Shown here piece by piece: positions 1 to 49,164 of a stretch of 49,164 bases of DNA. Position 1 is the first letter of the stretch, and the number at the start of each line of letters is the position of its first letter. The notes below the pieces were generated by a model. That model was not told the DNA's origin. It saw only the letters and a list, made by a program, of their open reading frames with translations, and searched no databases. A program made the translations under genes and the position numbers. The stretch is from Litoreibacter sp. (GTDB taxonomy: Bacteria; Pseudomonadota; Alphaproteobacteria; Rhodobacterales; Rhodobacteraceae): positions 1-49,164 of the forward strand of contig JAPORH010000072.1 of the NCBI GenBank assembly GCA_026710325.1, in the 5' to 3' direction.

Positions 1-1147
1 AAGCTTCAATTCGAATCCTTTTCGCTCCTCGTTTCAAGTAGCGTCGTGTACTATGGATCTCGACAAAGCTTTCGGGTCGCACGGGGTGCGCCAGCGGGCC
101 GTTATCCTCGCGGAACTGGCGCGCGCGCAGCATCAAAACGTCGTTGATCCGCTCCACCGCATGTCCGCGCGTGTCGCCTGAAAACTGCTGATCACGGTAA
201 ACCGTTAGCCCTTCTTTAAGGCAGAGCTGGAACCAATCGCGGCAGGTGATGCGGTTGCCGGTCCAGTTGTGAAAATACTCATGCGCGATAATCGTCTCGA
301 TCCGCGCGAAGTTTCCGTCGGTCGAGGTGTCGGGGGAGGCCAAAACGGCGGAAGAGTTGAAAATGTTCAAGCCCTTGTTCTCCATTGCGCCCATATTGAA
401 GTCATCGACGGCCACAATGTTGAATAAGTCCAAGTCGTATTCGCGGCCGTAAACCTCCTCATCCCACTTCATCGAGCGTTTCAGCGCGTCCATCCCAAAC
501 GCCGTCTTATGCAGATCGCCGTCGCGGACCCAAATATTCAGCGCGACCTCGCGGCCCGATTTGGTGGTGAATGTGTCGGCCAGATTTACCAGATCGCCCG
601 CCACCAGCGCGAATAGGTACGCAGGTTTGGGGTGAGGGTCATGCCATTTTCCACCGCCCAGGTCATTCCCGTTGGACAGCTTGATCTTTTCCTCTCCCTC
701 GATGGTCACGCTGAACACACCCATCACGTCGGGCCGGTCGGGGTAATATGTGATCTTGCGGAACCCCTCCGCCTCGCATTGGGTGCAATACATCCCGTTT
801 GACATGTAGAGCCCTTCTAGTGCCGTGTTCGTCTCCGGGCTGATCTCCACCTCTGCCTCGAAGGTAAACGGCGCATCGGGGACCTGAGCGGTCAGGCCCA
901 GCTCGGTGATTTTTGGCTCGACCTCACTGCCGTCAATTTTAGCCCATTTCAGGTCAAGCTGCTCGCCATGCAGATAGAACGTTTTGTCCGTAGCCTCCGG
1001 GTTCGGCTGGAATGCGATCTTGGAGATGACCCGCGTTTGCGTCGGATGCAGCTTGAAGGTCAGCTCGACCGTGTCCACCAAATACGTGGGCGGCGTGTAG
1101 TCTTTCAGGAAGATTTCCAAAGGGGCGGGGACAGCTGCGTCTTTCAT
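1..1147 (-). CDS. pepN: Aminopeptidase N (M1 family), partial: C-terminal part lies outside the window
   Basis: M1 zinc metallo-aminopeptidase that removes N-terminal residues from peptides in the cytoplasm. I translated 382 residues. They contain the substrate-binding GAMEN motif (residues 253-257), the zinc motif HEYFH (289-293) and the third zinc ligand Glu312 in LKEGLT. The start at 1147 is preceded by AAGGAG about 9 nt upstream. Family members are about 850-880 aa, so more than half is missing. The frame stays open to the edge, but after HPVRPESFVEI (to residue 364) it no longer matches the strongly conserved NFYT..VYEKGAEVIRM block cleanly. Only GA and IR still align. Several small indels in the first ~60 bases would explain this. 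The gene is divergent from the photolyase gene across a 169-nt gap. Confidence 0.93.
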   Translation of the reverse strand, partial: MKDAAVPAPLEIFLKDYTPPTYLVDTVELTFKLHPTQTRVISKIAFQPNPEATDKTFYLHGEQLDLKWAKIDGSEVEPKITELGLTAQVPDAPFTFEAEVEISPETNTALEGLYMSNGMYCTQCEAEGFRKITYYPDRPDVMGVFSVTIEGEEKIKLSNGNDLGGGKWHDPHPKPAYLFALVAGDLVNLADTFTTKSGREVALNIWVRDGDLHKTAFGMDALKRSMKWDEEVYGREYDLDLFNIVAVDDFNMGAMENKGLNIFNSSAVLASPDTSTDGNFARIETIIAHEYFHNWTGNRITCRDWFQLCLKEGLTVYRDQQFSGDTRGHAVERINDVLMLRARQFREDNGPLAHPVRPESFVEIHSTRRYLKRGAKRIRIEA

Positions 1148-1316
1148 GGGGGAGGGCTCCTTGGGTTTTCGCATTCCTACTTGGACTTGGTTATACAAGA
1201 ACTTCAAGTCGATACCGAGGGCAGCGTCGGGACCTCGGGGTGGGTGCGAAGCGCTCTCCCCATTGGGGAGGTCCGGGCGGTGTTGTCGATCCAGCTGTGC
1301 CACCTAAATCCCCTAT

Positions 1317-2840
1317 ATGTCGAGCCCAACTCTTCTTTGGTACAAACGCGACCTGCGCTTGGAAGACCATCCGGCGCTTAACCGTGCGGCGGAGCTCGGG
1401 CCTGTTGTCCCAGTATATATCGTTGAGCCTGACTATTGGGCGCTGCCCGACACGTCTGGGCGGCAATGGGCGTTTCTGCGCGAAAGCCTGGAGAGCTTGC
1501 AAAGACAGCTCGCTCACCTTGGTGCGCCGCTGGTGATCCGAATGGGCGATGTGGTGGAAGAGTTTGAAAAACTTCGCGCCGAAACCGAGGCAACCCGCCT
1601 CATCAGCCATGAAGAGACCGGTAACCTCTGGACTTTCGCGCGTGACAAGCGCGTGGCCGCATGGGCCCGCGAAAAGGGCGTCGCGTGGGAGGAGCTGCCG
1701 CAATCGGGCGTCATGCGACGCCTACCGTCGCGCAATGGCTGGGCAAAGCAACGTGACGGGTTCATGTATCAGCCACAGCTCTCTATGCCAGCGGCGCTTC
1801 CTCCTCACGGCATCGACCCCGGCGCAATCCCTGATCTCGACCTACCAGACACATGCCCCGAACGCCAAAGAGGCGGGCGCGACCAGGCGTTGTCGCTTCT
1901 GGGCGGCTTCCTGACCGAGCGGGGGCAAAGCTACCGCAGCGCCATGTCTTCGCCCTTGGCGGGGGAATGGGCCTGCTCCCGCCTCTCGCCGCATCTGGCA
2001 ATTGGCACGCTTTCAGTTCGTGAAGCCGCGCAAGCCGGGCGCGCTCGCAAGGCGGAGGTGAAGGGCACGCGCACCGGTTGGCTGGGCTCCATGCGGTCGT
2101 TTGAGGCGCGCCTTGCCTGGCGGGATCATTTCATGCAAAAGCTGGAAGACGAGCCAGAGATTGAGGCGCGCTGCCTGCACCACGCCTATGAAAATCTCCG
2201 CCCGCGCGAAAGCGATGCCTCGCGGCTAAACGCCTGGGAAACGGGCCAAACCGGACTGCCCTTTGTCGATGCCTGTATGCGGTTTTGCGCGGCGACGGGT
2301 TGGCTCAATTTCCGGATGCGTGCGATGGTAACGGCGGTGGCCTCCTACCACCTATGGCTCGATTGGCGCAGCCATGGCCCGCGTTTGGCGCGGATGTTCA
2401 CGGACTACGAACCCGGCATTCACTGGTCCCAGGTGCAGATGCAATCGGGCACGACCGGCATGAACACGGTGCGCATCTACAACCCGGTCAAGCAGGGCAC
2501 CGATCAGGACCCCGACGGCATTTTCACCCGCCGCTGGTGTCCGGAGCTTGCAGAGGTGCCGGACCGCTACCTGCAAGAGCCATGGTTGTGGGAGGGCGCA
2601 GGCTCCGTGCTTGGCCGCAGCTACCCGGAGCCAACCGTCGATGTTAAAGCCGCCGCAAAAGCCGCACGAGAAGCGGTATGGGCCGTGCGCAAAGGCGACG
2701 CCTTCCGGACGGAGGCCGCGCGCATTGTCGACAAGCATGCCTCCCGCAAGGACCCACGTTTTGTCAATGATCGTCAGCCGCGACCGCGCCGCGCAAAGCG
2801 TACTAAACCACCCAAAGATCAGCTGAGCTTCGATCTCTGA
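1317..2840 (+). CDS. phrB: FAD-dependent DNA photolyase / cryptochrome family protein
   Basis: Light-driven repair of UV-induced pyrimidine dimers, or a cryptochrome photoreceptor of the same fold. The 507-aa protein begins with the photolyase alpha/beta antenna domain ([16 protein letters not shown], residues 5-20). The helical FAD-binding domain occupies the C-terminal half, with the signature stretch around [20 protein letters not shown] and the continuation [13 protein letters not shown]. The basic C-terminal tail (RRAKRTKPP) precedes QLSFDL. The ATG at 1317 has no clear Shine-Dalgarno sequence and may be leaderless or weakly translated. The stop overlaps the DUF2256 start by one base (TGATG), so the two are translationally coupled. 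Repair enzyme versus photoreceptor cannot be settled from sequence alone. Confidence 0.9.
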
Positions 2841-2989
2841 TGGCCAAGATGCGCAAGAAATCCGACCTGCCGCAAAAGACCTGCGCAACCTGCGGCAAGC
2901 CCTTCACTTGGCGCAAAAAATGGGCCGCGGTCTGGGACGAGGTGCGCTATTGCTCGGAGCGGTGTCGGCGCGAGAAAAGTAAAACCTGA
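2840..2989 (+). CDS. DUF2256 zinc-ribbon microprotein coupled to the photolyase gene
   Basis: A 49-aa protein starting in the TGATG overlap at the end of the photolyase gene. Four cysteines form a probable zinc ribbon: Cys15 and Cys18 in CATCGKPF, Cys38 and Cys42 in RYCSERC. The surrounding sequence is rich in Lys and Arg (KKWAAVW, RREKSKT). This matches the DUF2256 family, whose function is unknown and whose members I recall as often next to, or fused to, cryptochrome/photolyase proteins. The coupling and basic charge suggest an accessory subunit, perhaps nucleic-acid binding, for the photolyase; this is inference. Confidence 0.85.
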
Positions 2990-3030
2990 CGCTCTGGTCA
3001 GATTTTCTGACCACTTCTTGCAAAGCCCTG

Positions 3031-3054
3031 TTTCGTTTCGTAAAGGAAACGAAA
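3031..3054. promoter_or_regulatory. Perfect 9-bp inverted repeat upstream of glcB, candidate operator
   Basis: TTTCGTTTC (3031-3039) and GAAACGAAA (3046-3054) are perfect inverted arms separated by six bases. They end 24 nt before the malate synthase start. There is no T-run after it that would make a terminator for the DUF2256 gene, so an operator for a dimeric regulator is the better reading. The regulator is unknown. Confidence 0.5.
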
Positions 3055-3078
3055 TCAAGCAACTGCGAGACCCCCGAC

Positions 3079-5217
3079 ATGACGAACCGAGTGACCCGAT
3101 CCGAGCTTCAGATCGACCCTATCTATTGCGACTTCATCGAAAGGGGGGCTCTGGAGGGCACGGGCATCAGCGCGGAGACATTCTGGGCCGCCCTGTCAAA
3201 GCTTACCCATGAGCTTGGGCCAAAGAACCGGGCGCTGTTGGAGAAGCGAGAGACAATCCAAGCCAAGATCGACGCCTGGCATCTCGAAAATCGGGCCAAA
3301 ACCCACGACCAAAAGGCCTATAAAGCCTTTCTGCAGGAGATTGGCTACCTGGTCCCCGAGGGGGATGCGTTTCAGATCGATACGGCCAATGTTGACCCGG
3401 AAATCGCCTCTGTCGCCGGTCCGCAGCTCGTGGTGCCAATCACCAACGCGCGCTACGCACTGAATGCGGCCAATGCCCGCTGGGGCTCTCTTTATGACGG
3501 GTTCTACGGGACCGACGCTATCGGGACACCTGCGCCGAAAGGGGGGTATGACCGGGGCCGCGGGGCGCGCGTGGTCGCAAAAGCGCGCGTTTTTCTGGAT
3601 GAGGCCTTCCCGCTTGACGGCACCAGCCACGCCGATGCGCGCCGGTATCATGTAAGTGACGGCGCGCTGCTGGTCGATGATATGCCGCTCGCTGAGCCTG
3701 ACAAATTCCTGGGCTACCGGGGTCACCCGAAGGCGCCAGACGCGGTGATCCTGCGCAACAATGGCCTGCATGTGGAACTGATCTTTGATCGCACTGACAT
3801 GATCGGCAGCCGCGATCAGGCGGGGCTCGCGGATGTGCGGCTCGAAAGCGCGCTCTCGGTGATCATGGATTGTGAGGATTCGGTGGCCTGCGTCGATGCC
3901 GAGGACAAGGTGCTGGCTTATTCCAACTGGCTGGGCCTGATGAAAGGCGATCTGGAAGAGACCTTGGAGAAGGGCGGTAAAACCATCACCCGCGCGCTCA
4001 GCCCGGATATGCGTTTCAACGCGCCTGATGGGTCTGATGCGAGCCTTAAGGGCCGCGCGCTGATGCTGGTGCGCAATGTCGGCCATCTGATGACCAACCC
4101 GGCTGTGCTGGACCGCGACGGGGATGAGATTTTCGAAGGGTTGATGGATGCGCTGACCACCGTCGCCATCGCCATGCATGATCTGAAGCGCGAAGGTGGC
4201 AACTCCACGCATGGGTCCGTCTATGTGGTGAAACCCAAGATGCACGGGCCCGAGGAAGTGGCCTTCACAGACGAGATTTTCACTGTCGTCGAAGCAGCGC
4301 TCGGCCTGCCGCAATACACCGTGAAGATCGGCATCATGGATGAGGAGCGGCGCACAACTGTCAATCTTAAGGAATGTATTCGCGCGGCCAAAAGCCGTGT
4401 TGCCTTTATCAACACCGGGTTCCTGGACCGCACTGGCGATGAAATCCACACCTCGATGGAGGCGGGACCTTTTAGCCGCAAAGACTTCATCAAGCGCAAA
4501 GCCTGGATCGGCGGCTATGAGAACCAGAACGTCGATATCGGGCTGGAATGCGGGCTGTCCGGCAAGGCGCAGATCGGTAAGGGCATGTGGGCCATGCCGG
4601 ACATGATGGCCGCGATGCTGGAGCACAAGATCGAACACCCCAAATCCGGTGCCAATTGCGCCTGGGTTCCATCGCCGACCGCTGCCACCTTGCACGCGCT
4701 GCATTACCACAAGATCGATGTGTTTGCGGTGCAGGAGAAGCTTTTGAAAGGCGGGCGGCGCGGCTATGTGGAAACCATTTTGGAGATCCCGCTGGCCTCC
4801 TACCAGATGTGGAAAGAGGACCAGATCATGCGCGAGGTGGAGAACAACGCGCAAGGCATTCTGGGCTATGTCGTGCGCTGGATCGATCAGGGCGTGGGCT
4901 GTTCAAAAGTGCCCAATATCAACAACATAGGCCTGATGGAGGACCGCGCAACATGTCGGATTTCCAGCCAGGCGCTAGCAAACTGGCTGCATCACGGTGT
5001 GGTGGAAGGCCAGCAGGTGATGGGGGCCATGCGCAAGATGGCGGCCGTGGTCGATGAGCAAAATGCGGGCGATCCTGGCTACCGTCCAATGGCGCCCGAT
5101 TTTGACGGCATCGCCTTCCAGGCGGCCTGCGATTTGGTCTTTAAGGGCCGCGACCAGCCGGCGGGTTACACCGAGCCAATTCTGCATGCCCGGCGTTTGG
5201 AACTGAAAGCAAGCTAG
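3079..5217 (+). CDS. glcB: Malate synthase G
   Basis: Condenses glyoxylate with acetyl-CoA to malate, in the glyoxylate and glycolate assimilation routes. The protein has 712 aa (E. coli GlcB 723) and family blocks throughout: the HHGVVEG region, the [18 protein letters not shown] block with conserved Cys and Asp, [15 protein letters not shown], and the C-terminal [13 protein letters not shown]. It reads through without interruption. A GlcG-like protein follows, as in glc (glycolate) loci, but no glycolate oxidase genes are in the window. A perfect inverted repeat lies just upstream. A Rhodobacteraceae-type repeat element separates it from the GlcG-like gene. Confidence 0.96.
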
Positions 5218-5249
5218 GGGTTTCGACACGCTGTCGCGCGCCGATCCGC

Positions 5250-5307
5250 GGGGGAAGGCTTTGCCCTCCCCCGTACCCCCACCCAGGATATTTTTGAAGC
5301 AATGAAG
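5250..5307 (+). repeat. Dispersed 3'-end repeat, copy A
   Basis: A GC hairpin (5250-5259 with 5263-5272, one mismatch, loop TTT) is followed by a C-rich linker and the conserved tail GGATATTTTTGAAGCAATGA... ending at 5307. It begins 32 nt after the glcB stop in the same orientation as glcB. The other copies are at 15452, 22240 (minus), 25845 and 31525. Possible role: transcription termination or mRNA 3'-end stabilisation. Confidence 0.75.
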
Positions 5308-5321
5308 AACAGGAGGCCCTG

Positions 5322-5750
5322 ATGGCCGAAATCTCGCTCAACAAAGCCCGTACGATCATCCGCAAGACACTTGCCAAAGGGCGGGAGATGGACCTCAAAC
5401 CGCTCTCAGTTGTGGTGCTGGACAGCGGCGGTCACGTCAAAGCATTTGAACGCGAGGATGGCGCCTCCCCGGGCCGCTTTGCGATTGCTCATGGCAAAGC
5501 ATATGGTGCGGTGATGCTGGGGATGGCCGGCAAAGCGCAGATGGCGCGGGCGGAGCAGCAGCATTATTTTATGACCGCTGTAAACGGGCTTTTTGGTGGG
5601 CAAGTGGTGCCTGTGCCTGGCGGCGTTCTGCTACGCGACAAACGCGGGCTGATCGTGGGAGCGGTGGGCGTGACCGGCGACACATCTGACAACGACGCGG
5701 AAGCCGCCGTTGCAGGCATCGAGGCGGCGGCGCTCACAGCAGAGGTTTAA
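5322..5750 (+). CDS. GlcG/HbpS-family (DUF336) heme-binding-like protein
   Basis: A 142-aa protein of the GlcG/HbpS fold: an N-terminal helix (MAEISLNKARTIIRKTLAKG), a beta core with VVVLDSGGHVKAFERED, then the VPVPGGVLLRD and VGAVGVTGDTSDNDAEAA motifs typical of the family. There is no signal peptide, so it is cytoplasmic. Homologues sit in glycolate and heme-degradation loci, and its place directly after malate synthase G fits glcG. The biochemical role of GlcG is not well established. An AGGAGG-type ribosome site (ACAGGAGGCCCTG) precedes the ATG. It is probably cotranscribed with glcB unless repeat copy A terminates the message. Confidence 0.85.
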   Translation: MAEISLNKARTIIRKTLAKGREMDLKPLSVVVLDSGGHVKAFEREDGASPGRFAIAHGKAYGAVMLGMAGKAQMARAEQQHYFMTAVNGLFGGQVVPVPGGVLLRDKRGLIVGAVGVTGDTSDNDAEAAVAGIEAAALTAEV

Positions 5751-5850
5751 CGCGTTCTTAGTGTGCACAAACTATGTGCTGCCCTGCGGGTCGACCTGAG
5801 CGGCCTGTCGAGCTATGTAACGAGGACGGTACAATAACCAAGGTACGCAA

Positions 5851-6627
5851 ATGACCCGCCCAGTGATTGGTGTGATTGGCAACCACTATATGCTCAACGA
5901 TGAATATCCCGCTTACGCAACGGGGGAAATGAGTTGTGACGCGGTGGTCGATGCGGCAGGTGGCATGCCGTTTATCGTTGCCTCGAACCCGCGCTATGCC
6001 TCAATTGCCGAGCTGATGGAGGTGTGTGACGGGTTTGTCTTTACAGGCGGTCGGCAAAACGTGCACCCGGAGGAATATGGCGAGGGCGAGACCGAGGCAC
6101 ATGGCACCTTTGATCGCGGCCGCGACGCAGTAGCCCTACCGTTGATCCGCGCCTGCGTGGCCGCTGGGCAGCCGATCCTGGGCATTTGCCGTGGGTTTCA
6201 GGAGGTCAATGTCGCCATGGGTGGCTCGCTTTACCCTGAAATTCGGGATCTGCCGGGACGTGACAATCACCGGATGCCGCCGGACGGCACCTTGGACGAG
6301 AAATTTGCGCTACGTCATATCGTAAAAGTGAGCGAGGGCGGGCCGTTTCACAAAGTCTTTGGAAAGACCGAGGTGCTGACAAATACGTTGCATGGCCAGG
6401 GCATCAAAGAGCCGGGCCCGCGCGTTGTGATCGACGGAACCGCCCCTGATGGCACGCCCGAGGCGATCTACATCAAGGATGCGCCGGGCTTCTGCCTGTC
6501 CGTGCAGTGGCACCCGGAATACCGCGCGGCTGACGATCCAGTGTCCCGCCCGCTCTATGAAGCGTTCGGGGAAGCCGCGCGGCGTTGGCAGGCGGGTGAA
6601 CGCCCAAAGGTGCTCAAAAGCGCTTAA
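5851..6627 (+). CDS. Class-I glutamine amidotransferase-like hydrolase (peptidase C26, PuuD-like)
   Basis: 258-aa protein of the gamma-glutamyl-gamma-aminobutyrate hydrolase family. The nucleophile elbow is ILGICRGFQEVN with Cys113, and the His221/Glu223 pair lies in VQWHPEY, completing the catalytic triad. An early FTGGRQNVHPEEYGE stretch matches the substrate-loop region of PuuD. The family releases glutamate from gamma-glutamyl amines in polyamine or ethanolamine catabolism. No other polyamine genes are nearby, so the substrate is open. It lies 100 nt after the GlcG-like gene. Its last codons overlap the convergent SCP2-like gene by 4 nt. Confidence 0.85.
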   Translation: MTRPVIGVIGNHYMLNDEYPAYATGEMSCDAVVDAAGGMPFIVASNPRYASIAELMEVCDGFVFTGGRQNVHPEEYGEGETEAHGTFDRGRDAVALPLIRACVAAGQPILGICRGFQEVNVAMGGSLYPEIRDLPGRDNHRMPPDGTLDEKFALRHIVKVSEGGPFHKVFGKTEVLTNTLHGQGIKEPGPRVVIDGTAPDGTPEAIYIKDAPGFCLSVQWHPEYRAADDPVSRPLYEAFGEAARRWQAGERPKVLKSA

Positions 6628-6914
6628 GCGGTCAGTATGTCGCTGACTTTCAGCGCACGCATCTGGTTGCCATCGACCTTCAGTTTGCCGGACATGACCG
6701 CCATGATCGGGTTTTGAGTGCCCGACAGGATGGCGCGAAATGTCTCGGGGGATGCTTTCAACGTGACATCGGCCGTGTAGTCGCCCGCGGTGGCGCCTTC
6801 CTCAGTCAGCATGACAGACCCATGCTCGCCGATGACCAATTTGGCTGTACCCTTGATGGCACCAAGGGCTTTTGGATGCAGGGTGGCGACGAATTCTTCT
6901 ATAATGCTGGGCAT
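6624..6914 (-). CDS. SCP2 sterol-binding-domain protein
   Basis: A 96-aa single-domain SCP2 protein (MPSIIEEFVATLHPKALG at the N-terminus, then ...ADVTLKASPETF, SGTQNPIMAVMSGKLKVDG near the C-terminus). SCP2 domains bind lipids or acyl-CoA in a hydrophobic tunnel. The start at 6914 was chosen because GAAGG lies 8 nt upstream. Upstream in-frame starts at 6929 and 6947 would run into a perfect inverted repeat that looks like an operator. It is the last gene of the minus-strand run, 75 nt after the amidohydrolase gene. Its specific ligand is unknown. Confidence 0.82.
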   Translation of the reverse strand: MPSIIEEFVATLHPKALGAIKGTAKLVIGEHGSVMLTEEGATAGDYTADVTLKASPETFRAILSGTQNPIMAVMSGKLKVDGNQMRALKVSDILTA

Positions 6915-6931
6915 CGTATAGGCCTTCATGT

Positions 6932-6947
6932 GTGACGTTGACGTCAC
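6932..6947. promoter_or_regulatory. Inverted repeat GTGACGT-TG-ACGTCAC upstream of the SCP2-like gene
   Basis: Perfect 7-bp arms (6932-6938, 6941-6947) around a TG spacer, 18 nt upstream of the chosen SCP2-like start. The size suits a dimeric regulator. It implies the SCP2-like gene may have its own promoter inside the run. Confidence 0.4.
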
Positions 6948-6988
6948 TGTGTCAGAGACAGCGCTTTCCGCAAAGCTGCGACGTTGCG

Positions 6989-7867
6989 TCAGTCCTCGAA
7001 CCCGTAAAGGGCGACCGGCGCGTCGACGAGAATGGTCTGGCGGTCCTCGGTGCGCGTCACCACCCGGTGAAACGCGTCAAGCGCGGTCCCCGCATCTGGC
7101 ATTTTTGCATCGGCCAGCATGATGTACGGGAAGTCTGAACCCCAGAGGCAGCGCTCCGGATTTGCGCCCACGAGCGCTGAGACCAACGGGTCCGTGTCGC
7201 CCCATGGCTCGGTTGAAACTCGGTACAGGCCGGAAAGCTTAATGTAGGCCGCGCCTTCGGCGACGAGACGGGTCATCGCGGCAAAGCCGGGCTCGGACGG
7301 GCCCGCAGCGACATTCGGCCAGCCGATATGGTCAAAGACGACGGGGCAGGGGAAGTTGCGGATTTCGTCGGCGAGCCCCTCCATGTGCTTGTCGGCATTC
7401 ACCAGCATTTGCAGATGCATGCCGCGCGCCGCGAGCGCCGGGGCAAGCGCCTTGGCCCCCTCCCAGCTCAAGACGCCGCCATGGACGTAGTTTAGTCGCA
7501 AACCGCGCACGCCCGCCTCGGCCAGCACGTCCAGCTCGGCCTCTGATGCTCCGTCTTTCAACAGCCCGATGCCGCGCGCGTCGGGGCCAAGACGGCGGAT
7601 CGCCTCCAATGTCACCGCATTATCTGCGCCATAGACAATGGAATGCACGACCACAGTGCGGCGTATTCCCAACGTGGCGCATTGCGCGCGGTAGGCGGCG
7701 AGGAACCCGTCCATGTCCATCGGCGCCGGGTCCTCTACCCGATTTTCCCACGGGGCAAATTCTTCCGGGGCTGCCAGCATGTGGATGTGGGTGTCGACAG
7801 CGCCCTCCGGGGCCTTTTTTTGGGGGGCAGTCGCTGGGCGTGGTGGGGCGGAAACAGGCAATGTCAC
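6989..7867 (-). CDS. Amidohydrolase-family (amidohydrolase 2 / LigI-like) lactonase or hydrolase
   Basis: 292-aa TIM-barrel metal hydrolase. The N-terminal metal motif is VDTHIHMLAAP (residues 24-34). FDHIGWPN in the second half carries the conserved His, and LWGSDFPYI the catalytic/metal Asp. These features match the subgroup containing 2-pyrone-4,6-dicarboxylate lactonase and D-galactarolactone isomerase. Such enzymes open or isomerise sugar-acid or aromatic-derived lactones. The neighbours (a dienelactone-hydrolase-like protein, a DNA ligase) do not specify the substrate. Its start overlaps the end of the upstream hydrolase gene by 4 nt. Confidence 0.8.
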   Translation of the reverse strand: MTLPVSAPPRPATAPQKKAPEGAVDTHIHMLAAPEEFAPWENRVEDPAPMDMDGFLAAYRAQCATLGIRRTVVVHSIVYGADNAVTLEAIRRLGPDARGIGLLKDGASEAELDVLAEAGVRGLRLNYVHGGVLSWEGAKALAPALAARGMHLQMLVNADKHMEGLADEIRNFPCPVVFDHIGWPNVAAGPSEPGFAAMTRLVAEGAAYIKLSGLYRVSTEPWGDTDPLVSALVGANPERCLWGSDFPYIMLADAKMPDAGTALDAFHRVVTRTEDRQTILVDAPVALYGFED

Positions 7868-8946
7868 TTCGCGAAAACCTCCGATAAGAAATCCCCAATC
7901 ACGGGGCGCAATTCTTCATGCACATCGCCCCGGCTGCGCAGGATTGGGTCGTCGCAAATATTCTCATCCTCAACGGCCCCGATGATGATGCGTCCCAAGG
8001 GGCTGCATTCGGCCAGAAAACTGAAATGCCAGGCGGCGCGCGTTTCATGCAGTTTTGCGCTCGGCAAACTGGCGAGAATCGGGCCCGGGTTCATAGCAGT
8101 TGGCACCTCGTCGAGCGCGCCAAGCGTGACCAAAAGCTTGGGTTTGGACATCGCACTCAGGCTCTCGGAGGTCATGGCACGGGGCAGGGCCGGGTCCACG
8201 GCAACAGTTGCGATGATGCGCGGGTCGCTCAGATCAGCTTCGTAGCGGGCGGCATCAATGGCGTTGAAATCGACGCCCGCAGCATTCATCCAGCCGCAAT
8301 CGATCTTGTCCGAAAACGCGTCGCAATAATCGATAAAGGCTTGTTTTGAAACGCGCGTGCCGCCCAGAGCAAGGGCGGTATGCCCGCCAAGCGAAAACCC
8401 GGCGGAGGCCACGCGGGCAGGGTCAGGCGCGAGGCCCGCGGGCGGCGTTTCAAGCAACCAATCGAGCGCGGCGCGGAAATCCTGCGTCCGCTCCCAGATA
8501 TGCGGCGTGCGGTGCGGGTCGCTGTCGCCCGACGTTGTGCCGGGGTGGTTGACAGACAGAACAATAAAGCCGCGCATAGCCAGATCGCGCGCGATCCACC
8601 CTAGCTGCGGTCCGTTCCCACCCGATCCATGAGACAGGAGCACGACAGGCAACGGCCCTTCGGCAGGCGTCGCATTTTCAATGGCGTGAAACCCATAAAA
8701 CAGCGCGTTTTGGGCATGAAGGCTGGGCTCCGCGCCCGGGTCGGCGGCTGGATACCACAAGAACGCCTGAAGGCGGGCTTCTTCGGCCTCCCGATGCGCC
8801 ACCTCAACCTCGGCGACAAGATAGCCGGGGTTTTGCGCAGGGGCCGCGCGCTCTTCCGTGTCGAGCTGGCCTGCGGCCATGAACAACGCGACAACGCCCA
8901 AAGCAAGCACTGCTATGATGGTTATTAAGACTTTGAAATAATTCAT
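7864..8946 (-). CDS. Membrane-anchored alpha/beta hydrolase (PAF-acetylhydrolase / dienelactone-hydrolase-like)
   Basis: 360 aa. Residues about 5-27 form a hydrophobic signal anchor (VLITIIAVLALGVVALFMAA), putting the enzyme on the periplasmic side. The hydrolase core shows VVLLSHGSGGNG (oxyanion region) and the nucleophile elbow ASAGFSLGGHTALALGG; a C-terminal WHFSF supplies a candidate catalytic His. Two paired Cys regions (YCDAFSDKIDCGW; ECSPLG...NICDD) may form disulfides, consistent with export. Overall shape resembles predicted dienelactone hydrolases and platelet-activating-factor acetylhydrolases. The substrate is unknown. It is 18 nt downstream of the DNA ligase gene and overlaps the amidohydrolase gene by 4 nt. 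Confidence 0.78.
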   Translation of the reverse strand: MNYFKVLITIIAVLALGVVALFMAAGQLDTEERAAPAQNPGYLVAEVEVAHREAEEARLQAFLWYPAADPGAEPSLHAQNALFYGFHAIENATPAEGPLPVVLLSHGSGGNGPQLGWIARDLAMRGFIVLSVNHPGTTSGDSDPHRTPHIWERTQDFRAALDWLLETPPAGLAPDPARVASAGFSLGGHTALALGGTRVSKQAFIDYCDAFSDKIDCGWMNAAGVDFNAIDAARYEADLSDPRIIATVAVDPALPRAMTSESLSAMSKPKLLVTLGALDEVPTAMNPGPILASLPSAKLHETRAAWHFSFLAECSPLGRIIIGAVEDENICDDPILRSRGDVHEELRPVIGDFLSEVFAK

Positions 8947-8964
8947 AGGACCAGCAGTGCCGCA

Positions 8965-10560
8965 TCACCCGAAAAGCTGCAACATCTCATTGAGATCGGC
9001 GAGCGTATTGGCCTCCTGAATGGGTTTGTCATGTCGCCAGCGCGACATGCGCGGGAAGCGCAGTGCGACGCCCGATTTGTGCCTGGGGGAGGCCTGAATG
9101 CCCTCAAATGCGATCTCGAACACATGCTCCGGCGTGACCTGGCGCACGGGGCCAAAGCGTTGCAGCGTGTTCTTCTTCACCCAAGCCGTGATCTGGCGAA
9201 ACTCTGCATCTGTCAGGCCGGAATAGGCTTTGGTAAAGGGCACCAGATCATTGCCGTCCCACACCGCGAAGGTGAAATCGGTAAATAGCCCCGCGCGCCT
9301 GCCAGACCCCGCCTGCGCATAAATCATCACCGCGTCGATCATCAGCGGGTCAACCTTCCATTTCCACCAATCGCCCTTCTTGCGGCCCGACAAATAGGGG
9401 CTGCCCCCGCGTTTCAGCATCAGCCCTTCTGCGAAGCGCTCGCGGGAGGTTTCGCGTGTCGCGGCCAGCCCCTCCCAACTATCAAAAGGTTCATTGGCGG
9501 ATAGGCGGATCGGGGCTTCCGGTGGCAGGTCTTCGATTAGGTCCGCAAGTTGCGCGCGGCGTGTGTCATAGCGGTCCGCCCGCAAATCAACCCCGTCTTT
9601 CTCAAGCAAATCATAGGCATAGAGCACCGCGGGTGCCTCTTTCAAAAGCTTCTTCGGAACCGTTTTGCGCCCAATCCTTGGCTGCAGGGCATTGAAGTTC
9701 TGCGGCGCATCGGCGGCATGGTCCCAGGCCAAAATCTCCCCATCCAGCACGGTGCCAGCCGGGATAAAATCCGGCAGCATAGAAAATTCTGGGAAGCGGT
9801 CTGTGATAAGCTCCTCCCCCCGCGACCACAGGAAATGCGTGCCCGCCCGGATCACCAGTTGACCGCGTATGCCGTCCCATTTCCACTCCGCCCGCCACTC
9901 CGCAGGCGCTCCGAGCGCGTCTAAGTCTTCCAGTTGATAGGCCAAATAAAACGGGTAGGGCTTGGAGGCATCTGCCTCCGGGTCCTCGGTTAGGATCAAG
10001 GCCTCGAAGCTGGTTTTGTCCGGGGTCCAGTCGCCCATTAATCGGTGCGCCAGCGTCGTCTCTTCGATCTCTGTTGCCTGCGCCAGCGCGCGGGTCATCA
10101 GCTTCTGGCTCACCCCGATGCGCAAACCACCGGTGATCAGCTTGTTGAACAGGAACCGCTCAATCGGCGGCAGGCTGTCCCATGCCTCCAATATGATCCG
10201 CTTTTTCTCATCAACCTCATGCTGGCCCAGATCGCGCACAATGCCGAGCCAGTCTGTCAGGCTGCGATCCGAGGTGCCGCGCGCCGCCGGCAATACCAAG
10301 GCGATGGTTTCCGACAAATCGCCCACCACCGGGTAGCATTCCTCAAACAGCCAAAGCGGGATGCCGGCTTTCTCAGCCGCCCATTCCCTGAGCAACGTGG
10401 TCGTCACGCCGCGCTTCGGCCTGCGCCCCGACAAGAGCGCGATAGTCCAGAGCTTGTCGTCATCAGGCGCGTCGCGAAAATACCCTGCCAATGCCGCCAC
10501 CTTGGCGTTGGTTTTGGTGGTCTGGTCCAGCGCCGTGAAGAGTTCCGCAAATCGTTTCAC
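8965..10560 (-). CDS. ATP-dependent DNA ligase (bacterial cisplatin-resistance / exonuclease-associated family)
   Basis: 531-aa DNA ligase with an N-terminal DNA-binding domain, the adenylation domain with the nucleotidyl-lysine motif EWKWDG (Lys227), FLWSRGEEL (motif III region), DGEILAW, and a C-terminal OB fold with GLMLKRG and WWKWKVD. This architecture fits the ATP-dependent ligase family encoded with an MBL-fold exonuclease, a Lhr-like helicase and a metallophosphoesterase in many proteobacteria (TIGR04120 group). Such ligases are distinct from the NAD-dependent LigA. The exonuclease partner is two genes upstream; the helicase and phosphoesterase are not in the window. Its ATG overlaps the esterase stop by 4 nt. 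Confidence 0.92.
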   Translation of the reverse strand: MKRFAELFTALDQTTKTNAKVAALAGYFRDAPDDDKLWTIALLSGRRPKRGVTTTLLREWAAEKAGIPLWLFEECYPVVGDLSETIALVLPAARGTSDRSLTDWLGIVRDLGQHEVDEKKRIILEAWDSLPPIERFLFNKLITGGLRIGVSQKLMTRALAQATEIEETTLAHRLMGDWTPDKTSFEALILTEDPEADASKPYPFYLAYQLEDLDALGAPAEWRAEWKWDGIRGQLVIRAGTHFLWSRGEELITDRFPEFSMLPDFIPAGTVLDGEILAWDHAADAPQNFNALQPRIGRKTVPKKLLKEAPAVLYAYDLLEKDGVDLRADRYDTRRAQLADLIEDLPPEAPIRLSANEPFDSWEGLAATRETSRERFAEGLMLKRGGSPYLSGRKKGDWWKWKVDPLMIDAVMIYAQAGSGRRAGLFTDFTFAVWDGNDLVPFTKAYSGLTDAEFRQITAWVKKNTLQRFGPVRQVTPEHVFEIAFEGIQASPRHKSGVALRFPRMSRWRHDKPIQEANTLADLNEMLQLFG

Positions 10561-11441
10561 GGCAGATGCGTCCTCAGATAGGTCGCCATTTTTTCAACCG
10601 AAAGGTCCGCCTCTGGCGTCCACCCGGCCGCCAATTGCCAGACATGAGGAACATCTTCCGCCTCATGGCATTCGACGGCAGGCAAAACCTGCGCCAGAAA
10701 CTCGGCGTCACCCGCCACCATCTCCCCCGTGGCCCAATGCAGGGCGACAGGCGGCATTGCGCTGAGATCGGCAAATGCGGGGGAGATGTTCGGATCCTTC
10801 GGATCGTGCCCATCAAGGTAATGCGCCAAAGCGCGATCCACCCATGAAGCGGGCAAGATCATATCCGTGTCGCGGAAGCTCTTGCGGCTTTCAAATTGGC
10901 CAGAAAGATCGGCTAACGGAGACAGAAGCCCGAGCGCCGCAGGCAGCGGTAGCCCTTCAGCCAGTAACCTGACGCAAAGACTCAAGCCCAGCCCGCCGCC
11001 AGCGCTGTCGCCTGCGACAACAATCCGCTCCGCCGGGTAATGATCCAAAGCATGGCGGTAGGCCGCCAAACAATCCTCCTGCGCGGCCGGGAAAGGGTTC
11101 GCAGGGGCCAGTCGGTAATCCACCACCCAGGCCTGCGCGCCGATTTGCGCCGCCAGCCGGGCCGCAAGCCAGCGATGCGTGAAGCTCGACCCGATGCAAA
11201 ACCCGCCACCGTGGAAATAGAGCAGCAGGTTCTCCCCCGCCCCTTTCGGGATCATCCGCCGGATGCGGTAGGTGTCAAAAAAGGTGAACCGCTGCGCGCA
11301 GCCGGGAAGTCTTCGGTACAGCAGCGCTGCGGTCCCGTCGAAAATGCGCGACAGGGTCGGCTGGTGGGCGACCATAGCCAAGGTGGGTTTTTGCACGTAA
11401 CGCGCAAACCCATTCATAAAACGTTGCGCATTGGAGGTCAT
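10557..11441 (-). CDS. HSL-family alpha/beta hydrolase (esterase) inside the ligase-exonuclease pair
   Basis: 294-aa hormone-sensitive-lipase-type esterase: oxyanion motif YFHGGGFCIGS (HGGG at 77-80), nucleophile elbow VAGDSAGGGLG with Ser146, and a late VPHVWQ that likely holds the catalytic His. It hydrolyses short acyl esters in family members; the substrate here is unknown. It is coupled by 4-nt overlaps on both sides, to the MBL exonuclease upstream and the DNA ligase downstream, so it is made from the same message as DNA-repair genes. No signal peptide is visible. Confidence 0.88.
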   Translation of the reverse strand: MTSNAQRFMNGFARYVQKPTLAMVAHQPTLSRIFDGTAALLYRRLPGCAQRFTFFDTYRIRRMIPKGAGENLLLYFHGGGFCIGSSFTHRWLAARLAAQIGAQAWVVDYRLAPANPFPAAQEDCLAAYRHALDHYPAERIVVAGDSAGGGLGLSLCVRLLAEGLPLPAALGLLSPLADLSGQFESRKSFRDTDMILPASWVDRALAHYLDGHDPKDPNISPAFADLSAMPPVALHWATGEMVAGDAEFLAQVLPAVECHEAEDVPHVWQLAAGWTPEADLSVEKMATYLRTHLP

Positions 11442-12448
11442 GCGGCGGGCTCCGTCTCGGGTGTGTCCAGGCTTTCGCCCTCAAACTCTGTCTCCACGAC
11501 TGACGCGTCATAGCCTTGGTCGCTCAGCCATTTGGTGAATTGGGAGGTATAGCCATGCGTCACAAATATCCGCTCCGCCCCCGTCGCTTTGATCGCGCTG
11601 TTGAGCCCGTCCCAATCGGCATGGTCCGACATCACGAAACCTCGGTCGGCGGACCTGCGTCGCCGGACCCCACGCATTGCCATCCAGCCGGACGCAAACC
11701 CGGTCGACGCCTGCCCAAACTTGCGTGCCCAAGGCCCGTTCATGGCGGACGGCGTGGCGATAACCAGCGCGCCGGGGTGGTCTTTGACGCTCATCTCCTG
11801 GTTCACGCGGATGGTGTCGGGCAAGGCGATGCCTTGTGCGCGCAGCACTTCATTGGTGTTCTCAATCGCGCCATGGGTCAGGATCGGGCCGATTGACGTA
11901 TCGACATGCGCCAAGATGCGCTGTGCCTTACCAAGCGCATAGGCCCCGATGATCGAAAACCGCCCCAGATCGCGGTTTGACTGCCACCAGCTGTTGATGC
12001 CCGCAACCACTTCCTCCTGTCGGTCCCATTTGAAAACGGGCAGGCCAAAGGTGCTTTCGGTGATAAAGGCGTGGCAGGGGACGGGCTCAAAAGCTTCCGA
12101 CAGACCGTCATCGACGGTTTTGTAATCGCCCGAGGCGACCCAAACCTCGCCCGCGACCTCGACCCTGATCTGCGCCGATCCCGGAACATGGCCCGCCGGA
12201 TGGAAACTGACCTGCGCGCCACCAATTTGCCGCGTTTCGCCATATGTCGTTGTTTCGATGGAAACATCGCCAAGGCGGTGCCGCATCACGGGCGCTGCTG
12301 TCTCAGTCGCCAGGTAGTGTTTCATCCCCCAGCGGGAGTGATCGGCATGGCCATGGGTGATGAGCGCGCGCTCCACCGGGCGCCACGGATCGATGTAAAA
12401 ATCGCCGGCAGGGCAGTAAATGCCTTCAGGTTTAAAAGTTAACACCAT
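11438..12448 (-). CDS. Ligase-associated DNA exonuclease (MBL-fold, SNM1/CPSF-like)
   Basis: 336-aa metallo-beta-lactamase-fold nuclease. The metal motif HGHADH is at residues 32-37. Downstream ligands appear in HPAGHVPGSAQI, ASGDYKTVDD, TESTFGLP and MSDHADW near the C-terminus, the order seen in SNM1/PSO2 and CPSF nucleases. This fits the DNA-ligase-associated exonuclease family (TIGR04122 group), which acts with the ATP-dependent ligase in repair. It is the first gene of a coupled three-gene block; its start at 12448 is the 5' end of the minus-strand run and faces the small plus-strand gene across 216 nt. Confidence 0.9.
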   Translation of the reverse strand: MVLTFKPEGIYCPAGDFYIDPWRPVERALITHGHADHSRWGMKHYLATETAAPVMRHRLGDVSIETTTYGETRQIGGAQVSFHPAGHVPGSAQIRVEVAGEVWVASGDYKTVDDGLSEAFEPVPCHAFITESTFGLPVFKWDRQEEVVAGINSWWQSNRDLGRFSIIGAYALGKAQRILAHVDTSIGPILTHGAIENTNEVLRAQGIALPDTIRVNQEMSVKDHPGALVIATPSAMNGPWARKFGQASTGFASGWMAMRGVRRRRSADRGFVMSDHADWDGLNSAIKATGAERIFVTHGYTSQFTKWLSDQGYDASVVETEFEGESLDTPETEPAA

Positions 12449-12664
12449 GGGTCTAAACTAGCCGAAATCGAAGCCATTGCGAGGGGATGGTTTGGTTAAC
12501 GTTTTCAGTCAATCGCATTCAATTAAAATTTTTTAAAAATATGAGGTTAAGACAAAGGTATGCGTATAGTGCATAGCGGTTTTTCGATTTTTGGGGGATG
12601 TCGCCGCAGCGCAGCGATCCTATTTATTTTCCAACGAAACGCACAAATTTACATGGTGAAGACA

Positions 12665-12820
12665 ATGAAATACGAGATCACAGAAATCGACCTTATGGAA
12701 ATCGAAAAGCGCGCCCGTATCGAACGCGCCCGCGCAATGAAATCGGGTCTCGCCTCGCTCAAAGCAGCGGTCGCGTCCCTGTTTTCTGGCGCAGGTTTCT
12801 CCAACGGTAAAGCCGCCTAA
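12665..12820 (+). CDS. Small charged helical protein, 51 aa, unrecognised
   Basis: Short protein MKYEITEIDLMEIEKRARIE... with a strongly charged N-terminal half that should be helical, then a Ser/Ala/Gly-rich tail ending GKAA. No signal peptide or membrane segment. The frame is open from 12560, but codon use and the position of GGTGAAG just upstream favour a start at 12665 (or ATG 12653, adding four residues). A strong terminator follows at 12855, which supports a real, stand-alone transcript. The 216 nt upstream are AT-rich and presumably hold divergent promoters. I do not recognise a family; it is not DUF1127. Confidence 0.6.
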   Translation: MKYEITEIDLMEIEKRARIERARAMKSGLASLKAAVASLFSGAGFSNGKAA

Positions 12821-12854
12821 ACCACGCATTCCTCCCCTTGGCATGGTTTTAGCA

Positions 12855-12897
12855 AAAATCCCGGATCGCCCATAAAGCGGTCCGGGATTTTCTTATT
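12855..12897 (+). terminator. Rho-independent terminator after the 51-aa gene
   Basis: Perfect 11-bp stem AAAATCCCGGA (12855-12865) / TCCGGGATTTT (12881-12891), 15-nt loop, followed by a T-rich stretch. It lies 35 nt after the stop. Confidence 0.85.
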
Positions 12898-12963
12898 TAG
12901 GACAGAGTTTTAGATAAATTTTCTGCATCGAATATGATGGGGTTGTTCCCGGAAAGGTGCAGC

Positions 12964-13653
12964 ATGAATATCTTGAAACAAGCTGTTTTTTTGGCCAGTT
13001 GCGCAGTTTTGACGGCCTGCTCTGGCTCCGATCAGGTGACACGGGGCTCAGGTCTGAACCCCGAAACGCTGGTCCAGTCGGATATGCGCGAGGCGAGCAA
13101 GACGTGGAACGTGAAAGACGTGCGCGTGACGGCGCCCAAATCGTTGAAAGTCTCCGAGGCCAATCTGTACTACCCTTGGGCCGATATCGTCTGGCGCGGT
13201 GAACCGTTCGGCAATCGCCACGCACAGGTGGAACGCATTCTCGATTTTGGCCTTACACGTGGCCTCAATCACCTTGACGGGCCGCGCGCGGTCAATGTCG
13301 ACATCACCCTCAAACGCTTCCACGCGTTGACTGAAAAGGCACGTGTTTCTGTGGGCGGGGTGCACAATATCATCTTTGATCTTTCGGTGCGCGACGCTGT
13401 GTCGGGCGCGCTAATGCACGGCCCCGTTGAGATTGAGTTGGACCTCAAAGCGTATGGCGGCGCACGTGCACTGCAGGCGATGCAGCGGGGTCATACCCAG
13501 AAAGTACGTATTGAAAGCCATCTGACCAACACAATGCGCCGTCAGTTTGGCGCAGGAAAAATCAACCCGATCACCTATAAGCCCTTGCCAAGCGATGCAG
13601 ACCTGGCCGAGCCGATTTACCTGCCTCGAGACGATGCGGGCGCGAACGGTTAG
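12964..13653 (+). CDS. DUF6778-like lipoprotein
   Basis: 229-aa exported lipoprotein. The signal peptide MNILKQAVFLASCAVLTACSG ends in lipobox LTAC, so Cys19 would be lipidated. The mature part (VKDVRVTAPKSLKVSEAN, ADIVWRGEPFGNRHAQVERI) resembles a Rhodobacteraceae-restricted family I recall as DUF6778; no function is known. The start at 12964 is supported by GGAAAGG 7 nt upstream; the upstream in-frame ATG at 12934 would spoil the signal peptide. It lies between a terminator and rlmI, which follows after 39 nt. Confidence 0.78.
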   Translation: MNILKQAVFLASCAVLTACSGSDQVTRGSGLNPETLVQSDMREASKTWNVKDVRVTAPKSLKVSEANLYYPWADIVWRGEPFGNRHAQVERILDFGLTRGLNHLDGPRAVNVDITLKRFHALTEKARVSVGGVHNIIFDLSVRDAVSGALMHGPVEIELDLKAYGGARALQAMQRGHTQKVRIESHLTNTMRRQFGAGKINPITYKPLPSDADLAEPIYLPRDDAGANG

Positions 13654-13692
13654 CGCTTTCCGCGCGCCTGAAAGCTGAGTAAAGGGTGGGGC

Positions 13693-14901
13693 ATGACAGC
13701 CCCATCTACCCCCTCCGCCTATCCGATCGTGCGCCTCAAGCCCAAGGCCGACGCCTCCCGTATCCGCGCGGGCCAGCCTTGGGTCTATGCCGACGATGTC
13801 GTCACCGACCGCCGTACCAAGAAAATAGCCGCTGGCAAGCTTGCACTTTTGCAAGATGCTGGGCGCGAGAATATCGGCGTTGTGGCGGTCAATGGCGCCT
13901 CCAAGATCATGCTGCGCATATTGGATCGCGACCCAGTGGCACAGATTGATCAAGCGTGGTTTGAGGCCAAGCTTTCCGGCGCCCATGAGCTGCGCGCGCG
14001 TTTGTACGACGCGCGTTTTTACCGGCTGGTGCACGCGGAAGGCGACGGGCTGCCGGGGCTGATTATTGATCGCTTTGGTGAGACCTGTGTGGTCCAGCCC
14101 AATGCCGCGTGGCTGGAAGCGCGGCTTGATGAGCTTTTCGCGGCATTGAAGAAAATCACTGGCGTCGAGTGTATATATAAGAGTGCATCTGGCCGCACGC
14201 GGGAGTTGGAAGGCCTCGACACGGAAAGCAAACTGATCTGCGGCACGCTCGATGGTCCCATCAAGGTCGCAATGAACGGTGCCACCTATCTGGCGGACAT
14301 CGCAGGCGGGCAAAAAACAGGTCTCTTTTATGACCAACGCCCCAATCACGCCTTTGCGGCGCGTCTCGCCAAAGACGCGCGCGTGTTGGATGTATTTTCG
14401 CATGTTGGCGGCTTTGGTCTGGCCGCGCTCGCAGGTGGTGCAGCCTCTGCGCTGGCCGTTGATGGGTCGGAACCCGCTTTGACACTGGCCCGGCAGGGCG
14501 CGGAAGACATGGGCGTGGCCGATCGTTTCGACACAAAAAAGGGCGACGCGTTCAAAGTGATGGAAAGCCTGCAGGTCGAGGGCCAGGCGTTTGATTTGGT
14601 CATCGCTGACCCACCCGCCTTTGCGCCGTCGAAAAAGGCGCTTCAAAATGGGCTCACGGCCTATTCCCGCGTGGCAGCGCAAGCGGCACGTTTGACTGAA
14701 CGTGGCGGTTATCTAGTGCTCTGCTCCTGCTCGCATGCGGCCGATTTGGGAAGGTTCCGCGCGGCGTGTCTGCGCGGCATCAACCGGGCGGGGCGGCGGG
14801 CCCAGCTACTCTATACCGGCGGGGCCGGGCCCGATCACCCGATGCATGAAGCGCTGGTCGAAAGCGGCTACCTCAAGTCGCTGTTCTTCAGGCTTGATTG
14901 A
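13693..14901 (+). CDS. rlmI: 23S rRNA (cytosine-C5)-methyltransferase, RlmI type
   Basis: 402-aa class I SAM-dependent methyltransferase. An N-terminal PUA-like RNA-binding domain (YPIVRLKPKADASRIRAGQP, PWVYADDV) precedes the Rossmann domain with the SAM motif VLDVFSHVGGFGLAAL and the catalytic-site motif ADPPAFAPSKKAL, then LVLCSCSH. RlmI methylates C1962 of 23S rRNA in E. coli. The length matches the family. The stop overlaps the PIN-protein start (TGATG), so the two are coupled. Confidence 0.88.
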   Translation: MTAPSTPSAYPIVRLKPKADASRIRAGQPWVYADDVVTDRRTKKIAAGKLALLQDAGRENIGVVAVNGASKIMLRILDRDPVAQIDQAWFEAKLSGAHELRARLYDARFYRLVHAEGDGLPGLIIDRFGETCVVQPNAAWLEARLDELFAALKKITGVECIYKSASGRTRELEGLDTESKLICGTLDGPIKVAMNGATYLADIAGGQKTGLFYDQRPNHAFAARLAKDARVLDVFSHVGGFGLAALAGGAASALAVDGSEPALTLARQGAEDMGVADRFDTKKGDAFKVMESLQVEGQAFDLVIADPPAFAPSKKALQNGLTAYSRVAAQAARLTERGGYLVLCSCSHAADLGRFRAACLRGINRAGRRAQLLYTGGAGPDHPMHEALVESGYLKSLFFRLD

Positions 14902-15440
14902 TGCGCGCCTGTCTGGACGCCTGTGTTCTTTTTCCGACCGTGCTGCGCGAAATCCTTTTGGGCGTCGCGTCACGGGGCGGCTTCACCCCGCTCTGGTCCG
15001 ACCGCATTTTGGAGGAATGGGCCCGCGCGACAATCAAGCTGGGGCCAGCGGCCGAGGCGCAGGCGCGCGGCGAAGTAGCGCTGCTACGTGCCAAGTTTCC
15101 CAAAGCCAGTGTGGTGCCAAAAGCCGGTGATCTTGCGCGGCTGCATCTGCCAGATGAGAACGACATCCACGTGCTGGCCGCAGCTATTGCGGGCTCGGCC
15201 GATGTGATTGTGACGCTCAACATAAAGGATTTCCCGCGCCAAACGCTGTCTTTCGAGGGGGTCGCGCTCGAAGTACCTGATGCTTTCCTAATGGGAATTT
15301 GGATGGAGCGGTCCGAAATGGTGGAGGCCGCGGTACACGAGGTGTACGCCACCGCACAAAAGATGATTGGGGAAGAGATCGCTCTGCGCGCGCTTTTAAA
15401 ACGGGCGCGATTGCCGCGTTTGGGGAAGGCTTTGGCCTAG
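14901..15440 (+). CDS. PIN-domain protein (putative RNase)
   Basis: 179-aa PIN-fold protein: MRACLDACVLFPTVLRE carries the first conserved Asp, LPDENDIHVLAAAI the central acidic pair, and DVIVTLNIKDFP the last Asp. These acidic residues coordinate metal in PIN ribonucleases. The start is the ATG at 14901 overlapping the rlmI stop; a TTG three bases earlier is a poor alternative. No antitoxin-like gene lies next to it, and its C-terminal ~50 residues extend beyond the usual PIN core. A toxin role is therefore not supported; RNA processing alongside RlmI is possible. Confidence 0.78.
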   Translation: MRACLDACVLFPTVLREILLGVASRGGFTPLWSDRILEEWARATIKLGPAAEAQARGEVALLRAKFPKASVVPKAGDLARLHLPDENDIHVLAAAIAGSADVIVTLNIKDFPRQTLSFEGVALEVPDAFLMGIWMERSEMVEAAVHEVYATAQKMIGEEIALRALLKRARLPRLGKALA

Positions 15441-15451
15441 AGGTTTTGCGC

Positions 15452-15521
15452 CGTGGCTTCGCCACGTCGCGGTGGCGGGGGCCAGCCCCCGCGCCCCCGG
15501 GATATTTCTAAAGCAATGAAG
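15452..15521 (+). repeat. Dispersed 3'-end repeat, copy B
   Basis: Two perfect hairpins, CGTGGC-TTC-GCCACG (15452-15466) and GCGGGGGC-CA-GCCCCCGC (15475-15492), then the tail GGATATTTCTAAAGCAATGA... ending at 15521. The tail differs from the other copies at two positions. It follows the PIN gene by 11 nt in the same orientation, between convergent genes. Confidence 0.75.
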
Positions 15522-15536
15522 AGGGCGCGGCGCGCT

Positions 15537-16235
15537 TTAGGAGTTGGCGACGCCCCATTTGGCTTCATTCGCCTCGATCGCTGCGATCCGGTCTTTGGTC
15601 TTCGGATGGCTCATCATCCAGGCAGGCATTGCGCCGCCCATACCGCCTGAGAGTTTTTCAAGTTTGGCGAAGAGTGTTTTTTGCGGCCCCGTGCCTATAC
15701 CCGCCTTGGTCAGCAGGGCTGAGGCATAGGCGTCTGCCTCATACTCATCATTGCGCGACAGGCGGGCCGCCAGCATCGAAGTCAGTATGTTGGCCAGCCA
15801 GACACCCGCAAAAGGGATGATGCGCCCTAGAATAGAGGCAAGTACGACGCGGATGGCGTTCTGGCCGGAAAAATCGATCATCCGGCGCCGCGAATGGCCA
15901 AGCGCCACGTGGCCCAGCTCATGGGCGATGACGGAGGCGAGCTCCTCTGCTGAGACATCACCGGCTTTATACTTGTTGTAGAAGCCACGCGTGATGAAGA
16001 TGCGCCCGTCAGGGGCGGCCAGCCCGTTGACCGGGTCGACCTCATATATATGGACACGGATTTGTTCCAGATCGAGGGCGCGCGCCATGTCGCGGTTCAT
16101 CTGCTCCAGCGTCGGGTCAGCGAGCCGAGTCGATTTCTGGTCGAGCATGCGTTTCGTTTTCCACGCGGAGAAGTGGTACATGACAAACGCGTAGACCGCG
16201 GCGAGCAGGACAGGCATGATTTTGATCATGTTCAT
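15537..16235 (-). CDS. M48-family zinc metalloprotease (HtpX/Oma1-like)
   Basis: 232-aa membrane protease. An N-terminal hydrophobic segment (KIMPVLLAAVYAFVMYHFSAW) is followed by the zinc motif IAHELGHVALGH (HELGH at residues 105-109 from this start), a further hydrophobic stretch (VVLASILGRIIPFAGVWLANI) and the third-ligand motif DEYEADAYA. M48 proteases degrade misfolded membrane or envelope proteins. The ATG at 16235 is chosen; a GTG at 16325 would add 30 residues of non-membrane sequence, and no start has a strong ribosome site. Convergent with the PIN gene. Confidence 0.83.
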   Translation of the reverse strand: MNMIKIMPVLLAAVYAFVMYHFSAWKTKRMLDQKSTRLADPTLEQMNRDMARALDLEQIRVHIYEVDPVNGLAAPDGRIFITRGFYNKYKAGDVSAEELASVIAHELGHVALGHSRRRMIDFSGQNAIRVVLASILGRIIPFAGVWLANILTSMLAARLSRNDEYEADAYASALLTKAGIGTGPQKTLFAKLEKLSGGMGGAMPAWMMSHPKTKDRIAAIEANEAKWGVANS

Positions 16236-16556
16236 GATATGGGGCGCGCGCAGGCCGATATCAAATGCCACGTCCTGACGGAATGTCGCGGGTTTCCCAA
16301 AGACCTTTCGCCCGTTTTGGATCACTTATTTCACACCCATCACGCCGTTTTTGGCGGTTTTCACGCCCCCGTTATGCCGCCTCTCACCGTGCGGAACACG
16401 CTGTGCATTTGCGCACCCAGCACACGGAAATGACAGCGGATGTGTTTTGAAAGGCCGGATGGGAGGGCGCATATTTGGTCCATCAAAGGCACAACGCCTC
16501 AGAAACAAACGCCCCACGCATCACAACCTGGGGCACCGACAAACTGGAGAAAGACA

Positions 16557-16847
16557 ATGAAAACCATCATCGCAACCGCCCTCGTTTCCCTTTCGCTGGC
16601 CGCTCCGGCTGCTGCTGAAACGGCTCAAGAGTTCTTCGCACTTAGCAACGACTCAGCTGCCGAGCGTATCGTCTCTGAGACATCTATCGGCGATCCAATC
16701 GCTGCAGCCAAAAGCTTCGTGCTGACCAACGACAGTCCAGCTGAGCTGAACCTGAACTTCGACCGTGCGCGCAATGTTGACGTCAAAGCGGTGCAGCAAT
16801 TCTTTGCTTTGGACAACGACTCCGCAGCTGAGCGCATCGTTCGCTAA
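16557..16847 (+). CDS. Secreted 96-aa protein with three copies of an F-x-L-x-NDS-x-AE motif
   Basis: Signal peptide MKTIIATALVSLSLAAPAAA, probably cleaved before ETAQ, leaving a mature periplasmic protein of about 76 aa. The mature part repeats a short motif: FFALSNDSAAERIV, then FVLTNDSPAELNL, then FFALDNDSAAERIV at the C-terminus. The first and third copies are nearly identical in protein and diverge mainly at third codon positions in DNA, suggesting selection on the peptide. The start is supported by GGAG 8 nt upstream. A strong terminator follows, so this is a single-gene unit. The family is not recognised by me. Confidence 0.75.
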   Translation: MKTIIATALVSLSLAAPAAAETAQEFFALSNDSAAERIVSETSIGDPIAAAKSFVLTNDSPAELNLNFDRARNVDVKAVQQFFALDNDSAAERIVR

Positions 16848-16883
16848 TACCCCCAAGATACGGGGCACACCCCCGCATCGCCT

Positions 16884-16917
16884 AAACGGCCTCCCACATC
16901 CCAGGGGAGGCCGTTTT
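16884..16917. terminator. Bidirectional rho-independent terminator
   Basis: Perfect 12-bp stem AAACGGCCTCCC (16884-16895) / GGGAGGCCGTTT (16905-16916) with T-rich flank on the plus strand and A-run on the left arm, so it can act in both directions. It sits between the repeat-motif secreted protein and the end of the convergent VWA gene, overlapping the latter's stop codon. Confidence 0.85.
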
Positions 16918-18103
16918 ACTTTGTGAGTATGCGCATACCGCGCTCGATCCCATCCAAGGTCATCGGCACCATGCGCTCTTTGCCAAAAATGCCCTGGATC
17001 ATCTGTGTCGACTGAGTGTGGCGCCAGTAACGCTGATCAAGCGGGTTGATCCACAGATTAGAAGGCCATTGATCACGGGCGCGGGCGAGCCAGGTCTCGC
17101 CGCTTTCGGCGTTCCAATGCTCATTTGCCCCGCCTGGATACGCAATCTCATAAGGGCTCATCGAGGCGTCGCCGACAAAGATACATTTGTAGTCTGGCCC
17201 GAAACTGCGAAGAAGCTCCCAAGTCTCTGTCTGTTCTGACCAACGACGGCGGTTATTTGTCCAGACGCCTTCATAGAGGCAGTTGTGGAAATAGTAGTGT
17301 TTGAGGTGCTTGAACTCGGTCTTGGCGGCAGAGAAGAGCTCCTCGACGATCTTGATGTGCGGGTCCATTGAGCCGCCGACATCAAGAAACAGCAGCACTT
17401 TGACTGCGTTTCGCCGTTCCGGCCGGGTTTTGACGTCGAGATAGCCGTTTTCGGCAGTCGCCCGGATGGTACCATTCAAATCCAGCTCATCGGCTGCTCC
17501 GTCGCGGGCCCACCGTCTGAGCCGCTTTAGCGCGACTTTGATATTTCGCGTGCCCAGCTCGACCGAGCCGTCCAGGTCGCGAAACTCCCGCTTGTCCCAG
17601 ACTTTGACCGCGCGTTGGTGCCGACTCTCATGCTGGCCGATCCGCACGCCTTCGGGGTTGTAGCCATAAGCGCCAAAGGGGGAGGTGCCTGCCGTGCCGA
17701 TCCACTTGTTACCGCCCTGATGACGTTTTTCCTGCTCTTTGAGCCGCTCTTTCAGCGTTTCCATCAGCTTGTCGAAGCCACCTAGGCCCTCAATTTCGGC
17801 GCGCTCTTCTTCAGTGAGATGTTTTTCGGCCAGCTTGCGCAGCCACTCTTCGGGGATCTCAACGCTTTCCAGCATCTCGCCGATATCAGCCGCCTCTAGC
17901 GCCTCGAAGGTTGCAGCGAAGGCACGGTCAAATCGGTCAAGATGGCGCTCGTCCTTCACCATCACGGTACGCGCGAAAAAGTAAAACCCGTCTATGTCAT
18001 AGGTGACGAGGCCTGCCCGCAACCCTTCAAGGAAAGAAAGGTATTCGCGCAAAGAGACAGGAACCTTCGCGGCCCGTAAGTTGTCAAACAGGCGCATGAA
18101 CAT
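16916..18103 (-). CDS. CoxE-like VWA-domain protein, partner of the MoxR ATPase
   Basis: 395-aa protein. The N-terminal half is helical and highly charged (EERAEIEGLGGFDKLMETL, then KERLKEQEKRHQGG). The C-terminal half is a von Willebrand A domain with a MIDAS start LLFLDVGGSMD (Asp241, Ser245, DxGxS). CoxE-type VWA proteins work with MoxR AAA+ ATPases as metal-dependent chaperone systems inserting cofactors or assembling complexes. Here the MoxR gene opens the same operon. No CO-dehydrogenase genes are nearby, so the client is unknown. Starts at 18103 or 18097 are both possible; the gene begins 6 nt after the microprotein stop. Confidence 0.85.
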   Translation of the reverse strand: MFMRLFDNLRAAKVPVSLREYLSFLEGLRAGLVTYDIDGFYFFARTVMVKDERHLDRFDRAFAATFEALEAADIGEMLESVEIPEEWLRKLAEKHLTEEERAEIEGLGGFDKLMETLKERLKEQEKRHQGGNKWIGTAGTSPFGAYGYNPEGVRIGQHESRHQRAVKVWDKREFRDLDGSVELGTRNIKVALKRLRRWARDGAADELDLNGTIRATAENGYLDVKTRPERRNAVKVLLFLDVGGSMDPHIKIVEELFSAAKTEFKHLKHYYFHNCLYEGVWTNNRRRWSEQTETWELLRSFGPDYKCIFVGDASMSPYEIAYPGGANEHWNAESGETWLARARDQWPSNLWINPLDQRYWRHTQSTQMIQGIFGKERMVPMTLDGIERGMRILTK

Positions 18104-18109
18104 GGGCGC

Positions 18110-18280
18110 TCAAGCCCCTTGGCGGGCAATGAAAATCGTGATGAATAGCGCGACAAAGCCAAAGAAGATGCCGAAGCCCACGGCATATTGGCCCATGTCT
18201 TTCTTGTTGCCGCCCCGGCGCCACATCACTGCCGTCCCAAAGAGCGCGCCAAAGGCTGCGCCCATCAAAAACCCGGTCAT
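18110..18280 (-). CDS. 56-aa two-transmembrane microprotein in the MoxR-VWA operon
   Basis: Encoded between the DUF2927 and VWA genes. Sequence MTGFLMGAAFGALFGTAVMW forms one hydrophobic Gly-rich helix, a short basic loop RRGGNKKDMG follows, and VGFGIFFGFVALFITIFIA forms a second. The start overlaps the DUF2927 stop (ATGA) and the stop is 6 nt before the VWA start, so translation coupling on both sides supports a real gene. The loop charge predicts a cytoplasmic loop with both ends periplasmic. No family recognised. Confidence 0.72.
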   Translation of the reverse strand: MTGFLMGAAFGALFGTAVMWRRGGNKKDMGQYAVGFGIFFGFVALFITIFIARQGA

Positions 18281-19671
18281 CCGCCCGCGCCTTTCGCCTG
18301 TTTCGGGCTCAGCGCGCGAATGTCAGCGACGCGGGCCCGAATGTTTTTCTCCGAGCCGAACCCATACCGGCCCCACCCAAGCGCGTCCAGCCGCACCGCG
18401 CGTGCCGCGTCTATGCGTCCCATATTCTCCAATGCTTGCGCCTGAAGCAGTAAAAGTGTTGCCAATACCACCGCGTTCTCGCCCTCCCGTGCGGCAGGCA
18501 ATGCTTCGGTCGTGACGGCGATTGCGGTCTCGTTCTGGCCCGTCGAAATGGCGAAGGCAGCAATCTGCGTGGCCATATGTGCCGCATGCAACGCGGTGCC
18601 GAAAAGTTGTCGGTATAGAGTGTTGGCTTTCAGGATATTCTCGACCGCCATCGCCGGTTGGGTGTTGAGGTTAACCCGACCATTCACGAAGTAAGACAGC
18701 GCCAGACGGTTGTCCTGCCAGCCACGAGACTTCGCAATATCAAGGGCTTGGCGAGCAAACTTCGTGCGGTCTGTTTGGCTGATCCTAGGCGCGAGCGCTT
18801 GGGAGATCAGCACATTCCAGCTGCGCGGGGTCACCGAAAGTGGGCCGCTCAAATTCGAACCACCACTTGGGTTCAGTCGTTTCAAAAGTCCTGGCAGCAG
18901 CCGTGCCGCCTCCTCCCGCGTCGTCCCGTTGCGCATCTCAGGCGCGTAATAGGCGCGCAGGATCAGCATGTCGAAGCCGGTCAGCACATTGTGAAAATTG
19001 TCATCGTTGAAGATCGAGTCGGGCAGCCGGTAAAGGTCATTCAGCGGGCCCAAAGCCTGTGCAATCTCCTCATGTAGGCAATCGCGTTGCTCTTGAGGGG
19101 GCATGTCTGACGGCAGAACGACGGTGACCTGTTCGCGCTTCGCGAGACGGGTCCAATCCGTCTGTGCACCGGAGCGCCTTGCACGGTACTCGTCAAAGCT
19201 TTCAACATTTGGAACCACGAAACAGGCTGCTTGTGGGATAGATCTTTGCAGCCGTTTGATCGGGATCGCGTCGATATTGATCTGGGCGCGCGCCCCCGGT
19301 TTTGCGCGCGATATGTCAATCTTGGCCTCCGCGCGCAGCCGCTTGATCAGATCATTCAGATCACGCTCCAAGAGCGCGGAGGGAGTGCCATTGACCGACA
19401 CCGTAATGGGGCCAACAAATCGCGTCAGAAACGGCAGCTCCACACCGCTTTCCATCTCAAAGGACAGGTCGAGGAAATCGCGCGCAATCTCTGCGTTAGA
19501 GCGGTAGGCGGGCTGCGCTGCGCTGGCCTTAAAGCGCTTTATCGGGGGCAGCTCGGGTAGGGCGGTGGCCGACCGGCTCGCGGTTTCAGGCGCCTGCACA
19601 CCGCAAGCCGACAGCGCGAGCGCAGTTCCAAGCAGAAAAAGAGGCAGAATCAGACGGGCAGGGCGAAACAT
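18277..19671 (-). CDS. DUF2927-domain lipoprotein
   Basis: 464 aa. Signal peptide MFRPARLILPLFLLGTALAL ends at lipobox LSAC, with Cys23 the lipidation site. A DUF2927 domain follows (ARDFLDLSFEMESGVELPFL, then FVGPITVSVNG) with a motif CLHEEIAQALGPLND around residue 200. That HE...QALG pattern recalls zinc-protease helices but lacks a second His at the right spacing, so catalysis is doubtful. The C-terminal half is helical, TPR-like in spacing. The start at 19671 has AAAGG just upstream; the in-frame extension to 19818 has no signal peptide logic. Function unknown. It sits 7 nt after the GNAT gene. Confidence 0.82.
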   Translation of the reverse strand: MFRPARLILPLFLLGTALALSACGVQAPETASRSATALPELPPIKRFKASAAQPAYRSNAEIARDFLDLSFEMESGVELPFLTRFVGPITVSVNGTPSALLERDLNDLIKRLRAEAKIDISRAKPGARAQINIDAIPIKRLQRSIPQAACFVVPNVESFDEYRARRSGAQTDWTRLAKREQVTVVLPSDMPPQEQRDCLHEEIAQALGPLNDLYRLPDSIFNDDNFHNVLTGFDMLILRAYYAPEMRNGTTREEAARLLPGLLKRLNPSGGSNLSGPLSVTPRSWNVLISQALAPRISQTDRTKFARQALDIAKSRGWQDNRLALSYFVNGRVNLNTQPAMAVENILKANTLYRQLFGTALHAAHMATQIAAFAISTGQNETAIAVTTEALPAAREGENAVVLATLLLLQAQALENMGRIDAARAVRLDALGWGRYGFGSEKNIRARVADIRALSPKQAKGAGG

Positions 19672-19678
19672 CGCGCCT

Positions 19679-20122
19679 TTATAGCCTGCTATATTTGATA
19701 AACGGTGTTTTTTGCCCAATCCGGTCGTAAAGCTGGCGGGCTGTTGCGTTAAAGTCTTGCGTTGTCCAGTAGACGCTCGGCGTGCCCGCCTCATCTGCGG
19801 CTTTGTAGACAGCCTCAATCAGGGCGCGCCCGGCGCCAGTGCCTCTGATTTCCGGGTCGACATAGAGGTCTTGCAGGTAGCAACAGTTCTCAACGGTCCA
19901 GCCGTGGCGGTGGAACAGGTAGTGCGTCAACCCAATCGCTCGCCCGTCTTTCAAAGCCATGAACCCGTTGTATTCCTGAGGGTCATCACCCAAAAGGCGC
20001 TCGAAATAGATGTCGTAGATTTCTTGCGGACGCGTGGTCTCGTAAAAGGCTAAATAGGCCTTCCAAAGCCGCGCCCATTCGGGTTTATCGGCCCGCTCTA
20101 ACGGGCGAACAATCAAGCTCAT
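19679..20122 (-). CDS. GNAT-family N-acetyltransferase
   Basis: 147-aa single-domain GNAT: MSLIVRPLERADKPEWARLW at the start, the acetyl-CoA region LQDLYVDPEIRGTGAGRALI (motif A, RGTGAG), and a C-terminal TPSVYWTTQDFNATARQLYD. GNATs of this subgroup acetylate small amines or protein lysines. The substrate is not evident. The start overlaps the MoxR stop by 4 nt, and the DUF2927 gene follows 7 nt after its end, so it belongs to the MoxR-VWA operon. Confidence 0.86.
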   Translation of the reverse strand: MSLIVRPLERADKPEWARLWKAYLAFYETTRPQEIYDIYFERLLGDDPQEYNGFMALKDGRAIGLTHYLFHRHGWTVENCCYLQDLYVDPEIRGTGAGRALIEAVYKAADEAGTPSVYWTTQDFNATARQLYDRIGQKTPFIKYSRL

Positions 20123-20958
20123 CTTTGCGCCCGGGCCATAAAGGCCAGCCGTTCAAACAGGTGTACGTCCTGCTCGTTTTTCAACAAAGCGCCATGCAGC
20201 TTGGGCAGTGCCTGTGCGCCGTCGCGTTTCAAATCGGCCGGGTCAAGGTCTTCCGCCAGAAGCAATTTCAACCAATCCAGCACTTCGGAAGTAGACGGTT
20301 TCTTCTTCAGCCCCGGGGTCTCCCGCACCTCGAAGAATTGGGTCAACGCCGTTTCCAACAGGGCAGGTTTAATCCCCGGATGATGCAGCTCGACGATCTT
20401 TTTCAAGGTCTCCGCATCCGGGAATTTGATGTAGTGGAAGAAGCAGCGGCGCAAAAACGCGTCTGGCAGTTCTTTTTCGTTGTTGGAGGTGATGATCACG
20501 ATGGGGCGCTGTTTTGCGGTGACCGTCTCGCCGGTCTCATAGACATGGAACTCCATCCGGTCGAGCTCTTGCAGCAGATCGTTGGGAAATTCGATATCGG
20601 CCTTGTCGACCTCATCGATCAGCAGAACCTTGCGCTCTTCCGCCGCAAAGGCCTGCCACAGCTTACCCTTGCGAATGTAATTGCTCACGTCATGGACTTT
20701 TTCGTCGCCTAGCTGGCTGTCGCGCAGGCGGGAGACCGCGTCATATTCGTGAAGACCCTGCTGCGCCTTGGTCGTCGATTTGACATGCCATTCGATCATC
20801 TCAAGCCCCATGGCGGCGGAAACCTGGCGCGCGAGCTCGGTCTTGCCGGTGCCGGGCTCCCCTTTGACAAGAAGCGGGCGTTCTAGTGTCACAGCGGCAT
20901 TCACCGCAATGGTCAGGTCGTCGGTCGCGACATAGCTGTCTGTTCCGTTGAATTTCAT
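20119..20958 (-). CDS. MoxR-family AAA+ ATPase (CoxD-like)
   Basis: 279-aa AAA+ ATPase with Walker A GEPGTGKT (33-40), Walker B VLLIDEVD (111-118), sensor 1 VIITSNNEKELPDAFLRR and arginine finger region FLRRCFFHY. MoxR ATPases pair with VWA proteins to remodel or activate target complexes. It is the first gene of the five-gene minus operon, followed by a 4-nt overlap with the GNAT gene. The 199 nt upstream, shared with dksA, must hold the operon promoter. Confidence 0.92.
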   Translation of the reverse strand: MKFNGTDSYVATDDLTIAVNAAVTLERPLLVKGEPGTGKTELARQVSAAMGLEMIEWHVKSTTKAQQGLHEYDAVSRLRDSQLGDEKVHDVSNYIRKGKLWQAFAAEERKVLLIDEVDKADIEFPNDLLQELDRMEFHVYETGETVTAKQRPIVIITSNNEKELPDAFLRRCFFHYIKFPDAETLKKIVELHHPGIKPALLETALTQFFEVRETPGLKKKPSTSEVLDWLKLLLAEDLDPADLKRDGAQALPKLHGALLKNEQDVHLFERLAFMARAQR

Positions 20959-21062
20959 AGAAGTCCTGACCCTTTATGCGCCGATTTTGTTAAGGTTAAC
21001 CACGTGTTCAATTTCCTTTCATAACGCGGCTTTCGGGCGTGACAAGGTCATAGGCATTCGCT

Positions 21063-21081
21063 AAACCCTGCCGCAGGGTTT
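21063..21081. promoter_or_regulatory. Perfect palindrome AAACCCTG-CCG-CAGGGTTT upstream of dksA
   Basis: 8-bp perfect arms with a 3-nt centre, about 77 nt before the dksA start and inside the divergent dksA-MoxR spacer. There is no T-run beyond the TTT of the arm and no gene ending here, so an operator or leader hairpin fits better than a terminator. Confidence 0.4.
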
Positions 21082-21157
21082 GACCCAAAGCCGCCACCCC
21101 GAGTCGACCTTGTAAAGCGGGCAGGCGAAACGGCTTTGCAGTTAAGGGAGTTATGGG

Positions 21158-21580
21158 ATGAAAGCAGAGGTATTCCTGCCGGAGGATTACAAGCCGGCTG
21201 AGGACGAGCCATTCATGAATGAGCGCCAAACGGAGTATTTCCGCCGCAAGCTTCTCGACTGGAAGCAGTCCATCCTCGACGAGACCAATCTGACCATTGA
21301 AGGCATGCAGGAAGGCACCCGCAACATCCCTGACATCGCTGACCGTGCCTCGGAAGAGACCGACCGCGCGCTGGAGCTGCGCACCCGCGACCGCCAGCGC
21401 AAGCTAATCTCCAAGATCGACTCCGCGTTGCGCCGCATCGACGAAGGCGAATATGGCTATTGCGAAGACACAGGCGAGCCGATCTCGCTCAAGCGCCTCG
21501 ACGCCCGTCCAATCGCGACGCTGAGCCTGGAAGCGCAGGAACGCCACGAGCGGCGCGAAAAAGTACATCGCGACGATTGA
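21158..21580 (+). CDS. dksA: RNA polymerase-binding transcription factor DksA, single-cysteine form
   Basis: 140 aa. DksA binds the RNA polymerase secondary channel and, with ppGpp, tunes rRNA and amino-acid promoters. The coiled-coil tip motif DIADRA (Asp59, Asp62, Ala64) needed for activity is intact. The zinc-finger region is GYCEDTGEPI...ATLSLEAQ: only Cys102 remains, where E. coli DksA has four zinc cysteines. A cysteine-poor DksA is, as I recall, normal for Rhodobacter relatives and functional. GGGAG lies before the ATG. A clear terminator follows at 21603. Confidence 0.94.
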   Translation: MKAEVFLPEDYKPAEDEPFMNERQTEYFRRKLLDWKQSILDETNLTIEGMQEGTRNIPDIADRASEETDRALELRTRDRQRKLISKIDSALRRIDEGEYGYCEDTGEPISLKRLDARPIATLSLEAQERHERREKVHRDD

Positions 21581-21602
21581 TCCCGCCAAAGCCGTGAATA
21601 CC

Positions 21603-21627
21603 GCCGGGCCTAGCGCCCGGCTTTTTT
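21603..21627 (+). terminator. Rho-independent terminator of dksA
   Basis: Stem GCCGGGC (21603-21609) / GCCCGGC (21615-21621), 5-nt loop, then six Ts. It is 22 nt after the dksA stop and only 17 nt before the LysE-type gene. Confidence 0.9.
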
Positions 21628-21644
21628 ATTTGTAAGCTGCCCAA

Positions 21645-22238
21645 ATGCTTAGCTTCGCCGCCGCTGTTTTTCTTCTCATCATCACGCCTGGGCCGGGGGT
21701 CTTATCTCTCGCTGGTGTCGGTGCGGCCTATGGGTTTCGCGCGGGGCTTCGCTATTTCATCGGGCTTTTCATCGGAACCAATCTGGTGGCGCTTGCGGTG
21801 GTCACGGGCCTGGCGGCGCTGATCCTGGCCAACCCGGTGATCCGCACCGTATTGATGGGGGCCTCAACCGCCTATTTGCTCTTCATGGCCTACAAGATCG
21901 CAACCGCTGGCAGCCAAATCGGCTTCAGTGCGGCCGCGCGCCAGCCCGGAATTCGAGACGGGCTTATGCTCCAAGCGATCAACCCAAAGGCTTACGTGGT
22001 CAATACAACGCTGTTCTCGGGCTTTGCTTTCTTCCCGGCGTCCTACACGGTTGAGGTCGCGCTCAAATTTCTCATTACAAATGTAATATGGTGTGCGCTG
22101 CATTTCCTATGGCTCTGGATCGGCGCCCGCATCAAGGCGATGAACCTTGCCCCGAAGACGCAACGCATCATCAATATCTTCATGGCTTTTGCGCTCATAG
22201 GCGTGGTCGGCCTCGCCCTATGGGCGTCGCGTCCCTGA
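21645..22238 (+). CDS. LysE/RhtB-family amino-acid exporter
   Basis: 197-aa inner-membrane protein with about six hydrophobic helices. The N-terminal FLLIITPGPGVLSLAGVG contains the family's TPGP signature, then GFRAGLRYFIGLFIGTNL and NPKAYVV in the middle loop. LysE/RhtB proteins export amino acids or related metabolites; the substrate cannot be read from sequence. The ATG is just 17 nt after the dksA terminator and has no obvious ribosome site, so it may be translated from a nearly leaderless transcript or by read-through. Confidence 0.88.
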   Translation: MLSFAAAVFLLIITPGPGVLSLAGVGAAYGFRAGLRYFIGLFIGTNLVALAVVTGLAALILANPVIRTVLMGASTAYLLFMAYKIATAGSQIGFSAAARQPGIRDGLMLQAINPKAYVVNTTLFSGFAFFPASYTVEVALKFLITNVIWCALHFLWLWIGARIKAMNLAPKTQRIINIFMAFALIGVVGLALWASRP

Positions 22239-22239
22239 T

Positions 22240-22294
22240 CTTCATTGCTTCAAAAATATCCCTGGGGAGGGCGCAGCCCGGGGGCAGAGCTCCC
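22240..22294 (-). repeat. Dispersed 3'-end repeat, copy C (minus strand)
   Basis: On the minus strand this reads GGGAGCTCTGCCCCC..., a GGGC-TGC-GCCC mini-hairpin, then the tail GGATATTTTTGAAGCAATGA... ending at 22240. It starts 27 nt after the xthA stop and follows xthA's orientation, confirming the gene-end association seen for the plus-strand copies. Confidence 0.75.
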
Positions 22295-22320
22295 TCGACC
22301 AAACCCATGGCACAGAGCCC

Positions 22321-23103
22321 TTAAAGCGCCAACTCCACCCAGACGGGTACATGATCCGAGGGCTTCTCCCGTCCTCGGATCTCGTGATCAATCTTGCAAT
22401 CCATCAGACAGTCTGCCGCCTGTGGGGACAGCAACAAATGATCAATCCGGATCCCGTCATTGCGGTTCCACGCACCCGCTTGGTAGTCCCAGAAAGAATA
22501 CTGCTCCGGCGCTTGGTTGCGGGCGCGGAAAGCATCGGTAAACCCTAAGTTCAAAATCCGGCGAAAGGCGGCGCGGCTCTCGGGGCGGTAAAGCGCATCG
22601 CCTTCCCAGGCCTCAGGGCGCTTAGCGTCCTCTGGCTGCGGAATGATGTTGTAGTCGCCGGCCATCATCGTTGGGATTTCCTCGGCAAGCAGTTCTTCAG
22701 CGCGGGTCCGAAGCCGTTCCATCCAGGCCAATTTGTAGTCAAATTTCGGGCCAGGAGCAGGGTTGCCGTTGGGGAGATACAGCCCGCATACGCGCACCGG
22801 TTTTTCGTCACCCATCACCAGCGCCTCGATCCAGCGGGCCTGTTCGTCGCTGTCGTCACCAGGCAAGCCGCGGCGCACGTCTTCCAAGGGGAGCTTCGAT
22901 AGGATTGCCACACCATTGAAGCTTTTCTGCCCATGGGTTTCGACGTTGTAGCCGCGTTCCTCGAACAGCTCGCGCGGAAAGGCCTCGTCGACGGATTTGA
23001 TTTCCTGCAGCACGGCCACATCGGGTTGCGCCTCATCCAGCCAATCCGGCAGGGCGTTGATGCGGGCCTTGATGCCATTGATGTTGAAGGTGGCGATTTT
23101 CAT
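22321..23103 (-). CDS. xthA: Exodeoxyribonuclease III (AP endonuclease)
   Basis: 260-aa EEP-fold nuclease. Landmarks: MKIATFNINGIKAR, the metal Glu in AVLQEIKS, GVAILSK, the catalytic block LYLPNGNP, the metal ligands in GDYNIIPQPEDA, and the C-terminal IDHLLLS and PSDHVPVWVEL with the catalytic Asp-His. It cuts DNA at abasic sites and trims 3' ends in base-excision repair. Full length and intact. It is convergent with the LysE-type gene and shares a strand with the next gene upstream, 27 nt away. Confidence 0.95.
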   Translation of the reverse strand: MKIATFNINGIKARINALPDWLDEAQPDVAVLQEIKSVDEAFPRELFEERGYNVETHGQKSFNGVAILSKLPLEDVRRGLPGDDSDEQARWIEALVMGDEKPVRVCGLYLPNGNPAPGPKFDYKLAWMERLRTRAEELLAEEIPTMMAGDYNIIPQPEDAKRPEAWEGDALYRPESRAAFRRILNLGFTDAFRARNQAPEQYSFWDYQAGAWNRNDGIRIDHLLLSPQAADCLMDCKIDHEIRGREKPSDHVPVWVELAL

Positions 23104-23130
23104 GAGAGCCCCCGGGCTGCAATTGACCCG

Positions 23131-23859
23131 TCAGATATCGCCCGCAGAAGCAGCGGGGGCAAGAGCAGCTTGCAGCCAAAGCGCGTCAATCTTGGCGAGC
23201 GCGGCGGCATCAAACTGGTCTTCGACCTCCCAATACCGGCCGGAGGGGACTATATAACCCAGCTTTTCCTCCGCGCGCAGTGCGGCTTGTGCTGCTCCGC
23301 GGTCAAAGGGTAGCGGGTCCAATGATGCCAACTTGTCTTGGGCTGCGCGTGGAAAGACAAGGCGACTCTCCTGTTGCGACAAGTTCACCACGGCGCAGCC
23401 CTGTTCGGCAGCCATAATCATCAGACGTGCCGATTTCGCTTCCAGCGATTGCAACGTCACATCAGCGCGCAGCGGGTCTGCCTCGCCGGTGCCGTAAAAA
23501 TGCGTGTTGCCCGTTGGTTTGTAGACCATGTCGCAGCCAAAATAGGCCAAGACGCGTGGTTTGTGGTGACGCAAGGCCCAGTAACCTGCCGTAAATGCCA
23601 TGGTGCCACCTGCATAAACAAAGCCGCCATAGAGGTTTTGCGCAGAGACATAGGCCTCAGCCGTCACAATGCTCTGGCCCTCAGTCAAGTCGGTTGGGAC
23701 GTTTTCTTGCGGAAAATCCTCGGGATGGATTAGGCTGTCCCAGTCGGGGCGCACAGCATAGGCGTTGTTAATCGCCATGATATGGTCGATGCCCGCTCGA
23801 TCCCAATCACGCGCTTCCACCGCGTTCGGCGCACTGCCTAAAATCAAAACTGTATTCAT
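23131..23859 (-). CDS. Rossmann-like protein of unknown function (DUF115/MptE-like resemblance)
   Basis: 242-aa cytoplasmic protein. It opens with a Rossmann-like strand-loop MNTVLILGSAPNAVEARDWD, then IMAINNAYAVRPDWDSLIHP and later VLAYFGCDMVYK and FYGTGEADPLR. The ILGSxPN...AINN pattern is like DUF115 / MptE-type and some glycosyltransferase proteins that bind nucleotides or sugar-nucleotides. This is a weak resemblance and I do not assign function. The start at 23859 follows GGGAACC; an in-frame extension to 23931 adds an unlikely Cys/Arg-rich peptide. No surface-polysaccharide genes are nearby. Confidence 0.7.
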   Translation of the reverse strand: MNTVLILGSAPNAVEARDWDRAGIDHIMAINNAYAVRPDWDSLIHPEDFPQENVPTDLTEGQSIVTAEAYVSAQNLYGGFVYAGGTMAFTAGYWALRHHKPRVLAYFGCDMVYKPTGNTHFYGTGEADPLRADVTLQSLEAKSARLMIMAAEQGCAVVNLSQQESRLVFPRAAQDKLASLDPLPFDRGAAQAALRAEEKLGYIVPSGRYWEVEDQFDAAALAKIDALWLQAALAPAASAGDI

Positions 23860-23976
23860 GGTTCCCGTGAGCCCTCGACGACACGTGGTGGATATAGTTC
23901 GCAGTTCACATCTGGCGACGGGGTGGGACAAAATCGCACATATTCTTCCGAAGTTTCAACGCGCTCGCCTGAGAAA

Positions 23977-24004
23977 TTGAAAAAGCCGCTGATTTCTGTA
24001 TAGC
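23977..24004 (+). promoter_or_regulatory. Candidate promoter of the interrupted lipoprotein gene
   Basis: TTGAAA (23977-23982) and TATAGC (23999-24004) are spaced 16 bp and lie 33 nt before the ATG at 24037. Reasonable sigma-70-type match by eye only. Confidence 0.35.
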
Positions 24005-24036
24005 TAAGAAAAAACAAAACGGTTTGAGGCCGATCG

Positions 24037-24219
24037 ATGCAGAAAATCTTGATAACCGCCGCCTTTGGCGCGCTAGTGGCCTGTGGCGTGCCGCCAGAGG
24101 AGGACAACGTGTCCTAGGACGCGTTTAAACCGCTAAACCGAGCGCTTATTGTGCCGGTGGATGCCGCAACGCTCGAACAATCGCCCGCCTGGGCGGAGCT
24201 CGTCGCAAGCTACGAGTGA
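24037..24219 (+). pseudogene. Small lipoprotein gene interrupted by an in-frame TAG
   Basis: From ATG 24037 the frame encodes a lipoprotein start, MQKILITAAFGALVACG with lipobox LVAC (Cys16), then GVPPEEDNVS, and hits TAG at 24115-24117. The same frame then continues for 33 sense codons (DAFKPLNRALIVPVDAATLE, QSPAWAELVASYE) to a TGA at 24217. The downstream part looks protein-like in composition. One base change (for example TGG or CAG to TAG) would restore a 60-aa lipoprotein. Possibilities: a recent nonsense mutation, a sequencing error, or a genuine 26-aa lipopeptide. It ends 3 nt before the convergent erpA stop. Confidence 0.6.
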
Positions 24220-24222
24220 ATT

Positions 24223-24552
24223 TTACATCGAGAAAGACGTGCCGCATCCGCAGGAGGAGGTGGCGTTGGGGTTGTCGATGACGAACCGCGCGCCAATCAA
24301 CTCTTCTGTGAAATCAATCACTGCGTTTTCCAAGAAGGGTAGGGAGACGCTGTCGACAACAACCTTCTCCCCCTCTTTCTCGAGGATCAGGTCATCCTCT
24401 GCTGGCGTGTCGAGCTTGATTTCATATTGAAACCCGGAACAACCGCCACCTTCGACCGCGACCCGTAAGGCCTGGCCGCCATCGCCCGCGCCAATTTCAG
24501 ACAGGCGCGCAAAAGCGCGATCGGTGACTTTTGGGGGCAGGGCAAGGTTCAT
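24223..24552 (-). CDS. erpA: Iron-sulfur cluster insertion protein (A-type carrier, ErpA/IscA family)
   Basis: 109-aa A-type Fe-S carrier with the three conserved cysteines: Cys38 in GGGCSGFQYEI, and Cys101 and Cys103 in SSCGCGTSFSM. It passes Fe-S clusters to apoproteins in the cytoplasm. Sequence favours ErpA over IscA, as the gene is not next to isc or suf genes, but these paralogues are hard to separate. The start is ATG 24552; a TTG further up at 24567 is rejected. It is divergent from dgt. Confidence 0.87.
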   Translation of the reverse strand: MNLALPPKVTDRAFARLSEIGAGDGGQALRVAVEGGGCSGFQYEIKLDTPAEDDLILEKEGEKVVVDSVSLPFLENAVIDFTEELIGARFVIDNPNATSSCGCGTSFSM

Positions 24553-24625
24553 TTTCGCGTCTCGCAACTGTTACGCCTCCAATGTAAGATCAGATTGGGA
24601 CAAGGACAAGAAGGGGCCGCACGCT

Positions 24626-25801
24626 ATGACGCTGGCCAAATACGCATGTGACCCGGGGCAAAGCAGGGGCAGGCTCTATGCCGAGGAGGAAAGCACCTTT
24701 CGCAGCTGTTTTCAGCGGGATCGCGACCGCATCATCCATGCCTCCGCCTTCCGCAGGCTCAGGCACAAGACGCAAGTGTTCATTGAGCATGAGGGCGACT
24801 ATTTCCGCACGCGCCTGACCCATTCCATCGAAGTGGCCCAGGTCGCGCGCACGATTGCAGGCGTGTTGGGCTTGAATGTCGAGCTGACAGAGGCCGTGGC
24901 ACTGGCGCATGATCTGGGCCACCCGCCCTTTGGCCACACGGGCGAAGATGCGCTCGATACGTTGATGGCCCCTTATGGCGGTTTTGATCACAATGCGCAG
25001 GCGCTGAAAATCGTGACCTCGCTGGAGCGCCATTACGCGGAGTGGGACGGGTTGAACCTGACCTGGGAAAGCCTCGAAGGCATCGCCAAACATAATGGCC
25101 CGGTGACGGGCGAGCTGCCCTTTGCACTGTCGGAATATTCTGCCCGGCACGATCTGGAGCTTGGCACCTATGCCAGTGGTGAGGCGCAGGTCGCGGCTCT
25201 GGCCGACGACATTGCCTATAACCATCATGACTTGCATGATGGGCTACGCGCTGAGTTGTTTTCCACGGACGAGCTGGCGGAGCTTCCCCTGGTCGGCCCC
25301 TGTTTCGCGCGGGTCGATGAGCTTTACCCGGGCCTGAACTACTACCGCCGCCGTCACGAGGCGTTGCGCAGGTTTTTCGGGATATTGGTCGAGGACGTGA
25401 TCACCGTCGCCCGGGCGCGCCTGGCAGAGCTGGAGCCCGGATCCGTTTCTGATATTCGCGGGGCAGGGCGCCCGATGGTGCAATTCTCAACTGAAATTTG
25501 GGAACAGTTGAAAGTCATCCGTGCGTTCCTCTTTGCCCGTATGTACCGCGCGCCCGCCGTGGTCGAGATGCGGGTGCAAGTGACGCAGGTGATCGAGGAG
25601 CTTTTCCCGCTCTTCATGCGCGAGCCCGAAAGGTTGCCCAAGCAATGGCGAAAGGACGTACAAGAGGCGCAGGGCGAGGTGGCCCTGGCCCGGATTGTTG
25701 CGGATTACATTGCCGGCATGACGGACCGTTTCGCGCTTTTGACCCATGAAAGCCTGATCGGCGGGATAGCGGCCGACAGCTACGTTCTTCCGAGGACCTA
25801 A
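24626..25801 (+). CDS. dgt: dGTP triphosphohydrolase-like HD-domain protein
   Basis: 391-aa HD-domain phosphohydrolase (dGTPase type 2-like). The metal motif runs H..HD..D: FRTRLTHSIEVAQ (His66), AHDLGHPPFGHTGED (His95-Asp96), and ADDIAYNHHDLHDG. Such enzymes hydrolyse dNTPs to deoxynucleosides plus triphosphate and help balance dNTP pools. The start at 24626 was preferred because the 34 residues upstream in frame overlap the erpA coding start region and lack family resemblance. Repeat copy D follows it, then argS. Confidence 0.9.
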   Translation: MTLAKYACDPGQSRGRLYAEEESTFRSCFQRDRDRIIHASAFRRLRHKTQVFIEHEGDYFRTRLTHSIEVAQVARTIAGVLGLNVELTEAVALAHDLGHPPFGHTGEDALDTLMAPYGGFDHNAQALKIVTSLERHYAEWDGLNLTWESLEGIAKHNGPVTGELPFALSEYSARHDLELGTYASGEAQVAALADDIAYNHHDLHDGLRAELFSTDELAELPLVGPCFARVDELYPGLNYYRRRHEALRRFFGILVEDVITVARARLAELEPGSVSDIRGAGRPMVQFSTEIWEQLKVIRAFLFARMYRAPAVVEMRVQVTQVIEELFPLFMREPERLPKQWRKDVQEAQGEVALARIVADYIAGMTDRFALLTHESLIGGIAADSYVLPRT

Positions 25802-25844
25802 AGGCGCGGCTGCGCCGCCCATGGTGCTTTTGCGCTCGCCGCGC

Positions 25845-25896
25845 GGGCTTGAGTGCTTTGCCCTCAAACTCCCAGAATATTTTTGAAACAATGAAG
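25845..25896 (+). repeat. Dispersed 3'-end repeat, copy D
   Basis: After the dgt stop there is a small GC hairpin, GCGGC-TGC-GCCGC (25806-25818). The element itself has arms TTGAG/CTCAA and the tail AGAATATTTTTGAAACAATG... ending at 25896. Same orientation as dgt, 44 nt after its stop and 58 nt before argS. Confidence 0.75.
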
Positions 25897-25953
25897 GGTG
25901 GACCGTGCCTCTGGGCATGATAAACCGCGCGCCAGGATGAAAAGGGCCTCGTC

Positions 25954-27696
25954 ATGAATATTTTTGCACAAATCCGGGAGTTGGTGATCGCGTCTTTGGA
26001 GGCGATGGTCCGAGAGGGTGCGCTGCCTGACGGTTTGAGCTTTGACAATGTGGCGGTCGAGCCACCGCGCGATGCGGCCCATGGCGATATGGCCACCAAC
26101 GCTGCGATGGTCCTGGCCAAGCCCGCCGGGCTGAAGCCGCGCGATATTGCCGAGGGTTTGGCGGCGAAGCTGCAAGCGGATGCGCGGATCACTTTGGCTG
26201 AAGTTGCGGGACCGGGGTTTTTGAACCTGCGCCTGGACGCCTCCGTCTGGGCGGCGGTCGTTCAAGCTGCGCTTGAGCAGGGCGCGCAGTTTGGCCGCTC
26301 CGACATGGGGGCAGGGCGCCGCGTCAATGTCGAATATGTCTCCGCCAACCCGACCGGGCCTTTGCATGTCGGGCATACGCGCGGGGCTGTTTTTGGCGAC
26401 GCGCTGGCCTCGCTTCTGGATTTTGCGGGTCATGAGGTCACGCGCGAATACTATATCAACGATGGCGGCGCGCAGGTCGATGTGTTGGCGCGGTCTGTCT
26501 ATTTGCGCTACCTGGAGGCCCATGGTCAGGAGGTCGCGTTTCCCGATGGCACCTACCCGGGCGATTACCTTATCTCCGTCGGCCAGGCGTTGAAAGACAA
26601 GGTCGGCGACGCATTCGTCGATAAAGGCGAGCAGTATTGGTTGTCAGAGATCCGCGATTTCGCAACCGATGCCATGATGGATTTGATCCGAGCCGACCTG
26701 AAAGCGCTCGGCGTTGAGATGGATGTCTTCTATTCCGAAAAATCGCTCTACGGCACAGGCCGGATCGAAGCGGCGATCGACGTGTTGAAAGAGAAGGGCC
26801 TGATTTATGAAGGCGTGCTCGAGCCGCCCAAGGGCAAAAAGCCCGAGGATTGGGAGCCGCGGGAGCAGACTCTGTTCAAATCGACTGAGCATGGCGATGA
26901 TGTCGACCGCCCGGTGCAGAAATCTGACGGCGCCTGGACCTATTTCGCGCCGGATATCGCCTATCACTACGACAAGATCACGCGCGAGTTTGACGCGCTG
27001 ATTGACGTCTTTGGCGCCGATCACGGCGGCTATGTCAAGCGGATGAAGGCCGCGGTTTCGGCCCTGTCCGAAGGCAAGGTGCCGCTCGATATCAAGCTCA
27101 CGCAGCTTGTGAAGCTGACCAAGAATGGTGAGCTGTTCAAGATGTCCAAGCGGGCGGGGACCTTCGTGACCTTGCGCGACGTGGTCGATGAGGTCGGCCC
27201 GGATGTGACCCGTTTCATCATGTTGACGCGTAAGCAGGATGCGCCACTGGATTTCGACCTCGATAAGGTGCTGGAGCAATCCAAAGACAACCCGGTCTTC
27301 TACGTTCAATACGCGCATGCTCGGGTCCGCTCGGTCCTGCGCAAAGCAGGTGAGGCGGGGGTTGACGCCTCCGATGCTGTCCTGGCTGCGCAAGACCTAT
27401 CGGGCAACACGCATGAGGCGGAGCTGGCGCTCGCTGCAAAGCTTGCTGAATGGCCTCGGCTGGTCGAAATCGCGGCGCGCACCAACGAGCCGCACCGCAT
27501 CGCCTTCTACCTCTATGAGCTCGCAGGCGAGTTCCATGCGCTGTGGAACCGGGGCAATGATGCGACCGAACTGCGCTTCCTGCAGGATGATATCGCAGAC
27601 GGGTTGCCAAAAATCGCGCTCGCACGTGCCACGGCGATTGTTATTTCCGCAGGTCTTGGTATTCTGGGTGTGACACCCGCGGAAGAGATGCGCTGA
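25954..27696 (+). CDS. argS: Arginyl-tRNA synthetase
   Basis: 580-aa class I aminoacyl-tRNA synthetase charging tRNA-Arg. It has the ArgS N-terminal domain, the HIGH-type motif [12 protein letters not shown] (HVGH at 138-141), KMSKR-type sequence [12 protein letters not shown] and a DALR anticodon-binding domain at the C-terminus ([15 protein letters not shown] begins it). Length is normal. AAAAGGG lies about 9 nt before the ATG. It opens the conserved argS-SPOR-nagZ-scpA-scpB order. Confidence 0.97.
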
Positions 27697-27786
27697 CGCC
27701 GAATGATCAGCGGCCTTTCGCACCATAGGGTGACGAGCAGAAGATAAGCGACCGTTGCGCTTGAACGCGGCGGCAGAGAGGCGAAC

Positions 27787-28701
27787 ATGGCTGACGTTGA
27801 TTACGGGCGCGCAAGCGCCGCGCAAGACGAGTATTCCGAGCTATCCCCCCCAATTGGGTTCATGTCCAAAGCCTTGAGCTATGTGGGCGCATTGAGCTCC
27901 ATTGCACTGGTGGCGGGCCTGGGCATCTGGGGCTATGAGCTGACGATGCGCGATGTCACGGATGTCCCGGTCATCCGCGCGCTCGAAGGCCCGTCCCGCA
28001 TTCAGCCAGAAGACCCTGGCGGGCAGTTGGCGCAACATACAGGTCTCGCCGTGAATGCCGTGCAGGCCGAGGGGGAAGCTGCCGGTCCCGCGCCGGAGGT
28101 GATCCTCGCCCCGGACCCGATTGATCTGCGCAGCGACGATATCGTGCTGACCGCCCCGGAAGAAGGGGCCGTGCGTCCCGATGAGCTGGCCGAGGCCATT
28201 GGCACGGTGGTCGCCCTCACGCTGGAAGAGCAAAACCTGACGCCGGAGGAGCGCGGCGCGCGGGTGACGGAGCGTCTGGAAGAGGGGGCCCGCAGCGATG
28301 TCATTTCTATCTCGGTCCCGGGCGTCAATCGCTCTCAACGCCCCGCCTTGCGCCCTGCAATCAACTTGCAGAACCTGCAGCAGACCTCTGCGATCACCTC
28401 CGGAGTAAGCGCCGTCACTGGTCTTGATGTTGACCCGTCGACCCTTCCCAGCGGCACAAGGTTGGTCCAATTGGGGGCGTTTGACGATTTGGAAACCGCG
28501 AAAGCGGAGTGGGACAAGATCGCCGCAAACTTCAGCGATTATATGGATGACAAGAAACGCGTGATCCTGCAGGCCAAGAGCGGGGAACGGGTCTTTTACC
28601 GCCTCCGCGCGCTCGGCTTTGATGACTTGAACGCGTCTCGGCGCTTCTGCGCGGTTTTGGTTGCGGCTGACGCGGCCTGTATCCCTATCCTGTCGCGGTA
28701 A
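27787..28701 (+). CDS. SPOR-domain membrane protein
   Basis: 304 aa. A short cytoplasmic N-terminus, one membrane helix (YVGALSSIALVAGLGIWGYEL, about 38-58), a long acidic Pro/Ala/Glu-rich periplasmic linker, and a C-terminal SPOR domain (about 223-300: TRLVQLGAFDDLETAKAEWD, later VFYRLRALGFDDLNASRRF). SPOR domains bind denuded glycan strands of septal peptidoglycan. AGAGG precedes the ATG by 6 nt. Adjacent nagZ acts on peptidoglycan fragments, so the pair may link septal wall synthesis and recycling. Confidence 0.9.
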   Translation: MADVDYGRASAAQDEYSELSPPIGFMSKALSYVGALSSIALVAGLGIWGYELTMRDVTDVPVIRALEGPSRIQPEDPGGQLAQHTGLAVNAVQAEGEAAGPAPEVILAPDPIDLRSDDIVLTAPEEGAVRPDELAEAIGTVVALTLEEQNLTPEERGARVTERLEEGARSDVISISVPGVNRSQRPALRPAINLQNLQQTSAITSGVSAVTGLDVDPSTLPSGTRLVQLGAFDDLETAKAEWDKIAANFSDYMDDKKRVILQAKSGERVFYRLRALGFDDLNASRRFCAVLVAADAACIPILSR

Positions 28702-28752
28702 TGTTGAAAAACCACAAGCGATATTGACTTAGAGCTTAAAGGTCTTCGCGTA

Positions 28753-29742
28753 ATGGTCTCAAATGCTTATATTTTTGGCTGTGCGGGCGAACAACTCACA
28801 GCAGACGAAAGTCGGTTTTTTGCAAGCGCGAAACCTTGGGGCTTTATCCTGTTTGCTCGAAATGTCGCTGATAAAGCCCAGCTGAAACGGCTCACAGATG
28901 ACTTGCGAGATGCCGTCGGCTGGCAAGCGCCAATCTTAATTGACCAAGAAGGTGGGCGCGTTCAGCGGATGCGCGGTCCCATCTGGCAAGAGTTTCAGCC
29001 CGCCCTTGATCAGATGCAAAGCGCCAGTGATCCGGCGCGTGCCATGTATTTGCGCAACCGATTGATTGCGTCTGATCTGCATGAGGTGGGTATTGACGTG
29101 AATTGCGCGCCCGTCGCCGATGTGCTGCAGCCCGAGACGCATCCGGTGATGAAGAACCGCTGTTACAGCGAGGATGTCGAGACGGCGGTTGCGATGTGTC
29201 GGGAGGCGGCAAAAGGGTTCTTGGATGGTGGCGTCTTGCCGGTGCTCAAACATATCCCGGGCTATGGCCGTGCGGTGGTGGATGGCCACCTTGATTTGCC
29301 GCGCGTGGACGTGTCGCGCGCGGAGCTCGACGCGCTAGACTTTGCGCCCTTCAAGGCGCTCAACGATATCAAGATGGGCATGACGGCCCATATCGTTTTT
29401 CCGGTGATTGACGATGCGCCCGCCACGACCTCCCCCAAGGCGATGCAGGTTATTCGAAAAGAGATCGGGTTCGAAGGCCTGATCATGACGGATGACATCT
29501 CGATGAAGGCATTGTCTGGCTCGGTCGAGGCGCGTTGCGAGGCGGCGCTTGCGGCAGGTTGTGACCTCGCGCTGCATTGCAATGGCAAGATGGAAGAGAT
29601 GGCAAAAATCTCAGAGCGTTGCGGCCCGATGAGCGAGGCCGCACAAAGCCGCGCAAAGGCTGCTTTGGCTGAGGGGCAAACCCCAAGCGACATTGACATT
29701 CCGGCCGCTAGAGCGGAGTTTGAGGCCCTTATAAAAGGGTGA
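28753..29742 (+). CDS. nagZ: Beta-N-acetylhexosaminidase NagZ, with altered catalytic-loop residues
   Basis: 329-aa GH3 enzyme that cuts GlcNAc from anhydro-muropeptides in cell-wall recycling; cytoplasmic. Signatures: PILIDQEGGRVQRM (61-74), KHIPGYGRAVVDGHLDLP (166-183) and the nucleophile motif IMTDDISM (244-251). In the flexible loop that supplies the acid/base His, the usual KHFPGHG...DSH appears as KHIPGYG...DGH: Asp177 and His179 are kept, but Ser is Gly and the first-motif His is Tyr. Activity is still likely. AAAGG lies 9 nt before the ATG. Confidence 0.94.
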   Translation: MVSNAYIFGCAGEQLTADESRFFASAKPWGFILFARNVADKAQLKRLTDDLRDAVGWQAPILIDQEGGRVQRMRGPIWQEFQPALDQMQSASDPARAMYLRNRLIASDLHEVGIDVNCAPVADVLQPETHPVMKNRCYSEDVETAVAMCREAAKGFLDGGVLPVLKHIPGYGRAVVDGHLDLPRVDVSRAELDALDFAPFKALNDIKMGMTAHIVFPVIDDAPATTSPKAMQVIRKEIGFEGLIMTDDISMKALSGSVEARCEAALAAGCDLALHCNGKMEEMAKISERCGPMSEAAQSRAKAALAEGQTPSDIDIPAARAEFEALIKG

Positions 29743-29757
29743 GGTCACGGCCGCGTA

Positions 29758-30573
29758 ATGTCGGACGAAACGAGCACAGAGATCGACACGACTTGGGAGG
29801 AAGGCGGCGTTGAGGCGCGCCTGGCCGCCGAGGCGCTTATCGTCGATGTAGACGGCTTCGAAGGCCCGCTCGATCTGCTTTTGACCTTGTCGCGCACCCA
29901 GAAAGTGGATTTGCGCAAAGTCTCTGTCTTGCAGCTGGCGGAGCAATATTTGGCCTTTATCGAGAAAGCCAAAGAGCTGCGCTTGGAATTGGCCGCGGAT
30001 TATCTGGTCATGGCCGCTTGGCTGGCTTTCCTCAAATCGCGCTTGCTCTTGCCGCCCGACCCCGCGGAGGAAGGGCCGTCGGGCGAAGAGCTCGCCGCGC
30101 ACCTGGCCTTCCAGCTGGAACGCCTGTCAGCGATGCGGGAAGCCTCGGCCAAGCTAATGGCGCGGGACCAATTGGGCCGCGATTTCTTCGCGCGCGGCAT
30201 CCCTGAAGATGTCACCCGCATTCGCAAAGTGACCTACACGGCGACGCTGATAGACCTGATGCAGGCCTATGCGCGGATCAAAACCAAGGATGAATTCCGC
30301 CCCTTCGTGATGGACCGCGAAAAGGTCTTCACGATGGAGCAGGCGCTGGAGCGGATGCGCGGGCTCATCGGCTTTGCGGGCGAATGGTCGGATCTGACCT
30401 CCTGGCTGCCAGAGGGGTGGGAGACGGATCCCGTCAAGCGTCGCTCCGCCACCGCTGCAACCTTTGCCGCATCGCTTGAATTGGCAAAGGCGGGTCAGAT
30501 CGAACTCCGTCAGGGCGAGGTCTTCGCGCCTATTCAAATCCGCAAAAGGACCGAGAGTGACCGACGCAACTGA
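29758..30573 (+). CDS. scpA: Segregation and condensation protein A
   Basis: 271-aa kleisin of the bacterial SMC-ScpAB condensin. The N-terminal SMC-binding motif is FEGPLDLLLTLSRTQKVDLR; the middle is charged and helical (EGPSGEELAAHLAFQLERL); the C-terminal winged helix contains TAATFAASLELAKAGQIELR and QGEVFAPIQIR. Starts 15 nt after nagZ. Its final 17 nt overlap the scpB start, the usual coupling for these partners. Confidence 0.95.
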   Translation: MSDETSTEIDTTWEEGGVEARLAAEALIVDVDGFEGPLDLLLTLSRTQKVDLRKVSVLQLAEQYLAFIEKAKELRLELAADYLVMAAWLAFLKSRLLLPPDPAEEGPSGEELAAHLAFQLERLSAMREASAKLMARDQLGRDFFARGIPEDVTRIRKVTYTATLIDLMQAYARIKTKDEFRPFVMDREKVFTMEQALERMRGLIGFAGEWSDLTSWLPEGWETDPVKRRSATAATFAASLELAKAGQIELRQGEVFAPIQIRKRTESDRRN

Positions 30574-31219
30574 TACCGACACCCCAGAGAATGAAAGCCT
30601 GTTCGAGGCCCCACCCATGGGCGAGCAGGAGCGGATGGTTGAGGCCATCTTGTTCGCCTCTGCCGAGCCAATCACGGTCAAAGAGCTAGAGGGCCGTATG
30701 CCGCATGGCTCGGACCCGGCGGAGGCACTGGTGCATCTGCGCAAACGCTATGAGGGGCGTGGGGTGCATGTCGTCAAAGTTGGCGATGCCTGGGCCATTC
30801 GCACGGCAGGTGATCTGGGGTTCTTGATGCAAAAAGAGACGGTCGAGACCCGCAAGCTCAGCCGCGCCGCGATCGAGACTTTGGCCATTGTCGCCTACCA
30901 TCAGCCCGTCACGCGCGCGGAGATCGAGGAAATTCGCGGGGTTTCCGTAAGCCGTGGCACCGTGGACCAACTGATCGAGTTAGAATGGATTCGCTTTGGC
31001 CGCCGCCGCATGACGCCGGGACGGCCCGTCACCTATGTCGTGACCCAGCATTTCCTGGATCACTTCGGACTGGAAAACGCGCGCGACCTGCCAGGGCTGA
31101 AGGAATTGCGCGCCGCGGGGCTTCTGGACAATAGACCGCCCCCCGGCGCGGATGCGTTGCCTGATGACGACGATGAAGATGAAAGCCCCGAAGGACAGAA
31201 CGAATTGTTTGAAGATTAA
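30557..31219 (+). CDS. scpB: Segregation and condensation protein B (GTG start)
   Basis: 220-aa winged-helix partner of ScpA in the SMC condensin complex. Family blocks: MVEAILFASAEPITVKELEG, LSRAAIETLAIVAYHQPVTR, AEIEEIRGVSVSRGTVDQLI and GRPVTYVVTQHFLDHFGL. The start is GTG at 30557, inside the scpA end, with AAAAGGA 6 nt upstream; an ATG at 30464 would add 31 basic residues unlike any ScpB. The C-terminus is a very acidic tail (DALPDDDDEDESPEGQ). Confidence 0.93.
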   Translation: MTDATDTDTPENESLFEAPPMGEQERMVEAILFASAEPITVKELEGRMPHGSDPAEALVHLRKRYEGRGVHVVKVGDAWAIRTAGDLGFLMQKETVETRKLSRAAIETLAIVAYHQPVTRAEIEEIRGVSVSRGTVDQLIELEWIRFGRRRMTPGRPVTYVVTQHFLDHFGLENARDLPGLKELRAAGLLDNRPPPGADALPDDDDEDESPEGQNELFED

Positions 31220-31289
31220 AGGTGACATGTTAGCTGCGTTACTTATCTAAATGCTCAGGGCTTGGGGGGCTTTGGATAGGAGGGTTCGC

Positions 31290-31487
31290 ATGAACCAGAT
31301 CATCAACATGATCGTCCGCATGGTGGTCCGCCGCCTGATCAATGCCGGGATCAACAAGGGCGTGGACGCGATGGCCAAGCGCCGGGGCGGCAGCGAAGAG
31401 CTGACGCCGGAGCAGAAACAAGCCGCTGCAGAAAATCAGAAGCGCACCAAACAAGCGATCCGCATGACGCGGCGGATCGGGCGGTAA
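31290..31487 (+). CDS. Conserved-looking 65-aa amphipathic protein, unrecognised
   Basis: Starts at 31290 behind an ideal AGGAGG 6 nt upstream. Sequence MNQIINMIVRMVVRRLINAG is an amphipathic, possibly membrane-associated helix with Arg pairs; then DAMAKRRGGSEELTPEQKQ and a basic helical tail ending MTRRIGR. pI is high. It follows scpB by 70 nt and precedes repeat copy E. In related genomes I recall Tat genes after scpB; here this small gene closes the cluster. Family unknown to me. Confidence 0.7.
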   Translation: MNQIINMIVRMVVRRLINAGINKGVDAMAKRRGGSEELTPEQKQAAAENQKRTKQAIRMTRRIGR

Positions 31488-31524
31488 ACGAGGGTTTTCG
31501 CCGCGCTTGCGCGCGTCGACCGAG

Positions 31525-31572
31525 TTGGGGGCTCTGCCCCCAAACCCCCGGAATATTTTTGAAACAATGAAG
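31525..31572 (+). repeat. Dispersed 3'-end repeat, copy E
   Basis: The cleanest copy: perfect hairpin TTGGGGGC-TCT-GCCCCCAA (31525-31543), a C-rich linker, then GGAATATTTTTGAAACAATG... ending at 31572. It follows the 65-aa gene by 38 nt in its orientation, with the convergent dCTP deaminase gene 7 nt beyond. Confidence 0.8.
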
Positions 31573-31578
31573 AAGCTG

Positions 31579-32664
31579 TCAGGCCGTTTTGAAGTGTTTC
31601 GAGAGCTTGAGCCCCTGGCCCTGGTAGTTTGATTTGATGTCGATGCCGTAAAGCTGTTCGGGGATTTCAGACATGCGTTCATAGACAAGGCGCCCCACGA
31701 CCTGGCCATGTTCCAACACAAAGGGCGCTTCGTGGCAGCGTACCTCAAGCACACCGCGCGAGCCGGTGCCTTCTTTTGAATAGCCGAAACCGGGATCGAA
31801 AAAGCCTGCGTAATGGACGCGGAATTCGCCGACCATGGCGAGATAGGGGGCCATTTCCGCGGCGCAGTTGGGGGGGATGGTGATCGCCTCCCGGCTGACC
31901 AAGATATAGAACGCGCCTGGGTCGAGGATGATGCGGCCCTCGCTTGTGCGGACCTCCTCCCAATAGTCCGATGGGTCGTAATGGGCGAGCTTGGCAAGGT
32001 CGATCACGCCGGTATGCGGCTTGGCGCGGTAGCCGACCAGATCGCCGCTTTCAGGTTTCAGATCAACCGAGAAGCCGAGGCCGCCAGCGATGACGGCATC
32101 ACCCGTTACAATCGGTGTCTCAGCATGCAAGGCGCGCAGGTCGGTGTCGCTGATCAGCGTGTCGCCCCGTCGAAAGATGATCTGGTTCAGCATCTGTCCG
32201 GTCCGGGCCACGACGGAGAAGGAGCGGGGGCAAATTTCGACATAAAGCGGCCCGGTATACCCAGCAGGGACCCGATCAAATTCGACCCCGTCATCCGTAA
32301 TGACCCGGGTCAGCAGGTCCAGCCGGCCAATCGAGGATTTGGCCGAGGCAGCACCTGACAGCTCTGCAGGCAGCGCCAGGCGTTCTTGCAACGGCACGAC
32401 ATAGACGCAGCCTTTTTCCAGCACCGCGCCGCCGGTCAGGTCCATCTGGTGCATCGCAAATTGCTCCAGCCGCTCGGCTACGCTTTGACCGCGCCCGGCT
32501 AGAAAGGAGGCGCGCACGCGAGTAGCAGTTTGCCCCAAACGCAGGTCAAGGGAGGCCGGCTGAATTTGCCCGTCTTCAATCGTAGTGGAGGCACTGATCT
32601 GACCAGCGGCAATCATGGCGCGCATCTGCCGGTCAGACAGAACCCCGTTTGCAACCTCAGACAT
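31579..32664 (-). CDS. dcd: 2'-Deoxycytidine 5'-triphosphate deaminase, long (two-domain) form
   Basis: 361 aa, about twice the usual 190-aa Dcd, matching the long alphaproteobacterial form annotated as 2'-deoxycytidine 5'-triphosphate deaminase (two dUTPase-like folds). It converts dCTP to dUTP for thymidylate synthesis. Landmarks: IQPASLDLRLGQTATRVRAS, AKSSIGRLDLLTRV, and in the second half GRIILDPGAFYILVSREAI, then FFDPGFGYS. The start is ATG 32664 with GCGAGG upstream; TTG at 32682 is rejected. It lies 25 nt downstream of the tRNA-Pro terminator. Confidence 0.88.
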   Translation of the reverse strand: MSEVANGVLSDRQMRAMIAAGQISASTTIEDGQIQPASLDLRLGQTATRVRASFLAGRGQSVAERLEQFAMHQMDLTGGAVLEKGCVYVVPLQERLALPAELSGAASAKSSIGRLDLLTRVITDDGVEFDRVPAGYTGPLYVEICPRSFSVVARTGQMLNQIIFRRGDTLISDTDLRALHAETPIVTGDAVIAGGLGFSVDLKPESGDLVGYRAKPHTGVIDLAKLAHYDPSDYWEEVRTSEGRIILDPGAFYILVSREAITIPPNCAAEMAPYLAMVGEFRVHYAGFFDPGFGYSKEGTGSRGVLEVRCHEAPFVLEHGQVVGRLVYERMSEIPEQLYGIDIKSNYQGQGLKLSKHFKTA

Positions 32665-32688
32665 GGCGGCGACCTCGCTCAATATACA

Positions 32689-32721
32689 AAACGCCCGCGC
32701 CCTAAGGGGCTACGGGCGTTT
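32689..32721 (-). terminator. Terminator of tRNA-Pro
   Basis: Arms CGGGCGTTT / AAACGCCCG (32713-32721 and 32689-32697) with internal GCCCT/AGGGGC pairing, 8 nt after the tRNA 3' end. On the minus strand a short TTTTGT follows. Confidence 0.75.
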
Positions 32722-32728
32722 GATGTGT

Positions 32729-32805
32729 TGGTCGGGCTAGCAGGACTCGAACCTGCGACCTTCCGTCCCCCAGACGGACGCGCTACCAGGCTGCGCCATA
32801 GCCCG
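32729..32805 (-). tRNA. tRNA-Pro (anticodon GGG), CCA encoded
   Basis: A 77-nt cloverleaf on the minus strand. Acceptor CGGGCTA pairs with TAGCCCG, followed by A73 and encoded CCA. The D-arm GGCGCAGCCTGGTAGCGC, anticodon stem TCCGT/ACGGA with loop CTGGGGG (anticodon GGG, reading CCC/CCU), and T-loop GGTTCGAGTCC are all present. Confidence 0.95.
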
Positions 32806-32816
32806 ACGATTTGGCC

Positions 32817-32844
32817 TTCATACGGCATTTGTGCGCCAAGGCAA
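32817..32844 (-). promoter_or_regulatory. Candidate promoter of tRNA-Pro
   Basis: On the minus strand TTGCCT (32844-32839) and TATGAA (32822-32817) are spaced 16 bp, with the -10 end 11 nt before the mature tRNA. Placement is good; the -10 match is modest. Confidence 0.4.
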
Positions 32845-32888
32845 GAGGCGTGCCCAGCTTTTCTGCGGCGCGCGCGGGCCATGCTGGC

Positions 32889-34004
32889 TCAGCGCCTCTC
32901 CAGGTCGATGGCCAGCCGGTCGCGCAGGATTTGGAGCCGCTCATGCGCCTGCGCCAACTCGCTTTGCGAACCGCTGGCAAGGACAGTACCTACCTCGAGC
33001 CGCCGGTATTTGCGCAGCGCGTCAATGCGCGACCGCTGTGCGTCGCTTGCCGTGATCGTCGACGGGTCCAGCTGATCGGTCGCGATGATGGGACGGGTCG
33101 GTGCGGCCTCTGCGTCGGGTGACATGTCCGGCGCATCAGTCGTTGTTTCGTCCTGCGCCAGCTCTGCTGCTTCAGTCGTGACCTCCGGCTCGCTCTCCGC
33201 TTCAGGCGCGTCGATGTCGTCCAGCGGCTCTGTCTGAGCGGCGGTCGCATCGCTCTCGGCTTGGAGCAAATCAGGTGTCGCGTCTTCCGACGCAAAGCTG
33301 TCTTGCGCCGCAGAGGCGTCTGTCTCGGCAACCTGCTCTGTATCTTCAATCAGCGGCGGTTCAGGGTCTGGCGGGCCGGGCAGGGTGGGCGCGCCTTCTG
33401 CCGTGACCTCATCGGCTTCAAGATCTGCCTCGGGATCGGTATCGGTTTCAGCCGATGCCTCGCCCTCAGGAGCGAGGAGGTCGAGCTCGGGCTCTTCGGT
33501 TGCTGCACCCTCCCGGCTGGGCAATTGCACCACATTGTCTGTCTCCGGGATAATTTCGGCCTCTTCGACATGGGTGAAGGGGGCCTCGTCCTCGGGGGGG
33601 CTTGGTGGCGCAGGGGTTTCGAGCGGTTTGGGCGATTGCTCTGCCTCGCGGCGGGCCTCCTGACGGGCTTGTCTGCGAGCACGGCGGGCTTTGCGACGCG
33701 CGGCCGCCTCTTCCTCGGATGGCATATCAAGCGGTGGCGACAGGGCGCTGATGGTTTTGACGCCCTCTTCCTTGATCATCTTTTGCACGCCGCGGATGGT
33801 CAGGCCATCGTCATGCAACAGTTTCTTGATGCCGCCGATCAATTCCATATCGGCCGGGCGGTAATAGCGCCGCCCGCCGGCGCGTTTGACGGGTTTGATC
33901 TGTGGAAATTTGCTTTCCCAGAACCGCAGCACATGGGCTGGGACATCCAACCAATTGGCCACTTCAGAAATGGTTCTGAACGCGTCGCGCGCCTTTTCTG
34001 CCAT
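32889..34004 (-). CDS. MerR-family regulator with a long acidic low-complexity tail
   Basis: 371 aa. Residues about 9-77 are a MerR winged helix ([40 protein letters not shown]). A basic helical stretch ([20 protein letters not shown]) follows, then ~200 residues dominated by Glu/Asp/Ala/Pro/Thr, and a helical C-terminus ([20 protein letters not shown]) that could dimerise. No metal-binding Cys signature is visible, so it is not a classic metal sensor. It lies 30 nt downstream of ihfA, an order I recall as common in Rhodobacteraceae. Effector and targets unknown. Confidence 0.85.
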
Positions 34005-34034
34005 GACCCTCTTACTCCTCGCTTAACGCGATGT

Positions 34035-34337
34035 TCAGGATTTATTGCCTTCGGCGACCCGGTCTTTCATCAGATGGGAGGGGCGGAAGGTGAGCACCCG
34101 GCGGGGGTGGATCGGCACCTCTTCCCCGGTCTTTGGGTTGCGCCCGATCCGGGCGGATTTTTCACGGACGCTGAACGTCCCGAAGGAGGAGATTTTGACC
34201 TGCTCCCCGCGCACCAACGCATCCGACATATGCTGCAAAACACTCTCAACCAGATCAGCGGATTCATTGCGTGACAAGCCGACCTCTCGAAACACCGCTT
34301 CGCTTAAATCCATACGCGTCAATGTCTTGCCAGCCAT
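34035..34337 (-). CDS. ihfA: Integration host factor subunit alpha
   Basis: 100-aa DNA-bending protein of the HU/IHF family: [60 protein letters not shown]. The RNPKTG beta-arm with the intercalating Pro is present. Forms a heterodimer with IhfB for nucleoid organisation, recombination and promoter activation. The start at 34337 is the family start; the 34 residues upstream in frame (to 34439) are not IHF-like. It is 123 nt downstream of fabH. Confidence 0.95.
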
Positions 34338-34460
34338 ACTGTCCCCCAGCCGTAAAGTGTCCTCATAATTGAGGCACGATACGTGCGGGACAAATTCAGA
34401 GTCAATATCACCGGCTTGTAACATAGTGTTAAAGCGCAAGTTTGGGCCGCTCAGGCTGGT

Positions 34461-35432
34461 TTAAAGGCGCAAAACCACCGCGCCCCAGGCCAAACCACCG
34501 CCGATGGCCTCCATCACAAGGACTTGGCCGGGTGCGAATTTGCCCTCAGATTTCGCAACAGAGAGGGCAAGGGGAATCGATGCGGCAGAGGTGTTGCCAT
34601 GGTCTTGCACGGTCATGACGACCCGGCTCATTGGTACGCCCATTTTCTGGGCGGTCCGGGTGATGATGCGCGCATTGGCCTGGTGGGGCACGATCCAATC
34701 CACGTCACTCGCCTCGAGCCCGGCTTTCTCCAGCGCGGTCTCAGCCGTTTGAGCAAGTTTTTCGACGGCGTGGCGGAACACTTCTTTTCCTTGCATCACC
34801 AAGACGCCCGAGCTTTGCGTCGAGGATACCCCGCCATCGACATAAAGGATGTCACGGAACCGCCCGTCGCTGTTGAGATCGGTGGCCAGGATGCCCGCAT
34901 CGGCATTGGTGCCTTTCCTCTCCTGCGCTTCCAAGATCACCGCGCCCGCACCGTCACCAAAAAGGACGCAGGTCGTCCGGTCCTCCCAATTCATGATGCG
35001 GGAGAAGGTCTCCGCCCCGATCACCAGAACGCGGGAGGCTTGGCCTGAGACTATGAAGGCATCGGCCGTCGACATCGCGTAGACGAACCCTGCGCAGACC
35101 GCCTGCACATCCAACGCAAAACCGGCTGTGCCAAGCGCCCCTTGCACGAGGGTCGCCACAGAAGGGAAGGTTGTGTCTGGCGTCGATGTTGCGACGATCA
35201 CGGCATCGATACCGCTTGCCGCAACGCCCGCATCGGAAAGCGCTGCTTCAGCCGCCTTGATCGCGAGATGTGAAGTCAGTTCCCCGTCAGCCGCAAAATG
35301 GCGGCGTTCGATCCCAGAGCGCGTTTTGATCCATTCATCGCTTGTTTCTACGATGGTTTCCATCTCGGCATTGGGCACGATACGGGCGGGCAGGTAGTGG
35401 CCGATGCCACGCAAAACAGCTCTGCGGGTCAT
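34461..35432 (-). CDS. fabH: 3-Oxoacyl-ACP synthase III
   Basis: 323-aa initiating condensing enzyme of type II fatty-acid synthesis (acetyl-CoA + malonyl-ACP). The catalytic triad is visible: Cys113 in DVQAVCAGFVYAM, His in WIVPHQANARII, Asn in DHGNTSAASIPLAL; the C-terminus ends IGGGLAWGAVVLRL. Coupled to plsX by a 4-nt overlap. Confidence 0.97.
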   Translation of the reverse strand: MTRRAVLRGIGHYLPARIVPNAEMETIVETSDEWIKTRSGIERRHFAADGELTSHLAIKAAEAALSDAGVAASGIDAVIVATSTPDTTFPSVATLVQGALGTAGFALDVQAVCAGFVYAMSTADAFIVSGQASRVLVIGAETFSRIMNWEDRTTCVLFGDGAGAVILEAQERKGTNADAGILATDLNSDGRFRDILYVDGGVSSTQSSGVLVMQGKEVFRHAVEKLAQTAETALEKAGLEASDVDWIVPHQANARIITRTAQKMGVPMSRVVMTVQDHGNTSAASIPLALSVAKSEGKFAPGQVLVMEAIGGGLAWGAVVLRL

Positions 35433-36526
35433 GAGATTTCCGTCGTTGAGTGGTCCCCAGTCGGATCATCATGGTCCGGACTTGCTGCACCTTGGCCCGG
35501 CGTGACATTGGATGCAACCCGGGCCGCCAGTTTCTCGGCGAAACCCGTTTGGGCCAGCTTGAAGCCCAGCTTGATCGCCGCTGAGACGCCGGTGGCGTCG
35601 GCTGAGCCGTGGCTTTTGACGACGGTCCCGTTGAGCCCCAGAAACACGCCGCCATTGACCCGGCGTGGGTCGATCCGCTTGGACAATCGCCGTAGCGACG
35701 TCAAGGCTAGGAGCGCCGCAATGCGCGACAACGGGGTGTATTTGAAGGCTTCACGCAGGAACTCGGAGATGAGCGACGCTGTCCCCTCCGCCGTTTTCAA
35801 TGCGACATTTCCGGTGAACCCATCCGTCACGATGACGTCGACTCGGTCGGACGGGATGTCGACCCCTTCGACAAAGCCTACATAGTCAAACGCGTTGGCA
35901 TCGGCCGCTGAGGAAATGATGTCATTGGCGACTTTCAACTCGGCGCGGCCTTTGTGCTCCTCGGTGCCGACATTCAATAGGCCCACGCGTGGCCGGTCGA
36001 GCCCGAAGCCGTTGCGCGCGTAGGACATGCCCATCAATGCATATTGCAGCAGGTCGTCCTGGTCGGCGCGGATGTCAGCGCCCACGTCGAGCATGATGTT
36101 GAACCCGGTCTCATTGCGCGAGGGCCAGAGGCAGGCGATGGCAGGGCGGTTGACGCCTTCCATCTTGCGCAGCCGGATCATTGAGATTGCCATCAGCGCG
36201 CCCGTGTTGCCGCAAGACACACAAACATCCGCCTCTCCGGCGCGTACGCTTTCCACAGCCGACCACATAGAGGTCTTTTTGCCGTGCCGCATCACGTGGG
36301 ACGGCTTGGCATCCATCGATACCACGTCGCTCGCATCGCGCAGCTCGCATTGCGCATCGAGTTTTCGTTTGGAGATCAGCGGAGAAAGCTCGGCGCGTGG
36401 GCCGTGCACGATGAACCGAATATCGGGGTTCTTGGCCGCCGATTTGGCGATGCCGGCGACAACGGTCGCCGGGCCGCGATCGCCGCCCATGGCGTCGATC
36501 GAAATAACTGTCTTGGTTGTGCCCAA
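35429..36526 (-). CDS. plsX: Phosphate acyltransferase PlsX
   Basis: 365-aa peripheral enzyme converting acyl-ACP to acyl-phosphate for phospholipid synthesis. Family blocks: VISIDAMGGDRGPATVVAGI, MDAKPSHVMRHGKKTSMW, VSCGNTGALMA, GFTGNVALKTAEG and the late NGTVVKSHGSADA. The last ~25 residues are polar and probably disordered. 58 nt downstream of rpmF and coupled to fabH, forming the classical rpmF-plsX-fabH unit that links ribosome and membrane synthesis. Confidence 0.97.
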   Translation of the reverse strand: MGTTKTVISIDAMGGDRGPATVVAGIAKSAAKNPDIRFIVHGPRAELSPLISKRKLDAQCELRDASDVVSMDAKPSHVMRHGKKTSMWSAVESVRAGEADVCVSCGNTGALMAISMIRLRKMEGVNRPAIACLWPSRNETGFNIMLDVGADIRADQDDLLQYALMGMSYARNGFGLDRPRVGLLNVGTEEHKGRAELKVANDIISSAADANAFDYVGFVEGVDIPSDRVDVIVTDGFTGNVALKTAEGTASLISEFLREAFKYTPLSRIAALLALTSLRRLSKRIDPRRVNGGVFLGLNGTVVKSHGSADATGVSAAIKLGFKLAQTGFAEKLAARVASNVTPGQGAASPDHDDPTGDHSTTEIS

Positions 36527-36584
36527 TGGACTGCCTGCCTGACCTAGAAGCCAATACCCTTACGGTCTTTGAGGCAAATTAGCC

Positions 36585-36791
36585 TTAGGCGGCGTCTTCG
36601 TCCAGTTCGACTTCGTCGACCATGGCAACAACTTCGCGATCGTCATAGTAGCCGCAGGCGCCGCAGACATGGTGAGGGCGTTTCAGCTCGCCGCAATTTG
36701 GGCACTCATCGCGCGTGCTGGCGACAAGTGCGTCGTGAGCGCGGCGGTTGTTGCGGCGCGACTTGGAAACTTTATTCTGTTGGACAGCCAT
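36585..36791 (-). CDS. rpmF: 50S ribosomal protein L32
   Basis: 68-aa zinc-ribbon type L32: [20 protein letters not shown], then four cysteines in [20 protein letters not shown]. The C-terminus is acidic ([11 protein letters not shown]). Its usual upstream partner yceD (DUF177) is about 4.1 kb upstream at 40886, with a GGDEF-EAL gene and a kinase gene between. The 174 nt before the start likely carry its own promoter. Confidence 0.97.
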
Positions 36792-36965
36792 CGTGTCGTC
36801 CTCGGGTTGGGGGGCGCAATCTGGTTCGCGCCACGCGTTCTAAACTGATGCACCCTCAGGGGCGGTTTGGGCAGTATCTAACGAGTCAAACCGCATGCGT
36901 CCAGACCGTTTTTGGGTGGGAGAGGGCGGTATAGACGGATTCGGCCTCTTTGCAAGCCTTCAATC

Positions 36966-39062
36966 TCAGCGAAGCGCCGTTTTGGACCGGTTTAAGAGCG
37001 GTATTGGATTGAAAGCGGTATCAGCCTTGGGATTATTCTGGAACGCAACAAAAGGGCCCACCTCGCTCGGCGGGATCGGTTCGCTGAAGAAATAGCCCTG
37101 AATGAAGGTGAAGCCGCAGGAGCGTAGGTAATCCAGCTGTTCGGGCGTCTCAACGCCCTCGAGAACAAGGTCAAACTCCATCGCCTGGCTCAGCGCATTC
37201 AGCGCGTCGATGATGGATTGGTCGTCGGGGTTTTCGAGGATGTTGTCGATAAAGGATTTGTCGATTTTGACGATGGTGATCGGTAATTCCTTGAGCTGGG
37301 TGATGGATGAATAGCCGGTGCCAAAATCGTCGAGGGCGATATTGCATCCCGCCTGTCTCAGTCGTTCCAAGTGTTCCAGAAACGCAGGCTTGTCATCACC
37401 AAAGAGGCAGTTTTCTGTGACCTCAACGGTGAGTTGGGAGGGTGATAGCCCGTTTTCCTCGAGCACATTGAGCACTTCTTCCGCCAAATTCGGGCGTTTG
37501 AGGTCCCCATTGGTCGCATTCATTGCGACGCGCTTGAACGGAATGCCCCGCTTTTTCCAATCTGCCATATGCTCCACGACCTGCATGAACATTGTCACGC
37601 CGAGTTTCCCACTTAATTCACCATCCTTGATGGCTTCGGAAAATGCGCTCGGGCCAACCAGGCCGAGTTTTGGATGCTGCCAGCGCGCAAGCGCTTCGAA
37701 CCCTTCGACGCGTCCGGTTTGCGCATGTACGATGGGTTGAAAATACGGGACGATTTCCTGGCGCTTCAAGGCCTTGCGGAAGTCCTCCTTCTGGCTGAGG
37801 CGTTCCTGGAAGATTTCGGTCATCTCCGGGACATAAGCTCTGATTTCGCCGCTGCGGTTGCTCTTGGCGGTGTAGAGCGCGAGGTCTGCCATTTGGACGA
37901 GGTCGGCGGCAACGGTGCCGTCTTGCGGAAAGCGGACAACGCCGCCGCAGATACCGGCAGTGACCTGTTCATCGCCGCTGCCAAGCGGGAATGACAGTTT
38001 CTGCGGCATATCGAGAAGGCCGGTTATGTCCTTCACGTCTTCCGGGACATCAGGCAAAACGATGACGAATTCATCGCCACCAAGCCGCGCCACATAGGCA
38101 TCTTCGGGGCTGTGTTTCAAAAGGACCTGCGCAAAATGGGCCAATAGCGCATCACCCGTGTCGTGGCCGTAAAAGTCATTCACTTCCTTAAAGCCATTGA
38201 GGTCGAACAGAAAAAGCAGCCCAGATCGGCGCGCGGCAATGGCAGCATCCACTATTTTCGGGAAACGCTCCTGAAAGCTGTTTCTGTTGTGAAGCCCCGT
38301 CAAAACATCATGTTTTGCAAGGAAGGCCGCACGCGCATCGGCTTCGCGCGCGGTTTTCATCGAGTGCAGCAATCGCCATAGCGGAAAGCCAATACCAAGT
38401 GCCAGGATCAAGCCGCCCGTGGCCATACCGAAAAAAATCAATGTACTGAACTGTGCGTTCTGGCGCTCCAAATTCACCATAAGCCTGAGAATGTAGGCGG
38501 GTGCGCCATCTGTGAGCACAGTATGATGGATCGCCGCGTAAGTGGACGGCAGCGACGGGGCGTTTTCGCGCAGTATTTCAATCGTACGCGCGTTAGCCAA
38601 CGCCATCGCGTTCAACGCTGCGAGGTCGGTCGGAATGCCACCAAACGTTCTGAATTCGGCGTGATACACATTATGGCTATGAGCCGAGCTATTCTTCTCT
38701 AAATGATGCGCGGGCAGTTTGAAGTTTGGGGAGTTGGCCATTTCGATTGCATCTAGACCAATATGGCAGTCGCATGACACCCCGTAGAGATCGATTTGAA
38801 AGATGTGACCAACGGACAGAACGCTTTCGAACGCGCGAACAACATACCGCCTTTCAATCTCGGAGAGCGGTTGATCGGCTCCATGTCCGGGACGAAACAG
38901 GTTCTGTTTTTCAATCTTGTTCTCGATATAGCGGCCCCAATCCATGCCAAGAACATTGGCCTTGCGTTCCAACGAATGGTTCAGCGCGAACAAGCCTCCC
39001 AGGACGGAGAGCGCAATGGCAAAACCGCCAAGTAAAACAATAAGTAAATAGTGTTTGCGCAC
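36966..39062 (-). CDS. GGDEF-EAL c-di-GMP signalling protein with a periplasmic sensor region
   Basis: 698-aa inner-membrane protein. TM1 at about 5-27 and TM2 at about 207-228 bound a ~180-residue periplasmic sensor with a CDC pair (GVSCDCHIG). A GGDEF domain follows (LAKHDVLTGLHNRNSFQERF; active-site GGDEF 328-332 intact), then an EAL domain (GFEALARWQHP, EAL 456-458; VEVTENCLF; DDFGTGYSS; KIDKSFI; EGVETPEQ). All EAL metal ligands appear kept, so phosphodiesterase activity is likely. The RxxD inhibitory site before GGDEF is degenerate, so product feedback on any cyclase activity is unlikely. It is 120 nt downstream of the kinase gene and lies between rpmF and yceD. Confidence 0.93.
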   Translation of the reverse strand: MRKHYLLIVLLGGFAIALSVLGGLFALNHSLERKANVLGMDWGRYIENKIEKQNLFRPGHGADQPLSEIERRYVVRAFESVLSVGHIFQIDLYGVSCDCHIGLDAIEMANSPNFKLPAHHLEKNSSAHSHNVYHAEFRTFGGIPTDLAALNAMALANARTIEILRENAPSLPSTYAAIHHTVLTDGAPAYILRLMVNLERQNAQFSTLIFFGMATGGLILALGIGFPLWRLLHSMKTAREADARAAFLAKHDVLTGLHNRNSFQERFPKIVDAAIAARRSGLLFLFDLNGFKEVNDFYGHDTGDALLAHFAQVLLKHSPEDAYVARLGGDEFVIVLPDVPEDVKDITGLLDMPQKLSFPLGSGDEQVTAGICGGVVRFPQDGTVAADLVQMADLALYTAKSNRSGEIRAYVPEMTEIFQERLSQKEDFRKALKRQEIVPYFQPIVHAQTGRVEGFEALARWQHPKLGLVGPSAFSEAIKDGELSGKLGVTMFMQVVEHMADWKKRGIPFKRVAMNATNGDLKRPNLAEEVLNVLEENGLSPSQLTVEVTENCLFGDDKPAFLEHLERLRQAGCNIALDDFGTGYSSITQLKELPITIVKIDKSFIDNILENPDDQSIIDALNALSQAMEFDLVLEGVETPEQLDYLRSCGFTFIQGYFFSEPIPPSEVGPFVAFQNNPKADTAFNPIPLLNRSKTALR

Positions 39063-39182
39063 GCGAGGCCCCGTTTAAACAACACCCGATAAAAACGGGT
39101 TTAGCGATCGGTGGTTAAAACCCGATAACGTGCGCTTGCAAAAAATACCTAAGAATTGAAGAAACTGGCCGCAAACGGGGTG

Positions 39183-40694
39183 TCAAACGGCGAGCAGCAC
39201 CGCGCCGAAGCCACATCCACCAATAACGATGGCCGCGACCAGGTATTTGAGAAACAGCCCCAGCGTCAGGCCATCTTGTTGTGGCTCAGGCTCGGCGGTC
39301 ATCTCCAGCGGCTCAGAAGCCGCGGGTGACGTTTCCGGTGCGACAGCGCGGGAGAGCGGACGGTGTTCCGACTGATAGGCCGCCCAATCTTGTGCGCGCT
39401 CATCGCGCAGCCTGCTCTGCTTTTCTTTGGCTTTTTCGACCCAGTTGGTGTCGCTGATCGGTCGTCCGACCCGGTCCACAAGATCGGGGGGCACGCTGGT
39501 CTCAAGTGTTTCGGCCTCTTCAAGGCCCAACAACCTGCTGCGCGCCTTCTCCTCCTGGATCGCGAGCCCTTCGCGGTTGAACTCTTCGACCCATTCCGGC
39601 GGTTTGGATTTTGTGACCGGGCGTGGGGGCGGTGCCGCCTTTGGCTTTTTACCTGCGCTTTTGCGGACTTCTGCGTTTGTGCTTTCAACCAGAGCGGTGA
39701 GTTTTTGCTTCAGTTTGGGATCTGGCAGCACGTTTTGTGGTTGCTGAGGTTTTTGTGTGTCTGCTTCCGGTACTGTCTGGATCATGTCGCGCCAATCGGC
39801 CGCTGTCGCGATCCGCTCGTTTGGCATGATGCTCATGGCTTTGTCGATGGCTTTGAGGAAAACCTCTTCATACCCTTCGATTTGGCCCGTCAAAGGCACG
39901 AACGGGTCGGGCTTTTGGTTGGCAATCTCCATGACCCGCGTTTGGCTGTTCACCGGAGCCTTGCCGCTGATGACATGGTAGAAGGTTGCGGCAAGCGCAT
40001 ATAGGTCGCTGCTTGGCGTTTGGGTGCTGCCGGGCGCATAGAACTCATGCGGCGAGTAGCCGTCCTTCACGACCAACAGCGAGGAGATCGCACGGGTCCG
40101 CCGGCTGGCGTCGCCGCGCGCGGCACCAAAATCGATCAAAACCGGGTTGCCCGATGGCTCGATCATAATGTTGTCGGGTGAGATGTCGCGGTGGAGCAGG
40201 TCGGCCGCATGCACCTGTTCGATCGCGTCGAGCAATTGCAAAAGTGTAGCCTTTACCCATTTTGGCGAAAACCCGTCCTTTTGCGCGACAATCAGGTTAA
40301 ACAGGTCGGTGCCGTCGAGCAGGTCTAGCGCCATATAGGCGGTGTTATTCTCTTCAAATGCGCTGTGCACACCCACGATTGTCGGGTGGCGCAGCTTGGC
40401 CAGCGCGCGGGCCTCGCTCATGAACATTTGAACGATGGAACGGACTTGGCTGTCCTTTTCCGCAGATCTGAGCCCAACTGATCGTCCATCAGGCCCACGG
40501 GTGCAGAAGTCGTCCGGGAAGCACTCTTTGATCACCACGGGACGTCCGAGCACATTGTCAGTCGCCTTATACGTAATACCAAAGCCACCTGCGCCCAAAG
40601 CGCCGGTTATTGTGAACAGGCCACCTGCCAGCTCTGTGCCATCCGGCAGACCGGGGTGGCTGGCGACTTGAATGTCTGACGCGGCTGCGGTCAT
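39183..40694 (-). CDS. Tail-anchored Ser/Thr protein kinase
   Basis: 503 aa. Hanks-type kinase domain, about 25-300: glycine loop GALGAGGFGITYKA, Lys56 in VVIKECFP, catalytic loop LLHRDISPDNIMI (HRD 168-170, Asn175), DFGAAR at 188-193. A long Pro/Lys-rich cytoplasmic linker follows, then a single C-terminal membrane helix (about 478-501, FLKYLVAAIVIGGCGFGAVL), so the kinase faces the cytoplasm. No periplasmic sensor domain exists. The start at 40694 is chosen; ATG 40748 would add 18 residues. All catalytic residues are intact. No phosphatase gene is adjacent. It precedes the GGDEF-EAL gene. Confidence 0.92.
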   Translation of the reverse strand: MTAAASDIQVASHPGLPDGTELAGGLFTITGALGAGGFGITYKATDNVLGRPVVIKECFPDDFCTRGPDGRSVGLRSAEKDSQVRSIVQMFMSEARALAKLRHPTIVGVHSAFEENNTAYMALDLLDGTDLFNLIVAQKDGFSPKWVKATLLQLLDAIEQVHAADLLHRDISPDNIMIEPSGNPVLIDFGAARGDASRRTRAISSLLVVKDGYSPHEFYAPGSTQTPSSDLYALAATFYHVISGKAPVNSQTRVMEIANQKPDPFVPLTGQIEGYEEVFLKAIDKAMSIMPNERIATAADWRDMIQTVPEADTQKPQQPQNVLPDPKLKQKLTALVESTNAEVRKSAGKKPKAAPPPRPVTKSKPPEWVEEFNREGLAIQEEKARSRLLGLEEAETLETSVPPDLVDRVGRPISDTNWVEKAKEKQSRLRDERAQDWAAYQSEHRPLSRAVAPETSPAASEPLEMTAEPEPQQDGLTLGLFLKYLVAAIVIGGCGFGAVLLAV

Positions 40695-40885
40695 TCCTTT
40701 TGTCCCACTTGCTTCCCCAATTCGGGATGCTTCCAGCCCAATCCACATCAAATTGTGTCTTTTTTGAGATGAATTCGCGTAAAATGCGCGGAAAACCCCG
40801 AAATCGGAACAAAATGCAAAAAAAGTGAAGGCACCTGCTGTTTCTCTGAGCGTTCACCCTCTCGATCGCCCGTTAAGACCGACGT

Positions 40886-41428
40886 TTAACCATCGCCTTT
40901 GTCGAGCTTTTTTTTGAGATCTGCGAGGCCTGCAAAGGGTTTGACTGTATCCTCGTTCAGCGGCTCGACGCCGGGTTCGGCATGCACCAACGCCCCGAGC
41001 GCAGCACCATCTTCTCTCGGATAGGCCGGGATCGCAAGCGACAGCGCCTCGGTGATCGCGGCCATTGTGTCGATCTCTGCGCCAAGCTGCTCCGAGCTGT
41101 CATCTTCAGGCATCTCGATTTCAGCTTCCGTCGGCTCATGCCAATCGGCAATGTAGTGACGCAGCACAGGCTCTTCGATGCGTGTTGTGACCGGCTCAAG
41201 CGTGATGACGCAGGGCTGCACAACAGTGGCCCCCAGATGGCCGGTCAACGTCCAGTCGCTTTTGCCCGCTATGCGCAATGCGCCTTTGAACGACAGCTTG
41301 CGCAAATGGTCGACGCCCAGCTCGGTCGCCAAAGCGCGGCGCAACTCTGGAGGTGCGGCAAAGTTGATCTCGGTGTCGCGCTTTTGCGGCAAGTCGGCCA
41401 CGCGAAAAGGGAGGAGGGTGTCAGACAT
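40886..41428 (-). CDS. yceD: YceD-family (DUF177) protein
   Basis: 180-aa DUF177 protein (MSDTLLPFRVADLPQKRDTE; middle ALRIAGKSDWTLTGHLGATV; VVQPCVITLEPVTTRI with the conserved Cys; acidic C-terminus). YceD is normally encoded directly upstream of rpmF and is linked to 23S rRNA metabolism or ribosome assembly in several bacteria. Here two signalling genes separate them. Start 41428; ATG 41449 would add 7 residues. Divergent from the BamE-like gene. Confidence 0.88.
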   Translation of the reverse strand: MSDTLLPFRVADLPQKRDTEINFAAPPELRRALATELGVDHLRKLSFKGALRIAGKSDWTLTGHLGATVVQPCVITLEPVTTRIEEPVLRHYIADWHEPTEAEIEMPEDDSSEQLGAEIDTMAAITEALSLAIPAYPREDGAALGALVHAEPGVEPLNEDTVKPFAGLADLKKKLDKGDG

Positions 41429-41519
41429 ATCTTTCAGGCGGTTCTGCATCTTCTTGAACAGGGTCGCGTCCTTCTGTAAGCCTAAGCCGAGCTAAAGAGC
41501 AAGGTGTGAGGCGGCGAGT

Positions 41520-41990
41520 ATGGTGCGTTCGGGCAATCAGTGGCGAACAAAGATGCGCATGCTGTGCTTGGGCGTTGTGTTTATGTCTTTGTGCGCCTGC
41601 TCGGAGGTGATCCGGCAGCACGGCTACATCCCTCCGCAGGAAGACCTTGAGGCGCTGCTCGTCGGTGTTGATACGATTGATAGCGTCGAGGCGGCTGTTG
41701 GGCGACCCGCGACGTCCGGGGTGTTGCGCGACGACGCGTGGTATTACGTCGGCTCACGCATACGCCATTATGGCGCGCGCAAACCCGAAGAGATAGAACG
41801 TCAGGTGCTGGCCATTTCCTTTGCCGATGATGGGGTGGTAGAAAATATCGAGCGCTTCGGCCTTGAGCGTGGGCAGGTCGTTGTGCTGTCTCGTCGCGTG
41901 ACCGAGACGACAGTCCGTGATGTCACCTTCATCCGGCAAATCATCCGCAACTTTGGCCGTATTGACTTGGGCGAAGCGCTCGGCGGTTGA
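41520..41990 (+). CDS. BamE/SmpA-OmlA-type outer-membrane lipoprotein
   Basis: 156 aa. The signal peptide has a basic n-region, a hydrophobic core MLCLGVVFMSL and lipobox LCAC. The mature part matches the SmpA/OmlA fold: GYIPPQEDLEALLVGVDTID, VEAAVGRPATSG, DAWYYVGSRIRHYG. BamE is the small lipoprotein of the outer-membrane beta-barrel assembly machine. GAGG lies 8 nt before the ATG at 41520; ATG 41553 gives a shorter but still good signal. Divergent from yceD, an order I recall in relatives. Confidence 0.85.
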   Translation: MVRSGNQWRTKMRMLCLGVVFMSLCACSEVIRQHGYIPPQEDLEALLVGVDTIDSVEAAVGRPATSGVLRDDAWYYVGSRIRHYGARKPEEIERQVLAISFADDGVVENIERFGLERGQVVVLSRRVTETTVRDVTFIRQIIRNFGRIDLGEALGG

Positions 41991-41998
41991 TCGGGGGC

Positions 41999-42047
41999 GC
42001 ATTTTCTTGTCGAAGAAAATGCAGAAAACTCTTCTTTAAGAGTTTTC
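41999..42047. terminator. Tandem perfect hairpins between convergent genes
   Basis: Hairpin 1: GCATTTTCTT / AAGAAAATGC (41999-42008, 42013-42022). Hairpin 2: GAAAACTCTT / AAGAGTTTTC (42024-42033, 42038-42047). Both have 10-bp perfect stems and 4-nt loops, separated by one base, midway between the BamE-like stop (41990) and the msrB stop (42057). Probably a bidirectional terminator, with stems rich in A-T tracts. Confidence 0.7.
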
Positions 42048-42056
42048 GTCAGACCT

Positions 42057-42452
42057 CTATTCTGCAGGCTCGTAAGTCAGCGCCACACCATTGATGCAAT
42101 AGCGCAAGCCCGTGGGCTGCGGCCCGTCCGGGAACACATGGCCCAAATGCCCGCCGCAAGCATTGCAATGGACCTCCGTCCGGCGCATAAACCAGCTATT
42201 GTCAACGCTTTCGCCCACATTCTCTGGGTCGATAGGGGCGTAAAAGCTGGGCCAGCCGGTGCCTGAATCGAATTTGGTTTCCCCCTCAAACACCGGGGTG
42301 CCGCAGCCTTTGCAAAAGTAGGTGCCAGGGCCTTTGGGAAAATTGTCATGGGTGAAGGCGCGCTCGGTGCCGTGTTTCCGCAATACCTTGTATGCCATTG
42401 GCTCCAGCTGCGCGCGCCATTCCTCATCCGTCTTGATTACCTTTTCAACCAT
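42057..42452 (-). CDS. msrB: Peptide-methionine (R)-S-oxide reductase
   Basis: 131-aa MsrB, reducing methionine-R-sulfoxide in proteins. Zinc cysteines are in [10 protein letters not shown] and [10 protein letters not shown]; the fold marker SGTGWPSF is present; the catalytic Cys is in RYCINGVAL at the C-terminus. The start at 42452 follows GGACGGGA; ATG 42467 is possible (5 more residues). No signal peptide from these starts, so cytoplasmic. msrA is not adjacent. Confidence 0.94.
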
Positions 42453-42578
42453 TCCCGTCCTCGCCATCAGCGCCGTTCCAAAAACTGTCACGCTAGAGTT
42501 GTGTTTCATCCTTAAAAAGATAGTTAGGTTTGAAGGGGGGGCTGTCCAAGCCCTGTTTTCCTCTCGTTGGAGGGCCGC

Positions 42579-43319
42579 ATGGGCAAAATCGATCAGGCTT
42601 TCGTGAAAGGGCGCTACGTGGTACGGTTGTCCCGCATGCCTGCCGACCTGCGCGCGGCGGAAGCCTTGCGGGCTCTTGTGTTTCGCGGCGACGCCTCCCG
42701 GTCAGACCGCGACGTGTTTGACGCAAGATGCCTGCATGCGCTTGTCGAAGACGTTAATTCCGGGGTGTTGGTATGTTGTTTTCGGATTTTGCCCTTGGCG
42801 AGCGGTGCCGCGATTACTGAAAGCTACGCCGCGCAGTCCTATGATGTGACGTCGCTCACGGCTTATCACGGCAAACTCCTTGAGCTTGGCCGCTTTTGTA
42901 TCCACCCCGACTGGCAGGACCCTGATATCTTGCGCGTCGCTTGGGGGGCGCTGACAAACTATGTGGATGCTGAGGAGGTTCAGCTTCTGTTTGGCTGCTC
43001 ATCTTTCAACGGCGTCGATGCGGTCCCTCACGCGGCGTCCTTCGCACATCTTCATTCGGGCCATCTTGGCCCTGATCAATGGCGTCCCGGGAAAAAAGCG
43101 GTGGAAACTATTCCGCTCGCGCAAAAGGTGGATCTGTCTGGACAAAACGGCTCAAACCAACTCCCCCCGCTCTTACGCACCTATCTGATGATGGGCGGGT
43201 GGGTCAGCGATCACGCGGTGGTCGACCGTGATCTGGGCACGCTGCACGTTTTCACGGGGGTGGAGATCGCTTCCATTCCACCGGCCCGCAAAAGGCTGTT
43301 GCGCGCGCTGGCGGCTTGA
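42579..43319 (+). CDS. OlsB/GlsB-like N-acyltransferase (aminolipid synthesis)
   Basis: 246-aa GNAT-like protein of the OlsB group, which adds a 3-hydroxyacyl chain to ornithine (OlsB) or glutamine (GlsB) as the first step of aminolipid synthesis. Signature: [20 protein letters not shown], then [14 protein letters not shown] and the late [26 protein letters not shown] sits 5 nt before ATG 42579. The second-step O-acyltransferase (olsA) is not adjacent, as it would be for a classical olsBA pair, so a GlsB-type role is an option. Substrate not resolvable from sequence. Confidence 0.82.
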
Positions 43320-43350
43320 CCTCGCGCGACCTCACGTCTAGCTGGCAGGC

Positions 43351-45168
43351 ATGGCGCGCACACCTCTTTTACAACTCACCGATATTTCCCTGACCTTTGG
43401 CGGCGACCCTGTGTTCGCCGACCTCTCCCTCGTCGTTCAACCCGGCGACCGCGTGGCTTTGGTTGGCCGCAACGGCTCGGGCAAATCGACGCTGATGAAG
43501 GTCATGGGTGGGCTGGTCGAGGCCGATACGGGCGCGCGCATTCTCGCGCCTGGCACAACAACCGGCTACATGCAGCAGGACCCGGATCTGACCGGCTTTG
43601 CCACCCTCGGTGATTTTGCATTGAGCGAGCTGGACCCGAGCGAGGAATATAAAATTCTCAGCGCTGCCGAGGGGTTGAAGCTCAACCTTGATGCCGATGT
43701 GAACGCCGCCTCGGGCGGGGAGCGGCGCCGCGCGGCATTGGCAAAGCTTTTGGGCGAGGCGCCCGAACTGATGCTCTTGGACGAGCCCACCAACCACCTT
43801 GATATCGAGGCGATTGCCTGGCTCGAACATCACCTCAGCACGACCCGCGCCGCCTATATCCTGATCTCCCACGACCGCGCCTTCCTGCGCGCGCTCACCC
43901 GCGCGACGCTGTGGATCGACCGGGGCCAAGTGCGCCGGCAGGAGCAAGGGTTTGACCGGTTCGAGGAATGGCGCGACAAGCTGTGGGAGGAGGAGGACCT
44001 CCAACGCCACAAGCTCAACCGTAAGATCAAGGCTGAAGCCAGATGGGCGGTCGAAGGCATTTCCGCCCGGCGCAAGCGCAATATGGGCCGTGTCCGAGCG
44101 CTGCAGGACCTGCGCGCCGAACGCGCGAGCCAGATCAAACGCCAAGGCACGGCGGCGATGGAGCTGGCGGCGGGGCCAAAATCGGGGCGGCAGGTCTTCA
44201 TCGTTGATGGCGTTTCCAAAGCCTATGATGGTAAGCAGATCGTCAAAGACTTCGCGCTCAAGGTGAACCGGGGCGACCGCATCGCGCTTGTGGGGCCCAA
44301 TGGCGCAGGCAAGACGACGCTTCTCAAACTGATGACGGGTGAGGTCGAACCAGACGCCGGGACCGTCAAAACCGGTACCAATCTGGAAATGGCTGTGTTC
44401 GACCAAAACCGCGCCGCCCTGAACCCCGAGGACACGCTTTGGGGCGCGCTGACCGAGGATTCGGCCACCCGCGTGCGCGGCATGGGCGATCATATCAACG
44501 TGCGCGGCACGCCCAAGCACGTGGTGGGCTACCTGAAGGACTTCCTGTTCGACGAAGCGCAGGCCCGCGCGCAGATCAAATCGCTTTCGGGTGGTGAAAA
44601 GGCGCGTCTGCTGCTGGCCCGCATCATGGCGCGTGAGAGCAATCTGCTGATCCTGGACGAGCCGACCAACGATTTGGACATCGAGACCCTGGACCTGCTG
44701 CAGGAGCTGATTTCTGATTACGATGGCACGGTGATCCTTGTCAGCCATGACCGGGATTTTCTGGACCGCGTGGCCTCCACGACCATCGCGTTGAAAGACG
44801 GCAAGGCCACGGTCTATGCAGGTGGCTGGACGGACTACAAAACCCAAGCGGCAGAGGCGGGGGAGGACACGGTCCTCTCCGACAAGCCCGTCAAATCGCG
44901 CCGCGAAAAGGGGCGGGAGGCGGCGGAGGCCAAGAAGGACGAGGGGCTGTCCTTCACCGAAAAGCACCGTTTGGAAGCGCTGCCTGCGGAGATGGAACGG
45001 CTGGAGGCGGAGATCGCGAAGCTGACTGAGTTTCTGTCAGACCCCGACCTTTTCACCAAGGAACCCACGAAATTCGCGAAAGCCAGCGACGCGCTGGTCG
45101 AACGCAACACCGCCCTGCAAGAGGCGGAGGAAGAATGGCTGATGTTGGAGGAGAAAGCCAATGCCTGA
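43351..45168 (+). CDS. uup: ABC-F family ATPase, Uup type
   Basis: 605-aa soluble protein with two ABC ATPase domains. Walker A: GRNGSGKS (39-46) and GPNGAGKT (315-322); signatures ASGGERRR and LSGGEKAR; Walker B MLLDEPTNHLD and LILDEPTNDLD. The C-terminus is a charged coiled coil (KLTEFLSDPDLF in it), typical of Uup. Uup proteins act on ribosomes and affect replication intermediates. The coiled-coil tail argues against a resistance-type ABC-F. It overlaps the next gene by 8 nt. Confidence 0.92.
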   Translation: MARTPLLQLTDISLTFGGDPVFADLSLVVQPGDRVALVGRNGSGKSTLMKVMGGLVEADTGARILAPGTTTGYMQQDPDLTGFATLGDFALSELDPSEEYKILSAAEGLKLNLDADVNAASGGERRRAALAKLLGEAPELMLLDEPTNHLDIEAIAWLEHHLSTTRAAYILISHDRAFLRALTRATLWIDRGQVRRQEQGFDRFEEWRDKLWEEEDLQRHKLNRKIKAEARWAVEGISARRKRNMGRVRALQDLRAERASQIKRQGTAAMELAAGPKSGRQVFIVDGVSKAYDGKQIVKDFALKVNRGDRIALVGPNGAGKTTLLKLMTGEVEPDAGTVKTGTNLEMAVFDQNRAALNPEDTLWGALTEDSATRVRGMGDHINVRGTPKHVVGYLKDFLFDEAQARAQIKSLSGGEKARLLLARIMARESNLLILDEPTNDLDIETLDLLQELISDYDGTVILVSHDRDFLDRVASTTIALKDGKATVYAGGWTDYKTQAAEAGEDTVLSDKPVKSRREKGREAAEAKKDEGLSFTEKHRLEALPAEMERLEAEIAKLTEFLSDPDLFTKEPTKFAKASDALVERNTALQEAEEEWLMLEEKANA

Positions 45169-46138
45169 GGTCACGCTGGATCAGATCGAAGAGCTGTCTT
45201 TCAATGCTTTGACGAAACACGGCGCCGCCGACTGGGTCGCGCGCGAAGTTGCAAAAGCCATACGCCGGGCGGAGCAGACTGGCAACATCATCTGTGGTCT
45301 CTACTATCTGGAAAGCTACTGCACGCAGCTGGCCTCGGGCCGGGTCAATGGCACCATCGAGCCTGCAATTTCCCGCCCGCGCCCCGGCGCAGTTCTGGCG
45401 GATGCGAAGTTCGGCTTTGCGCAACCTGCCTTTGCACGTGGGTTTGACACCGCCTGTAACGCGGCGCGAGAGAACGGCACGATCTCCTATGCGGTCGCGC
45501 ATTCGCATACTTGCACTTCGCTCGGGTTCTTCACCGAGCAATTCGCGAATGAAGGCTTAATCGCCATTGGGATGACCAATGCCTCGCCTGTGGTGGCACC
45601 CCCGGGCGGCAATCAGAAAACCATCGGCACCAACCCGTTCGCCATGTCTGTGCCGGGCAAGGACGGGGGCGTTGCGATGCATTTCGACTTCTCCACTTCT
45701 GCCGTCGCTTTGGGCAAGATCACGATGGCGAAAGCGGCAGGCGAGAGCATCCCGCTCGGCTGGGCCGTGGATGCAAAGGGTAAGCCGACGACAGACCCGG
45801 AGGCCGCTTTGGGCGGCGCGCTCGTCTCTGCAGGGGGCTATAAGGGCTGGGGCCTCGGCCTGATGGTCGAGCTTCTGGCCGCAGGCATGACCGGCTCGGT
45901 CAACTCACTCGACGTGGGTGGGTTAAAACTGCCCGATGGCCCGCCGCATGGGCTGGGGCAGTTTTACCTAGTGATGGACCCCGCCACCTTTTCCGACGCG
46001 TTTTTCGACCGTTTCGCGCGGGTTGCGGAGGCCGTTGACGCGCAAGAGGGGGCACGGGTTCCCGGTGCTACGCGGCGTGAGATGGATCTGGTCGCCGTTC
46101 CCGATGCGCTGTGGGAGACTCTGACGGAGCTGACCTAA
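45161..46138 (+). CDS. Ldh-family NAD(P)-dependent oxidoreductase (malate/L-sulfolactate/ureidoglycolate type)
   Basis: 325-aa member of the malate/L-lactate dehydrogenase-2 family. Typical blocks: FNALTKHGAADWVAREVAKA, AVAHSHTCTSLGFFTEQFAN, VVAPPGGNQKTIGTNPFAM and GGYKGWGLGLMVELLAAGMT. Members reduce 2-oxoacids or imines (malate, sulfolactate, ureidoglycolate, piperideine-2-carboxylate) with NAD(P)H. Substrate is not evident. ATG lies inside the uup end, so expression is coupled; it is convergent with the DMT gene (4-nt overlap). Confidence 0.86.
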   Translation: MPEVTLDQIEELSFNALTKHGAADWVAREVAKAIRRAEQTGNIICGLYYLESYCTQLASGRVNGTIEPAISRPRPGAVLADAKFGFAQPAFARGFDTACNAARENGTISYAVAHSHTCTSLGFFTEQFANEGLIAIGMTNASPVVAPPGGNQKTIGTNPFAMSVPGKDGGVAMHFDFSTSAVALGKITMAKAAGESIPLGWAVDAKGKPTTDPEAALGGALVSAGGYKGWGLGLMVELLAAGMTGSVNSLDVGGLKLPDGPPHGLGQFYLVMDPATFSDAFFDRFARVAEAVDAQEGARVPGATRREMDLVAVPDALWETLTELT

Positions 46139-46581
46139 CGCCCCGCCACCTGCGTCAGAAACACACCCAAGCCCATCACGCCGATGCCCGCCGCGCGCAT
46201 CGCGGTCAATGGCGTTTGCGCAGCACCGAACAGCGCGAAATGGTCGATCGCGGCGGCCGAGATCAGCTGTCCGATCAGCACGAAAAACACCGCATTGCCG
46301 ACACCAAAATGCGGCGCGATATAGGTGATTGAGAGCACGTAGAAGGCAATCAGACTGCCCGCGAGAAGCAGGTGCTTCGGTGCGCTGGCCACTTTTGCAA
46401 TCGCCTGAGGCCCGGTGAAGATCGCCACCGCGAGCGCGGTCAAAAACGCGACTACGAAAAGCACCACCGAGGCCGCGGCAGGGGCCGAGATCGCCCGCCC
46501 CAAAGCCGCGTTCAGAGCGGCCAGAACAGGGATGCCGATGCCCGCCAGCATCATGATGAACGCGTAGGATGTATTGGACAT
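46135..46581 (-). CDS. Small DMT-type transporter (YdcZ/DUF606)
   Basis: 148-aa inner-membrane protein with about four or five helices: AFIMMLAGIGIPVLAALNAA, VVLFVVAFLTALAVAIFTGP, and GIGVMGLGVFLTQVAGR. It matches the DUF606/YdcZ family, half-size members of the drug/metabolite transporter superfamily that probably work as dimers. It keeps the GAIQPLNAxLG-like GIGIPVLAALNAALGRAI. Substrate unknown. Monocistronic on the minus strand. Confidence 0.86.
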   Translation of the reverse strand: MSNTSYAFIMMLAGIGIPVLAALNAALGRAISAPAAASVVLFVVAFLTALAVAIFTGPQAIAKVASAPKHLLLAGSLIAFYVLSITYIAPHFGVGNAVFFVLIGQLISAAAIDHFALFGAAQTPLTAMRAAGIGVMGLGVFLTQVAGR

Positions 46582-46667
46582 GGGGGCTCGCCTTGGCTTG
46601 GAATTGCGTTGCGATCATGCGGCAATTCTCTATCTGTAGCCAGAGCGCGTAAGGAAAAGGACCGCAG

Positions 46668-47471
46668 ATGATCGACTGGACCGATGCTTTCGACAATTCC
46701 AGCTATGTGCAGGGCTCGGACCGACTGCCAGATCTCTGGGCGAAGGAGGCGGCCAGCTTCCGCTCCGGGCTCGGCCAGCGCGCGCAAGTTGGTTTGGCCT
46801 ATGGGGCCTATCCGCGCGAATGGCTCGATCTGTTTTTGCCCGAAGGCGCGGCCAAGGGCACGGTCGTGTTTGTGCATGGCGGCTACTGGCACAAGCTCGA
46901 CCGCAGCTATTTTTCCCATTTTGCCGCCGGGCCACTCGCCAAAGGTTGGGCAGTGGCGATGCCCAGCTACCCGTTGGCGCCGGAGGCCAGCATCAGCGCG
47001 ATCACCACCTCGATCAGCCGCGCGGTGCGCTTTGTCGCAAAGGCGCAAGAAGGGCCGCTGCGGCTGATTGGGCATTCTGCAGGCGGGCATTTGGTGTCGC
47101 GCATGGCTTGCGCGGAGGTGCTGCCGGACGATGTGACCGAGAGGATCGCACGCGTCGTCTCCGTCAGCGGGCTTCACATGCTGGAGCCCATCACATTGTC
47201 GGCGATGAATGACACGCTTGGCATGAGCGAGGAGGAGGCGCGCGAGGAAAGCCCGGCCTTGGCCGAGCCGCTGACCGATGTGCCAGTCACTGTCTGGGTC
47301 GGCGCGGAGGAACGGCCCGAGCTGATCCGCCAGACCCGTTTGCTGGCAGAAGCCTGGACCCTCGAAGGCGCCGATATGTCTTCGCATTACGAACGCGGCC
47401 GCAACCATTTTGACGTGATCGACGGGCTTCGTCTCCCCGACAGTAACCTGACCAAGGAGTTGCTCAGATGA
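46668..47471 (+). CDS. Kynurenine formamidase-type alpha/beta hydrolase
   Basis: 267-aa serine hydrolase of the arylformamidase group, hydrolysing N-formylkynurenine to kynurenine and formate. Oxyanion motif FVHGGYWHKLDRSYF (HGGYWH at 70-75), nucleophile elbow LIGHSAGGHL with Ser137, catalytic His likely in RGRNHFDVIDGL. This is the alpha/beta-hydrolase type, not the KynB cyclase type. It overlaps kynU by 4 nt, which supports the assignment strongly. No tryptophan dioxygenase is in the window; it may lie beyond the insertion sequence or elsewhere. Confidence 0.88.
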   Translation: MIDWTDAFDNSSYVQGSDRLPDLWAKEAASFRSGLGQRAQVGLAYGAYPREWLDLFLPEGAAKGTVVFVHGGYWHKLDRSYFSHFAAGPLAKGWAVAMPSYPLAPEASISAITTSISRAVRFVAKAQEGPLRLIGHSAGGHLVSRMACAEVLPDDVTERIARVVSVSGLHMLEPITLSAMNDTLGMSEEEAREESPALAEPLTDVPVTVWVGAEERPELIRQTRLLAEAWTLEGADMSSHYERGRNHFDVIDGLRLPDSNLTKELLR

Positions 47472-48655
47472 GCCTGCCACGCAAAGAGCTGTTCGACCTG
47501 CCCGAGGGCGTGATCTATCTCGACGGCAATTCCCTTGGCCCGATGCCTAAATGCGTGCCCGCGCGACTGGCAGAGGTGGCAGAGCAGGAATGGGCGGGGG
47601 AGCTGATCAAAGGCTGGAACAGCTGCGATTGGATGGGCCAGCCTGCGCGGGTGGGTGACAGGGTCGCAGGGTTTATCGGGGCGCCCAAGGGCTCGGTCAC
47701 CATGGGCGACACGCTGTCGATCAAGGTGTTCCAGGCGCTCAGCGCGGCGCTGGAGATGCGGCCGGAACGAAAAGTGATCCTGTCCGATACCGGCAATTTC
47801 CCGACTGATCTTTACATGGCCGAAGGGCTGATTGCCTTGAAAGATGCGGGGTATGAGCTGCGGCTTGTTGAACCCGAGAAAGTGGCGGAGGCGATTGACG
47901 AAAGTGTCGCCGCAGTGATGCTGACAGAGGTCGATTACCGCACGGGGCGCAAGCATGACATGGTGGCATTGACCGAGGCGATCCATGCGGCGGGCGCTGT
48001 CTCGATCTGGGATTTGGCCCATAGCGCGGGCGCGGTGGAGGTCGATCTGGAAGCTGCCGGCTGCGAGTTCGCGGTCGGCTGCACCTATAAATACCTCAAT
48101 GGCGGCCCCGGCGCGCCGGCCTTCATCTATGTGCGGCCCGATTTGATCGATACGGTGCAACCAGCGCTTTCGGGTTGGCTCGGGCACCGTGCGCCCTTCG
48201 CGTTTGAGCTGGGCTATGCCCCGGGAGACGGGATCGAGCGGATGCGTATCGGCACGCCTCCTGTGTTGCAGCTGAGCGCCTTGGAAGCTGCTTTGTCGGT
48301 TTGGGAGGGCGTGTCGATGTCTGAGGTGCGCGCGGCCTCGATCAGTTTGAGCGAAACGTTCATCAGGGAGGTCGAGGCGCGCTGCCCTGAGTTGACGCTG
48401 ATCAGCCCCCGCGATGCATTGCAGCGCGGCAGCCAAGTCTCCTTCGCCTTCGAGCACGGCTACGCCGCCATGCAAGCCCTCATCGCCCGCGGCGTCATCG
48501 GCGACTTCCGCGCCCCAAACGTCATGCGCTTCGGGTTTACGCCGCTGTTTTTGGAAGAGAGGGATGTTCTGGCTGCCGTCGATATTCTGGAGGAAATCCT
48601 GAGCACCCGTGCCTGGGATCAGCCGGAATTTATGACGAGGAGCCGGGTAACCTGA
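47468..48655 (+). CDS. kynU: Kynureninase
   Basis: 395-aa PLP-dependent aminotransferase-fold enzyme cleaving kynurenine to anthranilate and alanine. IYLDGNSLGPMPK (16-28) is the family start motif; WDLAHSAGAVEVDL holds the PLP-pyridine Asp182; the Schiff-base lysine is Lys208 in GCTYKYLNGGPGAP. Full length. Coupled to the formamidase, so tryptophan is degraded via kynurenine to anthranilate. A 12-nt gap separates its stop from the fragment on the minus strand. Confidence 0.95.
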   Translation: MSLPRKELFDLPEGVIYLDGNSLGPMPKCVPARLAEVAEQEWAGELIKGWNSCDWMGQPARVGDRVAGFIGAPKGSVTMGDTLSIKVFQALSAALEMRPERKVILSDTGNFPTDLYMAEGLIALKDAGYELRLVEPEKVAEAIDESVAAVMLTEVDYRTGRKHDMVALTEAIHAAGAVSIWDLAHSAGAVEVDLEAAGCEFAVGCTYKYLNGGPGAPAFIYVRPDLIDTVQPALSGWLGHRAPFAFELGYAPGDGIERMRIGTPPVLQLSALEAALSVWEGVSMSEVRAASISLSETFIREVEARCPELTLISPRDALQRGSQVSFAFEHGYAAMQALIARGVIGDFRAPNVMRFGFTPLFLEERDVLAAVDILEEILSTRAWDQPEFMTRSRVT

Positions 48656-48666
48656 TCGTTTTCGCG

Positions 48667-48899
48667 TCAGTTTCTTTCTTCTTCCACCAGCCATGGGTTG
48701 AACCACCCAAATCCCAGAGAGGGAAGCTCTGTGTAGATTGTGGTAGATGTTTTCGGTTCACGGCTTGCCCCGACAACTAAGCTCGCAGCGAAACGCCCGA
48801 ACGCGGTACGCGGCAGGTAACGAGCACTAACGTAGAAGCCGCTAATTGCGCCATCAGGTTGTTTTTTGAGGGACAAATTAAACTCTGCCTGTCGCCCTA
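48667..48899 (-). pseudogene. C-terminal fragment of a gene cut by the insertion sequence
   Basis: The minus-strand frame ending at 48667 encodes about 76 residues before running into the insertion-sequence end (SGFYVSARYLPRTAFGRFAA, ASLVVGASREPKTSTT, LGFGWFNPWLVEEERN). GC is visibly lower than in neighbours. It reads as the 3' end of a host gene whose 5' part lies beyond the element; the apparent ATG at 48993 is inside the insertion sequence. No family recognised; a chance open frame is possible. Confidence 0.4.
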
Positions 48900-49164
48900 G
48901 GTAAGGGTGGTGTCGCGAATTTGGTGGAAATTTGAAGTTGGCGTAATCTCCGGGTGAACAAAAACACCCAAACCTGGCGGTAGAAGCCGCCATAGGAGAT
49001 CACACCATGACAAAGACTACAGCAACATCTGCCGTTTCGCTCCTCTCGCATGAGGAGGGCTACGATCCGATTGAGGATCGTCTTCGCGCGAACATCCGCG
49101 CCACGATCGAAGCGGTTTTTGAAGAAGAGCTTGAGGGTGTTCTCGGCCGCTGTCGCTACGGACG
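48900..49164 (+). mobile_element. IS256-family insertion sequence, left end only
   Basis: The element begins near 48900 (GTAAGGGTGGTGTCGCGAAT...), has a non-coding leader of about 107 nt with a short CGGGTG/CACCC pairing and a GGCGG-TAGAAG-CCGCC hairpin, then the transposase gene. The right end and target duplication are outside the window, so the exact left boundary is approximate. Confidence 0.75.
49007..49164 (+). CDS. IS256-family (mutator type) transposase, partial: N-terminus only
   Basis: 53 residues are visible, cut by the window edge. LLSHEEGYDPIEDRLRANIR followed by ATIEAVFEEELEGVLGRCRY matches the N-terminus of IS256-type DDE transposases, which normally continue with a YGR...GYRHGHR stretch. 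The start at 49007 is supported by AGGAG 8 nt upstream. The DDE catalytic residues lie outside. In relatives the LGR-x-RYGR position is usually Leu; here it is Cys. Confidence 0.88.
   Translation, partial: MTKTTATSAVSLLSHEEGYDPIEDRLRANIRATIEAVFEEELEGVLGRCRYG

Follow-up and report, generated by a model that had tools for sequence, protein, structure and literature searches.

Descriptions of intrastrand triplex repeats in bacteria go back to 2000, but no function has been established for them, as outlined in sections of Holder et al. 2015 (PMC4666352). According to the same sections, TM_ECO shows no strand bias, is commoner upstream of ORFs and has no terminator activity, the folding of an E. 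coli triplex repeat was not seen by in vivo footprinting, and a related E. coli motif lacked terminator activity in work cited there. Here, we describe an element from a 49,164-nt stretch of DNA from Litoreibacter sp. (GCA_026710325.1, contig JAPORH010000072.1, positions 1-49,164, forward strand), hereafter called the window. The element belongs to a known kind, the BoxC/PIT/TM_ECO triplex motif, from which it differs in the topology of its tracts, in its bias of orientation, in its location at gene ends and in its tail. As far as those sections characterize the group, the element shares with it that it is dispersed, intergenic and G/C-rich, with three tracts on one strand in a triplex code, that the second loop measures 3 nt, and that its presence varies between close strains or congeners. 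This code is followed by copies of the element with a short turn and more loosely by the H2 copies, in which the turn is a hairpin. However, the topology differs, since TM_ECO is described there as Y-loop-R-N3-R and the element is R-loop-Y-N3-Y, and among the features covered by those sections, the H2-in-turn variant, the loop-purine pair, the TATTT and the dialect tail belong to the element only. The TM_ECO core pattern, CCCTCNCCC-N3-6-GGGNGAGGG-N3-..., was found at 0 of 313 loci, and in 1.63 Mb a mirrored third tract accompanied 44 of 160 purine hairpin tracts as compared to 0 of 44 pyrimidine-first tracts. Among the publications listed by a literature search, mainly open-access journal papers without their supplements, none was seen to name the element.

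Similar to an intrinsic terminator, the element has a GC-rich hairpin near a T stretch after a stop codon. However, about 12 nt separate the hairpin from the T stretch in copy E, the mirrored tract is placed in between, the T stretch is short, and there is a conserved tail. A scan of positions 14,000-33,000 for a stem with a T-run within 0-2 nt recovered none of the four copies located there (copies B-E). REP and BIME elements are dispersed palindromes at the 3' ends of genes; unlike these, the element has stem letters that vary freely, and RAYT was not found in its own genome. The MALAT1 and PAN ENE structures are 3'-end RNA triple helices that use U.A-U triplets with an A-rich tail. The element resembles them in combining a hairpin with a third strand at a proposed RNA 3' end, and differs from them in consisting mostly of C and G and in being bacterial.

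The five copies in the window

Read 5' to 3' with the upstream gene, the core of the element consists of a purine arm, a loop of 2-3 nt inside a C-G pair, a pyrimidine arm (C1), a turn and a third pyrimidine tract of similar length (C2), followed by a purine, TATTT and a 20-nt tail, with a short purine run between the post-tract purine and TATTT. The motif TTTTTGAANCAATGAAG has five matches in the window at ≤3 mismatches, as compared to 0.43 expected, and none of 100 shuffles reached five. All five copies reported by the sequence-only reading were recovered at their positions, and in our own gene calls each of them, the minus-strand copy included, lies behind the stop codon of a gene that points the same way. 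The distance of 11-44 nt from the stop codon given by that reading, which used a longer copy, is compatible with the 27-50 nt from stop to purine arm measured here.

Copy A (5250-5307, plus strand) starts its arm at 5250, downstream of a gene stop at 5217. The purine arm (5250-5258, GGGGGAAGG) has one A-C mismatch with C1 (5264-5272, CCCTCCCCC) across the loop TTT (5260-5262), and the turn GTA (5273-5275) leads into C2 (5276-5284, CCCCCACCC), which is a mirror at 8 of 9 positions. A 5285 pairs with a loop T, and the tail spans 5288-5307. Copy D (25851-25896, plus), with the upstream stop at 25801, has an arm that begins at 25851 (25851-25855, GAGTG) with one T-C mismatch, loop TTT (25857-25859), C1 (25861-25865, CCCTC), turn AAA (25866-25868) and a C2 (25869-25873, CTCCC) that mirrors C1 exactly; a loop T is paired with A 25874, and the tail covers 25877-25896. 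Copies B and E have uniform arms. In copy B (15477-15521, plus; upstream stop 15440), the arm begins at 15477 (15477-15481, GGGGG), followed by loop CA (15483-15484), C1 (15486-15490), turn GCG (15491-15493), C2 (15494-15498, CCCCC), G 15499 paired with the loop C, and a tail with two mismatches (15502-15521); a hairpin module, TTTTGCGC...TCGCGGTGG, lies upstream at about 15444-15475. Copy E (31527-31572, plus; upstream stop 31487) contains an arm that begins at 31527 (31527-31531, GGGGG), loop TCT (31533-31535), C1 (31537-31541), turn AAA (31542-31544), C2 (31545-31549, CCCCC), G 31550 paired with the loop C, and the tail (31553-31572), and it stops 6 nt short of the end of a convergent gene (31579-32682).

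Copy C (22240-22294, minus) follows xthA, with the stop at 22321, and its arm begins at 22294 (22294-22290, GGGAG; one A-C mismatch). Loop TCT (22288-22286) and C1 (22284-22280) are followed by an H2 hairpin, GGGC-TGC-GCCC (22279-22269), T 22268 and C2 (22267-22264, CCCC). A 22263 is mismatched to the loop C, one of two such exceptions, and the tail lies at 22259-22240. The architecture with an exact 3-nt turn, shared by four of the five copies, was overlooked in the sequence-only reading, as were the identity of the C-rich linker as a mirror of the 3' arm and the loop-purine pair.

Mirror rule, turn and loop pair

The third tract is the mirror of the 3' arm and thus parallel-complementary to the purine arm. 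In 48 short-turn copies with an A in the arm, 35 of which come from three genomes chosen for A-containing arms, 314 of 318 positions agreed with the mirror, a number that reached 300 in the best of 2000 shuffles, with T opposite A in 45 of 48 and C opposite G in 269 of 270 cases, while the direct order, the Watson-Crick alternative, matched at 69%. The arm GGGGAGG gave 26 matches in 9 of the 198 genomes searched, and the third tract agreed with CCCCTCC at 7/7 positions in 21 and at 6/7 in 5 of these, as compared to only 5/7 with CCTCCCC in all 26; run lengths were 4, 5 or 6 and equal in 25 of the 26. An attenuator-like switch, with the second C tract Watson-Crick paired to the G arm, was rejected for the short-turn copies because asymmetric arms are followed by the mirror order rather than the direct one.

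Of the 70 copies with a 2-4-nt turn, 66 have a turn of exactly 3 nt (73 copies have a turn of ≤8 nt), and its first two nucleotides pair with the two nucleotides before the arm in 59 of these 66, where shuffling predicts 27.8. One pattern used to fetch loci fixes the loop, the third tract and the next base, and such forced elements make up 113 of the 258 in the mirror-rule set and 113 of the 227 in the stem-mismatch set; the remaining copies are here called free, and the loop-pair counts and the H2 counts given for free copies exclude the forced elements. Among 114 free copies, the loop pyrimidine and the post-tract purine covary (Fisher 1e-17), with 96 C-G, 16 T-A, 2 C-A and no T-G combinations, and T-A occurs in six of seven source groups. 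The lengths also change together at one orthologous site, where 8 of 15 congeners have the element with arms of 4, 5, 5, 5, 7, 9, 9 and 9, and in every case the turn is 3 nt, the third tract is as long as the arm and the loop pair matches. Finally, 40 of 148 purine-loop-pyrimidine hairpins in 1.63 Mb have RG..TATTT where a 3-nt turn predicts it, and all 40 contain the mirror tract, as compared to 4 of the other 108 and 0 of 136 in a Markov control. By its sequence pattern, the element is an intrastrand triple-helix motif, which is predicted to fold as a triplex.

The H2 copies are more variable. The base opposite an arm A is A in 16, C in 6 and T in 4 cases, so that the pyrimidine code fails there, although a few of the 22 A/C rows look misparsed. 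Among free H2 copies whose arms are uniform G, equality of length is weak and holds in 28 of 52. The suggestion that pairing is kept while the letters differ holds in that 46 distinct H2 stems occur among the 72 free H2 copies; 16 of these 72 hairpins have cUNCGg loops. G-U pairs are almost absent from the stems. A-C mismatches outnumber G-U pairs by 9 to 2 in H2 and 3 to 0 in H1 across all copies, and by 3 to 0 in free H2 copies. This is the opposite of what selection on a sense RNA would give and argues against pure RNA-level selection.

Distribution and placement

The repeat extends beyond the five copies first described, with 61 tail copies in its own genome at ≤2 mismatches and none for a reversed-pattern control. 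The similar strings that the sequence-only reading suggested for other Rhodobacteraceae do occur, as 144 of 198 genomes of this family contain the element, while it is absent from all other genomes in a class-wide draw of 190. In these samples the element is limited to one family. Ruegeria pomeroyi DSS-3 has a copy on its megaplasmid, located about 9 nt behind a stop codon. An Rfam covariance-model search found only a tRNA and one sub-threshold LOOT match, neither at a copy.

Elements inside called genes are few (10 of 248). Among 225 intergenic elements that are flanked by called genes on both sides, 114 are located in convergent gaps, 105 in co-directional gaps (74 sense and 31 antisense) and 6 in divergent gaps, which bears out the view of an oriented gene-end element. 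In five sampled genomes, the element occupies 32 of 102 convergent, 27 of 438 co-directional (19 sense and 8 antisense) and 1 of 209 divergent gaps, and this placement and orientation bias differ from TM_ECO as portrayed in the sections cited above. One genome, G154, has the element in 19 of 30 convergent gaps, and 13 of 60 tail copies in the own genome lie behind a gene of the same orientation, with only 0-6 nt between them and the point where a convergent gene ends. The element withstood the test, proposed by the sequence-only reading, for random orientation, mostly intragenic copies and missing compensatory changes; for orientation, the bias with the upstream gene stood, even though 31 of the 105 co-directional copies are antisense. 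Taken together, the copies of the element form a family-wide set whose orientation, placement and covariation look selected.

A possible triple-helix signal at transcript 3' ends

Our preferred explanation, to which we assign a probability of roughly 45%, is that the element uses an intrastrand triple helix as a signal for transcript 3' ends; we infer triplex formation, RNA-level action and transcription termination alike. The major groove of the hairpin would take up the second pyrimidine tract, which would run parallel to the purine arm and form T on A-T and C on G-C triplets. The loop pyrimidine and the post-tract purine would form a Watson-Crick pair that locks the top, while the turn would consist of two pairs plus one nucleotide, or of a hairpin. 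Forming as RNA polymerase arrives at TATTT, a weak stretch rich in U and A, such a compact knot could pause the enzyme and then release it, so that transcripts end at this stretch. The signal would be used mainly between convergent genes, in genomes with few terminators of the hairpin-plus-T-run type. If the proposal is true, bacteria would routinely use triple helices in gene expression, which can be tested directly in marine laboratory strains. Somewhat less probable is a family-wide terminator class in which an RNA triple helix replaces the T-run hairpin and a species-tuned tail is read by a putative factor. Classic terminators are located at 60 of 617 gene ends under a strict rule, at 4 of 48 ends with a sense copy as compared to 53 of 532 without any copy, equal frequencies that show no sign of mutual replacement. 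C+.G-C triplets need protonation and are favoured at acid pH, which counts against a triplex terminator, since the third tract is mostly C. The antisense copies, the short T stretch of some genomes, the negative T-run scan and the inactivity of the related E. coli motif as a terminator count against it as well.

A plain hairpin terminator was rejected as sufficient because the mirrored tract separates the hairpin from the T stretch. A GC-rich hairpin that serves as a terminator or processing site, with the mirrored C tract kept for a protein or another role and no triplex, would fit the hairpin with its short T stretch, and the tail dialects suggest a co-evolving trans factor. However, this is quite improbable, as it provides no known reason for the T-for-A mirroring and the loop pair or, in short-turn copies, for the equal lengths and the exact turn. 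The element might alternatively protect 3' ends, if RNase E cuts the AU-rich AUAUUU and the upstream triple helix stops 3'-to-5' exonucleases, with stable mRNA ends and perhaps 3'-UTR RNAs as the outcome. The position after stop codons agrees with this, RNase E sites in R. sphaeroides are AU-enriched according to part of one report (PMC6238624), and PNPase may be stopped by structured RNA according to part of another (PMC7866481). However, protection would need separate termination, yet a classic terminator is present at so few ends with a sense copy and 13 of the 60 own-genome tail copies stop within 6 nt of a convergent gene end, which makes this account unlikely.

Action at the DNA level is about equally unlikely. 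The template strand, which reads purine, 3 nt, purine, loop and pyrimidine, could form a purine-motif triplex with G.G-C, A.A-T and T.A-T triplets, for which low pH is not needed, and block RNA polymerase or replication in a polar manner. All 48 short-turn cases and 20 of the 26 H2 cases have a letter opposite A that fits the purine motif, A-C mismatches are present with G-U nearly absent, and according to the relevant sections of PMC4666352, triplexes of this motif are stable when made of DNA, while they are excluded for RNA. The bias towards the direction of the upstream gene (19 to 8 gaps across the five genomes, 74 to 31 overall) argues against it, as do the RNA-like cUNCGg loops in the H2 hairpins.

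The 20-nt tail varies by species and may be described as a dialect. It also follows a second hairpin type, and was for this reason dropped as a stand-alone explanation. Of the roles put forward for it by the sequence-only reading, namely a processing site, an sRNA target, a binding site or a mini-element, the analysis demonstrates none. Some genomes have only a short T stretch, such as GTATTTG in G154. A mobile mini-element of the REP/BIME or MITE type that inserts after stop codons, which the sequence-only reading had considered for the tail, would account for the many copies per genome and for the patchy site after xthA, where 5 of 21 congeners have a clear copy and one has a degenerate copy as judged by eye. 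This origin is very improbable, and REP/RAYT was rejected, as no Y1_Tnp transposase was found in the own genome, the draft of which is 99.75% complete, by a search that matched 5 of 14 named genomes as a control. Moreover, copies at one orthologous site have tails that are close to each host's own dialect, where these could be seen.

Copies of the repeat and anatomy of the element

The five copies (A to E) that the sequence-only reading had placed at the 3' ends of genes were confirmed at their positions, and their number exceeds chance, with five matches compared to 0.43 expected in the window. In the genome to which the window belongs (GCA_026710325.1; 4.19 Mb, 240 contigs), ATATTTTTGAANCAATGAAG is found in 61 copies at up to two mismatches, while the same search with the reversed pattern gave no copies. 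By regular expression, 45 of the 60 distinct tail copies in this genome are preceded by a 5' flank of the C-run type and nine by a second type, GCC-TNC-GGC-GGGG. Several of the copies, including one in the window (15444-15475), have an upstream hairpin module, TTTTGCGC-hairpin-TCGCGRYG. A similar module is kept at the orthologous site after xthA, where the triplex part changes. The window also contains a classic terminator, a GC stem followed by TTTTTT, at 21603-21621; its flanking genes span 21158-21580 and 21645-22238.

The element consists of a purine arm, a loop, a pyrimidine 3' arm, a turn, a third pyrimidine tract, a purine, TATTT and a 20-nt tail. We extracted purine-arm hairpins with at least four perfect pairs, a C-loop-G top and RG..TATTT within 48 nt, a rule that is blind to the sequence between the hairpin and RG..TATTT. 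This yielded 258 elements, 113 of which came from loci fetched with a pattern that presets the loop, the third tract and the next base; the remaining 145, here called the free set, include every short-turn copy. The turn is at most 8 nt in 73 copies of the free set. In the 72 with 9 nt or more, it holds a second hairpin (46 distinct stems). This hairpin directly adjoins the 3' arm in 25 copies, with a single nucleotide separating it from the third tract, and in 21 it leaves spacers of one and two nucleotides. If the third tract is taken to be as long as the arm, 70 copies have a turn of 2-4 nt. It measures 3 nt in 66 of them, and its first two nucleotides pair with the two preceding the arm in 59 of these 66 (27.8 expected), which leaves one unpaired. 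At two loci (L195 and L218), the hairpin loop gives way to a second, long hairpin whose letters resemble CATTG..CAATG.

Proposed triple-helix geometry and its counter-evidence

In the 48 short-turn copies with A-containing arms (20 from genome G154, nine from G198, six from G109, five from the window's genome, five from named loci and three from congeners), 314 of the 318 third-tract positions mirror the 3' arm, with T (45) or A (3) opposite A and C (269) or G (1) opposite G. In the same copies, 69% of positions match the direct order, on which an alternative Watson-Crick pairing would depend, and the best of 2000 shuffles of the third tracts within length classes scored 300. In arms of uniform G, the third-tract run is as long as the arm in 20 of the 23 short-turn copies, compared to only 28 of 52 free copies with the second hairpin. 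Among 148 purine-loop-pyrimidine hairpins of at least six pairs in 1.63 Mb of five genomes, 40 have RG..TATTT where a 3-nt turn predicts it. A mirror tract with no more than one mismatch is present in every one of these 40, compared to 4 of the remaining 108 and none of 136 from Markov sequence.

A pattern with an asymmetric arm and its 3' arm fixed, followed by 8-36 free letters and GRRTATTT, matched 26 times in 9 of 198 genomes, and in all 26 the mirror order fits at six or seven of seven positions and the direct order at five. A second arm, GAGGGGC, gave matches in 69 of the 198, and the third tracts, read by eye, are mostly CTCCCC or CACCCC among the matches listed. When a second extraction was made with arms of five or more pairs (114 free copies), the pyrimidine of the loop and the base following the third tract went together, as C-G in 96, T-A in 16, C-A in two and T-G in none; including the pattern-forced copies, C-G rises to 209 and the other counts are the same. 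Upstream of a gene for 142 amino acids, the element is kept in 8 of 15 congeners with arms of 4, 5, 5, 5, 7, 9, 9 and 9, and the turn, third-tract length and loop pair track the arm in all eight. The mirror order is better than the direct order in three and tied in five, and because of these ties the site supports the length and the loop pair more than the mirror.

Since the third tract is parallel to the purine arm and equal to it in length, with a short turn at the foot and a Watson-Crick pair at the loop end, the geometry is the one predicted for an intrastrand triple helix, of the pyrimidine motif in the sense strand or of the purine motif in the template strand. C-rich pyrimidine-motif third strands require low pH, a requirement also mentioned in PMC4666352. 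Bacteria are known to carry intrastrand triplex repeats (PMC4666352). Rhodobacter, Roseobacter, Ruegeria and Alphaproteobacteria do not occur in the main text of PMC4666352, whose supplement or database may list these motifs unnamed. The E. coli repeat TM_ECO has the opposite topology (Y-loop-R-N3-R), which was found in 0 of 44 tracts, compared to 44 of 160 for the topology of the element (1.63 Mb).

Some copies depart from this pattern. With the second hairpin and an A in the arm, the third-tract base opposite A is A in 16 cases, C in six and T in four, counts that include some misparsed rows, and genome G223 has T, G and A opposite arm A. Mismatches in the stem of the second hairpin are A-C in nine cases and G-U in two, plus 21 others, over all copies (three, none and 15 in the free copies), and those in the main stem are A-C in three and G-U in none. 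The numbers are small, but with A-C mismatches present and G-U nearly absent, selection on the sense RNA alone is not the obvious reading of the stems. The complementary strand fits a purine-motif DNA triplex, which tolerates A or T opposite A.

The tail and its dialects

The tail varies between species but is common to the copies within each genome seen: several congeners have GTATTTTTGAAGCAATGATG, and ATATTTTTGGCAAAATGAAG, ATATTTTTGGCCAGATGAAG and others occur elsewhere. It is present behind both the triplex-type and the GCC-TNC-GGC-type hairpins. Two hairpin types sharing one dialect per genome, where seen, suggest that something trans-acting probably reads the tail. At L079 and L133, a long perfect inverted repeat replaces the tail after CCCCCGGGATATTTT.

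The second tail-bearing element, GCC-TNC-GGC-G[GA]GG-ATATTT-tail, occurs at nine loci in the window's genome (L001, L007, L017, L018, L021, L029, L035, L037 and L049). The few cases seen combine a UCC loop with GGG and a UUC loop with GAG, a covariation that suggests a tiny pseudoknot. Five of the nine are antisense between two co-directional genes, where their GGAGG could be a ribosome-binding site for the next gene. Tail copies at L034 (~3611) and L052 (~2072) lie just upstream of genes, behind another structured block, GGTGCCT..CGGCGACG..TGCCGGG..AAGGG.

Distribution, placement and possible role

A covariance model built from 21 copies of the window's genome matches 144 of 198 Rhodobacteraceae genomes at E≤0.01; as no more than 28 candidates were scored in each genome, its counts per genome are lower bounds. 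In a class-wide draw at the stricter E≤1e-4, one of 190 genomes matched, the window's own; two other Rhodobacteraceae among the 21 named members of the draw had no match at this threshold. A scan of named genomes gave at least 114 stretches, nearly all of them named as Rhodobacteraceae, broadly defined. Five are listed under other names: a Sphingomonadales MAG, an Alphaproteobacteria MAG (two stretches), a Proteobacteria MAG and Enemella evansiae. The last (L182), an actinobacterium by name, may reflect either horizontal transfer or an assembly that is contaminated or mislabelled. A search with one element gave no match in 50,697 phage records and matched 15 of 72,556 plasmid records.

Genes were called with our own codon-based finder rather than taken from a standard annotation. 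Of the 225 elements (of 258; congener loci left out) that lie outside genes with a gene on each side, 114 are between convergent genes, 74 co-directional sense, 31 antisense and six divergent. Counting only perfect arms, and thus missing window copies A, C and D, elements occur across five genomes in 32 of 102 convergent, 27 of 438 co-directional (19 sense, eight antisense) and 1 of 209 divergent gaps that measure 60 nt or more. Densities in G154 (19 of 30 convergent gaps), G198 and G109 do not represent genome averages, since these stretches were picked on contigs known to bear copies; an evenly spaced sample of G230 gave 4 of 25 convergent, 2 of 116 co-directional and 1 of 47 divergent gaps. 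Ten of the 15 plasmid matches were inspected, and three have no annotation at the site. Among the other seven, convergent genes flank five, the sixth runs antisense between two co-directional genes and a small hypothetical gene overlaps the seventh.

Under a strict rule, 60 of the 617 gene ends considered in four genomes have a hairpin-plus-T-run terminator, and gene ends that bear a sense copy (4 of 48) have one as often as those without any copy (53 of 532). The convergent placement, the T stretch and the scarcity of classic terminators make transcription termination our best guess for the predicted role; protection of 3' ends or action at the DNA level may apply instead. On protection, RNase E sites in R. 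sphaeroides are enriched in AU (PMC6238624), and PNPase may be halted by structured RNA (PMC7866481); a further paper cited is PMC2864571. After xthA, inspection by eye shows a clear element in 5 of 21 congeners and a degenerate one in another, a patchy presence that indicates gain or loss. Tail copies on contig C3 of genome G029 seem co-oriented over long chromosomal blocks, possibly correlating with the direction of replication.
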